From IMG/VR virus record IMGVR_UViG_3300021964_009736, positions 1 through 60,465 of that record: a stretch of 60,465 nucleotides of DNA; one strand, given 5' to 3'. This stretch comes from a virus. Below, in pieces: positions 1 through 60,465 of this stretch (position 1 is the stretch's first letter; the number at the start of each line of letters is the position of its first letter). The notes beneath the pieces were generated by a model. The model did not search any database, had not been told where the DNA came from, and saw only the letters and a list, made by a program, of their open reading frames with translations. Position numbers and translations under genes: made by a program.

Positions 1-3000
1 CCAAACTTTAAAGGTAACAAGATATTTTCTTACTCTACAGGAGAAGGATCTGTTGATATAGAACTAGGATTTCCTTTAAATTACAGATCTATTGAAAATG
101 TTGGAGATATTACATTTACATTTAACTTATTAAATGACACATATCAGTATCAAGATGATAGTTTTGTTTTTGACATTAATAGTGATATCTGTTTTGTTAA
201 GCAATATAACGAAAGAGAAGAATTTATTTACAAAAATGGTTGGACCAAGGCCTTAGAGAAAAGTACTCAGCGAGTAATATACCAAACTGTAGTAGATAGT
301 ACAGTAAACGATTTTGAAGTTATCGTTTATGATAAACCTTTGACTATAAATGATGTGGAAATTAATATTTCGGTCAACGGTAGTGTTAATCTTGATTGGC
401 AATTGATAGAACAGAACAATACAGTATATATTAGATTTGATAAAAGTTTAAATGAAGGCGACAATCTTGTAATAAAAAGTAAATCTCAAAAGCCAAAGAA
501 TAAAAATGGTTATTATGCTATTCCTAATAGTTTAGAAAAAAATCCTTTGAATAATAACATAAATCAATTTACTCTAGGCGAAGTAAATGATCATGTTACA
601 AGTATTATTGAAGAACTGGAAAATTTTGAAGGAACAAATCCAGGAATAAACAATTTACGAGATTTAGGAAATATTTCTAAATACGGTCAAAAATTTGTAC
701 AGCATACTGACTTGTCTCCTCTTTCTATGTACTTGTTAACTAATAAACAATTCAACATAATCGATGCTATAGATTTTGCAGGGCAAGAGTACGAAAAATT
801 TAAACGTCAATTTATTCAATTTTCAGAAACTTTAGGATTTGATGGTGAGCCTCGACAGCATGTAGACACTATACTTAATGAAATGTTTAAAACAAAACGT
901 AAGTCAGATCCTTTCTATTTTTCGGATATGGTTCCGTTTGGTGGTGCTAAAGAAATTCAGCATATAGTTTATAATCCAAATGAAAAATTCTATGCAATGA
1001 GTGAAATATATTCTAATGACAGTTTAACACAAAAAGCAGTATTAGTATATTTAAACAATACTCAATTATTATATTCTAAGGAATATGTATTTAATGATCA
1101 AGGATTTGTAGAAGTATTAGTTGAATTAAACAATGACGACATTATTACTATTTACGAATACGAAAATACAGACGGAAATTATATTCCTCCTACACCATCT
1201 AAATTAGGTATATTTCCTAAGTTTATTCCTGAATTATATATAGATAATAGCTATCTAGATCCGCAAACAGTAATCAAAGGACATGACGGAAGTAAACTAG
1301 TTGCATACGGTGATTATAGAGATGCACTAATATTAGAACTTGAAAAAAGAATATACAATAATATTAAACAGGATTATAATAAAGACATTTTTGATATCTT
1401 TGATTACTTACCAAGTGAGTACAGGAAAACTGACTACACATTAGCAGATATAGACAGTCCTTTAATTAGCGACTTTATTTCATGGTTAACACTTGTAGCA
1501 AGTAACGATTATTTGTTAAGTACAGATTATACTACTTCTAAATATTACGAAAAGGGTAGATCGTTTACATACAATTATGGCTTTATGAGTTCACCAACAG
1601 GAAAACCATTACCTGGTTGGTGGAGAAGAGTTTACGAGTTTGCTTTTGATACGCCTACACCCCACTTAACACCTTGGGAAATGCTAGGATACAAAATACA
1701 ACCAAAATGGTGGACACAAGTTTACGGTCCTGCACCATACACTAAAGAAAATTTAATACTTTGGGAAGATTTACAAAACGGTATTCACCGTATTCCGGGT
1801 CAAGTTCCTACAGTAGATATAAAGTTTAAACGTCCAAATCTACTTAATAATATTCCTGTAGATTCAGTAGGTCAACTTTTGAGCCCATTAGATAGTAGTT
1901 TTGCAAAAGAATATGTTGAATCATTAGCTAGAAATCCTTTCAAATTTGGTGATGCAGCTCCGGCTGAAAATGCATGGCGCAACAGCAGTGCCTATAATTT
2001 TGCTTTCTTAAAAACAATTATTATTAATAATCCTATGGGGACTATTGCTAAACTATTTGATGTAAGTCGTATGCAGAGAGACAATGCAGGTAATTTAATT
2101 TACACACCTACGCAAAAAAGAATTAAATTAAAAGACATTGTTTTCCCTAACACAGCAAACGACGATGATAGAGTTACAACTAGCGGTTTAATAAACTATA
2201 TTACAAACTATGTAATAAGTTCTCAAGATAAGGTTTACGATAAGCTAAAATTAAATATCAGAAGTTTAAACATAAACATTGGTTCTAAACTAGCTGGATT
2301 TAGTAATAAAGCAAAATTTAAGTTAATTCTAGACAGTCGTACTCCTTATAATCAGGGAAATGTTTTCATACCAGATGAAAATTATAATTTATTTGTAAAC
2401 ACAAGTAAACCTATAGATTTAATTTCATATAGCGGTATATTAATTGAAAAACAACCAGAAGGATTTATAATTTCAGGTTATGATAACGATAATCCTGTGT
2501 TTGTATCAAATCAGTATATACAACAAAACAGTGATAGATTAATTAATGTTGGTGGCATTACAGAACCATACAGAGATTTTGTTGTATCTGAAAGATATAC
2601 TGAAGGTGACGTAGTTAGGAATCAAGGCAAGTTCTACATAGCTAAATCTACCTTTACAGCAAATAGTTTTGATAAAGAAAAATGGCAAATTCTTCCATCG
2701 TTACCTACTAAAGGTGGCGTAGAAGCTATTGCCAGATCTAAATTTGATTCTAATATACAAAACATAGTGCCTTATGGAACACTATTTGAAAACATACAAG
2801 ATGTGGTGGACTTTATATTAGGATATTCGGACTATTTAAAGAATCAGGGATTTGTATTTGACTACTTTAATAAAGATAAGAATTTAATTGAAAACTGGAT
2901 TTCTAGTGTAAAGGAATTCATGTTCTGGACCACAGAGAATTGGGCTGCAGGATCAGTAATTACAATTAGTCCCAGTGCAAACCAATTAAAGTTAAAAACT

Positions 3001-6000
3001 GAATATTCGGTTGTTGATGACATTTTTGATATTTACAGCGGAAATACAATTTACAGTCAAGATGGTAGACAAATTAAACAGTCTAATTTATCAATTGATA
3101 GAAGCGAAGCTAATACCTTTGTTATAAAAAGTAGAGATGATAATATAGGAATTTATCATATAAATTTACCTATTGTTCAAACAGAACATGTTTTGGTATT
3201 AGACAATCAAACAGTATTTAGAGATGTTATCTATGATCAAGAACCAGGATATAGACAAGAAAGAATTAGAGTATTAGGATACAAGTCTGACGATTGGTCC
3301 GGCAGTTTAAATATTCCAGGGTTTATTTACGATCCGGCACAAACAGTAGAATGGGAGCAGTATACTGATTATAATATAGGTTCTCTTATACAATATAAAG
3401 AATTCTACTATGTTGCAAAAACTGAAGTTACAGGTAAAGAACTATTTGATCAAAGTGATTGGCAGCGGCTTACCGAAAAACCAGAGCCAACTTTATACAC
3501 TAATTTTGATTATAGAATTAATCAGTTTGCAGATTTCTATGACTTAGATAGTGATAACTTTGACGCTGCACAACAAAAATTAGCACAGCATTTGATAGGA
3601 TATCAAAAGCGTCAGTATTTACAAAATATCGTAAATGATGATGTAAGCCAATTTAAATTCTATCAGGGTATGATTCAAGAAAAGGGCAGTGCAAATAGTT
3701 TAACGAAACTATTTGATGCACTTGCTAGTGCAAATAAAGATAGTTTAGAATTCTTTGAAGAATGGGCAATACGCACAGGACAATACGGAGCAAGTCGAGG
3801 ATTTGAAGAAGTTGAATTTGTGTTAAACGAAAAAGATATAAGACTAAGTCCTCAGCCAGTTGAACTTGTTAACACAAGACAAGTTGGTACAACAGACTTA
3901 GTTATTAGACAACTTCCGGCCGATGTATATCTAAAACCAGAAGAATATAATCATACACCGTTCCCTACAGATACGTACAAAAATATTACAGAATATGTAC
4001 CAACAGCCGGATATGTTAGACCCCAAGACGTAACATTTAGTGTGTTAGATAAAGATGAAATTGTAGGTTTAGATATTACACAAATAGAATCTAATGAATA
4101 TCTTTGGATTGGTATCGGTGATCCAACTTGGAGTGTAGAAAAACATGTACAAGCAGGAATACAAATTATAGCAATTGAGTCTAGTATAGTAGAAGGCGGA
4201 ACAGTTGATTTAATACTTGATGCACCTATTTCTAATGTGGTGTTTAAAAATGATATTATTGGTATTAATGATATAGACGAAAATACTAATGGCTTCTACA
4301 AAGTCACAGATGCAGTGTTGAATAGGATAACAATTAATGACCCTGCTATTGGTACGTTACAACAAGCAAACGGATATTTGTCTTTATTTAGAAATAATAG
4401 ACTGCCAGATTTGAATCATGCAAATTTACAAGCGGAAAAAAATATTGACGATGGCGAAATATTATGGGTTGACGACGATAATCAAGAAAATTGGACAGTC
4501 ATACAAAATAATCAGCAGTACAACTTATTGCAGAGATTACAAAATCCTAATTTGTTAGATGATAGTTCTCAACCGTTTGATGAGTTTGGTGCAAGTATAG
4601 CAGTAAATTCTGATAACACTGTAATGGTGGTAGGAAGTCCTAAACTAGAAAATGGTGTAGTTCAAGTCTTTACTAGAGCAACAAACCAAAACAATATGGT
4701 ATTCAAACAAACACTAGGACCGCCAGGATCAGTGAAAGGTTTAGGCTATGACGGATCTACTTTAATTAACACAGATGAAAAATTTGGAACTGTTGTTGAA
4801 ATGAGCCCAGACGGAATTTATATGGCTGTAGGAAGTCCGTATGCAACAAATATATCTAGTGAATATAGAGGAAATTTTGATGACAGCGTACCTTACTCTG
4901 CAAATGAAATTGTAAAGTTTCAAGAAAGTTATTGGAAAGCAAGATTTGATATCCAAGCAGGCGCAACAGGCGGCGCCCCTTATCTGACTAACACTTCATT
5001 CGCACAGTTTGCAGAAGAAGTTGATAGTACCCAAATTAATTTGCTTAATTTAGGCAATTACAGAATGGGAGATACTATAGTAGACCATATGCTTGTAAGA
5101 GCACCTACACAAATGTTTAATGCAAGTAGTATTGGTGATACTGTTGTATTAAAATGGAATGAATACACTGGAGCAAATACAGGATCATATACGTTACAAA
5201 GTAGGGTTCCGTTCAACGGGCTGTTTAACGAAATAAGCACTTCATTCTTGACAGGTAGTCATACTATACTTAGAAAAGTAGATCATGTATTCTATGTAGA
5301 CAGTGCAATTAATATTCCTATTATAGGCGAAACTGTAAGCACAACAGATGCAAGTAGTAAAGTTGTGTATGTAGCAACAGACAATGCTAGATGTATAATT
5401 TATACTGAAGGAACAAACGGTCAGTTTGCATCAAGCGGTGAATTACTAGTAAACGGTACAACAGTTGTAGGAGATTATTTAGAAGATTTCCAAAATGTAA
5501 GCGATAAATTTAGTGGTTACTGGATGATAGGAACTGCTCAGTATAACAATTCTCCAGGCGATTCATCAGACATTTACTATGATGCCGGAAACGGACTAGT
5601 GTATCAAGATCTTATACCAGCAAGTGAAAATAGAGCACCTTATGAATATTATAATGTAGCAGATAATATTGTTGATATAGGACCTGTAGGAAATATTCTT
5701 GATGACGACAAAGATAGAATTAGTAATTTTGGTAATCTAAGTTACCAATCGGCGTTACCCCATACAAGTGTGCCACTTGGAATATTTGAAAGTAATTTAT
5801 GGTTCTTTAAAGCACCAACAGGATTTACTGACAAATATAATGTAGGTGCAGATTTCTATTTCTATGCCTTACCGGAGTCATTATATAATAATAATGATCC
5901 AGAAAGTGTACCTCCTTATGCAACAAATATAACAGATGATATATCATATCTAAATAAGCGGCATGAAATATACGATATATGGGATGGTTATATAGAAATT

Positions 6001-9000
6001 GAAGTAAGCGGAAATCAAAACCCTAGACCAAATGGAACACCGTATCATTTAATAGATAGACTTAACTTAGACGGACAAAATAATCCTATATACGACTTTG
6101 CACTGCCGGGTAGTAATTTAGATCCTGTGCAATTTTGGATCAGGGGAAGTCAAGGCGGTGTGGGTAGAGTAGTTTGGTATCAAAGTGATGGTAATAGGGC
6201 TAGAATCTATCTAAAAGATATTAGAGGTGATTGGACAGCAGGTAATATTGGATCACAAGCAACTATCGAAAGATTTAGACCAGGCTTAGATGTAACTAGG
6301 CCGGAGCACAACTTCTTTCCTTCTAAAGTTGATTTAAGTAGTTCAGGCGGTGCTAGAATTGCTGGAGACATTGGACCAGGTGGCGGAGTAAGTGATTACG
6401 ATAGCGAACCTACAGGAGGACTAAACTTTGACCCTGTGGCCTTAGTAGACGGAGATGATAATGCTGAGACTAGAGTTTATGGTAGCATTACAAAGGTAGC
6501 AGTCGGAAATAGGAATAACGATGTAGGTAAAATTGTTGTTTCTCGAAGAACAGACGAAGATTTAAGCACAATTAGTACATGGCCAGTAGTAAAGCCAGCT
6601 ACCGGTTTAGATGTTACAGTTCAAGAACTAAAAGACATTGAGTATTGGGTGTACATTGCACAAGATAGGATAGGAGCAATCAAAGTACCTCAGTATCCTA
6701 CTAGTTCAAATTTGTCATGGGAACAAGTTTACAATCTAAAGGCAAACCAAACAGGACAATTAAGCGGACTAACTAACCAAGGTATAGTACACATTTATAG
6801 GAGAAATAGATCCGGCACTTATAGTCATTTGTATAGTTTCATTTCTGAGAAATTAGAAAATAACATTTATTTCGGATCAAAAATTAAAATCATTCAATAT
6901 GATGATACCTATTACATGTTTGTTAGCGCCAAAGGTACAGGTAATGCAGGAATATCACAGTCTGGAACAGGCTTTATACAGATGTATAAGTTTGGTACAT
7001 ATACATCTCAAGGACAAGAAATAAGTGAATTTATTGTTGACCAAGATCCGTTATTTAGAGGTGTTTGGAGTTCAATAACAAACTATAATGATAATGAAAT
7101 TGTACTGTTTAGAGAAGAATCAGGTACTTATATTGAACAAGGATATGTTGAAGACGGTTATATTTCTTCTATTGTGAATGAAGGTGGATATGTAAACAGA
7201 GGATACGTTGCAGAAGGTTACAGTGTTTATGTAGAAGATTTCTTCAACCAACTATACGAAGCAAGAACTAATCTTGCACCGGCACCTGTGTTTAATCCTG
7301 ATGATTGGGCTGTAATTACAGGCATAAAAGAATACAATTCAATTTTGCCAAACAGAATAGGACAATATATAAATGATAAAGTTTTCTATGACGAATTAAA
7401 TTATCTTGTTGAATATGCAAGAGATTTTGATGTTAATGAAAACGGTCATGTGCTAGTGGTTAGTAGTGTATTAAGTGGTACTAATAATTCACCTAAGTCG
7501 GCCGTACTGGTATACAGATTAAACAGAGGTCACTACGAATTATCCCAAACAATTTTTGCTCCTAACAGTAATTTAGTTGATTTTGGTAGTAACGTAAGTA
7601 TTAATAAAGACGGAAAAATACTAACAATTAGTGAGCCATTTAATGACGAAGATGCACTAGACCAAGGTAAAGTTTATGTTTATACACAACAGCACGTTAA
7701 CGGACAAGCTCAATTTGTTCAAAGCCAAGTGCTCAAAGGCGCTGTAAATGAAGCTGCTGAAATGTTTGGATATAGAACACAATTTAGTGAAAATCAATTA
7801 GCAGTTACAAGTAGACTCGGCAATATTAAACAAGTCACAACGTTTGACAGCAAGCAAACAACATTTGATAATTTGTTTACAACTTTCCAAAACACTTCGT
7901 TTAACACTGGTGCTGTAAGTCTTTATGAAAATATTAATGATACGCTAGTATACGCAGGACAATTTAACTATGATAGTGATGAAGAAACATTATCAAAAAT
8001 ATTGTTCTTTGGCGAGAATATGAAGTTATCAGATAACCATCTGTATGTAGGACTTCCGACTATAACTACCGATGCTTATGAAGGATTAGTAATAGACTTT
8101 TCTAAACCAAAAGATAGTAACACATGGTCTATACTAAGACAACCTGTAGATAGAGTTAACCTAGAAAAAATTAAAGGAGCATATCTATATGATACAAAGT
8201 CTAATCAACTACTTGCAAATCTTGACTACATTGATCCTGTACAAGGAAAAGTTGCAGGAATAGCAGAACAAGAGTTATCATATAAAACTTACTACGATCC
8301 TGCTCTTTACAATATAAGCAATAATACTGATGTAGTAATAGACACATCTGATATATGGGATGAAAGATATGTAGGGCAATTATGGTGGGATTTAAGCACA
8401 GTAAGATTTATTTCTACGTATCAAGGCGATATTACTTTCCAAACTAATAACTTCAATAGCCTATTCCCAGGAACTGATATTGACATTTATGAATGGATAG
8501 AATCAGAATATATTCCTAGTGTAAGAGACGAATTAGCACTTACTATAGAAGGAGAAATTGAAGGGATAACAGGACAATCTAAATATGGAGATAGTTCTTA
8601 TGTTCAGGCGCAAAAGTTTGATAAAAGATCTAGAACTTTTGTTAATAGATATTATTATTGGGTCAAAGCACCCACTACAGTACCTAATGTAGAATTTAGA
8701 TCTCTCAGTGCATTCAATGTACAAAATTTGATAAAAGATCCAGTTGGACAAGGTTATAAATTTGTTGCTCTCCTTGCAAATAACAGATTTGCATTAGCAA
8801 ACTGTCAGGATTTAATTACTACTGACACATGTTCTGTCAACATACAATATTATACTATAGAAAACAAAAATCAAAATATACACAATCAATATCAGTTAAT
8901 TACAGATGGTTTATCATCTAGCACACCTAATAATACGTTGTTTGCAAAATGGACTGATAGTTTAGTAGGCTATGATAAATTCTTTAGACCAGTTCCTGAT

Positions 9001-12000
9001 CCTGATATTAGTCCTAAGATTAGATACGGAATAGAAAACAAGCCACGTCAAAGTATGTTTGTTAACAGGTTCGAAGCGTTAAAACAAGTTGTTGAAAGAA
9101 GCAATGAAGTTTTTGCTAACAATATTATGGTTGATGATTTTGATTTATCACCATTGTTTGATAGAGATGCAGAGCCAGCACCTTCAGAAAGAAGATATGA
9201 TGCTATTGTTGATACTGACGTTGAATTAGACTTTGTAGGCGTAGCAAATGTTAAACAAGCAATATTAACACCAGTTATTGAAAATGGAAAAATTATTGAT
9301 GTAATAATCACAGACCCTGGTAGAGGTTACATAGATATTACATACGACCAAACTTCGGGAAATCCAAGACAAGGACCAAGCTATACTATCACCGGTACTG
9401 GAACCGGAGCAGTAATAGAAATTACTTTAGACAATTTAGGTAAAATAAACTTAGTCCAAGTTATTAATAGCGGAGAAAGATATGAGGCTGATACAGTCAT
9501 AACTGTGCGTCCGTTTAGTGTGCTTGTACGAGCAGATAGTTTTGTAAACGGAAGATGGGCAATTTATACAAGAGCTGAAGGATTATGGAACAGAGTCAAA
9601 ACACAAGACTATGATGTCACAAATTATTGGCAGTATATTGATTATTATGCAGATGGTTATAATAAATTTACTGAAATCGATTACACTATTAATCAAAGTT
9701 ATCAACTAAATGGATTAAATGATTCAATTGGGGATGTTGTAAAGGTTGAATCTGTAGGAGGCGGTAGTTGGTTACTATTAGAAAAGATAGCAGAAGAAAA
9801 TAATGTTGATTACACTATAAATTATAAAACTATAGGTAAAGGTAACGGAACAATAAAACTACTTCCTACATTGTATGATATTTCTCAAAGTGTAGCAGGT
9901 TTTGACACAGTAAGTTACGATACACAATTTTTTGATAATCAACCTGTAATTGAAACAAGGGTTATACTAGAAACTATAAAAAATAATTTGTTTGTTGATA
10001 ATTTGGCGATAGAATTCAATCAACTATTTTTTGCTACTGTAAGATATGTGTTGTCTGAACAAAATTTTGTAGACTGGATTTTCAAAACTAGCTTTGTAAG
10101 AGCAAAACATAATGTAGGAGAATTATCTCAACGTAAAACATTTAAAAATGATAGTTTACCTAGTTATCAAGATTACATAGATGAAGTAAAACCTTATAAG
10201 TCAAAAATTAGAGAATACATTAGTTCTTATGAAAAACAAGAAACTACAGAATCGGTAGTTACTGATTTTGATTTATTTCCAGAGTATGACAGTAGTACAA
10301 GAAAAATATTACCTGAATCTATAAGAATTAGTGGCAACGAAATTACAGGAGCTAGTAGAAGCACAACTCTTTATCCTAAACGCCATTGGGTAGAAAATTT
10401 CAAATATGAAGTAAGTAAAGTTAATGTTAAAAATCCTGGTAGTAATTATGTTTTGCCACCCAAAATTACACTAGTTGGCGGAGGTGGCACCGGAGCAACA
10501 GCTAGAGCATTGTTGTCAGGAGGTAAAGTATCTGCAATAATAGTTGTCAATCCTGGAAGAGGATACACGTCTGCACCTGAAGTAATAATAGAAGGTAGTA
10601 TTAAGGAAGACGGATCACCTGCTACAGCCTTTGCCGAACTTAAAAATACAAAAGTCAGAGGCACACATGTAACTGTGAAGTTTGACAGACTCAAAGGGCA
10701 ATACGAAGTACTTGATGCAAATGAAATAGAAACATTTGTAGGCACAGGATCAAAGTTAATTTATGATGTAAAATGGCCATTTGATTTAACACCTAGTAAA
10801 ATAAAGGTATTAGTTAATAATGTACCTGCTCTTTCAAGTGAATATACATATGAAAATTTACCAGTAACTAATGCACCATATGAAAAATATCACGGCAGAA
10901 TAGTATTTGTTAAACCGCCAGAAGATAGAGCAGTAGTAGAAATTAAATATCAAAGAAGTAACGAACTGCTTGATGCAACAGATAGAATAAATCAGTACTA
11001 TAATCCTACAAGCGGTATGCTAGGAAAAGAATTAGGTCAACTCATGACCGGCATAGATTACGGCGGCGTTGAAGTAAAGAGTTTTGATTTTGGTACAGGC
11101 ACAGGTTGGGATAGCGATAGTTGGTATACAAAGACATGGGATACCTATGATACTACTTACGAGGACGAAGTATTCCAACTAGATCCTTCCACTGTAATTC
11201 TTGATCTAACAAAACCTTTAGAAGATGGTGTAATTTATAATGTTTATAGAAAAACAGCAAACGATTTACAACCAGTAAGAATTGATGATCCAGGTTGGTT
11301 CACTTCAACAGGCGTTTCTAGCTCTAGTGTTTATACAATAGATAGTGAGGATGCACTAATTGCCAACACAAATATTCCTATCAGCAGGACACAGGCAGGA
11401 AATCCATTGGCAAATCCAAATGCTCTTATGCCAAGTCTGGTAGGAGATGGAATACAGGATACTTTTGATCTTACACAGTATAATATTCCTGTTGAAGACA
11501 ATGATGTGATAATAATTAGAAAATCAACAAGTGACGGGTCATTTATTCCTGATCCTGAAAGTTATGATACCCAAATTACCGGAGGTAATTTAGCATATAA
11601 TACAGCTAAAGGTATAAACGCTGATGAAATCAACATAGACGGCGACGGCTTTGTTACACCTACAACTTCAAAAGGCCCTGAGGAACTTGTGCCTGGACAA
11701 GTATTAGATACTTTAGATATACAGGTTTATGATAGAGTTGCAGATGGCGGTTGTGCTATTGACAATAGAAATTATATTGTGGACGGAAACACTAATGTAT
11801 TTGAGTTTGATACTATTCCTAATACAACAGATGCAGTATTTGTCAAAGTAGAAAATAGTATCTTACCGCCAGATGAATACGATATAAATTTTGCTAACAA
11901 AACTATTACATTATTAGTAACTCCTGCTGCAGGATCAAGAGTTAATATAATTGTAATGGGAGTAAATGGTGAACAAATACTAGATATTGATACATTTTCA

Positions 12001-13683
12001 GGAGACGGAAGTACAAATATTTTCTCAACAAGAGTTACATATGACGAAACATATAGCTACATTGCGAGAGTAAATGGTGAACAAGTAAATTATGTGCTTG
12101 CTCCAGACGATAATGGTTTTGCAGCATTTGTATTTGGACAAGCACCAGGTGTCGATACAGTAATCACATTTGGCATTTTCTACAGTGAAAGAAAAGAAGA
12201 TAATAGTGCAACTACATATAGTGAAGTAGTGAGAGATAAGTTAATAGGTGACGGAAGCTCTGTTTCTTATAAATTTAGTGCAACTCCGTTTACAAGGACT
12301 CCTCTAGAACATAACGTTATTGTAATTGTAGACAACCAAATACAAAGAACAGGTTATAACTTTGAAACAACATTAACACAAACCAAAAATTACCAAGTAG
12401 AAACATGGCAAGTTATTCCTGGTACTGTTGACACAGCAAATGTGGATGTTTACTTAAATGGAGTATTACTGAAGCCGGCTGTAGAATATAGATGGAATGT
12501 TGCGCAAAGTGAAGTTATTTTGTTTGCTGGAACAGGAAATATAGGTGATAAGTTAGAAGTCTTTATACTTAACGATGGTGTTTATTCTATAAATGGTGAT
12601 GTAATTACTTTTGACAATCCGCCAGCAGATAATAGTGTAATCGAAATTATTCAGTTTAGTGAACATGATGTGTTAAAAATTGAAAGATTAAGTTATCAAC
12701 TAACTTCAAGAGTACCAAGTTTACAAGAGTCTGTTGCATATTACAAATTAGAACAAGCCATTGGCGGAAAAATTCAATTAAGACAACCTGCACAAAGCGC
12801 AAGGTTTGTTTGGCTTTCAGTTAACGGAAAATTACTTATTCCTAGTAGAGATTATTATGTTACTGATGACAAACTACACATTCAGGTTGTAGGCGGATTG
12901 TCAGAAAACGATTATATAGATATAATACACTTTACTGAACCACCAATTACAGGCAAGTTTGGTTATAGACAATTTAAAGATATGCTAAACAGAACACACT
13001 TTAAACGTTTAGGAGATTCAAATAAGTATTATCTCACCCAACCATTATATCAAAACGACCTTAGAATACATGTTAATGATGCATCTACATTGCCAGAACC
13101 TTCTAAAGGAAGTAATATACCTGGTGTAGTGTTTATAAACGGAGAAAGAATAGAGTATTTTGTTAAAGAAGATAATATGCTTAGACAGTTGCGTAGAGGC
13201 ACTTTAGGAACTGGAATACCAAATGTACATGCTGAAGATAGCGATGTATATGATCAAAGTATTAACCAGACTATTCCTTATAAGGATGAAACACTTACAC
13301 AAGTATTTACAGTTGTAAATAATGAACAAACATTTACACTTGATTGGACGCCACAATCTAATGATGAATTCGAAGTTTTCTTAGCAGGAAAGAGACTTAG
13401 AAAAAATGCTATTGATGCGTATAAATTCCAGTCTTATAATGATGATGGGACTGTGTCTGCTTACTTAGATAGTGATAGTCCAAATGGAGATGTTAGTCTA
13501 GAACCTGAATTTACTATTATAGGAAACACATTAACAGTTAACCAGCCTACAAGTGAAGATCAAAAGGTTATAATTATACGCAAGATTGGTAAGTCTTGGA
13601 CCAAACCTGGAATTTCTTTAAGAAATTCAGATAATGAAATATCAAGATTCTTGCGAGCAGAAGAAGTTGATTTACCTAAATAA
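1..13683 (+). CDS. Giant virion structural protein (tail/baseplate or fibre), 5' partial
   Basis: The frame is open from base 1 with no stop until TAA at 13681-13683, so the gene begins left of the window; a TTG at 340 is only an internal codon. At least 4,560 residues are visible. It carries four segments like the small chitin-binding (CBM5/12-type) fold (Y..GD/N..V...G.FY.AK...W), FG-GAP-like propeller blades (FG..V..S.DG..M.VGSP), glycine-rich PGRGY repeats, and near the C-terminus repeated beta-sandwich units (V.VNG..L....Y). These modules are typical of extracellular adhesin-like virion proteins. It sits directly upstream of fibre genes, so a baseplate or distal tail role is inferred; I cannot assign a T4 gp number. 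Size is far above any T4 tail protein but giant structural proteins occur in marine T4-like phages. Confidence 0.85.
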   Translation, partial: PNFKGNKIFSYSTGEGSVDIELGFPLNYRSIENVGDITFTFNLLNDTYQYQDDSFVFDINSDICFVKQYNEREEFIYKNGWTKALEKSTQRVIYQTVVDSTVNDFEVIVYDKPLTINDVEINISVNGSVNLDWQLIEQNNTVYIRFDKSLNEGDNLVIKSKSQKPKNKNGYYAIPNSLEKNPLNNNINQFTLGEVNDHVTSIIEELENFEGTNPGINNLRDLGNISKYGQKFVQHTDLSPLSMYLLTNKQFNIIDAIDFAGQEYEKFKRQFIQFSETLGFDGEPRQHVDTILNEMFKTKRKSDPFYFSDMVPFGGAKEIQHIVYNPNEKFYAMSEIYSNDSLTQKAVLVYLNNTQLLYSKEYVFNDQGFVEVLVELNNDDIITIYEYENTDGNYIPPTPSKLGIFPKFIPELYIDNSYLDPQTVIKGHDGSKLVAYGDYRDALILELEKRIYNNIKQDYNKDIFDIFDYLPSEYRKTDYTLADIDSPLISDFISWLTLVASNDYLLSTDYTTSKYYEKGRSFTYNYGFMSSPTGKPLPGWWRRVYEFAFDTPTPHLTPWEMLGYKIQPKWWTQVYGPAPYTKENLILWEDLQNGIHRIPGQVPTVDIKFKRPNLLNNIPVDSVGQLLSPLDSSFAKEYVESLARNPFKFGDAAPAENAWRNSSAYNFAFLKTIIINNPMGTIAKLFDVSRMQRDNAGNLIYTPTQKRIKLKDIVFPNTANDDDRVTTSGLINYITNYVISSQDKVYDKLKLNIRSLNINIGSKLAGFSNKAKFKLILDSRTPYNQGNVFIPDENYNLFVNTSKPIDLISYSGILIEKQPEGFIISGYDNDNPVFVSNQYIQQNSDRLINVGGITEPYRDFVVSERYTEGDVVRNQGKFYIAKSTFTANSFDKEKWQILPSLPTKGGVEAIARSKFDSNIQNIVPYGTLFENIQDVVDFILGYSDYLKNQGFVFDYFNKDKNLIENWISSVKEFMFWTTENWAAGSVITISPSANQLKLKTEYSVVDDIFDIYSGNTIYSQDGRQIKQSNLSIDRSEANTFVIKSRDDNIGIYHINLPIVQTEHVLVLDNQTVFRDVIYDQEPGYRQERIRVLGYKSDDWSGSLNIPGFIYDPAQTVEWEQYTDYNIGSLIQYKEFYYVAKTEVTGKELFDQSDWQRLTEKPEPTLYTNFDYRINQFADFYDLDSDNFDAAQQKLAQHLIGYQKRQYLQNIVNDDVSQFKFYQGMIQEKGSANSLTKLFDALASANKDSLEFFEEWAIRTGQYGASRGFEEVEFVLNEKDIRLSPQPVELVNTRQVGTTDLVIRQLPADVYLKPEEYNHTPFPTDTYKNITEYVPTAGYVRPQDVTFSVLDKDEIVGLDITQIESNEYLWIGIGDPTWSVEKHVQAGIQIIAIESSIVEGGTVDLILDAPISNVVFKNDIIGINDIDENTNGFYKVTDAVLNRITINDPAIGTLQQANGYLSLFRNNRLPDLNHANLQAEKNIDDGEILWVDDDNQENWTVIQNNQQYNLLQRLQNPNLLDDSSQPFDEFGASIAVNSDNTVMVVGSPKLENGVVQVFTRATNQNNMVFKQTLGPPGSVKGLGYDGSTLINTDEKFGTVVEMSPDGIYMAVGSPYATNISSEYRGNFDDSVPYSANEIVKFQESYWKARFDIQAGATGGAPYLTNTSFAQFAEEVDSTQINLLNLGNYRMGDTIVDHMLVRAPTQMFNASSIGDTVVLKWNEYTGANTGSYTLQSRVPFNGLFNEISTSFLTGSHTILRKVDHVFYVDSAINIPIIGETVSTTDASSKVVYVATDNARCIIYTEGTNGQFASSGELLVNGTTVVGDYLEDFQNVSDKFSGYWMIGTAQYNNSPGDSSDIYYDAGNGLVYQDLIPASENRAPYEYYNVADNIVDIGPVGNILDDDKDRISNFGNLSYQSALPHTSVPLGIFESNLWFFKAPTGFTDKYNVGADFYFYALPESLYNNNDPESVPPYATNITDDISYLNKRHEIYDIWDGYIEIEVSGNQNPRPNGTPYHLIDRLNLDGQNNPIYDFALPGSNLDPVQFWIRGSQGGVGRVVWYQSDGNRARIYLKDIRGDWTAGNIGSQATIERFRPGLDVTRPEHNFFPSKVDLSSSGGARIAGDIGPGGGVSDYDSEPTGGLNFDPVALVDGDDNAETRVYGSITKVAVGNRNNDVGKIVVSRRTDEDLSTISTWPVVKPATGLDVTVQELKDIEYWVYIAQDRIGAIKVPQYPTSSNLSWEQVYNLKANQTGQLSGLTNQGIVHIYRRNRSGTYSHLYSFISEKLENNIYFGSKIKIIQYDDTYYMFVSAKGTGNAGISQSGTGFIQMYKFGTYTSQGQEISEFIVDQDPLFRGVWSSITNYNDNEIVLFREESGTYIEQGYVEDGYISSIVNEGGYVNRGYVAEGYSVYVEDFFNQLYEARTNLAPAPVFNPDDWAVITGIKEYNSILPNRIGQYINDKVFYDELNYLVEYARDFDVNENGHVLVVSSVLSGTNNSPKSAVLVYRLNRGHYELSQTIFAPNSNLVDFGSNVSINKDGKILTISEPFNDEDALDQGKVYVYTQQHVNGQAQFVQSQVLKGAVNEAAEMFGYRTQFSENQLAVTSRLGNIKQVTTFDSKQTTFDNLFTTFQNTSFNTGAVSLYENINDTLVYAGQFNYDSDEETLSKILFFGENMKLSDNHLYVGLPTITTDAYEGLVIDFSKPKDSNTWSILRQPVDRVNLEKIKGAYLYDTKSNQLLANLDYIDPVQGKVAGIAEQELSYKTYYDPALYNISNNTDVVIDTSDIWDERYVGQLWWDLSTVRFISTYQGDITFQTNNFNSLFPGTDIDIYEWIESEYIPSVRDELALTIEGEIEGITGQSKYGDSSYVQAQKFDKRSRTFVNRYYYWVKAPTTVPNVEFRSLSAFNVQNLIKDPVGQGYKFVALLANNRFALANCQDLITTDTCSVNIQYYTIENKNQNIHNQYQLITDGLSSSTPNNTLFAKWTDSLVGYDKFFRPVPDPDISPKIRYGIENKPRQSMFVNRFEALKQVVERSNEVFANNIMVDDFDLSPLFDRDAEPAPSERRYDAIVDTDVELDFVGVANVKQAILTPVIENGKIIDVIITDPGRGYIDITYDQTSGNPRQGPSYTITGTGTGAVIEITLDNLGKINLVQVINSGERYEADTVITVRPFSVLVRADSFVNGRWAIYTRAEGLWNRVKTQDYDVTNYWQYIDYYADGYNKFTEIDYTINQSYQLNGLNDSIGDVVKVESVGGGSWLLLEKIAEENNVDYTINYKTIGKGNGTIKLLPTLYDISQSVAGFDTVSYDTQFFDNQPVIETRVILETIKNNLFVDNLAIEFNQLFFATVRYVLSEQNFVDWIFKTSFVRAKHNVGELSQRKTFKNDSLPSYQDYIDEVKPYKSKIREYISSYEKQETTESVVTDFDLFPEYDSSTRKILPESIRISGNEITGASRSTTLYPKRHWVENFKYEVSKVNVKNPGSNYVLPPKITLVGGGGTGATARALLSGGKVSAIIVVNPGRGYTSAPEVIIEGSIKEDGSPATAFAELKNTKVRGTHVTVKFDRLKGQYEVLDANEIETFVGTGSKLIYDVKWPFDLTPSKIKVLVNNVPALSSEYTYENLPVTNAPYEKYHGRIVFVKPPEDRAVVEIKYQRSNELLDATDRINQYYNPTSGMLGKELGQLMTGIDYGGVEVKSFDFGTGTGWDSDSWYTKTWDTYDTTYEDEVFQLDPSTVILDLTKPLEDGVIYNVYRKTANDLQPVRIDDPGWFTSTGVSSSSVYTIDSEDALIANTNIPISRTQAGNPLANPNALMPSLVGDGIQDTFDLTQYNIPVEDNDVIIIRKSTSDGSFIPDPESYDTQITGGNLAYNTAKGINADEINIDGDGFVTPTTSKGPEELVPGQVLDTLDIQVYDRVADGGCAIDNRNYIVDGNTNVFEFDTIPNTTDAVFVKVENSILPPDEYDINFANKTITLLVTPAAGSRVNIIVMGVNGEQILDIDTFSGDGSTNIFSTRVTYDETYSYIARVNGEQVNYVLAPDDNGFAAFVFGQAPGVDTVITFGIFYSERKEDNSATTYSEVVRDKLIGDGSSVSYKFSATPFTRTPLEHNVIVIVDNQIQRTGYNFETTLTQTKNYQVETWQVIPGTVDTANVDVYLNGVLLKPAVEYRWNVAQSEVILFAGTGNIGDKLEVFILNDGVYSINGDVITFDNPPADNSVIEIIQFSEHDVLKIERLSYQLTSRVPSLQESVAYYKLEQAIGGKIQLRQPAQSARFVWLSVNGKLLIPSRDYYVTDDKLHIQVVGGLSENDYIDIIHFTEPPITGKFGYRQFKDMLNRTHFKRLGDSNKYYLTQPLYQNDLRIHVNDASTLPEPSKGSNIPGVVFINGERIEYFVKEDNMLRQLRRGTLGTGIPNVHAEDSDVYDQSINQTIPYKDETLTQVFTVVNNEQTFTLDWTPQSNDEFEVFLAGKRLRKNAIDAYKFQSYNDDGTVSAYLDSDSPNGDVSLEPEFTIIGNTLTVNQPTSEDQKVIIIRKIGKSWTKPGISLRNSDNEISRFLRAEEVDLPK
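2581..7320 (+). repeat. Four carbohydrate-binding-like modules within the giant protein
   Basis: Related segments of about 40 residues lie at roughly 2581-2697, 3349-3486, 4885-4953 and 7063-7320. Each has the pattern Y-x-x-(G/N)-(D/S/E)-x-(V/I)-x-(Y/F)-x-x-x-(F/Y)-(Y/W)-x-A, and most end in a Trp about 20 residues later. This resembles the aromatic-rich CBM5/12 chitin-binding fold. The fourth copy is interrupted by a repeat of GYV-x-x-GY units at about 7138-7230. Binding to a surface glycan is inference. Confidence 0.5.
4567..7810 (+). repeat. FG-GAP-like propeller blades in the giant protein
   Basis: Blade-like units occur near 4575-4680, 4780-4850, 7430-7540, 7570-7690 and 7750-7810. They share F-G-x-x-(V/I)-x-x-(S/N)-x-(D/N)-G/N followed by a hydrophobic strand and a (V/I)-G/S-x-P turn, then a V-x-V-(F/Y)-x-R strand. 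The two groups are separated by about 2.5 kb of other sequence, so either two partial propellers exist or one propeller has a large insertion. Confidence 0.45.
9241..10620 (+). repeat. PGRGY glycine-rich repeats in the giant protein
   Basis: Three units carry a (D/N)-P-G-(R/S)-x-Y or S-G-E-R-Y turn followed by a P-x-(V/I)-x-(I/V) strand and a G-(T/G)-G-T-G-A segment: about 9241-9350, 9380-9510 and 10423-10605. The last has two turns. The pattern is a short beta-rich repeat seen in phage tail proteins; its function is unknown. Confidence 0.5.
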
Positions 13684-13686
13684 ATA
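13679..13686 (+). promoter_or_regulatory. T4-type late promoter octamer AATAAATA
   Basis: The octamer AATAAATA overlaps the stop codon of the giant gene and lies 22 bases before the next ATG, the usual placement for a T4 late promoter (consensus TATAAATA, recognised with gp55). In such AT-rich DNA a chance match is possible. Confidence 0.45.
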
Positions 13687-13708
13687 CACTTAGTTAAAGA
13701 GAGAAAAC

Positions 13709-14320
13709 ATGGATCAGATAAAAGATTTAAACGGCATGCTAATTGAAGGACATATTAAAATACATGATCCTAATTCTGGCAAAGTCTTTATAGATAAACG
13801 GAATGCAATTCATTATGAAAATATGAGTATTGCAATGGCTGAAAGTTTAGCTAATGCAGGTCAAGGATTTATATATGAAATGAGTTTTGGAAATGGTGGC
13901 ACAAATGTTGACCCGACAGGAATTATTACATATTTGACACCTAATTCAACAGGAACAAATGCAAGCCTATATAATGAAACGTTTGTCAAAGTAGTAGATG
14001 ATAGAAGCGTAAATAACACTGATCCTGTACGCAACAAAATTGAAACTAGACATGTAAACGGTACAAATTATACTGATATATTTGTAACATGTTTGCTAGA
14101 TTATGGCGAACCAACTGGACAAGATGCATTTGACACAGCAACTAATCCCGATAGCTTATATGTATTTGATGAACTAGGTTTGCGTAGTTATGATCCTACA
14201 GGACAAGGAAGATTAATTACCCATGTTATATTCCATCCTGTACAAAAAAGTTTGAATAGATTAATACAGATTGATTATACAGTCCGTGTACAAAGTTTAA
14301 CCGGGTTCAATGAGGTGTAA
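13709..14320 (+). CDS. Small virion structural protein, 203 aa
   Basis: It starts at ATG with GAGAG 9 bases upstream and ends 3 bases before the next fibre gene. The sequence is beta-rich and has no signal peptide or membrane segment. The N-terminus (GHIKIHDPNSGKV) and a central SFGNGGT turn fit a phage tail-associated protein that packs between the giant protein and the fibres. I recognise this type from marine T4-like phages but not by gene name. Its role as a baseplate or fibre-connector piece is inferred only from position. Confidence 0.65.
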   Translation: MDQIKDLNGMLIEGHIKIHDPNSGKVFIDKRNAIHYENMSIAMAESLANAGQGFIYEMSFGNGGTNVDPTGIITYLTPNSTGTNASLYNETFVKVVDDRSVNNTDPVRNKIETRHVNGTNYTDIFVTCLLDYGEPTGQDAFDTATNPDSLYVFDELGLRSYDPTGQGRLITHVIFHPVQKSLNRLIQIDYTVRVQSLTGFNEV

Positions 14321-14323
14321 TAG

Positions 14324-16462
14324 ATGGCATATACAATAAGATACACCGATGAAGCAAATAAAGGAACAATAATTGTAGAAGATAGTACAATTAATGATTC
14401 GGATACAAGTTTACAATTACCTGGACGCAACACAACAGCATACGGTACTGTAATTGCAGAAAATTTCTTGCATCTATTAGAAAACTTTGCAAGCACTAGT
14501 GCTCCTGATAATCCTACAGAAGGACAACTTTGGTATGATGTATCTCCAGGTGAAAATAAACAATTAAGAATATATGACGGAACAAATTGGGTGTCTGCAG
14601 GTAATTTGAAAAAAGGACCTACTGCTCCTAGTGTTTCTCAAAGTATAATTGGAGACTTATGGTCTGATACAAACAACCAGCAATTATATATGTTTACTGG
14701 TGGTGCTTGGATTCTAGTTGGTCCGAAATTTTCAGATGGTTTAGAAACAGGTGCTGAAGCAGAGATCCTTACAGGTACAGACGATGTAGATTATGTTTGC
14801 CTAGTAGTAAGAGTAAATGCAGAAGCAGTAAGTATAATTTCCAATAGTGAATTTACACCAAAGGCTACCATTCCAGGATTTACATTGGTCAAACCAGGAA
14901 TAAACCTTTCCACTAGAGATGTGAATGGAGATGGTGCGCCTAAGTTCTTAGGTACAAGTGAAAAAGCCGAAAACTTAATTGTAGGAGCTGAAACAGTTGC
15001 TGGAGGAAATTTCTTAAGAGGCGATGCAACAAGCACTTCTAACTTTCCTATAAGAATAAAAAATAATGCAGGATTAACAGTAGGTTCAGGAAGTCAGTTT
15101 AAGGTAGGTGTTGAAGGTGATAAAGGAATACTAGATCATGCTGTGAATGGTAGCAGTATGAACATACGAATGAATAATGCAGGTACTACTCAAACTGCAA
15201 TGACTGTGTTAAGTAACACTAACATAGGAATCGGTAAAGAAAATCCTGCGGTAAAACTAGATGTAAATGGCGATACTAATGTTACTGGATTGTTCCAGGT
15301 ATTAGATAATACACAATCGATAAGTATTTCTACAGGGTCAGGTACATTTAAGGGCGGTGTCGGAATCGCTAGAGACTTATATGTAGGTGGCGATAGTTAT
15401 ATTGAACAAAATCTACAAACAAATGCAATATTGCCTAGTTTAAATAATACACACGACATTGGAACTCCAACCCGAAAATATGAAAATATATATGCAACAA
15501 CGTTTGTAGGTAACTTGCAGGGCACAGTTAGTGGTTCTATTAGCGGCAGAGCTGGTAGTGCTGATAAACTAACAACAATAAACACATTTAACATAACAGG
15601 CGATGTTGGGTTGACTACAGATCCGGTGCAATTTGATGGATCAGCACAAACAGGCACACAAAAAGTTTTCAACACAGTAATAAATCAAGAATTTGTTAGA
15701 ACAAAAGGCCCTGTACAAAATTTAAATTTCTCAGACGAAGTATTGATTAGTAGAACAACTACGTCAGCTGGTATACAAACTACAGGATTAAAAAGGGTTA
15801 CAGTACAAAACTTGTTCAACACTATTCCAAAAACTCCAGTAGGTGCTATAATGATGTATTCTGTACTTAATACCTCTGGCGAAATAGTAGATGATAGTGG
15901 CGGCAAATGGCTAATATGTGATGGAAGAGAAGTACTGCAAACAGATTATCCAGAGCTTTTCCTAAAAATAAATTTTGACTTTAAAGATAAAGCTGATATC
16001 GAAGGTCCAAGTGGAAGCGATAATGGTAGATTATATTTTGCTTTACCAGATCTCAGAGCAAGATTTCCACTAGGTTTAGCAAATATGCAAGTTACTAGTG
16101 CGCTTACAGACACTGTAGATCCTGCAAATGATTCTACTAGAGTGGATAATACCGGCAACAAGGATATAGGTGAAACTGGAGGTTCACCTAATAAGACACT
16201 TCAATATACAAATCTACCCGAACACGAACACTATTTACGATCAGAAGGTGGCGACAACTTCTATGCTATTGCACCTAATGCACCTGCAGGCGGTTCTGAT
16301 ACATACAACATTTCTTCTCCGACTGGCGGAAACAATTATAAAGGAATTGTTGAAACAGGAAACATAGTTACACCAAGCGGAGTAACTGTAGGAGATCCAT
16401 TCGATGTTGTCAATCCATTTATGATACTAAACTTTATTATATACGCAGGAGGAAGTAATTAA
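14324..16462 (+). CDS. Tail fibre with C-terminal tail-collar domain
   Basis: This 712-residue protein has three parts. Residues 1-140 are a module (NENF/AENF, LLENFA, GQLWYD, YDGT.W, GDLWSD..NQQLY) that also opens the next two genes. The middle has fibre-like repeats such as GIGKENPAVKLDVNG and a HDIGTP.RKYENIYA element. From about residue 500 a phage tail-collar-like domain (PVGAIMMYS, WLICDGR, ALPDLRARFPLG, LPEHEH, NPFMILNFIIYAG) ends the protein. GAGGTG precedes the ATG. It probably forms a receptor-facing fibre or short tail fibre, with the shared N-terminus attaching to a common partner. Confidence 0.8.
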   Translation: MAYTIRYTDEANKGTIIVEDSTINDSDTSLQLPGRNTTAYGTVIAENFLHLLENFASTSAPDNPTEGQLWYDVSPGENKQLRIYDGTNWVSAGNLKKGPTAPSVSQSIIGDLWSDTNNQQLYMFTGGAWILVGPKFSDGLETGAEAEILTGTDDVDYVCLVVRVNAEAVSIISNSEFTPKATIPGFTLVKPGINLSTRDVNGDGAPKFLGTSEKAENLIVGAETVAGGNFLRGDATSTSNFPIRIKNNAGLTVGSGSQFKVGVEGDKGILDHAVNGSSMNIRMNNAGTTQTAMTVLSNTNIGIGKENPAVKLDVNGDTNVTGLFQVLDNTQSISISTGSGTFKGGVGIARDLYVGGDSYIEQNLQTNAILPSLNNTHDIGTPTRKYENIYATTFVGNLQGTVSGSISGRAGSADKLTTINTFNITGDVGLTTDPVQFDGSAQTGTQKVFNTVINQEFVRTKGPVQNLNFSDEVLISRTTTSAGIQTTGLKRVTVQNLFNTIPKTPVGAIMMYSVLNTSGEIVDDSGGKWLICDGREVLQTDYPELFLKINFDFKDKADIEGPSGSDNGRLYFALPDLRARFPLGLANMQVTSALTDTVDPANDSTRVDNTGNKDIGETGGSPNKTLQYTNLPEHEHYLRSEGGDNFYAIAPNAPAGGSDTYNISSPTGGNNYKGIVETGNIVTPSGVTVGDPFDVVNPFMILNFIIYAGGSN

Positions 16463-18345
16463 TGGCATACCAACTTAACAGAACTGATGGAACGCTGTTA
16501 GTAGATCTTGTAGATGGAACTATTGATGTAGATTCAACTGACCTTACTCTTGTAGGTAGAAATTATTCTGGATTTGGCGAATTTATAAATGAAAACTTTA
16601 TCAAGTTATTAGAAAACTTTTCAGGCAGTAGTAATCCTAACTTTCCTTTACGCGGACAATTATGGCATGATACTAATGAAGGCAGATTAAAAATATTTGA
16701 TGGTGAACAATGGATCCCAGCTGCCGCACCGTTTGTTCAAAATACTCGTCCTAATAATTTAAATTTAGGAGATTTTTGGATCGATGATTACAGAAATCAG
16801 CTTTATTTCTATGACGGAAGTGACTTAACTTTAGCAGGACCGATATATAGCACAGTGCAAGGAAAAAGCGGGTTTGAAGTACAAAGTATTAAAGATAACA
16901 CAGGTAGATCAAAAACTGTGGTATTACTTTATGTTGCAGGAACTATAACAGCCGTTATTGTTAATGAACAATTTGATTTACCACAAGGTGTAAACGTAGG
17001 TGGATTAACAGGAACACTAAGAAAAGGAATCAATATTGTAGAAGGTGAAGACTTTCAACTTTACGGTTCAGTAGAAAATGCTAGAAATTTGTTGAATGCA
17101 CAAGGCGAACAATTAAATCCTACGCAATTTTTGCCGGCAGATAGAAATGGTGTTACTACAGGATCTTTAGGAATACAAAATAATGATGGTTTACTGCTTG
17201 GTATTGCAGACAATCTTGAACTTAGTGTTAAGAAGGACCAAGTTGTTGACCAAGTTCAAATAAAGGCAAAAATTGCAAATCAAGATTTATTAATCGGTGC
17301 AACAGATGCAGCCGGCGAATATACTGCAATGTTTTGGAACGCACAAAATAGATATTTAGGCGTAGGTACAGCTAGTCCTAATTCTACAGTTGATGTAGCA
17401 GGTGATGTTACAATAAGAGGAGACCTTCTTGTACAAGGGCAGAATACATATCTTAATGTAACAACTCTTAGATCACAAGATTTAAATCTTGAACTAGGAT
17501 TACTTGACGATAGTACAGAAGGCGACGATGTAGCAGTAGACGGTGGCGGTATAATTGTAAGATCGTCACAAGGAAGCAAAGACTGGACTTGGGAAAATTC
17601 AACCAAAAGCTGGACATCAAATCAACATGTTAATTTAACAGGAACTAGTAGCCTTAAATTTAATGGTGTAGAAGTATTAACAGGCACCGAACTTAAAGGT
17701 GTTACAGTTGCAAATAATTTGAATACAATTGGTACTTTAAACGATCTCACTATTGATAATATAGAGTTAGACGGACAGCGTATTACTACTGGTGCTACAT
17801 ATAATTTACAAATTGATAGCCAAGGCGGAGCAGTTACATTAATCACTCCACAAAAAATATCAAATGTAAGTGATCCTACAACAGCACAAGATGTTGCTAC
17901 AAAAAATTATGTAGATACTGAGATTATCAGTAGAGACATGTACCTATCTTTGGATATAACAGGTTTAACGACTTTACAAGTTGCTGATGTTCTTCGTGAC
18001 ATTGCGCCTATATTTGATCCTAATTCTGGCATAAGAAGAATAGCAGACGGTGTGTTAATGCGTATACATGCAGTTTCGCAAGCCGGCGCAACAGTAACCG
18101 GAATAACATTCCAGAGTGCAAATCCTGCAGATCCAGGATACGTTGACAAAACATTTGCTCAAGTAGCAGCCCATCCAAACTACTTAGCTAGTGAATCAGT
18201 AGTACAAGATGTTAATATCAGTGATGCTGAAGGTAGTATTCAATCCACTGTAACAAGATCTACGTTATTCTTTGAAGTAACACCGGGCGGAGGAACTTCA
18301 GATTGGGTGCAAAGTACTACACCACAGCCGCCAACTAACTTTTGA
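16462..18345 (+). CDS. Tail fibre paralogue, 627 aa
   Basis: The ATG shares its A with the stop of the previous gene (TAATG), and AGGAGG sits just upstream. Residues 1-130 repeat the shared fibre N-terminus (MAYQLNRTDG, NENFIKLLENF, GQLWHDT, GDFWIDD..NQLYFYDG). The middle contains a GVGTASPNSTVDVAGDVTI fibre element, and the C-terminus lacks the tail-collar motif of the neighbour. The three-gene set looks like tandem duplication with divergence of the distal ends, as expected for receptor-binding parts. Confidence 0.75.
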   Translation: MAYQLNRTDGTLLVDLVDGTIDVDSTDLTLVGRNYSGFGEFINENFIKLLENFSGSSNPNFPLRGQLWHDTNEGRLKIFDGEQWIPAAAPFVQNTRPNNLNLGDFWIDDYRNQLYFYDGSDLTLAGPIYSTVQGKSGFEVQSIKDNTGRSKTVVLLYVAGTITAVIVNEQFDLPQGVNVGGLTGTLRKGINIVEGEDFQLYGSVENARNLLNAQGEQLNPTQFLPADRNGVTTGSLGIQNNDGLLLGIADNLELSVKKDQVVDQVQIKAKIANQDLLIGATDAAGEYTAMFWNAQNRYLGVGTASPNSTVDVAGDVTIRGDLLVQGQNTYLNVTTLRSQDLNLELGLLDDSTEGDDVAVDGGGIIVRSSQGSKDWTWENSTKSWTSNQHVNLTGTSSLKFNGVEVLTGTELKGVTVANNLNTIGTLNDLTIDNIELDGQRITTGATYNLQIDSQGGAVTLITPQKISNVSDPTTAQDVATKNYVDTEIISRDMYLSLDITGLTTLQVADVLRDIAPIFDPNSGIRRIADGVLMRIHAVSQAGATVTGITFQSANPADPGYVDKTFAQVAAHPNYLASESVVQDVNISDAEGSIQSTVTRSTLFFEVTPGGGTSDWVQSTTPQPPTNF

Positions 18346-18351
18346 TAAATA
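18344..18351 (+). promoter_or_regulatory. T4-type late promoter octamer GATAAATA
   Basis: GATAAATA begins inside the TGA of the preceding fibre gene and lies 25 bases before the next ATG. The match to TATAAATA is 7 of 8 and the junction is one of the few real gaps in this module, so a late promoter for the third fibre gene is likely. Confidence 0.55.
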
Positions 18352-18376
18352 AGTACATACAAGGGGTTATTACACA

Positions 18377-19897
18377 ATGGCATACCAAATAGATAGATAT
18401 AATAACAGTTTACTCACTGTAGTTGAAGATGGTACTATTGACCAATCGACAGATTTAAAGTTTATAGGAAAAAATTACGCCGGTTATGGCGAGATACAAA
18501 ATGAAAACTTTTTGTTTTTGTTAGAAAACTTTGCAGGAGCAAAGCAACCACCGAGAGCCATTGCTGGACAGATTTGGTATGACAGTGCAAGTTCAAAAGT
18601 AAAGTTCTACGATGGTACACAATTTAGAGTTGCAGGTAGTTCTACAGTATCAAATGCGGCCCCTGCAGGCTTGTCAACTGGTGATTTTTGGTGGGATTCT
18701 ACTAACCAACAGTTGTATGCCTTTAATGGATCAACTTATGTATTAGTCGGACCGCAAGGAACTGGTGACGGTACTACACAACTTGTAAGTACAACAGTTC
18801 GTGATGATGTAGGTAATCAAAAGTCAATTATACAAGCAGTTGTTGACGATGAAGTGATATATGTAATTTCTGCACAAACATTCTACTTAGATCAAACTTT
18901 ATCTCCTATTCCAGGTTTTGATTATATCAGAGCAGGCTTAACTTTAAAGGATACTTCAAATACAGGAATTACTTCAAGTAATACAAGATTTTTTGGAACT
19001 TCATCTGATTCAGACAGACTAGGCGGTTTATTAGCAGCTGATTACATACAGTCAGCTAATCCTACATTCACTAATCAAGTTAAATTTTCAGATTCTGGTA
19101 TTTCAATTGGTGACTCAAACGATCTAAAGATCTATTTGGATATTAATGAGACTGGAGTAATTAAGAATGAAACAGGGGAAAGCATAGAATTCTATATCAA
19201 AGACAACTTGGGTGTAGTACAATTTCCTCTAAGAATGACATATGAATCATTATTACCAGGAATTACTTACTCAGCACCAAACACAGGTGTTGATATTGGA
19301 TCACCTATTAGAACATTTAGAACAATTTATACAAATTTTGTAGAAGGTGCAGCAAGACGTGCAAATACACTCCAATATGACGGTGTTGATGTTGGAGCAA
19401 ATTCGGGAAACTATGCTCAGGCATCTATAAACAATACTTTACAAGATGGAAATGGTAACAACATTGCTTCAGTAGCAGTGAGACAAGCCAACGGAACGCT
19501 AAATGCTGTAAGGTTCCAGGGTATTTCGACACTTGCTGAGTATGCTGACTTAGCTGAAAAATATACAACAGACAAAGAAGCTCCAATAGGAACTGTAATG
19601 TGTGTAAGTATATCCGAAGATCACGAAACTGAACCATGTGATTCTGATAATTATCCTATAGGTATTGTAAGTGAAAACCCAGCATACTTAATGAACTCTG
19701 CAGCCGACGGACAAGCCTTAGCATTGAAAGGTAGAGTTCCAGTCAGAACTATAGGTCCTGTGAAAAAAGGTGATAAATTATATGTAGTAGAAGATGGCGT
19801 TGTATCTTCTAGTGAACATGGTGAAATGATAGGTATTGCATTAGAATCAAGTTCAGAAATTGACGAAAAATTAGTAGAATGTATTATTACATTATAA
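18377..19897 (+). CDS. Tail fibre paralogue with YADLAEKY C-terminal segment, 506 aa
   Basis: AAGGGG lies ahead of the ATG. The N-terminal 140 residues are the third copy of the shared fibre module (DGTIDQSTDLKF, NENFLFLLENFAG, GQIWYDS, GDFWWDS.NQQLYAF). The C-terminal third has YADLAEKYTTD and PIGTVM followed by a beta-rich tail (GRVPVRTIGPVKKGDKLYV). This resembles ends of T4-like marine fibres where the chain folds back into a trimer cap. A fibre role is well supported; a specific receptor is not. Confidence 0.75.
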   Translation: MAYQIDRYNNSLLTVVEDGTIDQSTDLKFIGKNYAGYGEIQNENFLFLLENFAGAKQPPRAIAGQIWYDSASSKVKFYDGTQFRVAGSSTVSNAAPAGLSTGDFWWDSTNQQLYAFNGSTYVLVGPQGTGDGTTQLVSTTVRDDVGNQKSIIQAVVDDEVIYVISAQTFYLDQTLSPIPGFDYIRAGLTLKDTSNTGITSSNTRFFGTSSDSDRLGGLLAADYIQSANPTFTNQVKFSDSGISIGDSNDLKIYLDINETGVIKNETGESIEFYIKDNLGVVQFPLRMTYESLLPGITYSAPNTGVDIGSPIRTFRTIYTNFVEGAARRANTLQYDGVDVGANSGNYAQASINNTLQDGNGNNIASVAVRQANGTLNAVRFQGISTLAEYADLAEKYTTDKEAPIGTVMCVSISEDHETEPCDSDNYPIGIVSENPAYLMNSAADGQALALKGRVPVRTIGPVKKGDKLYVVEDGVVSSSEHGEMIGIALESSSEIDEKLVECIITL

Positions 19898-19909
19898 GGA
19901 AAATTTATT

Positions 19910-20998
19910 ATGGTAGCAACAGGTGATTTAATCCGCAGTCAAAATTATTTGGCTTTAAAGAACACAGTAACTGAATATATGAGCGCCACTCCAGATAACG
20001 ATGGTACAAAAGGTTACGGCCAAGCAACAGCAAGTTCATCAGACAACTATGTTGTTAACCAGGACTTTATTACTGCTAATGATATTAATCGCTTGTATGC
20101 GGATATTGCAAGGATGCGCATACATCAAACTGGTGTTAATTCAGTAAGCCAGCCTGTAGCCGGACTTTATCCTGTTTCTCTAGGAGAGCTTGTTGCGGCT
20201 GACACAGGTGACAATATAAATGGTATATCTACTTATGATGCAGACAAAGGTTATAATGACATGTTGTCAGCTCTCAATACTGTTGTATCTGCAGGACAAT
20301 ATCATAAGTTAGATGACTCCCAAGCAGATATTTCAACTAAAGAAAAGACTTACCAGGTTTCTACTTGGAATGGTGCAAAGAGTTGCAGGTTTGATGTTAA
20401 TTTTGGAACATATGCAAATCGCAGGTATTTCTTTAACGCAGGCGGAGAATTGCGTTTGTTTTTTGAAATGGATTATACCGGAACCCAAAACAAAACAGTA
20501 CAGTGGAAAGATTTATTAGTAAATGCCATAGGCACACTTACATTTAGAGTCAATGATTGTTCTATTGACGGTAACGGTCTTGCGTCTAGCGGTTATACAA
20601 CTAGTTTCCAGGCTTTAGGACATACTGATTTTCCTGTAGGCGGTACTAGCTATTCTCAGATACTTAGATTTGATGTTACAGGTACAAGAAGCACTACAAA
20701 TTACACTGACAATTTTGTTAGAATCCAAGTTTCTAATGGAAACTCCACAGGATCACAACTACGGTTTTTAATTAATTTAGAAGATAAAGCTTCTGAAGGT
20801 TATGCAGGAGATGCCAGTCCTACTTCACCCTATGATGAAAATGTATTAAATGACACAAGGGCTTGTATGGGATGGAAAAGACCAGACGGTGACGACTTTA
20901 CTATATTAGAATATGACGCTCAAGGTGGAACATCACCGATTACATATCCAGGTATCAGTGTTACTGGTATATCGTTTGGAAATGGCTCTGCATTCTAA
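19910..20998 (+). CDS. Virion structural protein, 362 aa
   Basis: AAGGAAA precedes the ATG 12 bases after the previous gene. The N-terminus is helical (SQNYLALKNTVTEYM, NRLYADIARMRIHQ) and the remainder is beta-rich with FFNAGGELRLFFEMDYTG and a Gly/Ser-rich end. It closes the structural block. I recognise no catalytic motif. It is most likely a fibre- or baseplate-associated protein of the marine T4-like type, by position and composition. Confidence 0.65.
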   Translation: MVATGDLIRSQNYLALKNTVTEYMSATPDNDGTKGYGQATASSSDNYVVNQDFITANDINRLYADIARMRIHQTGVNSVSQPVAGLYPVSLGELVAADTGDNINGISTYDADKGYNDMLSALNTVVSAGQYHKLDDSQADISTKEKTYQVSTWNGAKSCRFDVNFGTYANRRYFFNAGGELRLFFEMDYTGTQNKTVQWKDLLVNAIGTLTFRVNDCSIDGNGLASSGYTTSFQALGHTDFPVGGTSYSQILRFDVTGTRSTTNYTDNFVRIQVSNGNSTGSQLRFLINLEDKASEGYAGDASPTSPYDENVLNDTRACMGWKRPDGDDFTILEYDAQGGTSPITYPGISVTGISFGNGSAF

Positions 20999-21006
20999 TA
21001 AATCAC

Positions 21007-21035
21007 TTGACTCCATATCAAAATGAAAGTATAAT
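21007..21035 (+). promoter_or_regulatory. Strong sigma70-type promoter opening the tailoring island
   Basis: TTGACT at 21007-21012 and TATAAT at 21030-21035 are separated by exactly 17 bases, a near-perfect host sigma70 promoter. It lies in the 63-base gap between the structural module and the next gene, with the start expected near 21042 and ATG at 21062. An AATAAATC late-like octamer (20997-21004) overlaps the left side. Early expression of the downstream island is inferred. Confidence 0.75.
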
Positions 21036-21061
21036 AACTACTATATTAGGTAGGTATTATC

Positions 21062-21421
21062 ATGGATCATCGACTAGAAAAAGCTCTTGAATTAGCATCA
21101 TCATTAAGCATGTTTAATGATCAAAAATGTATATTGCTGAATAAATTCCAAGATCAATGTATATATTACTTTAACGGCGGTAAATTTACTGTAACACAAA
21201 GTCTAGTAAATTTTTGCTTCACGCTAACAAGTAATAACCAAACTTCTGCAGTAATAATAGATGACAACAACATTCCTATTAAGATAGAAATTCTTGAAGA
21301 TTTTTACCAAAATTTATTAAACGTTTATTCTACTGCGACTAATGAATACTATAATGATTATGAACTATTGATCAAAAAAAGATCTAAAGAACGACTTATG
21401 GATCTTGATAACAATGAGTAA
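21062..21421 (+). CDS. Conserved hypothetical phage protein, 119 aa
   Basis: First gene after the sigma70-type promoter; AGGTAGG precedes the ATG. The protein is small and mostly helical, with a central VYYF-like segment (IYYFNGGKFTVTQ) and a DDNNIPI turn, and a charged C-terminus. The motif set resembles a short protein found in marine T4-like phages, but I know no function. Its stop overlaps the next ATG by 8 bases (ATGAGTAA), so it is translationally coupled to the glycosyltransferase. Confidence 0.6.
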   Translation: MDHRLEKALELASSLSMFNDQKCILLNKFQDQCIYYFNGGKFTVTQSLVNFCFTLTSNNQTSAVIIDDNNIPIKIEILEDFYQNLLNVYSTATNEYYNDYELLIKKRSKERLMDLDNNE

Positions 21422-22229
21422 AGGTGTTGTTGTTTTTGCCTTCAAAAACGAGAAAATAGATTATATATCTCAAGCTGAATTTTTGGCAGAAAGAGTAACA
21501 AAATTTCTTGGTTTACCTACTACAATAGTAACAGATGAAAATATCAAAAGTAGTGTTTTTGATAATGTTATATTATTAGAAAAACCGAGCAAGCAAACCA
21601 AAAAATTTACAAATTTTGACAAAAGCGAAGATCTTACTTGGTATAACTGCGCACGACACAAAAGCTATGACATAACACCTTATGACAAAACACTAGTATT
21701 AGATTCTGATTATGTAATTTCAAACAATTTGCTTATAAATTGTTTCGAAACTGATGATATAATGATGTATTCTAACAATACTTTATTTTTAAATAATCCT
21801 AAACCTATGCATAATTATTTTTCAAATACTGGTCCAAAAATGTATTGGGCAACATGTTTGTATTTCACAAAAAATAAACAAGCGGAAATATTTTTTAATT
21901 TAGCTAAACATATTTTAGAAAACTATAAATTTTATTCTTTAATATATGACTTTAGTCATTCACCAATACGTAACGATTTTATTTTTTCTATTGCTACGCA
22001 TATCTTTAATAACTTTACTAACGGATCGTTTGTTAAAGATTGTCCTGGCAAACATTATATATTAGATGCAAATGATCTGTTATTAGACATAAACGATGAT
22101 ACTATAACATACCTTGCCTTTGATAGTTATAATGACCTACATAAACCTATAATATCCAAAGGGCTCAGTGTTCATGTTATGAATAAGTATTCTTTTGATC
22201 AGTTCATAGCAGGAGAAAAAAATGGATAG
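21414..22229 (+). CDS. GT-A type glycosyltransferase-like protein
   Basis: I chose ATG at 21414, which overlaps the upstream stop by 8 bases, over an in-frame TTG at 21405. Of 271 residues, the N-terminal half is Rossmann-like (GVVVFAFKN, PTTIVTDE). KTLVLDSDYVI at 92-102 supplies a D97-x-D99 pair typical of the metal and nucleotide-sugar site of GT-A enzymes. It is followed by WATCLYF. No membrane segment. It likely transfers a sugar to a phage or host acceptor; donor and acceptor are unknown. It forms a pair with the next gene. Confidence 0.6.
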   Translation: MSKGVVVFAFKNEKIDYISQAEFLAERVTKFLGLPTTIVTDENIKSSVFDNVILLEKPSKQTKKFTNFDKSEDLTWYNCARHKSYDITPYDKTLVLDSDYVISNNLLINCFETDDIMMYSNNTLFLNNPKPMHNYFSNTGPKMYWATCLYFTKNKQAEIFFNLAKHILENYKFYSLIYDFSHSPIRNDFIFSIATHIFNNFTNGSFVKDCPGKHYILDANDLLLDINDDTITYLAFDSYNDLHKPIISKGLSVHVMNKYSFDQFIAGEKNG

Positions 22230-23052
22230 AGGGTTTGTAGTATTAGCACAAAACAATGGTCAAAATGATTACATACATGATGCATTTAATCTTGCTTTAA
22301 GTTTACATTGCACACAAAAAAATACCCCTCGAATATCTTTAATTACTAATAATCCAGTTCCTGCTGAATATAGAATTTTATTCGAACATATAATACCTAT
22401 ACCTTACAATGATAGTGCGAAGTATAGTAATTGGAAAATACAAAACCGTTGGAAAATATATCATGCAAGTCCTTATACAAGGACAATAGTATTAGATGCT
22501 GACATACTTGCAACAAAAGATTTAGAATATTTATGGAATGATTTTGAAAAATATAATATTTGTTTTTCAACAAATCCTTTAACGTACCGGAATGAAGTTA
22601 TCAAAAATAATTCTTATAGAACGTGGAATGATAAACTGCCAGACATTTATTCAACTGTGCATTTTTTCAAGAAATCAGACGAAGCAAAAGAATATTACAC
22701 TTGGTTAGAGTCTGTAATGAAAAATTGGGAAGTATTTTACAAAAAGATTCTTGGTAATGATATTCCTGACAAGTGTAGTGTTGACTTGTCGTCCGCTATA
22801 GTAAATAAATTAATAAGTATAGGCGATGAATATGTATATCATAAACCTTGTTTTGTACACATGAAGCACAAAGTCTTAGGCATAAACATAGTAAATCAAA
22901 TTAAATGGACACAACAAATTCCATTATATCTAACAGACAATTTAGAACTGTATGCAGCTAATTATAAACAAAACCATCTTTTTCACTACGCCGATAGTGA
23001 TATAATTAGCAAAAGAATTACAGATACATATAGAAAATATTTAGGAGTTTAA
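22222..23052 (+). CDS. GT-A/GT8-like glycosyltransferase
   Basis: GGAGA precedes the ATG, which overlaps the previous stop by 8 bases. The 276-residue protein has RISLITNNP (37-45), an RWKIYHASPY helix and RTIVLDADIL with D92-x-D94, the DxD motif typical of GT8-like enzymes that also mark the donor site. HMKHKV near 215-220 may supply a second metal-site His. It follows a related enzyme of the same fold, suggesting sequential sugar additions. Specificity is unknown. Confidence 0.65.
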   Translation: MDRGFVVLAQNNGQNDYIHDAFNLALSLHCTQKNTPRISLITNNPVPAEYRILFEHIIPIPYNDSAKYSNWKIQNRWKIYHASPYTRTIVLDADILATKDLEYLWNDFEKYNICFSTNPLTYRNEVIKNNSYRTWNDKLPDIYSTVHFFKKSDEAKEYYTWLESVMKNWEVFYKKILGNDIPDKCSVDLSSAIVNKLISIGDEYVYHKPCFVHMKHKVLGINIVNQIKWTQQIPLYLTDNLELYAANYKQNHLFHYADSDIISKRITDTYRKYLGV

Positions 23053-23056
23053 CATT

Positions 23057-23584
23057 ATGTTTCTTTACTATAATAAATCCTCAGGAGAAGTATTAGGCGT
23101 ATCTAATAAACAGAAAGATACAGACCACGAAGTCTTACAAATTAACAATGCTTATCTAAAGAAATTTGACACAAAAAATTTACAAAAATATTATGTATAT
23201 TACAATGATAAATTAAATTCTTATGATATAGCCGAAAAGGTGACAAAAGTATCCTATCTGGATATTGCAAATAAGGTTCATATACTAGAAGAAAATCCTG
23301 ATGCAGATGTACTAGTAATAGTTGATACAAAACACAAAAAAATAAGTTGTAAACCAAATAATGGCTTCAAAGAAAAAATAGAAAAAAACATAGATGATTA
23401 TCCAATGAATTCTTTAACAATCTATATGGTGCAAAAGAATAATCCTAATGTAATTTTAGATACTTTTTCGTTTAATACTATAAATTTATTAAATGATAGT
23501 TGTGCAAATATAGATATTTCTACTATACATTGTGATTTTATGGTTACAAAGGTATTTGATAGTTACGGTATTGTATATGAATAA
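23057..23584 (+). CDS. Hypothetical protein, 175 aa
   Basis: GGAG lies 8 bases before the ATG. The chain alternates strands and charged segments (FLYYNKSSGEVLGVSN, ADVLVIVDTKHKKISC), with many Asn, Asp and Lys, and no catalytic motif, signal peptide or membrane segment. It sits between glycosyltransferase genes and its stop overlaps the next ATG by 8 bases. A binding or scaffold role is possible; I do not recognise it. Confidence 0.5.
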   Translation: MFLYYNKSSGEVLGVSNKQKDTDHEVLQINNAYLKKFDTKNLQKYYVYYNDKLNSYDIAEKVTKVSYLDIANKVHILEENPDADVLVIVDTKHKKISCKPNNGFKEKIEKNIDDYPMNSLTIYMVQKNNPNVILDTFSFNTINLLNDSCANIDISTIHCDFMVTKVFDSYGIVYE

Positions 23585-24464
23585 ATTAGCTATAGCTGAC
23601 ACTGATATAATTTATCTAAGTTTTGATGAACCTAATGCAGAAGAAAATTATTCTGACTTGCTGAGTAAATTTCCGTGGGCAAAACGTGTACACGGTGTAG
23701 AAGGATCAGATGCGGCACACAAAGCCTGTGCAGATATAGCAGAAACAAATAACTTTGTAACAGTAGACGGAGATAACAAAGTTAATCCAAGGTTTTTTGA
23801 TCAAATAGTAGACTTTGAAAAACATGACATAGACAAAAGTTATGTAGTAAGTTGGTGCGGAAAAATACATGTAAATGGTTTGATGTACGGAAACGGTGGA
23901 CTTAAATTATGGAATAAAGATTTTGTATATAATATGAAAACACACGAGGCGAGTGAAGGTGATGAAAAATATTCTGTAGAATTTTGTTTCGATCCTAAAT
24001 ATTTTCAACTAAATGAAAATTTTTCTGTTAGTTATACAAATTCTACACCTTGGCAAGCATGGCGTGCCGGATTTAGAGAAGGTGTAAAGATGTGTTTAGA
24101 TTCAGGAGTCAAAGTATCTAACATCAAAACACTATGGTGGCAAAACTACCACAGACTTTTAGTATGGTGTAATATTGGACATCATACTACAAATGGCATT
24201 TATAGTATATTAGGCGCTAGGGCAGGACTTTACAAAACAATGTGTGATAAATGGAACTATGAACTAGTAAGAGATTTTAGATATCTAAACAAGTTGTTTG
24301 ATGATGAATATGATTTAACAATATCAAAAGCATATGAAATGTCTGTAGATTTAGGAAGCAAAATATACAACGAACTTGACATACCAGTTAGTCCTGAGCC
24401 ATTATCAGAATTGCAAAGTAATTTTTTTAAAGAAGTATATATTAATACGAAAAGAGTTTTATAA
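23577..24464 (+). CDS. Glycosyltransferase-like protein, paralogue of the gene at 29870
   Basis: ATG at 23577 overlaps the previous stop by 8 bases; upstream in-frame codons are not needed. The 295 residues open with IIYLSFDEPNAEENY and FPWAKRV. D64-x-D66 (VTVDGDNKVNP) is the likely DxD site, and YGNGGLKLW follows. The protein at 29870 repeats the same order (ENYNNLL, FPIAKRV, VVDADAD, YGYGGIKLL), so the two are paralogues 5 kb apart. A GT-A fold is inferred. C-terminal 90 residues have no recognised motif. Confidence 0.6.
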   Translation: MNKLAIADTDIIYLSFDEPNAEENYSDLLSKFPWAKRVHGVEGSDAAHKACADIAETNNFVTVDGDNKVNPRFFDQIVDFEKHDIDKSYVVSWCGKIHVNGLMYGNGGLKLWNKDFVYNMKTHEASEGDEKYSVEFCFDPKYFQLNENFSVSYTNSTPWQAWRAGFREGVKMCLDSGVKVSNIKTLWWQNYHRLLVWCNIGHHTTNGIYSILGARAGLYKTMCDKWNYELVRDFRYLNKLFDDEYDLTISKAYEMSVDLGSKIYNELDIPVSPEPLSELQSNFFKEVYINTKRVL

Positions 24465-25823
24465 ATGAATGAAGATCAAGAGTTTAATAACTTAGTTGAA
24501 AAAAAATTAAACAGTGTAAGCTGTAGCTTTTGCTTGGCAAAATGGAAACAGGTTACACTTCATTTAGGAACAGGTCACACACATAGTTGTCATCATCCTC
24601 GCACACATAAGATCCCATTGGAGGAAATTAAAGAAAATCCTAGTGCATTGCACAATACTAATTACAAAAAAATACAAAGAAAAATGATGCTTGAAGGAAC
24701 ACGGCCGCCTGAATGTAATTATTGTTGGAATGTAGAAGATGCAATTAAGGCAGAAGGTAATGATGTTATCAAAAGTGATAGGATTTACAAAAGTGGTGAC
24801 AGTTGGGCTAGAAAGTATTTTTATGAAGTTGCAGAAAGCGACTGGAAAGACAACGTAAATCCTAGTTATCTTGAAGTAAGTTTTAGTAATGTGTGTAATT
24901 TTAAGTGCGGTTACTGCAATCCTGAAAATAGTAGCAAGTGGATGGAAGAAATAAAGCAGTTTGGTGCTTATCCTACTAGAGATAACTTTAATGATCTGGA
25001 ATGGACAAAAAGCCAAGACAAGATGCCTATACCTGAAAATCAAGACAATCCTTATGTTGAAGCATTTTGGAAATGGTGGCCTGATTTATATAAAGACTTA
25101 CACACATTTAGGATAACAGGTGGAGAACCTTTACTAAACAAAAACACCTTTAAAGTGTTAGATTGGTTAATTGAAAATCCGCAACCTAAATTAGATCTAG
25201 CAGTAAACAGCAATTTATGTGTACCTAAAGAATTACTAGATAAGTTTTTGGAAAAGGTTGAAATATTAATAAGTAGTGGGCATTGCCGGTCATTCAAATT
25301 ATATACAAGTAATGAAGCATATGGAAGTAAAGCAGAATACATAAGATTTGGACTTAATTACAAAGATTGGTTAGAAAACTGTGAAAGATTTTTACAAATC
25401 CCTGGTAGAACAAAACTAGTGTGTATGGCTGCATATAATTTTTTAAGCATATCCAGTTTCAAAAATTTACTTGAAGATATTAAGTATCTTAAAGACAAAT
25501 ATACTAGTGAAGAAACTAAAGAAAGAGTAGCAATAGATATTCCATACTTGAATAATCCAAAATTTCTAAGTATAAATTTAGTTACACCCGAATTTACACC
25601 TTATATTGAAGATTCTATACAATACGCAAAAAATAATAATTTTGCAAAATGGGAAGTAGATAAGTTAGAAAGAATTCTAATGTTGGCAAATAATGCTGTA
25701 GCAGATGATTTGTTAAATATCGATTTCAAAAAATATATTATCGAACACGACCGTAGAAGGAATACAAACTTTTTAGAAACTTTTCCTGAATACAAAGATT
25801 TTTATGAAAGTATATTAACGTAA
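24465..25823 (+). CDS. Twitch-type radical SAM enzyme (1 of 5)
   Basis: The radical SAM cluster motif is C144-x3-C148-x2-C151 (SNVCNFKCGYC) with TGGEPLL near 223. N-terminal cysteines (C20, C23, C42, C84, C87) precede it, as in proteins with an N-terminal twitch-like auxiliary Fe-S region. The C-terminus has R-R-N-T-N-F-x3-FPE, a signature shared by four other radical SAM proteins in this window. Such enzymes abstract hydrogen via 5'-deoxyadenosyl radical and often modify peptides. It starts next to the previous stop. Its 3' end overlaps the opposite-strand gene by 9 bases. Confidence 0.8.
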   Translation: MNEDQEFNNLVEKKLNSVSCSFCLAKWKQVTLHLGTGHTHSCHHPRTHKIPLEEIKENPSALHNTNYKKIQRKMMLEGTRPPECNYCWNVEDAIKAEGNDVIKSDRIYKSGDSWARKYFYEVAESDWKDNVNPSYLEVSFSNVCNFKCGYCNPENSSKWMEEIKQFGAYPTRDNFNDLEWTKSQDKMPIPENQDNPYVEAFWKWWPDLYKDLHTFRITGGEPLLNKNTFKVLDWLIENPQPKLDLAVNSNLCVPKELLDKFLEKVEILISSGHCRSFKLYTSNEAYGSKAEYIRFGLNYKDWLENCERFLQIPGRTKLVCMAAYNFLSISSFKNLLEDIKYLKDKYTSEETKERVAIDIPYLNNPKFLSINLVTPEFTPYIEDSIQYAKNNNFAKWEVDKLERILMLANNAVADDLLNIDFKKYIIEHDRRRNTNFLETFPEYKDFYESILT

Positions 25824-27380
25824 ATTTTTCATTGCATAAGGCAATTCAACTAGAGCCTTAGTATTATGGATTAGCACTGCCTCCATTTGTACTAGCATCT
25901 TATCTAATTGACTTTTAGGCAATCTACAGATTCTACTTACTTCAGAACCAATCATTTCTAATCTTTTTTCGTGGTTTGTTTCTTCATCATAACTTTCATC
26001 TAGCCATTTAGAAAAAGTTTTAAATCCTAAATCTTTCATAAGTTGTAAACTTCCGGGAGGTCCTGCAATGATAAACGGTCTCATAGCCGCCGCTGCTTTT
26101 AAAGTTTTTTCACTTACATAAGGCATAGGAGAATAATACCTTGTCTCTGTAGCAACATTTAGAAAGCTGTTTTGTATTATGTAAATGCTTCTAAATTGAT
26201 CCATATCATCTATATCAATTTCTTCTTTTAATTTATCATCGTATAATCCTGCAGGTCTAAAGTCTACATAATACTCTTTTTCTAGTAATAATTTATTATT
26301 ATCTATCATCTTATCTTGCATATTCTTTGAAAATTTACTAAATTTCAAACTAGGATTAGCCATTAAGTTTTGTTCATTTATTCTATAAGGCATACTTAAT
26401 GCAAGATTAGGACAATCAGCAATCATAGTTGCCATAATATATCTGTGCCAATCAAATCTTCTATTTAAACAGACCGCATGATTTTCGAAAGAATTATCAT
26501 AGTGGCTAATTACTTTACACATGATGTTGTCTGTTTTCTTAGTGCCAACTGGTTCGAACATTCTTTTGTACGCTTCGTATGTTTCCCAATTTCCTACTAA
26601 TATGAATTTATTATTACTTGCAACAAGTAAAGGATGATGAATGTGTAAGTCTGTTGCTTTATTAGATGTATGACCTTCATTTTGTATTGCTGTATATAAA
26701 CTCTTTAAATTATTTGTAATTCTTTCTACTTCAGGCTCATGTGCTGTATATTCGGTTGGGATGATATCTGCAAAAGGAACAGCAGTATTCCGACCCACAC
26801 TAGCAGTTTTGACACTGCTTTCGTCTACTAATCTAATACCTAAATAGTTTTGTTCAGACAAGAACCAGTCATAATACTTGATGGGAAATCCATATCTTTC
26901 TTCAAGATGGGTGCAATTACGCTCTCCAGAAAAAACTTCAAAATTCTTTATACCTGCGTTGTTTACTAGATATTCGACTATTTCTAATTCCATAGCTCCA
27001 GTATTTTTAGGATCTGATTGTAACAAGTAAGTATCAAATGTTCTACCCGGATGAAAATGTTTGTTGTGTACTATTCTAAACACATCTTCTACAAAAAAAT
27101 AAACCTTTGCTTTATTTGTGAGTTTTGCAAGTCGTCTAAGTATTATATTACAGTCTTCAAAATATACCCATCCTGATATTAACACAACAAAATCATCCTT
27201 GCCAAAATTAAAGGACTTTTGTGCCATTTCAAAGTAAGCAGGCGTAGATAACTTCTTATGCCTGCCGTTATGAGACATTAATGCAGAACCTTTATTATAT
27301 AAAGTAATAGACGGATGTTTAATAGGTTGCAACAGTTCAGTATGACGATCCTTATTAAATGCTTTTAGTTCTCTTTTCAT
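25815..27380 (-). CDS. Putative glycosyltransferase, exostosin/fucosyltransferase-like C-terminus
   Basis: The ATG overlaps the upstream stop (ATGA). The 521-residue protein has a Rossmann-like start (FVVLISGWVYF) and, in its last 130 residues, ATETRYYSP, VSEKTLKA, RPFIIAGPPGS and GFKTF. That order (F..V.EKT.KA...G.PFI..G..G....L...GFKTF) is the signature I know from GT10/GT47-like phage glycosyltransferases. Last gene of a three-gene leftward block with an SGNH hydrolase and a 2OG oxygenase. Acceptor is unknown. Confidence 0.6.
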   Translation of the reverse strand: MKRELKAFNKDRHTELLQPIKHPSITLYNKGSALMSHNGRHKKLSTPAYFEMAQKSFNFGKDDFVVLISGWVYFEDCNIILRRLAKLTNKAKVYFFVEDVFRIVHNKHFHPGRTFDTYLLQSDPKNTGAMELEIVEYLVNNAGIKNFEVFSGERNCTHLEERYGFPIKYYDWFLSEQNYLGIRLVDESSVKTASVGRNTAVPFADIIPTEYTAHEPEVERITNNLKSLYTAIQNEGHTSNKATDLHIHHPLLVASNNKFILVGNWETYEAYKRMFEPVGTKKTDNIMCKVISHYDNSFENHAVCLNRRFDWHRYIMATMIADCPNLALSMPYRINEQNLMANPSLKFSKFSKNMQDKMIDNNKLLLEKEYYVDFRPAGLYDDKLKEEIDIDDMDQFRSIYIIQNSFLNVATETRYYSPMPYVSEKTLKAAAAMRPFIIAGPPGSLQLMKDLGFKTFSKWLDESYDEETNHEKRLEMIGSEVSRICRLPKSQLDKMLVQMEAVLIHNTKALVELPYAMKNLR

Positions 27381-28072
27381 TTTATTTCCATTTGTTCTTT
27401 TATGTAATTTGCAAACTCTCTATGGCCTGCAGCATTAGGATGTCCGCAAGGGAGAAAATATTTACTCGGTCTATGGTTTTCTCTTTCTACTACAGCCCTT
27501 TGCCAATCTTTGCCCATGTTCTTTTTAGCAAATCTACTAACCAATTTGTAATTTTTATCGCTCATCCAATCAAATTCAAAAATAGGCATCCTATGTTTAA
27601 AGCCTATACCATTGTCCTGTTTTACTAGATACTCAAAAAACGTAAATGGCAAATAATTTTCTCCTGTTAATATTTCGTCAAACACAGAAAAGAAAATTAT
27701 TTCTGTACATGTATTTAAGCATTTTTGCCTAATTAACTTTTCATATTCTTTTGTAGGTCCTATCATCAGGTCAAGAGTTTTTATTTCTTTAAAGATTATC
27801 TCTCTGCGATTTTGTAAATTAGGCGGCACATAGCAAAAATCTATTGTACGCGAGCCGTAACTTCTACGTGTTACACCCGACCATCCTACAATTACAAGAT
27901 CATATTTTTCTTTACGCATGTTACTAGAAAAAATTTTATATATTTTTTCATTACTGGCGCCTGAAGTTCCGTGATTATCAACATCATGCCCTAACAACAT
28001 AGGCCAGGGAAGTTCATCTTCTTTTAATCCATATCCTTCTGTCCAACTACAACCTACTGTTAATATTCTCAT
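27377..28072 (-). CDS. SGNH/GDSL-type hydrolase
   Basis: ATG at 28072 overlaps the previous stop (ATGA); an in-frame TTG four codons earlier is less likely. G-C-S-W at residues 7-10 supplies the block I Ser (S9), GTSGASNEK the block II Gly and Asn, VGWSG the third block, and GHPNAAGH near the C-terminus the catalytic His (about 217). Such enzymes are esterases or acyltransferases, often acting on acetyl groups of sugars. The position between a glycosyltransferase and an oxygenase suggests glycan de-acylation or acylation. Confidence 0.7.
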   Translation of the reverse strand: MRILTVGCSWTEGYGLKEDELPWPMLLGHDVDNHGTSGASNEKIYKIFSSNMRKEKYDLVIVGWSGVTRRSYGSRTIDFCYVPPNLQNRREIIFKEIKTLDLMIGPTKEYEKLIRQKCLNTCTEIIFFSVFDEILTGENYLPFTFFEYLVKQDNGIGFKHRMPIFEFDWMSDKNYKLVSRFAKKNMGKDWQRAVVERENHRPSKYFLPCGHPNAAGHREFANYIKEQMEIK

Positions 28073-28569
28073 TTGTACTCGCAAAATGTAATTTGGGCAG
28101 TATATCTAGGTTCTAGTCCTAAATTTGCAGCCATATGTAAGCAATCATGATTCCAAAGCACATAAGTTCCCGCAGTCCAATCTAATATTTTTCCATCTAT
28201 TTCAAAAATATGTCCCGGTCTTCTATCTTCTAGGAATATTATAGCTCTTTTAATGACACTAGGATCATCTATATTATAAAGTTCTCTATATTTTTTGTAA
28301 GTATCAGAGTGATGAGGAAGTATGTTACATGTATTCATTTTATAGAAGCTCAAAGTTATATTTACTCCGTCAAATAATTTCATGAATTTACTGGTCCAAT
28401 CGGGCATTTCTCTACTCATATCGTAAAGTTTACCAGTAAATTCTTTTTGACTGTATCCTTGGAGTTTCCAAGTTTGTATTTGTAAACTATCATTAAATGG
28501 TAGTCGCTGATAGTCTAGTTCCTTATGTTGCATTTTCCAAAAAGGTTGAATCAAACCAGTAGAATACAT
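28069..28569 (-). CDS. 2OG/Fe(II) oxygenase-like protein (1 of 7)
   Basis: AGGAG precedes the ATG. H87-x-D89 (PHHSDTY), H145 (HDCLHMAANL) and R155 (RYTAQITF) form the 2-His-1-Asp iron triad and 2-oxoglutarate-binding Arg of the aspartyl/asparaginyl hydroxylase-like jelly roll. At 166 residues it is a bare catalytic core. First gene of the leftward block; the octamer GATAAATA lies 32 bases upstream. Hydroxylation of a protein side chain or peptide is the family's usual reaction; the substrate here is unknown. Confidence 0.7.
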   Translation of the reverse strand: MYSTGLIQPFWKMQHKELDYQRLPFNDSLQIQTWKLQGYSQKEFTGKLYDMSREMPDWTSKFMKLFDGVNITLSFYKMNTCNILPHHSDTYKKYRELYNIDDPSVIKRAIIFLEDRRPGHIFEIDGKILDWTAGTYVLWNHDCLHMAANLGLEPRYTAQITFCEYK

Positions 28570-28600
28570 TATAACTCCTAGGTAAATAAACTGCGTATAT

Positions 28601-28608
28601 TATTTATC
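28601..28608 (-). promoter_or_regulatory. T4-type late promoter octamer for the leftward block
   Basis: On the minus strand the bases read GATAAATA (plus TATTTATC), 32 bases upstream of the oxygenase ATG in the 49-base divergent gap. It would drive the leftward genes at 28569-25815. The rightward gene at 28619 has its AGGAG just beside it. Confidence 0.5.
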
Positions 28609-28618
28609 AGGAGTACAA

Positions 28619-29851
28619 ATGCACATAGGATTTATAGGAGTCGGAAAACTTGGATTACCCTGTGCTGAGGAAGTTGCAATCAGAGGTCATCAAGTTGGAT
28701 GCTATGATATAGATACAGCAATCAAAAGTGAATTAGTTACAATGCATGATTCTATTAAGGATGCAGTAGAAAACAAAGACATTGTATTTGTTGCAGTGCC
28801 TACACCTCACGATAAATCATATGATGGCAGAGCACCAACTAGTCATTTACCTCCTAAAGATTTTGATTACACTATTGTGAAAGAAGTAATTGCTGAAGCA
28901 AATAAATTTATGAATAATACACAACTGCTTTGTTTGATAAGCACTGTATTGCCAGGTACGGTCCGCAGAGATATTATACCATTAGTTACAAATACACGTT
29001 TTGTATATAATCCTTACTTAATTGCAATGGGTAGTGTTGCATGGGATATGGTTAATCCAGAGATGGTAATGATTGGCACTGATGATGGTAGTGAAACTGG
29101 CGATGCAAAGCAATTACGCGAATTTTATGAATCTATTATGGATAATTTTCCACGTTATGTTATAGGAACCTATGACGAGTGCGAGTGTATTAAGGTTTTT
29201 TACAATACATTCATTAGTACAAAGTTAAGTTTAGTAAATATGATGCAAGATGTAGCAATGAAGCAAGGCAATATTAATGTTGATGTTGTTACAGATGCTC
29301 TAGCAGAATCAACTATGCGCATTATGAGTACTCAATACATGCGAGCGGGCATGGGAGACGGCGGTGCATGCCATCCTAGAGATAATATTGCTCTACGTTA
29401 CATGGCAAAGGACTTAGACTTAGGGTATGATATATTTGATACTATAATGAATGCTAGAGAAATACAAGCAAAAAATCTTGCAAAATTTTTAGTTGAAAAA
29501 GCAAAGCAATATAATCTTCCTATATTAATCCATGGTGTTACTTATAAACCGGATGTCCCATACAAAGACGGCAGTTACAGTTTATTGGTTGCTCACTATT
29601 GCGAAGAAATGGGTTATTATCCTATTTTAGTTGATCCAATGACGCATCCTTTGCGAGGACCGTTTAAGGCTGTTGTTCTACTTGGTCATTCTAACCAGGT
29701 TACATATAACTACACTAAAGAAGAACAAAAACAAACTTTCTATTGTTATCTAGAAAAAGATAGTGTCATTGTAGATCCTTGGCGACTTTATAAGAATGAA
29801 GAACAAAAATATATCTATATACCCTATGGAAATACTAGACAAAAGGTTTAA
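28619..29851 (+). CDS. Nucleotide-sugar (UDP-glucose/GDP-mannose type) dehydrogenase
   Basis: AGGAG precedes the ATG. Residues 4-12 (GFIGVGKLG) form the NAD Rossmann loop; STVLPGT is at 109-115. Residues 248-255 (GGACHPRD) match the FGG-x-CFPKD motif of the family, with C251 as the catalytic thioester Cys. At 410 residues it is near the usual length. The C-terminal domain has GVTYKPDVPYKDGS. These enzymes oxidise UDP-hexose or GDP-mannose C6 to a uronate, precursor of acidic polysaccharide sugars. With glycosyltransferases around it, synthesis of a uronic-acid donor for a phage-directed glycan is plausible. Confidence 0.8.
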   Translation: MHIGFIGVGKLGLPCAEEVAIRGHQVGCYDIDTAIKSELVTMHDSIKDAVENKDIVFVAVPTPHDKSYDGRAPTSHLPPKDFDYTIVKEVIAEANKFMNNTQLLCLISTVLPGTVRRDIIPLVTNTRFVYNPYLIAMGSVAWDMVNPEMVMIGTDDGSETGDAKQLREFYESIMDNFPRYVIGTYDECECIKVFYNTFISTKLSLVNMMQDVAMKQGNINVDVVTDALAESTMRIMSTQYMRAGMGDGGACHPRDNIALRYMAKDLDLGYDIFDTIMNAREIQAKNLAKFLVEKAKQYNLPILIHGVTYKPDVPYKDGSYSLLVAHYCEEMGYYPILVDPMTHPLRGPFKAVVLLGHSNQVTYNYTKEEQKQTFYCYLEKDSVIVDPWRLYKNEEQKYIYIPYGNTRQKV

Positions 29852-29864
29852 TTTTTGTTATAAT
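29836..29864 (+). promoter_or_regulatory. Candidate extended -10 promoter
   Basis: TAGACA at 29836-29841 and TATAAT at 29859-29864 are 17 bases apart, with TG at 29856-29857 making an extended -10. The predicted start falls on the ATG at 29870, so an mRNA from here would be leaderless. The site overlaps the end of the upstream coding region, so a chance match is possible. Confidence 0.3.
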
Positions 29865-29869
29865 GTACT

Positions 29870-30556
29870 ATGTTTGATATAATCTTTATAAGCAACGGCG
29901 AGGCAAAAGCCGATGAAAATTACAACAACTTACTAGATAGGTTTCCTATCGCAAAAAGAGTAGATAAAGTACAAGGCATACATAATGCACACAAAAAAGC
30001 AGCCACCCTTTCATTAACAAAAATGTTCTGGGTAGTAGATGCAGATGCTGATATCGTTCCTAGTTTTGATTTTACATTTAATTATGCATATAAAGAATTA
30101 GACTTTAATACTGTATATACATATAGAAGTATAAATCCTGTAAACGATTTAATTTATGGGTATGGAGGTATTAAGTTATTACCTAAGAAGTTAGTACTAG
30201 ATATGAATATGAATTCTGTAGACATGACTACTAGCATTTCAGATAAATTTGTTCCGTTGCCGGAAATATCTAATATTACAAGGTTTAATATAGATGAATT
30301 TAGTGCTTGGAAGAGTGGATTTAGAGAATGTGTGAAACTAGCAAGTAAAGTTATTGAAAAGCAAGATGATAAAGAAACTGAACTTAGATTGAATGTATGG
30401 TGTAGTGACAAATTTACAGATAGAAAATTCGGCAAACAAACAATAAATGGAGCAAAAGCAGGGCGTAATTATGCATTCAACAATGCTAATTCTCTTTCAA
30501 ATATAAATGATTTCGGATGGTTATATGAACAATTTTCAAAAAATACCCTGGGATAA
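29870..30556 (+). CDS. Glycosyltransferase-like protein, paralogue of the gene at 23577
   Basis: The 228-residue protein begins MFDIIFISNG and keeps ENYNNLL, FPIAKRV, a D57-x-D59-x-D61 cluster (WVVDADADIVP), YGYGGIKLL and FSAWKSGFRECVK. The same order is found in the protein at 23577. No Shine-Dalgarno sequence is obvious before the ATG, 18 bases after the previous gene. A GT-A transferase is likely; donor may be the product of the neighbouring dehydrogenase, an inference. The 3' end overlaps the next gene by 32 bases. Confidence 0.6.
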   Translation: MFDIIFISNGEAKADENYNNLLDRFPIAKRVDKVQGIHNAHKKAATLSLTKMFWVVDADADIVPSFDFTFNYAYKELDFNTVYTYRSINPVNDLIYGYGGIKLLPKKLVLDMNMNSVDMTTSISDKFVPLPEISNITRFNIDEFSAWKSGFRECVKLASKVIEKQDDKETELRLNVWCSDKFTDRKFGKQTINGAKAGRNYAFNNANSLSNINDFGWLYEQFSKNTLG

Positions 30557-31511
30557 TATTACTGAATTCGGTCAGAAAACTCTCCTAAAGAGCCATCTTT
30601 TTACAGTTTCGTGGATCCTGGCTAGATTTTGTAATTATAACTGCTCTTATTGCTGGCCATACGCTAGATCTAGTACCCCTGACCACCAAGATTTAGAAAT
30701 TTACTTAAACACCATAGATAGTATCAAAGCACAGGCAAGAAACAATGGTTTCAAAGATTTCCACTTTAGTTTTAGTGGAGGGGAACCAACTGCTTATAAA
30801 TACTTTGGAGACATTATAGATCATTATTGTAATGATATTCAACCAGACTATCAAAGCATACATATGACAACTAATCTCTCACCAGGCAGTAAGTGGTGGA
30901 ACAAATGGATACAAAATACAAGCAAATTAAATAGAAAAAGTATTACTGCAAGTTTTCATGCAGAATTTGCTAAAGAGCAGGAGTTTGGAGACAAATGTCT
31001 TCAATTAATTAATGAAGGTGTATTACTTACAATTAACCAAGTTATGGTTCCTGAAATGTTTGAAGAGTATTACAAACGTTGTGAACGATTTGCCGCCAGA
31101 GGCATTAATGTCACTCTCAAGCCTCAGTCAGACACAACTGCCTCCTACGTGGTATCAGGATATACTAAAGACCAAATTCAAAGAATGCAAACAGGATTTC
31201 CCCAGCACGTTGACGGAGAACAAAAAGCTCAAATCGCACTCTACGACGATCAAGGAATAGAGTATGAATTAGACCAAGCCGAAAGGTTTAATGCGTTCGG
31301 ATTTAATAAATTTAAGGGTTGGACTTGCAATGCAGGATATCAAGGCTGTGTCATACGCGGTAATGAAGTAAAGCGCAGCTATAGTTGTCATGATGAACCC
31401 TTAGGCACGCTGTATGACGGTTTTACGCTGTTTAAGACACCATCTAAATGTATTACACCTAGTTGTGTTAGTTCAGCAGACAGCAAGCTACCTAAGGTCA
31501 AAAATGTATAA
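30525..31511 (+). CDS. Radical SAM protein, WxxxxxCNYxCSYC subfamily (1 of 2)
   Basis: I prefer ATG at 30525 (GGATGG upstream) over one at 30507. C36-x3-C40-x2-C43 (RFCNYNCSYCWP) is the SAM cluster site and FSGGEPT follows. The C-terminus has GWTCNAGYQGC, SCHDEPLGTL and a CITPSC pair, a SPASM/twitch-like set for auxiliary clusters. The gene at 35027 has the same N-terminal W-x-x-x-x-x-CNYxCSYC and a GWTC-x-AG C-terminal segment. The start lies inside the previous gene, and its stop overlaps the next ATG by 8 bases. Confidence 0.75.
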   Translation: MNNFQKIPWDNITEFGQKTLLKSHLFTVSWILARFCNYNCSYCWPYARSSTPDHQDLEIYLNTIDSIKAQARNNGFKDFHFSFSGGEPTAYKYFGDIIDHYCNDIQPDYQSIHMTTNLSPGSKWWNKWIQNTSKLNRKSITASFHAEFAKEQEFGDKCLQLINEGVLLTINQVMVPEMFEEYYKRCERFAARGINVTLKPQSDTTASYVVSGYTKDQIQRMQTGFPQHVDGEQKAQIALYDDQGIEYELDQAERFNAFGFNKFKGWTCNAGYQGCVIRGNEVKRSYSCHDEPLGTLYDGFTLFKTPSKCITPSCVSSADSKLPKVKNV

Positions 31512-32493
31512 TTTATCACAAATAACTCATATTCATTTAGAAGTCACGACAAAATGTCAAGCACGGTGTCCTATGTGTCCAAGAAGAATTCAAGGCGGAC
31601 CATTATCACCATTTATAGAACTAGTTGAAATTGATTTAGAAACTTTCAAAAATTGGTTTCCTTTGCATTTTTTACAAAAACTTCCTAGTATATCTTTTTG
31701 TGGTAATTTAGGAGATCCTATAATTGCAAAAGATACATTAGAAATATGTCAATATCTAAGACAATGTAATAACAACATCTATATCCAACTGCACACCAAT
31801 GGTAGCGCAAGAAGTTTAGATTGGTGGGAATCCTTAGCAAAATTAGATGTTGTAGTTGTATTTGGAATAGATGGATTAGAAGATACACACAGTAGGTATA
31901 GAATAAACACAAGTTTCCCTACAATAATAGAAAATGCAAAACACTTTATTGCTCATGGCGGTCGTGCTAGATGGGATATGTTAGTTTTTGATCATAATAA
32001 ACATCAAGTAGATGAGTGCAGATTATTTTCTGAGTTATTAGGATTTGAAAAGTTTTTTAGTAAGAATACATCAAGATTTAAAGATGGTAAATTTAATGTA
32101 TTAGATGACACAGGAAAAACTATCGATATACTTTATCCTACAGAAAAAAGTATTAGCCACACAAATAGTGTCAAAGAATCAATCTCTGAAAGTATTCCTA
32201 ACATAACTTGTAAAGCAAAAGAACTGAATAGCATTTATGTTTCTGCTAACGGAAATATTGCTCCATGTTGTTGGTTAGATTTTGAATACATACCTCCTCC
32301 GTCTGAATCTAGGATAGATTTTATGGACAAAATAGGAATTTTTCCTAATCTAAAGTCTCAATCGTTAGAAGATATTTTTAATTCTAGTTACTTCAGTGAT
32401 ATAGAAGACTTGTTCAATAGTAATCAATGTCTTAAGGAATGTAGCAAACAGTGTGGTAAGTTTGATAAACTAGGAGCTCAGTTTGAAAGTTGA
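31504..32493 (+). CDS. Radical SAM/SPASM-like protein (1 of 2)
   Basis: ATG at 31504 overlaps the upstream stop by 8 bases. C18-x3-C22-x2-C25 (TTKCQARCPMC) binds the SAM cluster. APCCW and CLKECSKQC in the last third form a SPASM-like auxiliary region. A central GGRARWDMLVFDHNKHQ block matches the protein at 41425 almost residue for residue, so these two form a subfamily. SPASM enzymes commonly act on peptides in RiPP maturation; peptide or protein substrate is an inference. Confidence 0.78.
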   Translation: MYNLSQITHIHLEVTTKCQARCPMCPRRIQGGPLSPFIELVEIDLETFKNWFPLHFLQKLPSISFCGNLGDPIIAKDTLEICQYLRQCNNNIYIQLHTNGSARSLDWWESLAKLDVVVVFGIDGLEDTHSRYRINTSFPTIIENAKHFIAHGGRARWDMLVFDHNKHQVDECRLFSELLGFEKFFSKNTSRFKDGKFNVLDDTGKTIDILYPTEKSISHTNSVKESISESIPNITCKAKELNSIYVSANGNIAPCCWLDFEYIPPPSESRIDFMDKIGIFPNLKSQSLEDIFNSSYFSDIEDLFNSNQCLKECSKQCGKFDKLGAQFES

Positions 32494-33082
32494 AATTGAA
32501 GATGTTCTTTTTTGGATGGATGCTGTCCGGAACAGTAACGATCATTACCGCACCTTAGAAAGTTTTTGGAAAGGACAAATAAGGAGTAAAGTTTGGCTGA
32601 CACAAGAATTACAAGGATTTGTCCCTGTAACGCCACAAAAGGTTGTAATATACGGCGGCTGGAATGGCGTTTTGGCTAGCATATTGTTTAACAGCAAACT
32701 TAATATTGATCATATTACTTCGGTTGATATAGATCCTAACTGTCAGGAAGTAGCCTATACTGTAAATAAGCGGCAAGAAATATTAGGAAGATTTTCTGCT
32801 GTAACAGCTGATATGTGTAATTATGCTACAGAAGCAGATATAGTAATTAATACTAGTTGTGAACATATTACACAACATCAGTATGAGAAATGGATTGAAA
32901 ATCAACCTTCTGATGCAACTTATGTTTTACAAAGTAACGATTATGATAGTCTTAATGAACATATTAATTGTGTATATGATTTAAATGAATTTACTTCTAA
33001 ATCAATGATTAAACCTTACTATAGGGGTATATTAGATACTCCTAAATATAATAGATACATGCTTATAGGTAAGAAAAAATGA
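32483..33082 (+). CDS. Class I SAM-dependent methyltransferase-like protein
   Basis: TTG at 32483 is the only good start; AGGAG sits 8 bases upstream, and it overlaps the previous stop by 11 bases. Residues 57-63 (YGGWNGV) are the SAM-binding motif I, VDIDP (81-85) the acidic loop, INTSCEH (122-128) motif IV. At 199 residues it is a minimal Rossmann methyltransferase with no target-recognition domain. It lies between two radical SAM genes, so methylation of the same substrate is plausible. Confidence 0.65.
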   Translation: MKVEIEDVLFWMDAVRNSNDHYRTLESFWKGQIRSKVWLTQELQGFVPVTPQKVVIYGGWNGVLASILFNSKLNIDHITSVDIDPNCQEVAYTVNKRQEILGRFSAVTADMCNYATEADIVINTSCEHITQHQYEKWIENQPSDATYVLQSNDYDSLNEHINCVYDLNEFTSKSMIKPYYRGILDTPKYNRYMLIGKKK

Positions 33083-34374
33083 GTAACACTTTTTGTCCAT
33101 TACCTTGGATTCATCTTGCCACTAGACCAAATGGTGATGTACGTGTTTGCTGTACTGCAAATGCAAGTGGAGCAGGCAAACAAGATGAAAAAGAAGCAGG
33201 TTTAGTTAAACAAGACGGTGTACGTATGAATCTCAGAGATCATAGTATAGAAGAAATCTGGAATAGCAGTCATATGCGTAGGACTAGGTTACAGATGCTA
33301 AACGGTGAAATCCCTGAAAGTTGTAAGAAATGTTTTATAGAGGAAAGCAAAGGTATACGTAGCAAACGGAATTGGGAAACAGAAGTTTGGAATCAACGGT
33401 TAGACATAGACAATATAGTTAGTAAGACAAAAGATGACGGATCACTTCCTGTGGAGATACCTTATTATGATTTGAGATTGGGCAATTTATGTAATTTGAA
33501 ATGTGTTATGTGTAGCCCACATGATAGTAGTTCATGGATCAAGGACTGGAAATTACAATATCCAAACTACAAAAATAAAGATCTTATCAATAACGAAAAT
33601 TGGAATCCTGCATTTGATTATACTTGGTATAAGAAAAGTTCATTTATAAATTCTATTAAAGATGATGCAAAAAATATTAAAGAATTATACTTTGCAGGAG
33701 GTGAACCATTATTAATTCCAGAACATTCTGCTATTTTGGATTTTATGATAGAAAGCGGCAATGCAAAAAATTGTGTTCTAAGATATAATACTAATGGTAC
33801 TATAATAGAAGATTCTATGATTAGTAAATGGGAAAAATTTAAGTCTGTCAAAGTTAATTTTAGTGTAGATAGCATTAGTGAACGCAACGAATATATTAGA
33901 TATCCTTCTATATGGAGTGATATTATATCAAATCTTGAAAGACTTGATCAAACACCAGACAATATTACAGTCAATTTAGCTTGTGCGGTGCAGCTACTAA
34001 ACATTACTACACTACCTTTGTTAGCAGAATGGAAACATGACATGAAATTCAAAAAGATCAATAAGCCTCCTTTTGGTGCAGGCACAATAGGATTGCATTT
34101 GGTGTATTTGCCCAGTCATATGAATGTTAAGGTGTTGCCGAAAATAATTAAGGATCGGGCTGCAGACAATATTGAAAAATTTATTGCTACACAATCTGAT
34201 AAAGAATTTATAGAAAATCCATACGGCAAACAAAGATGGCAGGGATTAGTTAATTACATGTATAGTGAAGATTGGACAGATAAACTTCCTGCTACTTTAG
34301 AATATTTAACAAGTTGCGACAAAACAAGAAATACAAATTTTAGGAATATATTTCCTGAGTTAGGAGAATTATAA
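33079..34374 (+). CDS. Twitch-type radical SAM enzyme (2 of 5)
   Basis: The ATG overlaps the previous stop (ATGA). FCPLPWIHLATRPNGDVRVCC gives N-terminal C6, C24 and C25, CKKC adds C82 and C85, and C138-x3-C142-x2-C145 (GNLCNLKCVMC) is the SAM cluster. FAGGEPL follows. The C-terminus is CDKTRNTNFRNIFPEL, the shared signature of five proteins here. The classic N-terminal twitch pattern (PW...G.V..CC) is intact in this copy. Overlaps the next gene by 1 base (TAATG). Confidence 0.82.
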   Translation: MSNTFCPLPWIHLATRPNGDVRVCCTANASGAGKQDEKEAGLVKQDGVRMNLRDHSIEEIWNSSHMRRTRLQMLNGEIPESCKKCFIEESKGIRSKRNWETEVWNQRLDIDNIVSKTKDDGSLPVEIPYYDLRLGNLCNLKCVMCSPHDSSSWIKDWKLQYPNYKNKDLINNENWNPAFDYTWYKKSSFINSIKDDAKNIKELYFAGGEPLLIPEHSAILDFMIESGNAKNCVLRYNTNGTIIEDSMISKWEKFKSVKVNFSVDSISERNEYIRYPSIWSDIISNLERLDQTPDNITVNLACAVQLLNITTLPLLAEWKHDMKFKKINKPPFGAGTIGLHLVYLPSHMNVKVLPKIIKDRAADNIEKFIATQSDKEFIENPYGKQRWQGLVNYMYSEDWTDKLPATLEYLTSCDKTRNTNFRNIFPELGEL

Positions 34375-35030
34375 TGGATAAAGATATGATAGAAAGAGGT
34401 TTGCTTTGGAATAGCCTAGCAAATTTAGGAGAAACTGCAAAACTAAAGTATAGCATTGACCTCGGTGAAGTACAAGACCAATTAAAGCAATTTGATGACA
34501 ACTGGTGTCCTTATAACCAAAAGAAAGATACTCATAATAATAGATGGGGATTACCGGTAACAAGTCATACTGGCGATGTTATGGATAATTATCATCTCAA
34601 TAGCTTTGGCTATATGCAAAAGTATCACGATGTAGAGATGAAAGAAGAAAATTTTAATACTCCTACAGAGGTTTACAAAAAAATTCCTGGTATTGCAAAA
34701 CTTGTTGATGTTTTTGCTCCTGATATAGGGCGTGTACATTTATTAAGAGTAGACCAAGGTGGATTTTTCCCACCACATAGAGATTTTCATGGTGTTGCAC
34801 CAGAGTATTTTAGATTGCTATGTGTTTTTGGCAAATGTAAGCCTGAAAATTTTGTTCACATGCTTAACGGAAAACCAATGTATCCTGATCCGGGATTCTT
34901 GTATTTTGTGAATTTTCAATTGGATCATAGCGTGTTTAGTTTTTCAGATGGACTTTACGCACTTATACTAACAGTAAAGTTGAATCAAAGAACTACTGAT
35001 ATAATTTTGAAAAATACTATGGCCGAATGA
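34374..35030 (+). CDS. 2OG/Fe(II) oxygenase-like protein (2 of 7), variant
   Basis: AGGAG precedes the ATG. H135-x-D137 (PPHRDFHG) and H185 (QLDHSVFSF) supply the iron triad of the jelly-roll fold. The Arg that usually follows the distal His by about 10 residues to bind 2-oxoglutarate is not visible (SDGLYALILTV), so cosubstrate binding may differ or the enzyme may be altered. It lies between two radical SAM genes with coupled stops and starts, suggesting action on the same substrate. Confidence 0.6.
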   Translation: MDKDMIERGLLWNSLANLGETAKLKYSIDLGEVQDQLKQFDDNWCPYNQKKDTHNNRWGLPVTSHTGDVMDNYHLNSFGYMQKYHDVEMKEENFNTPTEVYKKIPGIAKLVDVFAPDIGRVHLLRVDQGGFFPPHRDFHGVAPEYFRLLCVFGKCKPENFVHMLNGKPMYPDPGFLYFVNFQLDHSVFSFSDGLYALILTVKLNQRTTDIILKNTMAE

Positions 35031-35935
35031 ATATACAATACGAAAATAAAGCAAAAGAAGACTGGTTTTTAATTAGTTGGGCGTTAAGTAATAAATGTAA
35101 TTATAGATGTTCGTACTGTCCTGATTTTTTACACAACGGTAGTAGTGGACACCCTAATTGGGATACAGTAAGTAAATTTATTAAGAACTTTCATCCATCT
35201 GGCAAAAAACTTTGCTACAGAATTACTGGCGGCGAACCTACATTTTGGAAAAAATTTATAGACATGGCAAAACTTATCAAAGAAAATGGCCATAGCTTTA
35301 GTTTTATAACAAATGGAAGCCAAAGTGTAGACTATTATAAATTAATAGATCAATATACAGACGGTATGATTATAAGTTATCATCCTGAATATGCCGACAT
35401 TGATCATTTTGTAGACATAGCAAATAACATGCAGTGCGAAGTTGCAATAAACTTGATGATGCCTCATGATCCGGAAGGATTTAACAACTCTGTAAATATA
35501 GCAAAAAAACTTTTTGACAAAACACATAGATTAGCTATTTGGCCGAAAGTCATCTTAGATAAGACCACAGGTGAACATATTACAAATGAGCTTACAGATT
35601 ATACATCAGAGCAGTTACATATTATACAAAATTGGCCTTACTTTAGAAAATTAAATGATGAAAATCTGCATAGAGGAAATATATTGTATAACGGACAACC
35701 TACAGATGCAAATCAATTAATTACTAAAGGATTGAATAAGCATAAAGGTTGGACATGTTGGGCAGGATTAGATATGATTTATATCGAATGGGGGAAAATT
35801 TATAGAGCAGAATGTTTTCAGGGCGGCCCTATTGGCACTTTAGAAAACTTCAAAATGCCTAATAACACAGTAACTTGTAATAAGGATATATGTAGTTGTT
35901 TGAGCGATATTTACCTACGTAAATTCATGCCATAA
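35027..35935 (+). CDS. Radical SAM protein, WxxxxxCNYxCSYC subfamily (2 of 2)
   Basis: The ATG overlaps the previous stop (ATGA). C24-x3-C28-x2-C31 (NKCNYRCSYC) binds the SAM cluster and ITGGEPT follows. The C-terminal region has GWTCWAGLD, AECFQGGPIGTL and VTCNKDICSC, a Cys-rich end comparable with the paralogue at 30525. At 302 residues it is compact and has no N-terminal auxiliary domain. The 3' end overlaps the opposite-strand SDR gene by 21 bases. Confidence 0.75.
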   Translation: MNIQYENKAKEDWFLISWALSNKCNYRCSYCPDFLHNGSSGHPNWDTVSKFIKNFHPSGKKLCYRITGGEPTFWKKFIDMAKLIKENGHSFSFITNGSQSVDYYKLIDQYTDGMIISYHPEYADIDHFVDIANNMQCEVAINLMMPHDPEGFNNSVNIAKKLFDKTHRLAIWPKVILDKTTGEHITNELTDYTSEQLHIIQNWPYFRKLNDENLHRGNILYNGQPTDANQLITKGLNKHKGWTCWAGLDMIYIEWGKIYRAECFQGGPIGTLENFKMPNNTVTCNKDICSCLSDIYLRKFMP

Positions 35936-36478
35936 TTTATTTTGTACAGGGTCTACACTTAGTTCATTGATATTAATATCATTTGGTTGATCTATAATCC
36001 ATTTAATATACTTTGCAGCTAATTCAATAGGCATAGTGTGTCTGTCTTCTTTAATTACATTACTTAAAGTACCTAAACTTAATAATGTAACTTTTGGTCC
36101 TTCTTTCCAAACACCGTTTAAAGACAGCACATTACACACAGACCTTAATGTTTTTTTGTCTGTAGCATATTGCCATACTCTGCCGTCAACTACTCTATCT
36201 ATTGTGCTACCTATACATATGATATGTATTTTGTGGTTATTTTCCAATGATTGATTGTAAACAGCATTTAGAATTTCTGTTTGTTTAAAGTTTGGTATGT
36301 GTGAGCAATTTACAAAGATATTGTAGTTTTGTGTCAATTTAACTAATCTATCTATATCTCTTTGTAGTTCAAGGTCAAAACCACTAGATCTGCTGACAAA
36401 GGCTGTATGTGGATACATCTTACCTATTTCTTTTGCTAATCCAAAATCTTTATTACCTGTAATTAATATATCAGACAT
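35915..36478 (-). CDS. Short-chain dehydrogenase/reductase-like protein
   Basis: ATG at 36478 overlaps the previous stop by 8 bases; an in-frame start four codons earlier is less likely. TGNKDFG (7-13) is the dinucleotide loop, VNCSH (56-60) replaces the NNAG motif, CIGST holds the Ser, and Y104-x3-K108 (YATDK) the catalytic pair. At 187 residues it is shorter than typical SDRs (about 250). A ketoreductase or sugar epimerase/reductase role is open. Last gene of the leftward block. Confidence 0.65.
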   Translation of the reverse strand: MSDILITGNKDFGLAKEIGKMYPHTAFVSRSSGFDLELQRDIDRLVKLTQNYNIFVNCSHIPNFKQTEILNAVYNQSLENNHKIHIICIGSTIDRVVDGRVWQYATDKKTLRSVCNVLSLNGVWKEGPKVTLLSLGTLSNVIKEDRHTMPIELAAKYIKWIIDQPNDININELSVDPVQNKLWHEFT

Positions 36479-37619
36479 AGTATTCCTCAAATTCTGGACA
36501 CACAGATAATAAATTTTCTTGTCTAATTTTATCTAAATCCTTTGTATAATGAATAAATGTTTGAAAGTATTTTGCAAGATTTAAATTGTGAACATAATTT
36601 ATTCCTGGTATATCGTTATTAGCATTTGCTTTATCTAGTATTTTTTGCGGCAATATACTTGGATTTAGATAATGAGGTGTAGTAACAACATTGTTGAAAT
36701 ATATTTCCCAGTTTAAGTCTCTAGTGTCCATATACCAATCTTTTATGTCTTGTAAGTGACAAATATTATATGTCATTATAGTCACAGCAATTATTACTCT
36801 ATCAAAACAATAATATTTTCGTAGGTTTCGTTCCAATTCCTTAAAGTTAAAGTTTTTTCCACCTCTAATGTATTTGTACAAATCGCCTGTACCTTCTAAA
36901 CTTACTGTCCATTTTGTATGACCAAACTGTAAAGCAAGATTATGTAATTCTTCATCTACTATAGTGCCATTAGTTGTTAAGTCAAGTGTAATTTTTTCAG
37001 CTATTCCCATATCTATTAATTTCTGCAAAATAATCTTATTACCAGGTTCCATGTAAGGCTCGCCGCCTTTGATGCTTAGATAATTTAAATTTTGAAAATA
37101 ATTTTCATTTTCAAATAAATTTTCAATAATTTTTGTATCAACAGATTTATAACCAAATTCTGGGTGATTGACCGGTCTGTCGTAGTCTGTATTTAAATTA
37201 AATAACTTGTGTTCGTCTTTGATCCATGCACTAGAACTTATTCCGTTACACATCCTACATTTAAGGTTGCATATGTTACTCATGTTAAATTCTAGAAACC
37301 TTACGTCCTTAAATTCTTCAGTGTATTTTTGATCTTTATCAATTAATGGATTTAGTATATCCTTAAAGAACATACGTCTACTGTGCCCGGTTACTTGTTC
37401 TTTCATAGGACAAGTATTACATTCTGCTGGAATAATATTCTTCAGCAAACTTTTTCTTGTATTCTTGGCTATATCACTATTAATTACTTCTTCAAAACTC
37501 TTTTCAAATATATTGCCGTATCGGTTCCAATACACTCCGTCTGGAGTAATGTCTCCGTTAAATCTAACTACTAGACTGTGCCATGGCGCATAACACTTTA
37601 AATAATTATTGTTTTGCAT
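36471..37619 (-). CDS. Twitch-type radical SAM enzyme (3 of 5), altered N-terminal cluster site
   Basis: C117-x3-C121-x2-C124 (SNICNLKCRMC) is the SAM cluster motif, followed by IKGGEPYMEPG. The N-terminal twitch keeps C9, C67 and C70, but the usual CC pair after the N-G-D turn is replaced by PDGVYW, so the auxiliary cluster may be lost or incomplete. The C-terminus (LDKIRQENLLSVCPEF) is a diverged form of the shared signature. The gene starts 22 bases inside the propeller gene upstream. Confidence 0.78.
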   Translation of the reverse strand: MQNNNYLKCYAPWHSLVVRFNGDITPDGVYWNRYGNIFEKSFEEVINSDIAKNTRKSLLKNIIPAECNTCPMKEQVTGHSRRMFFKDILNPLIDKDQKYTEEFKDVRFLEFNMSNICNLKCRMCNGISSSAWIKDEHKLFNLNTDYDRPVNHPEFGYKSVDTKIIENLFENENYFQNLNYLSIKGGEPYMEPGNKIILQKLIDMGIAEKITLDLTTNGTIVDEELHNLALQFGHTKWTVSLEGTGDLYKYIRGGKNFNFKELERNLRKYYCFDRVIIAVTIMTYNICHLQDIKDWYMDTRDLNWEIYFNNVVTTPHYLNPSILPQKILDKANANNDIPGINYVHNLNLAKYFQTFIHYTKDLDKIRQENLLSVCPEFEEYYV

Positions 37620-38743
37620 ATATTTAAATCTTCATCAAAAAATTCTACTTGGTGTGCATTAGATTCAATGTTTACACTAATAACACATATTTTATCATTA
37701 TGAATAATGGGTCTTCCCCATAATTTATCAGGGGTATTAATTTCTTTTATAATGTTGCCTTCTTTTGATATCTTAATAATACTACATCCTAGTGTTCCAG
37801 TTGGCCAAAAGTATGCACTGCCTTTATAAGCAACACCGGATCTAAATCTGTATTTGCCTCCAAAACTTTTTTCAATATCTATTTCATTGAAAGTATAATC
37901 AAGCAAATTTATACTTACCCCAATATTGCTATCATTATGGTGTTCATCTCCGTATGGTAACGCTAGTAAATAATTATCTATTAGTACGCTGCAATTATAT
38001 TTTTTTGCAAAATCTTTGTTGCATATTTTATGATAGGAAAATTTACTAGTAGTAGTATCAAAAACTACTAAGTCGTTTAATCCTTTTGTTTCTCCAAAAG
38101 GTAAAGCAATAAGTTTATCCCCATAAACTTCTATATCACTAAATTTTCTAGTAATACTAGGATCAACGTCTACTTTATAGGACTGCAATTGATCTCCATC
38201 AAACGAAAGTAGTTTACAGTATCCTGCATCGTCTCCTCTAGGCATACTCCAATATTTTCCGTTACAATAAACAGTGCCCATATGTAATTTTTTGCCTTCA
38301 TAAGGAACTTTATAAGTTTCTACTTTATCATTTTTAATATATAGACACTTGTTTGTACCTTTATAACCTAAAGGAAAACTAAATGCTGAATTATTATCTG
38401 AGGCTATACTATAATATTGTCCTTGCCCTTCAACATCTATGTGATGATAAACTACATCACCGTTTCCTTTTATTTGTGTTACATAATTGTAATCATCCCA
38501 TATACCATACGGAACAAACCATATACTATCACCTATAGATGTCACTGCACTTGTTTTGCTTGTTCCTTGTGATTTAGAACATTCTATGTATTTTACATCT
38601 TTGTCAATAAATACGCCTTGATTGTAATTTTTACATTTTTCTGTTGCAAACGGAGGAGAAAACAAAGTACCATTATGGCTATGTAATATCATATGCCTAA
38701 TGTTTTCTTCTTTGTAATAGTCTTCAAATGCTTTATATGTCAT
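37598..38743 (-). CDS. Beta-propeller-like protein, P-(Y/F/R)-G-E repeat type (2 of 2)
   Basis: ATG at 38743 overlaps the upstream stop by 11 bases. The 381 residues contain about six blades, each with an aromatic strand then P-x-G (VPYG, FPLG, MPRG, LPFG, LPYG, WPTG) and a loop leading to a D-x-(V/L)-x-x-(F/I) strand. No signal peptide or catalytic motif. It is a paralogue of the gene just upstream and sits inside a radical SAM cluster. Scaffold, substrate or lyase-like activity are all possible; I cannot choose. Confidence 0.6.
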   Translation of the reverse strand: MTYKAFEDYYKEENIRHMILHSHNGTLFSPPFATEKCKNYNQGVFIDKDVKYIECSKSQGTSKTSAVTSIGDSIWFVPYGIWDDYNYVTQIKGNGDVVYHHIDVEGQGQYYSIASDNNSAFSFPLGYKGTNKCLYIKNDKVETYKVPYEGKKLHMGTVYCNGKYWSMPRGDDAGYCKLLSFDGDQLQSYKVDVDPSITRKFSDIEVYGDKLIALPFGETKGLNDLVVFDTTTSKFSYHKICNKDFAKKYNCSVLIDNYLLALPYGDEHHNDSNIGVSINLLDYTFNEIDIEKSFGGKYRFRSGVAYKGSAYFWPTGTLGCSIIKISKEGNIIKEINTPDKLWGRPIIHNDKICVISVNIESNAHQVEFFDEDLNICKTIII

Positions 38744-39971
38744 TGAGGTCAAATGTGTTAACTACTTTTTCTTGGATAGTATCAAATACTAGAACTGTTT
38801 GAAAACTATCACTCTCTCCATAAGGGAACGCATAAATTATATCATCTTTGATAACGCAACTATTGTATTTTTCTATTGTTGTATTATCATAGAAAAATTC
38901 ACTTATATCTATAGTATAGCACTTTTCGGTATAAGTGTCAACAACTAGTATTTCTGCTAAGTCTCCAAATTGCTTCCAAGTTGATTGAGGCTCACACACA
39001 CAGCCGCCTCTAGGAATGTAATATATTTTTCCTTTACTATTTTCAATACCGGCAAAATATTTTTTACTTTCTTTACCTATACCTAGCTTAATTAATCTCC
39101 ACGTACAAGTGTTACTGTCGATAACAAACATATCATCCCAATCTTCGTCATGTCCTGCAGGCGGACAGAATATTTTGCCATTTTTAGCAACTGTATGGGT
39201 ATAATATTTTCTACTTGTGCCTTTTATTCCGGTTTTTTCACTATACCATCTGTTGCCGTCAAACCACATGTATACATCGAATTCTGGGTTTTCACTGTAA
39301 GGAGGCGCAAACAGTTTATTTCCTACTTTAGCTAAAGTAGTAAATTTTTTATTTGTCATGCTTTGTTCTTCATATTCTAACCAATGATTAACACAATTAC
39401 AAAGTTCATATTTACGACTATTGCAATCATATTTTATTCTATAATTGAAATATGTTTCCCAATTTTCTCCTCTAGGTAATCCATATATTTCTCCATCTAC
39501 TATTTGAGTAGTGTGCCATTTCTTTTGGTCATTAAATGGTAAATCTAATTTTATTTGATTCGCTACATGATTATTTAGATCAAAGTGTAATACATAGTCA
39601 AATACCTCGTGTTCACCATATGGTAAAGCAATTAGTTCTCGACCGTTTATATGCCCTTGTATATACATTCCTTTACCTTTTTTATCTAATGGCGAATATG
39701 TTACTTCATCTGTTTCAGTATCTAATATAAGAATATTATCTTCGTTATAAGGTAGCCAATATATATAATTTCTGTATGTTATACCCTTTTGCCATTTTTC
39801 CGGAAAATCATTGACTTTAATTTGTATTTTTGACATAGCATTGTTTACAGGATTAAACTTTAATATATAATCAGTTACATTCGATAATCCAAAAGGTGCA
39901 ATGTAGATTACTCCATTGTTACCTAGTGTAGGATACGAAAATGTTTGCGCTCCAATATTACATGTAGTCAT
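38733..39971 (-). CDS. Beta-propeller-like protein, P-(Y/F/R)-G-E repeat type (1 of 2)
   Basis: I chose ATG at 39971 because GGAGAAA lies at a good distance; it overlaps the upstream stop by 14 bases. The 412 residues hold about seven blades marked by APFG, LPYN, LPYGE, LPRGE, PPYSE, PPAGH, IPRGG and FPYGE, most followed by an FD-x-V-L-x-F strand. The repeat differs from Kelch or WD40 patterns. It precedes a second copy, and both are between kinase-like and radical SAM genes. Function unknown. Confidence 0.6.
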   Translation of the reverse strand: MTTCNIGAQTFSYPTLGNNGVIYIAPFGLSNVTDYILKFNPVNNAMSKIQIKVNDFPEKWQKGITYRNYIYWLPYNEDNILILDTETDEVTYSPLDKKGKGMYIQGHINGRELIALPYGEHEVFDYVLHFDLNNHVANQIKLDLPFNDQKKWHTTQIVDGEIYGLPRGENWETYFNYRIKYDCNSRKYELCNCVNHWLEYEEQSMTNKKFTTLAKVGNKLFAPPYSENPEFDVYMWFDGNRWYSEKTGIKGTSRKYYTHTVAKNGKIFCPPAGHDEDWDDMFVIDSNTCTWRLIKLGIGKESKKYFAGIENSKGKIYYIPRGGCVCEPQSTWKQFGDLAEILVVDTYTEKCYTIDISEFFYDNTTIEKYNSCVIKDDIIYAFPYGESDSFQTVLVFDTIQEKVVNTFDLNDI

Positions 39972-40410
39972 TAATTTTTTCTCCGAATGCACTTAACAAA
40001 TCGTGCCTTAACTTTTTCCTAGCTTCTACTAAAGAAACCATTTGTAAATTGTCCCAATCTACTAATTCGTAGCCTTCGCCTGTATCTATTATGTTACTTA
40101 GCACCCAATCCATATGTGCATATGGTTGTGTTTTTTCTATATTATCTTTGCAGAAATTTACAATTTCTTTAATAAATTTATCAGTATGCTCATAAGTGTT
40201 AACAGGATTTCCACTTATTTCATTGACTGTCATATACATTCTATTTGCAGTAAATCCATAGTCTACAACATAACCGGGTATAAGTCTATCTAGTAGTGCA
40301 ACTAAATTTTGTATCCATTCGCTATCACAAAAAAGCCAGACTTTCTTGTATGTGCCGTTGCCCTTATACACTTTCCTTTTTTTCCTATTATTTTCCTTAA
40401 CTAATTCCAT
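39958..40410 (-). CDS. Minimal kinase-like protein (APH/choline-kinase fold fragment)
   Basis: ATG at 40410 is the likely start; it overlaps the upstream stop by 14 bases. H99-x-D101-x4-N106 (HMDWVLSN) is the catalytic loop of aminoglycoside-phosphotransferase-like kinases, and D118 (LVDWDN) the metal-binding Asp. At only 150 residues, the N-lobe is reduced to a short RKVYKGNGTYKKVWLF stretch whose Lys could be the ATP-lysine. Small-molecule or peptide phosphorylation is inferred; it may also be a pseudokinase. Confidence 0.5.
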   Translation of the reverse strand: MELVKENNRKKRKVYKGNGTYKKVWLFCDSEWIQNLVALLDRLIPGYVVDYGFTANRMYMTVNEISGNPVNTYEHTDKFIKEIVNFCKDNIEKTQPYAHMDWVLSNIIDTGEGYELVDWDNLQMVSLVEARKKLRHDLLSAFGEKINDYM

Positions 40411-41428
40411 AATATTTTGCAACCTCTGGCAAGAAAAATTTAATATGTGTTGACCTGTTTTTGTCTAAGACAGTTATATGTTCAATAAACTGTCGTAAAT
40501 GATTTTCGTCGCTTTTAAATGTTAAGAAATTTCTGAAATGATTTATCTTTCCCTTCATAGAATACGGAGCACTATTAATATTCATATACTTAGGATTTAC
40601 AAGTATGTTTTCATAAACTTCAAAATTATTCTTATCAGCATATTCTAGTAAATCATCATAATATAATATATTCTGTATTTGTATTGTTGGTCCTAAACTA
40701 GTATAACCTAAATCCTTAAACTTAGGTATATTATCAATAATATCTTCCCAACGACTACCCCATCTGATATAATCGTTTACTTTTCCTATACCGTCAATAC
40801 TTAAACAAAATGAAACATTGTCAAATCTTTCTAATGCTTGCATGGCCTTAGGATTTGCAACTGTACCGTTAGTAGAAAATCTTATGGCTACTTTTCTATC
40901 TAGCCTTTCAAGAAATTTTACAAGATTCTTTTCCAGCATCGGTTCACCGCCTGTAATATAAACCTCTTGTAATTCTTCTAAGTCGTCAACAAAGTCTAAC
41001 ACATTGTCGTCATACCAATTTGAAATTTTAGAACCACATGTAAATGGACTTTGCATTTGCTTACTAATAATTTCCTGATGTTCATAATATAAGGAACTAC
41101 TGCTATGCGGTCCGCACATATTACATTTTAGATTACAACTGTTGCCGAATCTTAAATCTAAATGGGTAATACCAGGACCTATTTTTGCTTTTGTGCGTTT
41201 ACTTTCTTTTCCAGAATATTCTTCGTACATACATTTACGGCAAGCATCCGGAAAAATTCCTTTTGATAAATTTTCTTTAGCTTTTTGTACTGTAGGACTG
41301 TTTAACCAATCTTTTGGTTTAGTATTGGTAATATTTTCAGTATTACTTTCCTCGTCACTTATGCAACACAGTCTATACTCTCCTGTAGTTCGAATACAAA
41401 CATGACTTTCTAAGAAAGGACATTTCAT
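40397..41428 (-). CDS. Twitch-type radical SAM enzyme (4 of 5)
   Basis: ATG at 41428 overlaps the upstream stop (ATGA); another in-frame ATG lies three codons earlier. C3, C21-C22 (RLCC) and C63/C66 (CRKC) are the N-terminal auxiliary set, and C98-x3-C102-x2-C105 (GNSCNLKCNMC) the SAM cluster. ITGGEPML follows and the end is LDKNRSTHIKFFLPEV, the shared C-terminal signature. It is the closest in layout to the copy at 33079. Coupled to a second radical SAM gene of a different subfamily upstream. Confidence 0.82.
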   Translation of the reverse strand: MKCPFLESHVCIRTTGEYRLCCISDEESNTENITNTKPKDWLNSPTVQKAKENLSKGIFPDACRKCMYEEYSGKESKRTKAKIGPGITHLDLRFGNSCNLKCNMCGPHSSSSLYYEHQEIISKQMQSPFTCGSKISNWYDDNVLDFVDDLEELQEVYITGGEPMLEKNLVKFLERLDRKVAIRFSTNGTVANPKAMQALERFDNVSFCLSIDGIGKVNDYIRWGSRWEDIIDNIPKFKDLGYTSLGPTIQIQNILYYDDLLEYADKNNFEVYENILVNPKYMNINSAPYSMKGKINHFRNFLTFKSDENHLRQFIEHITVLDKNRSTHIKFFLPEVAKYYGIS

Positions 41429-42474
41429 TGCCCACATGTCCTTTCACATATTGCATATCTATTTTTGTTTTTCCAACTATCTACTAGATAGGTAAACCAT
41501 TCGTGATTAAGTATTGTGTTTAAATCAAAATGGTTTGTGTTATTCCAATTTTCTTCGCCAAAGTTTACAATTTTTTGTACATCTTGAGCATAAACACCTT
41601 GTGGATGTCGACTATATCTATCACTTAGGAAGTAACAACAGGGAAATACTTCTCCCATATGACTTATTTGTATTTTATTTTTTGTTTTCCATTTACACAC
41701 AATTTCTGCATTTTCAAATCCAGCATCTAAACTTCCGTGTTTTTCTTGTAATTTTATAAGGCGATCTCTGTTGTCGAGAAAATCTTTTTTGTAAGCAATA
41801 GCACGAGACTCTTCTTTTTTATTTGCCTTAAACTTTTCAATTGCATCACCTACTAAACTATTAATTGCACTAAATGTATGGCCCCCATTGATATCAAATT
41901 TTTGAAAACCCATTTCCTTAGCCAAAGATTCACAGCGTTCAATTTGATGGCAATTATGGTCAAAAACTAACATCCTCCATCTAGCTCTACCACCTGCTGA
42001 AATAAAGGTTTGAGCATTTTGCATAATTTTATCCCAAATTACACCTCTCCTATACAAGTGATTGGTATCTGATAATCCGTCTATACTGAATGTAACATGA
42101 GTTGGGAAAGGAAAGTCTTTTAAAGTAAATGCTAAATTTTTCCATAACTTATTAGTTCCTAGCCCTCCGTTTGTGTGTATGCTTATAACTGGTAAATTTT
42201 TTGTAGTATCTTTAATATATTCAAGTGCAGATATAAGATTAGGATTGAAAATAGGATCGCCATAACTTCCATTAAATATAATTTCTTTAATATTTTTCAA
42301 AACATCTGCCGTGAAGATTTTTTTCCAGTTTTCTAAAGTCATATGCTCTAAAGGCATAATAGGATTTACAGAAACACCGTCTATATTTCTACTACAATTA
42401 CCGCACATACTATTACAATGGCTAGTAAAGTCTATTATAACCGTTTCTAATTCTTCGAGTGTAAGATACTGCAT
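41425..42474 (-). CDS. Radical SAM/SPASM-like protein (2 of 2)
   Basis: C20-x3-C24-x2-C27 (SHCNSMCGNC) is the SAM cluster motif, followed by FNGSYGDPIF. The GGRARWRMLVFDHNCHQ block matches the protein at 31504. The C-terminus has VFPCCYF and CERTCGQ, a SPASM-like auxiliary region. It starts at ATG 42474, first gene of the leftward block and divergent from the gene at 42501 across a 26-base gap that holds a perfect palindrome. Confidence 0.78.
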   Translation of the reverse strand: MQYLTLEELETVIIDFTSHCNSMCGNCSRNIDGVSVNPIMPLEHMTLENWKKIFTADVLKNIKEIIFNGSYGDPIFNPNLISALEYIKDTTKNLPVISIHTNGGLGTNKLWKNLAFTLKDFPFPTHVTFSIDGLSDTNHLYRRGVIWDKIMQNAQTFISAGGRARWRMLVFDHNCHQIERCESLAKEMGFQKFDINGGHTFSAINSLVGDAIEKFKANKKEESRAIAYKKDFLDNRDRLIKLQEKHGSLDAGFENAEIVCKWKTKNKIQISHMGEVFPCCYFLSDRYSRHPQGVYAQDVQKIVNFGEENWNNTNHFDLNTILNHEWFTYLVDSWKNKNRYAICERTCGQ

Positions 42475-42486
42475 AAGTATACTTAT
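42473..42486. promoter_or_regulatory. Perfect 14-base palindrome in a divergent gap
   Basis: ATAAGTATACTTAT equals its own reverse complement. It begins at the start codon of the leftward radical SAM gene and lies 14 bases before the ATG of the rightward one, in a 26-base gap that must serve both. An operator or a bidirectional -10 is possible; AT-rich DNA makes short palindromes common. Confidence 0.3.
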
Positions 42487-42500
42487 TACTACCTATAGCT

Positions 42501-43820
42501 ATGACACAAGAATTAGAAAAAATTAAATTACGAGATTACATCAAAACACTTAACATTGGCCCTGTTGAACTAGACGGTCAGGCAATGTGCGCGAACAAAT
42601 GGACACATACTTATGTGTATTTAGGTGCAAACATTGTAAAGAACTGTTTTAATGTTCCTAATAGGATTGTTACCGAAGAGGAAATGGAAAAGTATGGCAA
42701 GGATGTATTTTTTAATCATCCTTATGAAATTGCAAGAAGACAAGAAAAGTTAGATAACATTAAACATATAGACTGTGCTAATTGTTGGGAATGTGAGTCT
42801 AGAGGTATGATTAGTAGTAGATTACCTAATAACTTTTATGAATTTCATAGACAACGATTAGGTGTTGAAAAGGGAACAGATCCTTTACCTACAAACCTAG
42901 AAGTTTATTTTACAAATACTTGTGACTTGAAGTGTGTATACTGTAGTCCGCAATATAGTTCACAATGGGAAGCAGAGTTAACCAAATATGGTGATCCATT
43001 TGTACTACGTAAAGAGAAAAATAATCAAAAGTTTAAAGATTTATTTTACCAATGGTTAGAAGAAGATGCTGTTACAAGTATTTTGAAGTATTTTGTTTTA
43101 GGAGGTGAGCCACTTATACAAAATGAATTTTATGAATTTACTGATAGATTATATAAGTTATTAAAGGAAAACGCAACTAAACATAATATTAAACCTGTAT
43201 TAATTGTTGTTACAAACGGCAACACACCAGAAAAATATTTAAACAAATGGTTTGAACAAATTGAAAAATTACAAGACTTGATTTCAATACAACTTGATAT
43301 TAGTATGGAATCTACAGGCGATAGGGCAGAATTTATTCGTAGCAATTTAGAATGGAGTAGATTCGAATCTAATGTAAAGCGTATTTTAGAATTTAGTAAA
43401 CACAAAGATGTCCAAATAAGATTTAGTTGTACACATACTGCTTTGAATTTGCCTACATTTAACAATTTCCTTATGTGGACACAATATTTAGGAGATTACG
43501 AATTTGACTTCACACGTAGTAGTGTAGTTAATCCGCCGGAGCTGGCACCTTGGATGTTAACAGAAGAATTTTCTAAAGATATAGATATGTCTATAGAGTG
43601 GTTTAAGAAACACAGGCCAGATTTAGAAGACTACCAAAATTTCTTACACACTATTAAGAATAGTTTTGGTAAACATACAGATGAACAATTAGCTAATGTT
43701 CCAAATTTTATTGAAAAGATTGTAGAAAGAAGAGGAAAAGATTTTGTTAGTACTTTTCCTGAATTACAAACATGGTATAACAAATGTTTACAGTTGAGAG
43801 AGTTTTATGACGCCAGTTGA
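42501..43820 (+). CDS. Twitch-type radical SAM enzyme (5 of 5)
   Basis: C141-x3-C145-x2-C148 (TNTCDLKCVYC) is the SAM cluster motif and LGGEPL follows. The N-terminal region has C30, C49 and a CANCWEC set (92-98) where auxiliary Cys pairs sit in the other copies, spaced differently. The end has a RGKDFVSTFPEL version of the shared signature. First gene of the long rightward block; its last 14 bases overlap an oxygenase gene, so the two are coupled. Confidence 0.8.
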   Translation: MTQELEKIKLRDYIKTLNIGPVELDGQAMCANKWTHTYVYLGANIVKNCFNVPNRIVTEEEMEKYGKDVFFNHPYEIARRQEKLDNIKHIDCANCWECESRGMISSRLPNNFYEFHRQRLGVEKGTDPLPTNLEVYFTNTCDLKCVYCSPQYSSQWEAELTKYGDPFVLRKEKNNQKFKDLFYQWLEEDAVTSILKYFVLGGEPLIQNEFYEFTDRLYKLLKENATKHNIKPVLIVVTNGNTPEKYLNKWFEQIEKLQDLISIQLDISMESTGDRAEFIRSNLEWSRFESNVKRILEFSKHKDVQIRFSCTHTALNLPTFNNFLMWTQYLGDYEFDFTRSSVVNPPELAPWMLTEEFSKDIDMSIEWFKKHRPDLEDYQNFLHTIKNSFGKHTDEQLANVPNFIEKIVERRGKDFVSTFPELQTWYNKCLQLREFYDAS

Positions 43821-44517
43821 ATTAGAAAAGTTTTTTGAAGAGCATTCAAAAGAATATAAATTTTCTTATCCTGATATATTCGATCCTACTTGGGTTGTAA
43901 AGGAAAGCGAATGGCCTTTCTTTAGGCTTAGTGCTTTAGATAAGCAACCGTATAGCGAAATGTATAAAGAGGCATATAAGTTATATGATAGGTTTTATGA
44001 ACATAGGGAGGCATACGGAAAAGGATGGCGCAGTCTTACACTTAACGGATTAGATGAAGACACACAAACATTGGACAGTTATGGAGACAGGAAACAAACT
44101 ATAGAAAAATTAGACTGGACTTGGGTAGCAGATGCTTGCCCGATTACAAAAAAATTCTTAACAGATGTTTGGCCCTCTGAATATTTGAATAGAGTAAGAT
44201 TTATGTTGTTAGAGCCCGGAGGTTATATATTACCACACCAGGATAGACCGGACACACAAAAAAGACTTAGTGTTTGTAATATTAGTTTAAATAATCCTAT
44301 AGGATGTGAATTTGTTATGAAAGACCAAGGCACTGTGCCTTTCGATCCAAACGGAAGTGCAATGTTAATGGATATTAGTAATGTACATGCAGTGTGGAAC
44401 AGAAGTAACGAACCAAGAATACACATGATTATACATTTTGAAATAGGTAGAAGAATAAGAGATTTTTTCTATGTGTTAAGAGAAAGTTATCATTTAAATA
44501 GGAATAATAATGTCTGA
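43807..44517 (+). CDS. 2OG/Fe(II) oxygenase-like protein (3 of 7)
   Basis: GAGAGAG precedes the ATG. H144-x-D146 (LPHQDRPD), H194 (SNVHAVWN) and R204 (EPRIHMII) give the iron triad and 2-oxoglutarate Arg of an aspartyl/asparaginyl hydroxylase-like jelly roll. The N-terminal 100 residues form an extra domain of unknown function. It directly follows a radical SAM gene and opens a run of five oxygenase genes broken only by the 495-residue protein. Confidence 0.72.
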   Translation: MTPVELEKFFEEHSKEYKFSYPDIFDPTWVVKESEWPFFRLSALDKQPYSEMYKEAYKLYDRFYEHREAYGKGWRSLTLNGLDEDTQTLDSYGDRKQTIEKLDWTWVADACPITKKFLTDVWPSEYLNRVRFMLLEPGGYILPHQDRPDTQKRLSVCNISLNNPIGCEFVMKDQGTVPFDPNGSAMLMDISNVHAVWNRSNEPRIHMIIHFEIGRRIRDFFYVLRESYHLNRNNNV

Positions 44518-45997
44518 AGATTGGAATAGTATTACAGTTGATAGATATTGGGATAGACAGGGTAACACTTCTAATGATATAGGTATAGGTATCCTAGATA
44601 TAAGTAGAGATATCTCAAGTAGCGTTATACAGAAGCGTTGTTTTGATATGACATACTTTTATATCAATAGAATGGTAAAGATGGGAATCTGTAAATACTT
44701 AGGATTTGAAAATACAGTAGAAAAAATATTAGAATCAGCAGACAACGCCGGCAAAAAATATTGTTTGATAGCATGTCAGGGAAATTTACTTTTCCGAGGA
44801 CCAACTATAATAAATCTTACTTTGAAGTATATAGAAGAAAATCCAGATTTTTTTGTTATTGGTCATATAATAGACAAACAAAAACAAAAATCAACTACAG
44901 ATATATACCCTGGGTTACATAGGCAATATCTTTTTGTAAATGTACGAAAATGGCGAGCGTTGGGTAGCCCTCAGTTTGATGAAATTGGTTACTTTAAGGA
45001 CAGGAAACCAGTGCTTGCGAATTATCAATGTAGTCAAGATACATGCTATGCTAATTATACACCTGCGTATATCAAAGGTTTACCCGGGGAGCAAGAATAC
45101 ACAGAAACAAGTGATGGAAGTAATTGGATAGATATCGCATGTAGAAATGATATACGCATAGATAATTTAACAGACAAAATGCGAGATTGTAAAGTTTTTC
45201 TTTATCCTTATAGTGATACTGAAATTTTAGAAAAGGTTTGGTACAATAAACAATCTCCTTTAGTTGACAAAATTACCAATCAAAGTCAAAAAGCATGGAT
45301 TAGAAAATTAGGTTATCAAGAAGAAATAGAAAAAGATAGGGTATATGCATTTAACACAGAGATATTAAGTGGAGAAGGAATACGTTCTCAAACTATAGAT
45401 CATTTTTTCTCTGTAGCGGCAGGATTTAAGCCTTTGGCTATCTTAAATGCAAACGGATTCCACGAAAAAACAACAGTGACTTATTTTGATTGGTGCGAAG
45501 CAAGTTTAAATTACAAAAAACATTTATTAGAAACTTGGGACGGTGTAGACTTACACAAATGGCTTCTGGAGCATGATTTACTTTATAACTTTTCTAGCAC
45601 TTATAGAGGCACATACGAAGAATTTTGGATACAAGAAGCAAATGAACATGGCGGTCCTGAATCATTTAAGAATTTATGGGATAGGTATAGAAAATTAGAA
45701 CATAACTTTTGTGTAATTGATATTGTTAATAATCCAGAACTATTATTTGATAAAGTAAATAAGTGTATAGGAAATAAAGTTATGTGGACAACTAATATTT
45801 GGTCAAGCGAAATGTTGCACTGGAATGTTGAACCAGAGGTACTAGAACAGAAATGGATTAATTTTGAAAAACTTGTACCAAATGATCTAGTTCTTTACGG
45901 ACATGACTACATGGGTGTAGATATAAATCAGAGAGTGAGGAATAATGCAAGGACAACACATCCCCGGTTTCAAACCGTATATTCAAGTTTATCCTAG
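44510..45997 (+). CDS. Unknown 495-residue protein, possible glycosyltransferase
   Basis: The ATG overlaps the previous stop by 8 bases. Residues 80-160 read like a GT-A sugar-nucleotide region (KYCLIACQGN, FFVIGHIIDKQ, YPGLHRQYLFVN), recalling collagen-lysine glycosyltransferases, but no clear DxD is visible. The C-terminal half (VTYFDWCEASLNYKK, LLETWDGVDLHKW) has no recognised motif. Two domains are likely. Its last 53 bases overlap the next oxygenase gene. In context, it may glycosylate residues hydroxylated by neighbours, which is speculative. Confidence 0.4.
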   Translation: MSEDWNSITVDRYWDRQGNTSNDIGIGILDISRDISSSVIQKRCFDMTYFYINRMVKMGICKYLGFENTVEKILESADNAGKKYCLIACQGNLLFRGPTIINLTLKYIEENPDFFVIGHIIDKQKQKSTTDIYPGLHRQYLFVNVRKWRALGSPQFDEIGYFKDRKPVLANYQCSQDTCYANYTPAYIKGLPGEQEYTETSDGSNWIDIACRNDIRIDNLTDKMRDCKVFLYPYSDTEILEKVWYNKQSPLVDKITNQSQKAWIRKLGYQEEIEKDRVYAFNTEILSGEGIRSQTIDHFFSVAAGFKPLAILNANGFHEKTTVTYFDWCEASLNYKKHLLETWDGVDLHKWLLEHDLLYNFSSTYRGTYEEFWIQEANEHGGPESFKNLWDRYRKLEHNFCVIDIVNNPELLFDKVNKCIGNKVMWTTNIWSSEMLHWNVEPEVLEQKWINFEKLVPNDLVLYGHDYMGVDINQRVRNNARTTHPRFQTVYSSLS

Positions 45998-46649
45998 AAT
46001 TGATACAGATTGGAAAGTTAAAGAACTTTTTGATGTAGATGTAGAAAAAATTTTAGACTGGTATGAGGATTTAGAAACTAATTGGCGAGATTGGAAATTT
46101 ATCCACGGACAGCATGCCGAGAAAATGTGGAAAATGGAAATATGCGATCCAACGGGAAAAACAGGACACATTCTGCCTGACGATAGTGCTTGGTATATTC
46201 TTTGCCAGAATAGCGATAAACCAGGACCGTTCCCACCAGAACAAAGTGTTGCAAGACAAGAATATACAGATGACGACAATGATGAACTTAATCCTCGGAA
46301 AAATTTTTACGGTTATGGACTTGATATAGTAGAAAGTTTACCATTTAAGAGTAAGAAATGGATGGTAACAATTCATACCCCAGGAACCAAATTAATTACA
46401 CATCAGGATTGTCCTGATAAATTTCGTGTTCATATTCCAATTGAAACTAATGACGATAGTTTTTGGATAATAGACGGCGAAGAGTTTCATATGAAACCAG
46501 GTAAGGTATATCTTGTGAACACATCACTTCCTCATAGTGTAGAGAATAAAGGTGATACAAACAGAATACATCTTTATGGAAAAGTATGGGCAAGAGACAT
46601 ATGTGAAAGTTACAACATAGATATTCCTGAGGAATTAGAATGGATTTAG
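45945..46649 (+). CDS. 2OG/Fe(II) oxygenase-like protein (4 of 7)
   Basis: GAGG precedes the ATG, which lies 53 bases inside the previous gene. H153-x-D155 (ITHQDCPD), H197 (SLPHSVEN) and R207 (TNRIHLY) form the active site. The sequence resembles the product of the gene at 47340 in the order PGxK...HTD/HQD, V-H-(I/V)-P-I, L-V-N-T, H-x-(V/T)-x-(N/E). A protein or peptide beta-hydroxylase is likely. It overlaps the following gene by 10 bases. Confidence 0.75.
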   Translation: MQGQHIPGFKPYIQVYPRIDTDWKVKELFDVDVEKILDWYEDLETNWRDWKFIHGQHAEKMWKMEICDPTGKTGHILPDDSAWYILCQNSDKPGPFPPEQSVARQEYTDDDNDELNPRKNFYGYGLDIVESLPFKSKKWMVTIHTPGTKLITHQDCPDKFRVHIPIETNDDSFWIIDGEEFHMKPGKVYLVNTSLPHSVENKGDTNRIHLYGKVWARDICESYNIDIPEELEWI

Positions 46650-47347
46650 TTAAAGAGTTTGACTTTTCGTCTTTGTTACCTAAAGATAAAGCACTATCTG
46701 CATGTGCAACTATAGATGAGTGGGTTGAAAGAGGCGATTATTGGGATGAAAATATTCAATATCAGACAAAAGGAAATATATTGTTTGATCCTAATCCGGT
46801 ATTTACAGTTCTAAGATATTCATTTATAGCTGCATGTAATTTATGGTTAGAGGATGATTTTGAACTCGGATTAATTCAATCCTGGGCTGTCAAAACAAAT
46901 AAAGAAAAATACAACAACATTGATGCAGAAAAATTATGGCATCATCATAACTATCCTAATTTAGGAGCACCTAATCCCTCCATACCCAATAAACCTCAAG
47001 ATGTAAATGGTTGCAGAATAATGAGAGGAAATATAAAGTCTCACAATAATGAAATTAGAGAAATAAGCAATGAACGTCCTGTAATATTAAGTGGTTTATT
47101 TTACTTACATGTACCAGAAGATAATGATAATATTGATTTATGTGGCACTGAATTTGCACCTAATGGATTAGATAGTAAAGAAAGATTTAACATTAAGCCC
47201 GAATACGGAAAATGGTTTATATATCCAGGATATTATTGGCACAGGACAATGCCTCAACAATCTATGAACTGGAGATACGTTATTGCTGCAGATGCAGAGA
47301 TTGACCCTGAAATTAACTTGAGATTAAGAATGGAAAAAAATGATTAA
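46640..47347 (+). CDS. 2OG/Fe(II) oxygenase, Oxy_5-like (5 of 7)
   Basis: GAGG lies just before the ATG. It differs from its neighbours: W-H-H-H-N (100-104), SGLFYLHVP (151-159), GKWFIYPGYYWH (190-201) and R212 (NWRYVI) follow the pattern of the PF13759-type oxygenases common in marine T4-like phages (H.H....SG..Y......G....FP...H...P...R). H201 is the distal His. Its target is unknown; it lies in the run of oxygenases and has coupled ends. Confidence 0.68.
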   Translation: MDLVKEFDFSSLLPKDKALSACATIDEWVERGDYWDENIQYQTKGNILFDPNPVFTVLRYSFIAACNLWLEDDFELGLIQSWAVKTNKEKYNNIDAEKLWHHHNYPNLGAPNPSIPNKPQDVNGCRIMRGNIKSHNNEIREISNERPVILSGLFYLHVPEDNDNIDLCGTEFAPNGLDSKERFNIKPEYGKWFIYPGYYWHRTMPQQSMNWRYVIAADAEIDPEINLRLRMEKND

Positions 47348-47936
47348 AGACATTAGATTTTTGCCTGTAAGTGTTGACATCGAAAAATTAAGAATTTGGT
47401 ATAAAGAGCTAAAGACAAACTATGATCATTTAAAGTGGTCGGCAAACGATAATATTAATGTAGATGAAGGTGTTGGCGGACATAATCTTAATGGTATGTA
47501 TGGCTGGGCACTTCAGAGTAATTTGGAAGATTTAAATAAACCATGTCCTCCTTACAATATTACTAAAGAAAACAAATTAGAATATAGAGACACAGAAGCT
47601 ATGTTTGGTTATGTAAAGAAGATTAAAGAATTTTTTCCTTACGCAAAACAGTTCAGTGTTGCTGTTCACCCGCCGGGAGTAAAGGTAAATACTCATACAG
47701 ATTCGGATGATTTGTTAAAGGTACACGTACCTATATACACAAATCAGAAAGCATATTTTTTGTTTCCTCCGACTGTAAAGTACATATTACCTGATAACGG
47801 TAGGATGACCCTAGTTAACACTACTGCTTTACATGGTACATTAAACGAAGGTGATAGTGAAAGAGTTCATTTATTTTTCAAAATTCCTGCAGAAATGGAA
47901 AAAGAAGTTATGAATTTATCAAAGGAAACAATATGA
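47340..47936 (+). CDS. 2OG/Fe(II) oxygenase-like protein (6 of 7)
   Basis: The ATG overlaps the previous stop by 8 bases. H119-x-D121 (NTHTDSDD), H165 (TALHGTLN) and R175 (SERVHLF) make the active site of an aspartyl/asparaginyl hydroxylase-like enzyme. HPPGVKV before the triad matches the HTPGTKL of the gene at 45945, so these are paralogues. 198 residues is a compact single domain. Located in the middle of the oxygenase run. Confidence 0.75.
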   Translation: MIKDIRFLPVSVDIEKLRIWYKELKTNYDHLKWSANDNINVDEGVGGHNLNGMYGWALQSNLEDLNKPCPPYNITKENKLEYRDTEAMFGYVKKIKEFFPYAKQFSVAVHPPGVKVNTHTDSDDLLKVHVPIYTNQKAYFLFPPTVKYILPDNGRMTLVNTTALHGTLNEGDSERVHLFFKIPAEMEKEVMNLSKETI

Positions 47937-48658
47937 GATTTTATAAAGGAAAAGATTTAGAAAAATTAGACTATGATACTATCTATAATGGAGATGATTG
48001 GGATATTATAGAGTTGAATGTTTCTTGGGATCCTATTAAAGCGTCTGAATGGTACAAGCAAGTTTGGGAAAAATTTGGTCATCTAGATTTTAACTTTAAC
48101 AGAGATCAACATTTAATTGATGTACCCGATAGTCAAATGGCATACACTGAAAACTTCTGCGGTACAGGCATGCAGATTCCTATTCACGGATTTACACTAG
48201 GATGGCCTATTGACAGAGATGATTACCCGTTACCGCCTCATAATCAAGCAAACAAGGAGTTATTTCCTGAAACTTTAGCTCCTGATTTTATTGAAACATC
48301 ATTATGGCTAGACAAGTATAAATTTGGATACATGAAAGATATTACTAGTATTTTTGAAAATTACAGATTATATCTTCCTACTTTAACTATACATGAACCG
48401 GGAGGCATAATTAATCCTCACGTTGATAGTAGGGTTAAGAAAATGCATATGATAATCGAAACAAATGAAGAAAACTATTTTACATTTGGTGAAGATCATG
48501 CTAGACAATATTTAATGGAGCCTGCAAAGGCATATATTATTAACACCCATATACCTCATGGAACTATTAATAAAGGTAAGACTGCAAGAGCACACATTTT
48601 GTTAAGAATAGAAGAAGAAGAAATGATGGATCTCTTAAAGTTAGAAGCCCATATATAA
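47933..48658 (+). CDS. 2OG/Fe(II) oxygenase-like protein (7 of 7)
   Basis: AAAGGA precedes the ATG, which overlaps the previous stop (ATGA). H163-x-D165 (NPHVDSRV), H209 (HIPHGTIN) and R219 (TARAHILL) form the active site. HEPGGIINPH before the triad matches the PGG-x-I pattern of paralogues. The first 130 residues form a longer N-terminal domain. Its C-terminus is acidic (RIEEEEMMD). A hydroxylase is well supported; the substrate is not. Confidence 0.73.
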   Translation: MRFYKGKDLEKLDYDTIYNGDDWDIIELNVSWDPIKASEWYKQVWEKFGHLDFNFNRDQHLIDVPDSQMAYTENFCGTGMQIPIHGFTLGWPIDRDDYPLPPHNQANKELFPETLAPDFIETSLWLDKYKFGYMKDITSIFENYRLYLPTLTIHEPGGIINPHVDSRVKKMHMIIETNEENYFTFGEDHARQYLMEPAKAYIINTHIPHGTINKGKTARAHILLRIEEEEMMDLLKLEAHI

Positions 48659-49140
48659 TGCTGTATCAGTGGATTCCTGAAAAGGATAAAGAAACTTTTT
48701 ATAATCATATGATTAGACCTGACATGCCAGGTTTCGGTCCTGTAATAGATAGATATCAGAATAATGGGTATCATGATATTACTGAATATGAGACATATAA
48801 GGACTGTAGATGCGGCTTCTATCTAGGAAATTACGACAATGATGTTGTAATTAATCGTCCTTGTATTGTTACATTAACAAGTGATTTTGATAACCATCTG
48901 TTTATCAAAGCTGAACGCACTATCATTTATGGAGCCAACTATAAAGCAAAAAATATAAGTATTTTCACAGACGATGATTCTTTTATGGAAACAGGAACTT
49001 GTGTTGGAAAAGTTATGTTTATAGATTTGGCAATAGATAATCTGGATATTAAAGATTCAATTAACATAGCTTTCATTAATACTACTGTTAAATCAAAAAA
49101 TATTGTTAACACAACTAGTATAGTAGAGGTTATAGATTGA
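48658..49140 (+). CDS. Unknown 160-residue protein, possible beta-solenoid
   Basis: The ATG shares its A with the previous stop (TAATG). The second half alternates short strands ending in I/V and small loops (VVINRPCIVTLTSDFDN, IIYGANYKAKNISIF, GTCVGKVMFIDLAI), which looks like a small beta-solenoid or beta-sandwich. It has two nearby Cys (CRCGFY). It lies between an oxygenase and the halogenase, so it could be a substrate-carrier or a substrate. No family is recognised. Confidence 0.5.
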   Translation: MLYQWIPEKDKETFYNHMIRPDMPGFGPVIDRYQNNGYHDITEYETYKDCRCGFYLGNYDNDVVINRPCIVTLTSDFDNHLFIKAERTIIYGANYKAKNISIFTDDDSFMETGTCVGKVMFIDLAIDNLDIKDSINIAFINTTVKSKNIVNTTSIVEVID

Positions 49141-50654
49141 AAATTTGTATAGTAGGCGGCGGAACAGCCGGATGGATTTCACTAAGTTACTTAGCGGCCA
49201 CTACAAAATACGATCTTACTATTTTACATAGTGATGAAATAGATGCTATAGGAGTGGGGGAAAGCACCACTCCTACTATCAAACATCTTGTAGATGTTAT
49301 AGGCATAGATGAAAAAACATGGATGAAGGATTCAAAAGCAACCTTTAAATATGGCATAGAATTTAAAGACTTTGCAAAAAAAGGTTCTAGATGGTTTCAT
49401 TCATTTGATGATCAATTGCCGCATCAAGTATTTCATCAGCCTGTTACACATAACGGCAAACTAGTTTATGACAGACAGCACACCAGTATAGATTATTTTC
49501 TGCAAACATATCCTTATGAAAGCAAACTTTTTAATGATACACACGGTCCTTTAGAATACTTATTAGAAAAAGAACTTAGTCCATTTAATGAGGCAGGAAC
49601 ACCAAACAATGGAAATTTTCCGGGATATAGTTATCATCTTAATGCTCAGTTGTTTGGAGATTGCTTAAAGAAGCATACTCCTGTTGATAGATACACGGAA
49701 ATTAATGCTACAGTAACAGACGTAGTAGTTAAAGACAATCTAGTTCAAAGTATTAAATTAGATAACGGGAATGCCATAGAAGCTGATATATTCATTGATT
49801 GTACAGGATTTCGCAGATTATTAATTAGTAAATTTAGTAAATTTCAAAAATACACTGATCTGAAAAACAACGCCGCAATTTTCGGTGTTATTCCTGGTTA
49901 TCAAATTAATAGACCATCTACAATAGCACATGCACAAGACTATGGATGGATATGGACTACACCTACAGTAGGGCAAGTAGGGACCGGGTATGTATATAGC
50001 GATGATTATATTTCAGAACAATATGCATTAGATACACTTAACAAATACTGGGAAGACCGCGGACAAAAATTCCAATTAGCAAAATCAGTAAAGTTTACAG
50101 CTGGTAGACAGGAAAAATTAAGTTTTGGAAATGTAATTTCAAATGGACTAGCACAAAGTTTTATTGAACCATTAGAAGCTACAAGTTTAATGGTCACATG
50201 TGTTACAGTAAAGAGCCTAGTAACATTGCTTAATAAACCAAGAAAAACTACAATTGAGTCTATTACAAAGGTTCATTCTAAGCACATGGAAAAATTTATA
50301 GACCACACAAAGTATTTTGTGTATATGCATTATGCTTTAAGCTCTCGTAATGATACAGATTATTGGAAAGATGTAGGTAACAAGGAAAATGCAGATAAAC
50401 AAGCCACAGACTATATTGTTAATAGAGTTAATACCAGTCAATGGTTACATAGTGGAGAAACACTTTTAAACCAATTTAATTGGGTAAGTATGCTCATTGG
50501 CTACGATAAGTCATACGGCAAATTGTTGCCTAAATTTAATAGTAGTGAGATAGAGAACTATAAATGGTATACAGAAAATCTTATGGCTAACTACAAATTT
50601 ATTACCAGAAACAATATTCCTGTAAAGGACTTGTTAATTGATATTAATGGTTAG
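49137..50654 (+). CDS. Flavin-dependent (tryptophan-type) halogenase
   Basis: Start is TTG at 49137, overlapping the previous TGA, with AGAGGT 6 bases upstream. GGGTAGW (7-13) binds FAD; GVGEST (39-44) follows. K71 (ATFKYGI) matches the hypohalous-acid Lys of tryptophan halogenases (K79 in PrnA), W271-I-W273 (GWIWTTP) the W-x-W-x-x-P motif, and EPLEAT (344-349) the catalytic Glu region (E346 in PrnA). At 505 residues it is near full length. A viral member of this family (VirX1) is known from a cyanophage and iodinates free molecules. The substrate here is unknown; the enzyme needs reduced flavin, and no reductase is in the window. Confidence 0.85.
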   Translation: MKICIVGGGTAGWISLSYLAATTKYDLTILHSDEIDAIGVGESTTPTIKHLVDVIGIDEKTWMKDSKATFKYGIEFKDFAKKGSRWFHSFDDQLPHQVFHQPVTHNGKLVYDRQHTSIDYFLQTYPYESKLFNDTHGPLEYLLEKELSPFNEAGTPNNGNFPGYSYHLNAQLFGDCLKKHTPVDRYTEINATVTDVVVKDNLVQSIKLDNGNAIEADIFIDCTGFRRLLISKFSKFQKYTDLKNNAAIFGVIPGYQINRPSTIAHAQDYGWIWTTPTVGQVGTGYVYSDDYISEQYALDTLNKYWEDRGQKFQLAKSVKFTAGRQEKLSFGNVISNGLAQSFIEPLEATSLMVTCVTVKSLVTLLNKPRKTTIESITKVHSKHMEKFIDHTKYFVYMHYALSSRNDTDYWKDVGNKENADKQATDYIVNRVNTSQWLHSGETLLNQFNWVSMLIGYDKSYGKLLPKFNSSEIENYKWYTENLMANYKFITRNNIPVKDLLIDING

Positions 50655-51231
50655 CTCTAGCTCTATAGTATTCTTCTTCGTTTAATTTCCAAATATTTTG
50701 TTTAGTATTGAAAAGTTCAACTTCGCTATAAGCCTTAGAAAAAATCTTATTTTTAAGTAAAGTTCTATGTACAGCTAAATCCATTCTGTTACTTTTTCCT
50801 CTAGTTTCTTTATTAGTTGCACAGTTCGTGCTTAAATAGAATTCGGGTTTTTCAAACTGTTCTTTGATAAATTGCATTTGCATATGTAGTAAATAGTATG
50901 TTTGAAAACTATTAAACAGTGTACTGTCTAAACTGCCCTTCCTAGAATACTTGGGCAATGTAGCACCTCTAAATAAACATCGCCATGCATTAGGATTTAT
51001 TTGATCTAATTTATGTACTCCTGCCATGGAAAAAATTATTTCTTTTTCTGTATCTATACCTATAAAGAATTGTCCGTAAGGCATCTTCATTTTGTCGTAT
51101 TTTATGGTTTCTAAACTTACATTATTATGGTAATTTAAATCTTTACATTTATTACAAAATGATATTAATAAATCTAAATCAGATTCATTATATTGCCTAA
51201 ACAGCAGTTTTCCAAGTTTTACCATTTGCAT
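50644..51231 (-). CDS. Putative GNAT-like acetyltransferase, 195 aa
   Basis: The start at 51231 has AGGAT upstream and overlaps the adenylation gene by 35 bases. Residues 10-25 (LLFRQYNESDLDLLISF) look like the start of a GNAT fold, and a hydrophobic centre (FFIGIDTEKEIIFSMAG) resembles its beta-sheet. A clear acetyl-CoA Q/R-x-x-G-x-G/A is not seen, so the assignment is weak. It is tightly coupled with the ANL gene, suggesting acyl activation followed by transfer. Its 3' end overlaps the halogenase by 11 bases. Confidence 0.4.
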   Translation of the reverse strand: MQMVKLGKLLFRQYNESDLDLLISFCNKCKDLNYHNNVSLETIKYDKMKMPYGQFFIGIDTEKEIIFSMAGVHKLDQINPNAWRCLFRGATLPKYSRKGSLDSTLFNSFQTYYLLHMQMQFIKEQFEKPEFYLSTNCATNKETRGKSNRMDLAVHRTLLKNKIFSKAYSEVELFNTKQNIWKLNEEEYYRARANH

Positions 51232-51868
51232 CTTTTATCCTACTGTGAAAGGTCTTTGATTCCATGTTAAATAAATCTCCTGTTGCAACACCATTTATAT
51301 AACACATACTGATTTTTGATTCTATTCCTGAAACAGGCATAAACATAACATGAAATCTCTTAGTGTCTATAGTCTCTAGATCAAAAGAAATAGAATTATA
51401 ACCTACAAAAACCGGCGGCGGAAATTCAGTCATTCCATACCAATTGCCTATTTTTTGTACTCCTTTTGACAAAAATGCATCTATAAATTCTTGTGTAATT
51501 TGCGAACTACCAGTAACCATATATTTGACACTGCTCATATCTAACTCTTTGAACACTTTAGATGCAGATAATAATTCAAAATGTTTAGGTATTAAAGAAA
51601 TATAAGTTGGTTTTATTTGATTAAATAACTCGCAATATGAATATGGTGAAAAATTGGCACAAGTTAAACTAGCACCAGCTAATCTTGCAGGGTACGCTGT
51701 AACTGTATAGTGGGCAACGGTATTCCCAGGAAATACATCTAGTACCCTGTCCTCAGAAGTCAAACCGATTTCTTTTATACTTGCTTTTGCACAGTCATTG
51801 ATATAATCCCAAGAATGTGTGACTAATTTTGGTTGATCAGTACTGCCACTAGTGAATAATGTTAGCAT
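51197..51868 (-). CDS. Minimal ANL (AMP-binding) adenylation-like protein
   Basis: TSGSTDQPK (6-14) is the phosphate-binding core motif of acyl-CoA synthetase/NRPS adenylation enzymes, with Asp in place of the usual Gly. YGMTE (144-148) is the aromatic/ATP motif and TGD (196-198) plus R...KD...G (210-217) match the hinge region. The N-terminal half-domain before TSGST and the C-terminal Lys domain are missing, so at 223 residues it is less than half the usual length. It could be a stripped ligase using a partner domain, or inactive. No good Shine-Dalgarno precedes the ATG. Confidence 0.6.
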   Translation of the reverse strand: MLTLFTSGSTDQPKLVTHSWDYINDCAKASIKEIGLTSEDRVLDVFPGNTVAHYTVTAYPARLAGASLTCANFSPYSYCELFNQIKPTYISLIPKHFELLSASKVFKELDMSSVKYMVTGSSQITQEFIDAFLSKGVQKIGNWYGMTEFPPPVFVGYNSISFDLETIDTKRFHVMFMPVSGIESKISMCYINGVATGDLFNMESKTFHSRIKDANGKTWKTAV

Positions 51869-51914
51869 ATAATAATTTATTTAGATTTTATGTATTAGTT
51901 TGCAGATATGGATT

Positions 51915-53360
51915 TTAGTAGAAAGCATTCCACGCATTACTATCATAATACACTGGATAACTTACTGCACCTGCTTTACCTGCAGGATCCCAATTCACTC
52001 CATCGGCTATAGCAATCATGCCTTCTACCAGTGTTGCTGGAGCCGAAGATTGCGGAGCAAGCCTTGCTATACCGTTTACATCTAATGTAGTGTCTGTACT
52101 TGGTGCTTGTGTATTAATACCTAATCTTCCAAAAGAATCAAAAACCATATATTTTAGATCCAATGCAGAGTTTGTTCCAGCATTAGTAACAACTTCAAAC
52201 ATACCCGATGCTTGATCAACTCCTGGAGTTCTGCTTGGATCTACCCGCATACCAAAGAGTCCAGAAACTACATAATCTGCTGTATTAGGGTCATATGCTT
52301 GGTAAGATATAGCTCCGAGATATTCTCCTCCGGTAGTAATTACTGGAGAGCTTGCACCGCCCTTAATTCCTTTGAATGTCAATTTAGGTTGTAGAGGCAT
52401 AGTGCCAGTATCGTGAATGATTTCAATTGGTGATGAACCTGATCCGCCAGTACTATCAAACTGAACTGTGGTAGGTCCTCCTGAAGCTCCTTCAATTCTA
52501 ATTATATTAACACCAGTATCAACAGGAGAAATAGCATCCTCTACTATTTTAAGCCCGCCGTTAGTAAGTGTTCCGTTCATTGTATCAACAAAAACTGTAG
52601 AATCTTCACCTACTACACTACCTATTAGGTCTCCTGTAATCGTACCTGTTAAGATTGTGTCAACATCTAATGTAGTAGCAGTAATTGTATTAGTAATATC
52701 TGCAGAAACAGCAGTAATACTTCCTCCACCATTTGGATCGATAATAACGGAACTATCGTCTGCTACAACAATACTATTAATAGATGTTGCTTCAATATGT
52801 CCGTCTGCTACTATACCGTTTACGTATAAATTTGCCCAACGCTTTGTGTTATTTCCTAATTCATATGCACTGTCGGTATCAGGAACTAATGAGCTTTGGA
52901 ATTCTGCACCTACACTAATTGAATCAGTGCCGGAGTCGCCTAAGACAATGTTACCATTTGCAGTTATAGATCCGCTTGCTACAATTGATCCTGTAATATC
53001 AATGTCGCCAGTTCCGGTAATGTCATAACTGTTCAGGTCTAAATTACCGCCTAACTGTGGTGTAAGATCATTAACAACATCTATTTCTAGTACATTAGGA
53101 TCTACTGCATTCCAATCGCCTGATGCGCTATCATAAGCAAGAATACTTCCATCGGATGCAGGTCCTGTACTATCTGTAACAACATTTGCAAGTTCTTCTA
53201 GGAACACTTCTCCTAGAGTAGTATCTACAGGTACACCACCTGCTGTAACGCCGTCTCCGACGTATAGTTTTTTCGTATCTGTAACATAAATCAGTTCACC
53301 GGACTCTGGTGTAAAGCTGGTTCTGTCAGCATCAAGTCCTCTTCTTAAGCGTAAGGCCAT
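51915..53360 (-). CDS. Tail-fibre-like protein with Mtd-type N-terminus
   Basis: The N-terminus (RRGLDADRTSFTP, GELIYVTDTKKLYVGDG) matches the N-terminal domain found on Mtd-like and other phage fibres. The middle is a long beta-rich region with repeated I-T-(G/A)-x-(I/T) and D-L-x-S/G turns. SDSAYELGNNTKRW resembles the NELGD/DLG element near the trimerisation region of fibres. No variable region, template repeat or reverse transcriptase is seen in this window. GAGA-type ribosome site (AGGAGA) is upstream of the ATG. Confidence 0.7.
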   Translation of the reverse strand: MALRLRRGLDADRTSFTPESGELIYVTDTKKLYVGDGVTAGGVPVDTTLGEVFLEELANVVTDSTGPASDGSILAYDSASGDWNAVDPNVLEIDVVNDLTPQLGGNLDLNSYDITGTGDIDITGSIVASGSITANGNIVLGDSGTDSISVGAEFQSSLVPDTDSAYELGNNTKRWANLYVNGIVADGHIEATSINSIVVADDSSVIIDPNGGGSITAVSADITNTITATTLDVDTILTGTITGDLIGSVVGEDSTVFVDTMNGTLTNGGLKIVEDAISPVDTGVNIIRIEGASGGPTTVQFDSTGGSGSSPIEIIHDTGTMPLQPKLTFKGIKGGASSPVITTGGEYLGAISYQAYDPNTADYVVSGLFGMRVDPSRTPGVDQASGMFEVVTNAGTNSALDLKYMVFDSFGRLGINTQAPSTDTTLDVNGIARLAPQSSAPATLVEGMIAIADGVNWDPAGKAGAVSYPVYYDSNAWNAFY

Positions 53361-53389
53361 CTAAATGTCTCCTGAACAATTATTATATG

Positions 53390-53397
53390 TATTTATG
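53390..53397 (-). promoter_or_regulatory. T4-type late promoter octamer before the Mtd-like fibre
   Basis: On the minus strand the bases read CATAAATA, 30 bases before the fibre ATG. Late expression is expected of a fibre. A TATAATAA stretch lies just inside, but without a matching -35. Confidence 0.5.
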
Positions 53398-53422
53398 TCA
53401 TTTAGAGAATTACGTATTATCA

Positions 53423-53749
53423 TTATTTTCTTTTTTTCATGAAATACTTGGTTCGTTTTTCAATATCTTCTTTGACTCTAGCAGTATCCAAACGGAAATC
53501 TACATTATCTATTTCGTCCTCATATTCTGTAAACAATGATTGTAGATGTCCTTCTATTTCTTTTTCACCAGTATGCGGATGCTTTAACATGCTTTTTTGA
53601 ACATCTATAACCCATGTTTTTTCATTTTTGAAATGTATGTGGATAGAATGTAGGTAGTTTAGCGGTACTACATTGATATCAATATCTTTAAATATTTCCG
53701 GCCAAACTTCTGTGATATTTTGCTTAAACTTCTTACTGCCCTTAGGCAC
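53423..53749 (-). CDS. Small conserved-looking phage protein, about 108 aa
   Basis: I take the start as GTG at 53749, just inside the stop of the upstream gene, because AGAAGAAGG lies upstream; another in-frame GTG at 53800 would make 125 residues but has no visible ribosome site. The chain has ITEVWPEIF, HIHFKNEKTWVIDVQ and a basic C-terminus (RTKYFMKKRK). No motif is recognised. It belongs with the next two genes by spacing. Confidence 0.5.
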   Translation of the reverse strand: MPKGSKKFKQNITEVWPEIFKDIDINVVPLNYLHSIHIHFKNEKTWVIDVQKSMLKHPHTGEKEIEGHLQSLFTEYEDEIDNVDFRLDTARVKEDIEKRTKYFMKKRK

Positions 53750-54350
53750 TACTTGTAGCCTTCTTCTTTTTAGTAGGAACAAGTTCTTCAGCCATTTCAC
53801 GTAATTTTTTTGCTTCTTTAAACATAGCGTCAGCTTGAGATCTATAAGAAGATGCTAATTGTTCGTCGTCTAGCACCTGTTCACTTGTTGCTACAGGTTC
53901 GTCGCTAGGTAAAGTTGACATTGGCTGTTCTTGAGTTTCAGTTTTTTCGGTCATAGATGTAGCATTTGCAAGCGACAACTCTTCAATAGTAATGCCTCTC
54001 GCATCTGCAATAGCTTGATTTACATCTGAAAGTAGAACTGCTGTTTTATTATTAGGCGTCATTTCAACAACATTTGTTGGTACCTTTGTTAGTTTGCCTG
54101 TTGTATGAAAAGCTGCAAGCATGATTCTGCCATCTGGGATACGTGTTCTAGCCATTGCATCAGCTAGTTCTACAGATTCTTGTCCTGATGCAGATTCTAC
54201 AAGTTTCATTAAACTATCATGCATATCTGCATCTAGGCTCTCTGTGTGTACCACTAAAGCATTGTTCGGATCATTCGGGATGGTTTTGTAAGCAACAATT
54301 AATTTACGGTTATTAGTAGTTAATCTACCTACGTGTTTAAAGTCAGGCAT
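53742..54350 (-). CDS. Conserved-looking phage protein, 202 aa
   Basis: AAGGAG precedes the ATG, 1 base after the previous stop. The first 130 residues are mixed alpha/beta (LIVAYKTIPNDP, MLAAFHTTGK) and end in a low-complexity, Thr/Glu/Pro-rich linker, followed by a Lys-rich tail (PTKKKKATSSA). I know this type from marine T4-like phages but not its function. Neighbours are small proteins and the fibre. Confidence 0.55.
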   Translation of the reverse strand: MPDFKHVGRLTTNNRKLIVAYKTIPNDPNNALVVHTESLDADMHDSLMKLVESASGQESVELADAMARTRIPDGRIMLAAFHTTGKLTKVPTNVVEMTPNNKTAVLLSDVNQAIADARGITIEELSLANATSMTEKTETQEQPMSTLPSDEPVATSEQVLDDEQLASSYRSQADAMFKEAKKLREMAEELVPTKKKKATSSA

Positions 54351-54351
54351 T

Positions 54352-54597
54352 TTACTCTCCTTGAGCTTCTTCTGTTACTGGCTGAGCAGTTTGTTCAGAA
54401 CCATTTTGCTGTTCTGCTTGTTGTGCTACTGCTGCCAAAAATGTTTCTAATTTTGTATATACGTTTCCAACTACAGTCATTTCATTTGGCTTAAATGCAC
54501 CGCGGCTGCTTGCAACATCAATAATAGATTTAATTGAACTTAAATCGTTAACTGTTAATTCTACAGGTTGATTTGCTTGCTGTTGTGTTTCACTCAT
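54352..54597 (-). CDS. Small Gln-rich phage protein, 81 aa
   Basis: AAGGAG precedes the ATG. The N- and C-termini are Gln/Glu-rich (SETQQQANQ, VTEEAQGE), around a helical centre (LSSIKSIIDVASSRGAF, LETFLAAVAQQAEQQ) that could form a coiled coil. No catalytic motif. It precedes the 202-residue protein by one base and may act with it. Confidence 0.5.
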   Translation of the reverse strand: MSETQQQANQPVELTVNDLSSIKSIIDVASSRGAFKPNEMTVVGNVYTKLETFLAAVAQQAEQQNGSEQTAQPVTEEAQGE

Positions 54598-54636
54598 AAT
54601 AGTATTCTCCTTATAATGTATATATGCGCACTTTAT

Positions 54637-54903
54637 TTAACGATATTTCAAAAGTGGACAAGCCAATATGAAATAACTTAATTCTTTCTTGTTTTCGAAC
54701 CCTATCTTAAGTGATTGACCTTGTTTGTCTCTTACAGTGCCAATGTAGTATCTACCTTTACTGTTATCTTTGATCCAATTCTGTAAACTTTGTTCAAGGT
54801 TATAGGTTTTTGGAATAACAGTATATTCAAAATGTTTAAGAGGATAATCAGTTTTCCGCACCTTAAATAGTTCTAAAGCATTAGGAGACTTAATATTAAA
54901 CAC
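54637..54903 (-). CDS. Hypothetical protein, 88 aa
   Basis: The start is GTG sharing its G with the stop of the peptidase/VWA gene (TAGTG), so it is coupled to it. The sequence is basic and aromatic-rich (YPLKHFEYTVIPKTYNL, GRYYIGTVRDKQGQS), without recognised motifs. Coupling suggests a helper for the upstream protein, which is inference. Confidence 0.5.
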   Translation of the reverse strand: MFNIKSPNALELFKVRKTDYPLKHFEYTVIPKTYNLEQSLQNWIKDNSKGRYYIGTVRDKQGQSLKIGFENKKELSYFILACPLLKYR

Positions 54904-56174
54904 TATGCAGCCTCGTAATGTGCTGTAATTCCAAAAGGTGCTTGTAGTTTTTTGTCGTAGTTGCTATGTATAACAAATACAGTGTCACAATAATCATCTT
55001 CACCCCAAGTGCCCCATGGATACCCATCTGTAAACATTATAAACTTCTTAGGAACAATATCATTTTCTTTCATATAATTCCAGTTACATTGAAATTCTGT
55101 TCCGCCGCCGCCCATGATTTCATAGTTTAACAAATCATCTCCGTTGTCAGCACTATAATCTTGTTCATTATATACTTTAGTATCAAAGCACCAAATTTTA
55201 ATATTGTAATCTTTATACTGTTCCATTATGCCTTTAATTTCACTAACAAAGTCTTTAGCCTGAGTATCACCAATTGATCCACTCATGTCAAGCGCGACAC
55301 AGATGTCAATAGTCTCTTCAAAATTCATACCCGGCAAGATAGCACCAGTATGCCAAGCCTTGCGTGACGGACGGCTAAATGTATAATCGTTCCGGATAGT
55401 TGACTGTATTTGTTGCTGAAGGAGTTCTCTCCAGTTCATTTTAGGTTCTGTCAGTTCTTTAATAAGTCTAGCAACTTCACCTGGAACATTACCTGCACCT
55501 GCTGCCTGAGCAGACGAAATCATACTCTCTTTTATTTCATCTCTAATTTTACGTAGTTCATCTTTTGAATAAGACGGACGTTTAGCATTACCATTGTCTG
55601 CATTACCATTATCAGAATCACCACCGTCTCCTTCCCAATCAACGTGATCATCTAATAATTCGCCTAATTCTTTTAGAAATTCATCACCGTTTTTCTTTGC
55701 CTGATCAAACAGGTCATCATATACTTCTTCTGATGACCAACCTTCATATTTAAAGTCTTGATAGATAGGAATTTGATCTACTTTTTCACCAATCTTATCT
55801 CTAATTAGAGTGTTATTTACAATGTAGTCACAGGCAATATTGTAAAGGATTGCATCTCTATCTTCTTTTCGTTCTAAATGATCAAAAACACAATGAAGAA
55901 TTTCATGTGCAATTACAAATTCAATTTGCTTTTCTGTCAATGCATTAAAGAATTGTGTGTTATAATAAAGGTTACGACCGTCTGTGGCCGCTGTAGGACA
56001 CCAATCATCGCAGTTTTGTACACCTAACCGTGTCGCCATGTTACCAAAAAAGGGAGCTCGGAATAGTAATCCTACTCTTGCGACAATAATTTTGTCAGCA
56101 ACTACTTTACGCATTTCTTCTAGTTCAGCCGGAGTAATTTCTTTTGGTACAAAACTTTTAGTATCTAAACTCAT
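54903..56174 (-). CDS. Putative metallopeptidase plus VWA-like domain protein
   Basis: GAGAGG precedes the ATG. H90-E91-x2-H94 (AHEILHCVFDH) is a zinc peptidase motif in an N-terminal domain of about 180 residues. An acidic linker (about 181-198) leads to a VWA-like domain with D296-x-S298-x-S300 (ALDMSGSIGD), the MIDAS metal site. That is the DUF2201 plus VWA-like architecture. It sits next to a MoxR-type ATPase, the usual partner, and both have their own sigma70-type promoters. Probable role: ATP-driven remodelling or metal insertion; target unknown. Confidence 0.75.
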   Translation of the reverse strand: MSLDTKSFVPKEITPAELEEMRKVVADKIIVARVGLLFRAPFFGNMATRLGVQNCDDWCPTAATDGRNLYYNTQFFNALTEKQIEFVIAHEILHCVFDHLERKEDRDAILYNIACDYIVNNTLIRDKIGEKVDQIPIYQDFKYEGWSSEEVYDDLFDQAKKNGDEFLKELGELLDDHVDWEGDGGDSDNGNADNGNAKRPSYSKDELRKIRDEIKESMISSAQAAGAGNVPGEVARLIKELTEPKMNWRELLQQQIQSTIRNDYTFSRPSRKAWHTGAILPGMNFEETIDICVALDMSGSIGDTQAKDFVSEIKGIMEQYKDYNIKIWCFDTKVYNEQDYSADNGDDLLNYEIMGGGGTEFQCNWNYMKENDIVPKKFIMFTDGYPWGTWGEDDYCDTVFVIHSNYDKKLQAPFGITAHYEAA

Positions 56175-56204
56175 AAGTGCCTCTCATTCCTTAGTTATAC
56201 ATAC

Positions 56205-56233
56205 ATTATACAAATATTTAATGGAAAAGTCAA
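56205..56233 (-). promoter_or_regulatory. Sigma70-type promoter for the peptidase/VWA gene
   Basis: On the minus strand TTGACT (plus 56228-56233) and TATAAT (plus 56205-56210) are separated by 17 bases. The transcription start would fall about 25 bases before the ATG at 56174. The same -35 TTGACT is used at 21007 and 57434. Confidence 0.75.
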
Positions 56234-56277
56234 GAGAAAAAGGGTGTTTTGGAGAGATCACCCAACTCTTTTTGGCA

Positions 56278-57363
56278 CTATGCTGCTTGTGCAGATTTGA
56301 TATACTTTCCGAAACGTTCGTGGAATTCATCAAAACATTCTACTTCGTCTGGATCAATGGGCAATGAATACTGTGTAAGAGCAAGTTTAATACCCATTAC
56401 AACAAGTTCAGTTTCAAAGTTATCCATTGCAAATCTAAGGAAATTATTTACTTTGTTATCAAAGTCTTTGTCACCTTTATTGCAAGATTCTTGCAGTTCA
56501 TAACAAAGAGAGACAGTCAAGGAATACTTGGCACTGATTTCTTTAGTCTCTAAATCTTTTACCTTTCCAAGCAAGATATCCGTTGGATTTGGCATTTTTG
56601 ATGCCATTTTACGGTGTGCCATAAACTTTACTGCAAGGCCTTCGCCTACAGAACCACTAACAAGATCTGTTGTAGTTTGTTCATCGTCGTCATCTTCTAG
56701 TAGCTCTGATACAAAAGACCACGAACGGGGTGTAGCAAATGAACGTGATGGACTTTTAGGATCAAAATCATAAAGATCTTGTTTTGCAAAAGTCAAATAC
56801 CCTACAACATCATTATGGATTTTGTTTTCTACTGCCCAGCTAAACCAATCATCAAACGACACAGCAAGTTCTAAGTGTACAAAACGATTTGCTAATGGAG
56901 CAGGCATTCTGTAAGTAACACCTTTGTCAGCGTCACGGTTGCCTGCCGCCACAATAAGAACGTTGTCTGGAAGTGTATATTGCCCTACCTTACGATTAAG
57001 GATTAATTGATAAGCTGCAGCCTGTACTGCTGGTGCTGCAGAATTCATTTCATCTAAGAACAAAATAATATTTTTATATTTTGATGCCATTTCAGCAGTA
57101 GGCAATTCTTGCGGTGGTGCCCACATCATTGCATTATCATTTGCCGCATAATATGGAATACCTTTAATGTCTGTAGGTTCCCAAAGTGATAATCGAATAT
57201 CAATTACATGAGCTTCAATAGAAGCACCAATTTGATGAATAATATCTGATTTGCCAATGCCTGGAGGTCCCCACAAAAAGATCGGACGTTTTTTCTTAAA
57301 TGCACGAACGATGCTTTTCTTTGCTCCGTTTGGACTTACTGTACGAATTGCTAAATTTTCCAT
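56278..57363 (-). CDS. MoxR/CobS-type AAA+ ATPase
   Basis: AGAGGA precedes the ATG. WGPPGIGKS (31-39) is Walker A, LFLDE (101-105) Walker B, GNRD (141-144) sensor 1, and R160 (PLANRF) an arginine-finger candidate. At 361 residues it has the MoxR/CobS layout. Its gene is next to the metallopeptidase/VWA gene, the classic partner pair. In marine T4-like phages proteins like this are often called cobS; the label rests on the AAA+ core only, and no cobalamin gene is here. Confidence 0.8.
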   Translation of the reverse strand: MENLAIRTVSPNGAKKSIVRAFKKKRPIFLWGPPGIGKSDIIHQIGASIEAHVIDIRLSLWEPTDIKGIPYYAANDNAMMWAPPQELPTAEMASKYKNIILFLDEMNSAAPAVQAAAYQLILNRKVGQYTLPDNVLIVAAGNRDADKGVTYRMPAPLANRFVHLELAVSFDDWFSWAVENKIHNDVVGYLTFAKQDLYDFDPKSPSRSFATPRSWSFVSELLEDDDDEQTTTDLVSGSVGEGLAVKFMAHRKMASKMPNPTDILLGKVKDLETKEISAKYSLTVSLCYELQESCNKGDKDFDNKVNNFLRFAMDNFETELVVMGIKLALTQYSLPIDPDEVECFDEFHERFGKYIKSAQAA

Positions 57364-57411
57364 GTTGTATCCTCTTGTTTGAAGTCAGTGCCAATTTCTA
57401 ACTATATATAT

Positions 57412-57439
57412 AGTATAGCACCTTAGTAGAAAAAGTCAA
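57412..57439 (-). promoter_or_regulatory. Sigma70-type promoter for the AAA+ ATPase gene
   Basis: On the minus strand TTGACT (plus 57434-57439) and TATACT (plus 57412-57417) are separated by 16 bases. ACTATATATATAGT, a perfect palindrome at 57401-57414, overlaps the -10 and start point and could be an operator. Confidence 0.65.
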
Positions 57440-57457
57440 GAAGATTTTTGCCGAAAG

Positions 57458-57844
57458 TTAATTTTTTTCTTGCCGCTTTAATGCTTTCATTATTCCGTAT
57501 TTTTTAACATCGCCTGAAAAAAGATGTAGTTCTAATGCTTTCTTTTCATTTGTCACTATCAATCCTTTTTTCCATAAGTAATACGGACAATCGATGAAAT
57601 TGTCTAACCAAATCAAAACATTAGTTGTCATTTCAAAGTCCCTAGGGAAAGGAACTTCATACGTTTGAAGATCTAATGTTTCTGTAACAAACTCATAACC
57701 AGCATCAGTTAATCTTAAACCACCTGTGTCTTTTGATCTAGTATTTTGCCACCATACAGGCATATACTCGGTCATAGTAGCTTCTGTGACTGCTTTTCCT
57801 GATTGTTTAAGAAAAATTTTAGTATAAGTTTCTTTCCAGTTCAT
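57458..57844 (-). CDS. Conserved-looking phage protein, 128 aa
   Basis: It starts 2 bases after the previous stop; no strong Shine-Dalgarno is visible. The centre is aromatic-rich (YMPVWWQNTRSKDTGGLRLT, IDCPYYLWKKG) and the C-terminus basic. No membrane segment or catalytic motif. Typical of small conserved genes near the T4-like DNA-metabolism core. Function unknown. Confidence 0.55.
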   Translation of the reverse strand: MNWKETYTKIFLKQSGKAVTEATMTEYMPVWWQNTRSKDTGGLRLTDAGYEFVTETLDLQTYEVPFPRDFEMTTNVLIWLDNFIDCPYYLWKKGLIVTNEKKALELHLFSGDVKKYGIMKALKRQEKN

Positions 57845-57846
57845 AA

Positions 57847-58137
57847 CTATTCATTTTCTACAATTTCACCATTAGTGAGTTTGTATACTTGGAAATCATT
57901 ACAATTAAACATGTCGTTGAGTTTTTTTGCTAGATTAATAGCATGTCCCGGATTTGAAAAAGATACTTTTTTGTATTTAGGTCCGGGATAATTTGTTAAT
58001 GCATTTGCACTCTTTAGATTAAACGGTTTACCTTTGTAGAAGACTGCCCAAATTGCTTCTGCATCGAGAACTTGTTCGCTCTTGTAGGTTTTTTTGTTAA
58101 TATATTCTAATAATACATTAGGTTTGGGTCTACTCAT
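57847..58137 (-). CDS. Small conserved-looking phage protein, 96 aa
   Basis: GGA precedes the ATG, 32 bases after a GATAAATA octamer. Basic N-terminus (MSRPKPNVLLEYINKKTYKS), then AIWAVFYKGKPFNLKSA and a helical HAINLAKKLNDMF. No known motif. First gene of a pair with the 128-residue protein. Confidence 0.5.
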   Translation of the reverse strand: MSRPKPNVLLEYINKKTYKSEQVLDAEAIWAVFYKGKPFNLKSANALTNYPGPKYKKVSFSNPGHAINLAKKLNDMFNCNDFQVYKLTNGEIVENE

Positions 58138-58168
58138 ATACGTAATCCTTTATTATAAAGTACGTATA

Positions 58169-58176
58169 TATTTATC
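58169..58176 (-). promoter_or_regulatory. T4-type late promoter octamer GATAAATA
   Basis: On the minus strand the bases read GATAAATA, 32 bases before the ATG at 58137, in a 66-base gap. CTTTATTATAAAG (58148-58160), an odd-length palindrome, lies between the octamer and the ATG. Confidence 0.55.
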
Positions 58177-58203
58177 CTTTATTGGTATTATCTACCCACA
58201 TAA

Positions 58204-58449
58204 TTACCATTTTGATCCTGCATCTACATTTACCTGTATAACTTCATTGTCAGTTGATTTGCTTTCTGCAACAAGTTTTTCAAGATCGCCCTCGAGTCTT
58301 GCCATAGTAGCACCTAATGCATAGGCTAGTGCTTTTGCTTCTGCTATATCCAGCATAACTTGTTTCGATTTACTAAAGTCTGCTGACTTAACTTTGTTAA
58401 TAAACTGTTGAATAGGAAACGTATTTAAAGGTTCATTTTGTGTTGGCAA
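58204..58449 (-). CDS. Small conserved-looking phage protein, 81 aa
   Basis: The ATG overlaps the end of the upstream gene by 17 bases. The sequence is helical (FPIQQFINKVKSADFSKS, MLDIAEAKALAYALGATMARL) and probably forms a short coiled coil. No recognised motif. Small proteins of this kind are common next to the T4-like nuclease region. Confidence 0.5.
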   Translation of the reverse strand: MPTQNEPLNTFPIQQFINKVKSADFSKSKQVMLDIAEAKALAYALGATMARLEGDLEKLVAESKSTDNEVIQVNVDAGSKW

Positions 58450-58903
58450 TAGATAACTCCTGTCTCATTTCTAACTCTGTATGAAACGGACCTTTAGATT
58501 GGTATCGTTCAATAGTAATAAGTTTAGGACAAAAGCTCTTAACCCAGCCTTTATCAAATTTAATAATATAATAGCCTGCACAATATAGACTTTTTGATTT
58601 ATCGCTTTTTGTAAATAATGGCAGTTTACGCTTTACATCGTACAATGCATTATATGGTGTAGTACTAGTAGGAAATCCGTGTACTACTTTATCTTGCACA
58701 GTTTCTTTAATTTCTAATTTTTCCCAATAGAAATCTTTTCCAAAGTTTTTCTTTAACTGTTTTTCGTTGTCAAAAAATCTAGTACCTAAGTTGTCAGTAA
58801 ACATAAATCTTGTGTCACTCAAACTTATAGTTCCTAGTTTTACGCCGTTTTCTTCTACAATCCAAAATCTATTATCTAAGATTTCTTTTGCATTAATTGT
58901 CAT
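58433..58903 (-). CDS. Conserved-looking phage protein, 156 aa
   Basis: I use ATG at 58903, overlapping the TGA of the nuclease gene (ATGA), because GAGG lies upstream; an earlier in-frame ATG at 58972 is deep inside the nuclease. The 156 residues contain FWIVEENGVKLGTISL and YYIIKFDKGWVKSF, beta-rich, with a basic core. It is coupled to the nuclease and may be a helper protein. Function unknown. Confidence 0.55.
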   Translation of the reverse strand: MTINAKEILDNRFWIVEENGVKLGTISLSDTRFMFTDNLGTRFFDNEKQLKKNFGKDFYWEKLEIKETVQDKVVHGFPTSTTPYNALYDVKRKLPLFTKSDKSKSLYCAGYYIIKFDKGWVKSFCPKLITIERYQSKGPFHTELEMRQELSIANTK

Positions 58904-59889
58904 TGTGGATACCTCGCCTGTAATGGTTCTGCATAATGTTGCACTTGATCTGAGACTCTTTGCATATCCCATTTAGCACAAAATTTTAGTAATCTTAAAC
59001 CAACTTGTGTAATCTGTTTAGGTTGATCTATAGCATCTTGTATAACATCATTGATAATTGATCTAATGTTACCAGGTTGTGCAGTCAAATCGCACAATAC
59101 TACATTTCTATTGTAATCATCTAACACCCGATGTTCAACACCTTCGTGATCTACCCAACGCTGTAACATCATGTTATTCCAGTTGTAGCCTTTTGTATCC
59201 TTATCTGCAAATGCTTCTTGTAAGCCTACTTTGTTCTTTGTGCCTTTTTTGCGTACACCAGGAAATGCAGAGAACACATTATCACTTGTATCTCCACGCA
59301 TACATTTTTCAAACAATTGATACTGAGGATGAGGAGCAGGTTTAGGTTGTCCTGTTTTCTTGTCGATTACCTCGTTACCTTTATCGTCAAAGTAACCTTC
59401 GTGTGTAATAGTTACATTTTGTATACCATTATATTGCTTTACATTAGGAGCAATAAGTTGTGCAAAGTCACCATCTGTACTAATAATAACGTGATTGTCA
59501 TTAGGGTGTGATTGTACCCAGCCTGCAATTAAATCATCTGCTTCTAGTTGCGGATGACGCATAACAGTACAGTTAGTTTTAGTATCTACAAAATCCTTAA
59601 ACTCATCAAAGATCTCCCAAAACACAGTATCTTCTTCTTGCTGTGTAGGAGTCATTGCATCACGAGTTTCTTGTCTGTTACGCTTGTATGGCTCGTAGTA
59701 GTCTTTACGCCAGCTACGTCCTTCTAAGCAAAAGACAATATGATCTGCATCAAAGTCATTCCATGCTTTCTTAATACTGTTTAATGTAATATGTAACGCC
59801 ATACCTACTTTAGTATCGATATCGCCACGCACAACATGACGAGCTCTAAAGAATGTGTTAGCAGTGTCTACAAGTATATAAGTTGCCAT
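58900..59889 (-). CDS. rnh: RNase H/5'-3' exonuclease (FEN family)
   Basis: AAAGG precedes the ATG. D8 (LVDTANTFFR), E56 (CLEGRSWR), E116-x-D118-D119 (LEADDLIAG), D139-x-D141 (STDGDFA) and D200-x2-D203 (GDTSDNVF) form the FEN acidic site. A GVRKKGTKNK helix-turn-helix region follows. 329 residues fits T4 RNase H (about 305). In T4 this enzyme removes RNA primers from lagging strands. It has its own sigma70-type promoter and is coupled to the following small gene. Confidence 0.85.
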   Translation of the reverse strand: MATYILVDTANTFFRARHVVRGDIDTKVGMALHITLNSIKKAWNDFDADHIVFCLEGRSWRKDYYEPYKRNRQETRDAMTPTQQEEDTVFWEIFDEFKDFVDTKTNCTVMRHPQLEADDLIAGWVQSHPNDNHVIISTDGDFAQLIAPNVKQYNGIQNVTITHEGYFDDKGNEVIDKKTGQPKPAPHPQYQLFEKCMRGDTSDNVFSAFPGVRKKGTKNKVGLQEAFADKDTKGYNWNNMMLQRWVDHEGVEHRVLDDYNRNVVLCDLTAQPGNIRSIINDVIQDAIDQPKQITQVGLRLLKFCAKWDMQRVSDQVQHYAEPLQARYPQ

Positions 59890-59917
59890 TCTAGTGCCTT
59901 TTCTAATTTATACTTAT

Positions 59918-59946
59918 ATAATAGTATCTTTTAGTAAGTTTGTCAA
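59918..59946 (-). promoter_or_regulatory. Sigma70-type promoter for the nuclease gene
   Basis: On the minus strand TTGACA (plus 59941-59946) and TATTAT (plus 59918-59923) are separated by 17 bases, 5 of 6 bases matching the -10. The start would fall about 25 bases before the ATG at 59889. Confidence 0.65.
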
Positions 59947-59949
59947 TCA

Positions 59950-60333
59950 TTAAGATACTTCTGACTTACCTTTTTCGATAGGAACAACATTAATATGACC
60001 CATTCCTCTATCGGAACTTTGTCCTTCATCTTCTAACATTTGAATAACAATAGTTCTAAACCAAGCATCAACAATTTCTTCGTTTGTTTCGCCTGAATAC
60101 CCTGCATCAAGTAGTTGCTCTATAAACTCATTATTCCAATCAAGTTCAAAGAACCCATTTCTAATATTCTCAGGATTTACTTGGGTATCTAGTACCGCTA
60201 CCCAAGGTTCGCCTGCAGCTGTAGCGGCTTCTTTTTCTGCTTCAAGTGCATCTCTGCGCATTTGTTCCGCTGTATTTTCAGTTTGATCTTCTTTTGTTTC
60301 TTGACCAAACAGTTTGTTAATAAATTTTTTCAT
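59950..60333 (-). CDS. Acidic conserved-looking phage protein, 127 aa
   Basis: Its ATG shares one base with the upstream stop (TAATG). The first 45 residues are helical and rich in Glu/Ala (TKEDQTENTAEQM, RRDALEAEKEAATAA). The rest is beta-alpha (GEPWVAVLDTQV, WFRTIVIQMLEDEG). The repeated acidic stretches suggest a coiled-coil partner or ligand-binding protein. Function unknown. Confidence 0.5.
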   Translation of the reverse strand: MKKFINKLFGQETKEDQTENTAEQMRRDALEAEKEAATAAGEPWVAVLDTQVNPENIRNGFFELDWNNEFIEQLLDAGYSGETNEEIVDAWFRTIVIQMLEDEGQSSDRGMGHINVVPIEKGKSEVS

Positions 60334-60465
60334 TATAATCCACTCTTTCTAATCTTGTCTAAATCGATTTTAGCCTTCATAGCATTTTCGTGTTTTGCAT
60401 TGATGTATTCATCAAGTTCCCCAGGCATTTCCGAATAGGCTGATGTGGAGTCTTGGTGTGAACCT
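60333..60465 (-). CDS. C-terminal part of an unknown protein, cut by the right edge
   Basis: Reading leftward from 60464, 43 codons are open and end at TAA (60335-60333), whose last A is the first base of the next ATG. The visible tail is acidic then basic (GELDEYINAKHENAMK, DLDKIRKSGL). The beginning lies outside the window. No motif is visible. Confidence 0.5.
   Translation of the reverse strand, partial: GSHQDSTSAYSEMPGELDEYINAKHENAMKAKIDLDKIRKSGL

Follow-up and report, generated by a model that had tools for sequence, protein, structure and literature searches.

What do the products of a long block of radical SAM, oxygenase and glycosyltransferase-like genes act upon when the block lies between the fibre genes of a virus? 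The window analysed here, the whole 60,465-nucleotide stretch of IMG/VR record IMGVR_UViG_3300021964_009736, carries such a block. The initial annotation described 35 genes between a fibre module and a nuclease region: nine radical SAM proteins, seven oxygenase-like proteins with an HxD...H motif, an FAD halogenase, at least five glycosyltransferase-like genes, a UDP-sugar-type dehydrogenase, a methyltransferase, an SDR, a small kinase and a minimal AMP-binding protein. It read them as a peptide natural-product or glycan-decoration pathway in a T4-like phage, at a density not known before.

Extent and conservation of the island

A tailoring island at the fibre locus was borne out. Thirty-five tightly packed genes occupy positions 21062-51868, separated by only four intergenic gaps, the longest of 49 bp. 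The first gene, g01 (21062..21421, +; 119 residues), is conserved as the first post-fibre gene in relatives G001, G003, G013 and G015 and probably belongs to the fibre module; the enzymes begin at about 21405. The left flank opens with a giant fibre- or baseplate-type protein of 4560 residues (1..13683, +), a reading frame whose 5' end is open at the contig end and whose orthologues of 3956-4962 residues hold the equivalent position in G001, G003 and G013. It is followed by an uncharacterised protein of the fibre module (phrog_11259; 13709..14320, +), its position kept in relatives, and by a fibre protein with a tail collar domain (PF07484; 14324..16462, +) that is an N-terminal paralogue of the next two. 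The first of these (16462..18345, +) also follows the gene order of the relatives; the second (18377..19897, +) has a weak Peptidase_G2 match (PF11962, E 3.5e-5, below cut-off) and marks the left boundary. A further protein (19910..20998, +) is assigned to the fibre module from the gene order of relatives. The right boundary is an Mtd_N fibre-type protein (PF18454; 51915..53360, -), present in 14 of 15 relatives, beyond which lie a phage HNH-family protein (phrog_1314) and an ATPase (phrog_1297) (54903..57363, -).

Comparison with relatives revealed a conserved gene order and the same bracketing genes. In each of the 11 relatives for which the two flanks are available, the island lies between the matching left-boundary fibre gene and the Mtd_N gene, spans 30.1-39.0 kb and contains 6-11 radical SAM genes. 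It is thus phage DNA and not a join to cellular DNA made in assembly, a risk that the initial annotation had raised. Because the gene order is repeated in dozens of independent contigs and dN/dS against the nearest relatives is 0.02-0.25, indicating purifying selection, the island is not a chance assemblage. Among the variable genes of the relatives' islands are some of sugar- or small-molecule-related types, encoding class III and DegT aminotransferases, cytidylyltransferase-like, mannose-6-phosphate-isomerase-type and HAD proteins, a carbamoyltransferase, TauD, AdoMet decarboxylase, further PF05118 and PF13759 proteins and, as read by eye, an amidinotransferase.

Placement in the T4 superfamily rests on relative G001, as the window covers few core genes. 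G001 encodes a portal (phrog_213), a clamp loader, SbcC/SbcD, a late sigma factor and a baseplate wedge protein. The description as T4-like therefore holds broadly for these T4-type core genes, but the nearest matches of the portal, ATPase and HNH proteins are in jumbo phages of 285-490 kb; the G001 portal is 50% identical to that of Sinorhizobium phage Phosso and 49% to that of Agrobacterium phage Atu_ph07. The best explanation is a lineage of uncultivated marine jumbo-type T4-superfamily phages that the island defines.

Enzymes of the island

Nine radical SAM proteins were identified with PF04055: g06 (24465..25823, +), g12 (30507..31511, +), g13 (31414..32493, +), g15 (33079..34374, +), g17 (35027..35935, +), g19 (36471..37619, -), g23 (40397..41437, -), g24 (41425..42474, -) and g25 (42501..43820, +). 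The CX3CX2C motif is present in all nine, and its cysteines are invariant among relatives in the alignments of g12, g13 and g15. Five proteins exceed the curated cut-off of 170 bits for the N-twitch family N_Twi_rSAM (NF033640), namely g15 (416 bits), g06 (325), g23 (240), g19 (231) and g25 (204), whereas g12, g13, g17 and g24 do not reach it. The PF04055 score of g06 is slightly below the Pfam cut-off, yet its NF033640 score is the 325 bits given above. A C-terminal SPASM domain (PF13186) is found in g13 and, weakly and narrowly below the cut-off, in g24. The g15 protein has 169 relatives in IMG/VR.

The seven 2OG/cupin-type oxygenases comprise five recognized by profile and two, g09 (28069..28569, -) and g16 (34374..35030, +; kept in most relatives), by the HxD...H motif only. 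The aspartyl/asparaginyl-hydroxylase-like proteins g26 (43807..44517, +), g28 (45945..46649, +) and g30 (47340..47936, +) score above the Pfam cut-off for PF05118, as does the putative 2OG-Fe(II) oxygenase g29 (46640..47347, +) for PF13759; g31 (47933..48658, +), with the HxD...H motif, falls slightly below that for PF05118. Residues H144, D146, H194 and R204 of g26 are invariant. The g33 protein (49137..50654, +) is a predicted FAD-dependent (tryptophan) halogenase, as initially annotated: it matches PF04820 with an E-value of 2e-86 and structures in the PDB, and contains the GxGxxG and WxWxxP-type motifs. The AMP-binding protein g35 (51197..51868, -) is indeed minimal, a truncated ANL protein covering positions 168-331 of the 384 of PF00501 and thus without either end of the adenylation domain. 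An NRPS/ANL pathway was considered and rejected: no complete adenylation domain is present, and no island protein matches a carrier protein in Pfam.

The UDP-sugar dehydrogenase g10 (28619..29851, +) was confirmed by two Pfam domains above cut-off (PF03721 and PF00984) and a conserved catalytic-type GGACHPRD sequence. The five glycosyltransferase-like genes fared unevenly. None matches Pfam at E 0.01, the island has no Pfam glycosyltransferase, and among 33 homologues only one matches, weakly. The annotation is supported for g11 (29870..30556, +) and its homologue g05 (23532..24464, +). The AF2 model of g11 is confident (pLDDT 90.8); Foldseek aligns it with the fucosyltransferase WrtF (E 1.5e-4), with 12 matches at E <= 0.001, and a VIA comparison gives Z scores of about 9-11 for GT-A enzymes and nucleotidyltransferases. 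A DxD motif is invariant across 27 aligned g11 and g05 sequences. Both are predicted GT-A-fold proteins with a metal-binding-type DxD, but they may be nucleotidyltransferases rather than glycosyltransferases, as enzymes of that class such as IspD and MobA have the same fold. Among the other three, a DxD motif is the sole signature of g02 (21405..22229, +; DSD), which is kept in relatives, and of g03 (22222..23052, +; DAD); the proposed glycosyltransferase g07 (25815..27380, -) lacks it and has homologues in the relatives' islands.

The methyltransferase g14 (32483..33082, +), the SDR g18 (35915..36490, -) and the kinase g22 (39958..40422, -) have no Pfam match at E 0.01. The first two labels come from reading the sequence by eye, whereas g22 has an invariant kinase-like pattern, H-x-D-W-V-L-S-N...D-W-D-N, and weak kinase matches in the PDB (E 0.015). 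Also read by eye, with no Pfam match, were an SGNH-hydrolase-like g08 (27377..28084, -), an acetyltransferase-like g34 (50644..51231, -) and a conserved beta-propeller-like g20 (37598..38752, -) that likewise has no PDB match. The kelch-like repeat protein g21 (38733..39992, -) matches PF24681 below the cut-off (E 5e-5). No match was found for g04 (23057..23584, +) or g32 (48658..49140, +), nor among isolate phages for g27 (44510..45997, +), which is strongly conserved (56-67% identity among relatives; low-confidence model, pLDDT 58). Most island genes thus fall in the named families or have no assignment, and the initial concern that most would prove to belong to unrelated families did not materialize. 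None of the 35 proteins has a strongly hydrophobic segment, so the island enzymes are probably soluble and cytoplasmic.

A core module shared with bacteria

The core of the island, consisting of the radical SAM genes g12, g13 and g15, the GT-A-like g11/g05 and the methyltransferase-like g14, has homologues clustered on chromosomes of Bdellovibrionota-type bacteria near glycan genes. This clustered bacterial module is the new element of the present analysis. Amino acid identity to the bacterial orthologues is 58% for g12, 50% for g15, 43% for g14, 42% for g13 and 39% for g05; g18 has an orthologue (35%) in a bacterial radical SAM cluster, and a weak bacterial homologue of g34 adjoins a g11 homologue at locus L156. 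Core genes lie within about 6 kb of one another in 8 of 27 fetched bacterial loci. The g12 gene occurs in 18 of 291 genomes, nearly always close to the top N-twitch radical SAM gene. Bacterial N-twitch homologues occur as tandem arrays, and the N-twitch paralogues of the phage have separate bacterial relatives.

The neighbours of the bacterial module include GT2 glycosyltransferases (7 of 44 proteins) and CapD-like, polysaccharide lyase and acyltransferase/SGNH proteins. Five GT2 genes lie fully within the 8 loci, whereas 0.66 would be predicted from these genomes (P about 6e-4); the enrichment is modest and comes from a post hoc count in one sampled lineage.

Proposed function

Of the two pathways first suggested, glycan decoration fits best, and we consider the island to have roughly an even chance of being a cytoplasmic glycan-tailoring locus. 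The g10 dehydrogenase would supply UDP-uronic acid, g05 and g11 (possibly also g02, g03 and g07) would transfer sugars in the cytoplasm, and g12, g13 and g15 with g14 would carry out a central radical modification of a sugar or glycan. The remaining radical SAM enzymes, the 2OG oxygenases and the halogenase would add variable late decorations. Gene content, active-site motifs, purifying selection, the constant location among fibre genes, the module held in common with bacteria and the GT-A fold of g11 are established; the sugar substrate, the individual reactions, their order and the final target are inferred. Several observations weigh against glycan tailoring. Characterized SPASM/twitch radical SAM enzymes act mostly on peptides, and the PDB matches of the island proteins include SkfB and the anaerobic sulfatase-maturating enzyme. 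The substrates of PF05118 enzymes are amino acids, proteins or lipids, and to our knowledge the substrate of FAD halogenases is an aromatic group in every known case, whereas ordinary glycans contain none. The glycosyltransferase assignments and the GT2 enrichment carry the limits given above, and no polymerase, transporter, or glycan attachment or export gene was found in the island.

If glycans are the substrate, remodelling of host-envelope glycans during infection is somewhat favoured over the phage's own fibres as the target, because the bacterial core, which operates in a setting that has no virion, adjoins envelope and exopolysaccharide genes. Such remodelling might, for example, block rival phages or re-adsorption. 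The alternative that radical SAM and AspH-type enzymes alter side chains of the phage fibres and glycosyltransferases attach sugars to them before assembly, for receptor-binding diversity or protection, is unlikely. In its favour, fibre genes bracket the island in each relative whose two flanks are available, all enzymes look cytoplasmic, and the PBCV-1 capsid glycosyltransferase and polypeptide GalNAc transferases are among the Foldseek matches of g11, albeit within a general list of GT-A enzymes. However, the core is also found on bacterial chromosomes, there unaccompanied by phage genes, and T4-type fibre loci gather unrelated cargo as well (PMC7029224). Thioether chemistry on the giant flanking protein is improbable, since it has 5 cysteines in 4560 residues.

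A RiPP-like or diffusible secondary metabolite, a small antibiotic or signal favouring the infected host and made by the radical SAM/SPASM maturases, AspH hydroxylases, halogenase and ANL enzyme, is less credible still. The combination of SPASM/twitch radical SAM, halogenase and AMP-binding genes resembles natural-product clusters, some relatives encode a carbamoyltransferase and a class III aminotransferase, and a halogenated amino-acid or sugar metabolite was proposed for a jumbo cyanophage cluster (PMC7824862). Nevertheless, the four gaps described above are too short for a precursor gene, which within the island would have to lie in an overlapping frame; a small one there or at a distant genome site is conceivable. 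Pfam detects no leader-recognition, carrier-protein, peptidase or transporter domain in the island, a search that divergent leader-binding domains can escape, and g35 lacks both ends of its adenylation domain.

Radical SAM enzymes would need a supply of Fe-S carriers, and an A-type carrier is encoded in three relatives, the two longest (G001 and G002) and G015. A report on a T4-like marine genome interprets its 12 radical SAM genes and Fe-S carriers as Fe-S metabolism (PMC5332604). That the island is an accumulation of unconnected genes in a variable region, serving general auxiliary metabolism, is very improbable: its order and place are fixed across divergent relatives and its core is shared with bacteria, and it is therefore a co-inherited functional unit. 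DNA hypermodification against restriction deserves hardly any credence: known phage base-modification pathways do contain 2OG oxygenases, glycosyltransferases, kinases and QueC-like PP-loop proteins, and two relatives have QueC-type matches, but the oxygenases here are PF05118/PF13759 rather than TET/JBP, the island has no Pfam match to a base-modification family and the core sits in bacterial glycan regions.

Returning to glycan tailoring, we propose tentatively, with less than even confidence, that the core represents an undescribed chemistry of glycan editing, acting by radicals on sugars or on a growing glycan. The module would have passed between Bdellovibrionota-type bacteria and marine jumbo phages, and in the latter it would have grown into a modular decoration line that also includes oxygenases and a halogenase.

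Comparison with known systems

Radical SAM, 2OG oxygenase and halogenase genes abound in marine phages, and their role is not agreed. The initial impression of an unprecedented density was mistaken. TARA_ERS488813_N000010, a T4-like marine environmental genome, encodes an A-type Fe-S carrier alongside 12 radical SAM genes (Nishimura 2017, PMC5332604), and the largest relatives here likewise have such a carrier; that account gives counts and an interpretation as Fe-S metabolism, and the present analysis describes island structure, the N-twitch family, a bacterial module and a possible link to glycans. The host recognition cluster of pelagimyophages and cyanomyophages, a 34-45 kb block at the fibre locus between VrlC and the neck gene gp14, carries glycosyltransferases (mainly GT8), UDP-glucose 6-dehydrogenase and, in part of the genomes, radical SAM cassettes, is hypervariable and non-syntenic, and was proposed to modify O-chains (2020, PMC7029224). 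Our island is likewise a large fibre-locus block with glycosyltransferase-like, sugar and radical SAM genes, but is mostly syntenic, is dominated by an ordered radical SAM core, has glycosyltransferase-like proteins outside any Pfam family and is nearest to jumbo phages.

The S-SSM6a-type cluster of jumbo cyanophages, reported with 8-12 genes including a halogenase, 2OG oxygenases/cupins, a carbamoyltransferase, a methylase and HAD, was predicted to decorate capsules or make a secondary metabolite (Iyer 2021, PMC7824862). The halogenase, several 2OG oxygenases/cupins, a methylase and HAD, and in relative G015 the carbamoyltransferase, are shared with the islands described here. Membership was rejected: the core of that cluster comprises a carbamoyltransferase and a HemK-like methylase, and a carbamoyltransferase match is found only in the divergent relative G015 and not in the window. 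The core here consists instead of 6-11 radical SAM genes, and that paper nowhere uses the term 'radical SAM'. The g33 protein matches VirX1 (6qgm), the viral FAD-dependent halogenase of cyanophage Syn10, with an E-value of 7e-45; by the same measure bacterial tryptophan halogenases are about as near or nearer.

We found no assigned reaction for NF033640; with five island members, the family gains a context here and is tied to a specific trio accompanied by GT-A and methyltransferase-like proteins. Should radical chemistry by the core prove to edit sugars, modified glycans would arise by a novel route, and the conflict over the phage-host surface would gain another layer. Radical SAM-rich marine T4-type phages and the halogenase/2OG cluster of jumbo cyanophages had thus been reported; a fixed 30-39 kb island with a bacterial core reduces 35 loose genes to a small testable set, g11, g12, g13, g14 and g15.

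Gene content of the island

The island (window 21062-51868) comprises 35 genes, g01 to g35, which overlap or almost touch one another and leave four gaps, the longest of 49 bp. Its GC content of 0.319 is slightly lower than that of the flanks (0.344 and 0.361). Gene starts diverge at two places inside it, window 28569-28619 and 42474-42501, and these are probably its main internal promoters. Profile searches bore out the nine radical SAM (rSAM) proteins, the FAD halogenase (g33) and the UDP-sugar dehydrogenase of the initial annotation. Five of the seven oxygenases that it listed match PF05118 or PF13759; g09 and g16 show only the HxD...H motif. The AMP-binding protein matches its profile, but is truncated. 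Assignments are less secure for the proposed glycosyltransferases (five), methyltransferase, SDR and kinase, as none of them matched a Pfam family, and a Pfam search of 33 putative glycosyltransferase sequences returned one weak match; of this group, g11 gained a GT-A-like fold.

The rSAM proteins g06, g15, g19, g23 and g25 are members of NF033640 (N-twitch rSAM, cut-off 170 bits), which places a twitch (half-SPASM) domain at the N-terminal end. A C-terminal SPASM domain is found in g13 and a weak one in g24. Profile searches of the PDB gave nothing significant for g11, g20 (beta-propeller-like), g22 (kinase-like), g26 (a PF05118 oxygenase) or g27, and SkfB, a weak match, was the sole one for g15. 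The structure of g11, modelled with 27 homologues at a pLDDT of 90.8, adopts a GT-A/nucleotidyltransferase-like fold (Foldseek best E 1.5e-4, VIA Z about 9-11), and a DxD motif is invariant in the alignment of the relatives of g11 and g05. In some relatives the GT-A domain of g11 is preceded by one to several copies of a unit of roughly 100 residues (L011:5524-7482, L016:175-1848, L021:3307-4341). The g27 model was of low confidence (pLDDT 58) with all Foldseek matches above E 0.006, and no conclusion was drawn from it.

Upstream of the island, window 1-13683 encodes a giant fibre/baseplate-type protein of 4560 residues with only 5 cysteines, truncated by the contig start; orthologues in relatives G001 and G003 reach about 4960 residues. 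Window 14324-19897 encodes three adjacent paralogous fibre proteins that have a common N-terminal region of ~300 residues with ~30% identity, as do those of the relatives.

The island in related phages

A search with g15 identified 169 IMG/VR relatives, all of them contigs that may be incomplete. The order g10-g11-g12-g13-g14-g15-g16-g17-g19-g20-g21-g22-g23-g24-g26-g27 recurs in the 80 fetched loci, apart from genes lost or swapped in places. The longest relatives show the same setting for the island: the giant fibre module on one side and, on the other, the Mtd_N-type gene and then the nuclease and ATPase genes. Where both boundary markers are on the contig, the interval between them spans 30.1-39.0 kb (11 of 11 relatives) and holds 6-11 rSAM genes, with one extra outside it in two contigs; it includes a halogenase in eight of the 11. 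The island is phage DNA: cellular DNA or an assembly join, the refutation that the initial annotation had allowed for, is ruled out by the same bracketing in 11 relatives. Its genes are in use, since dN/dS is 0.02-0.25 against the two nearest relatives.

The lineage carries a T4-type core; the closest relatives of its portal, ATPase and HNH proteins are in jumbo phages, among them Phosso, Atu_ph07 and PA5oct. Among 50,697 isolate-phage records, g05, g12, g26 and g27 have no match, and g15 and g19 have almost no match other than the lone rSAM gene that KVP40-group Vibrio phages carry, at 22-24% identity; g15 additionally matches one marine single-cell virus. The lone Vibrio phage rSAM has a twitch-like start.

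Products of the variable genes in other phage islands include aminotransferases, a cytidylyltransferase-like protein, a HAD phosphatase, a carbamoyltransferase, TauD and AdoMet decarboxylase. The divergent island of relative G015 (L096-L098) has ten rSAM genes, two of which, of about 535 residues, look B12-type by eye, together with a carbamoyltransferase and a 1462-residue protein, adjoining g01-like genes, that by eye resembles subtilisin over part of its length.

Outside the main island, A-type Fe-S carrier genes (PF01521) occur at G001:C1:140119-140418, G002:C1:106416-106721 and G015:C1:59517-59822, with the expected three cysteines present in G001 and G015; this fits the loading of many Fe-S enzymes. 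PHROG 3704, labelled 'ferredoxin', is found in 3 of 15 relatives. The label looks wrong for G001:C1:104334-104981, which has no ferredoxin-like cysteine pattern, and a phage ferredoxin as rSAM reductant was dropped.

A core module shared with bacteria

Searched as a single protein against genome contigs, g15 found one divergent gene in a Bdellovibrionales MAG, which seeded a whole-genome search of 291 Bdellovibrionota-type genomes, the one phylum sampled. The seed MAG has about ten N-twitch rSAM genes over the cut-off, several paired with SPASM-type rSAM genes like g13/g24 and one adjoining a g18-like SDR. N-twitch proteins exceed the cut-off in 95 of the 291 genomes, often in tandem arrays. 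Arrays of 3-4 or more, with the g12 core mostly absent, were seen at G260:C73, G048:C4, G293:C9 and G221:C41. A single copy of g12 is present in 18 genomes, nearly always no more than about 5 kb from the best N-twitch gene.

Profiles made from the phage proteins detected clustered orthologues of g12, g13 and g15 in 8 of 27 fetched loci, and most of these eight also contain g11, g05 and/or g14 (methyltransferase-like). The best bacterial identities to the window proteins are 58% (g12), 50% (g15), 43% (g14), 42% (g13), 40% (g11), 39% (g05) and 35% (g18). A rapid phylogeny of 108 N-twitch proteins, with SH-aLRT values as its only support, gives g15, g19, g23 and g25 one phage clade apiece and places g15, g19 and g06 with different bacterial clades. 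For the most part, therefore, the N-twitch paralogues predate the phage lineage.

Family 2 glycosyltransferases account for 7 of 44 neighbours in the core loci; five lie wholly inside the eight loci versus 0.66 expected from the same genomes, in a post hoc count. Other neighbours are a CapD-like polysaccharide protein, a polysaccharide lyase, an acyltransferase/SGNH protein and two QueC-type PP-loop proteins, a type present in two phage islands as well. A VKGC/HTTM-like membrane protein, suspected by eye beside the bacterial modules, is absent among the Pfam matches listed, and no claim is made for it.

Proposed function and target

The bacterial neighbours and the variable phage-island genes are a better fit to sugar and small-molecule decoration than to peptide maturation. 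The likeliest working model is one in which a sugar or glycan is made in the cytoplasm and tailored by radical chemistry. The conserved core would provide a shared chemistry, and the oxygenases, halogenase and accessory transferases would make the final structure specific to each phage. All individual reactions are predicted, and motifs or sequence reading underlie several of the gene labels. A literature search, covering mainly open-access titles, turned up nothing on what N-twitch rSAM proteins do. The halogenase fits least well into a glycan pathway: to our knowledge, the characterised members of its family act on aromatic rings, and the pathway would need a substituent of aromatic or amino-acid type.

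The host envelope would be the likelier target because the core lies on chromosomes near envelope genes. Virion fibres are a serious rival, as the island sits at the fibre locus. An envelope product would have to be finished and exported by host machinery, since the island proteins have no strongly hydrophobic segment and the island no attachment or export gene.

Comparison with known phages

The density of tailoring genes, for which the initial annotation had no counterpart in known phages, is not unprecedented in view of the following reports. A 2017 paper described a T4-like marine genome that encodes 12 rSAM proteins along with an A-type carrier (PMC5332604). Pelagimyophages have a host recognition cluster, 44.6 kb on average, with glycosyltransferases and in some cases rSAM cassettes, for which modification of the host O-chain was proposed (PMC7029224). 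Cyanomyophages encode many 2OG oxygenases, prnA halogenases and carbamoyltransferases (PMC3037559), and jumbo cyanophages a halogenase/2OG/carbamoyltransferase cluster proposed to decorate the capsule or make a metabolite (PMC7824862); VirX1 is a characterised viral halogenase (PMC8407142). What is new here is the fixed, ordered island, the predominance of N-twitch rSAM proteins and the core module that these phages share with bacteria.
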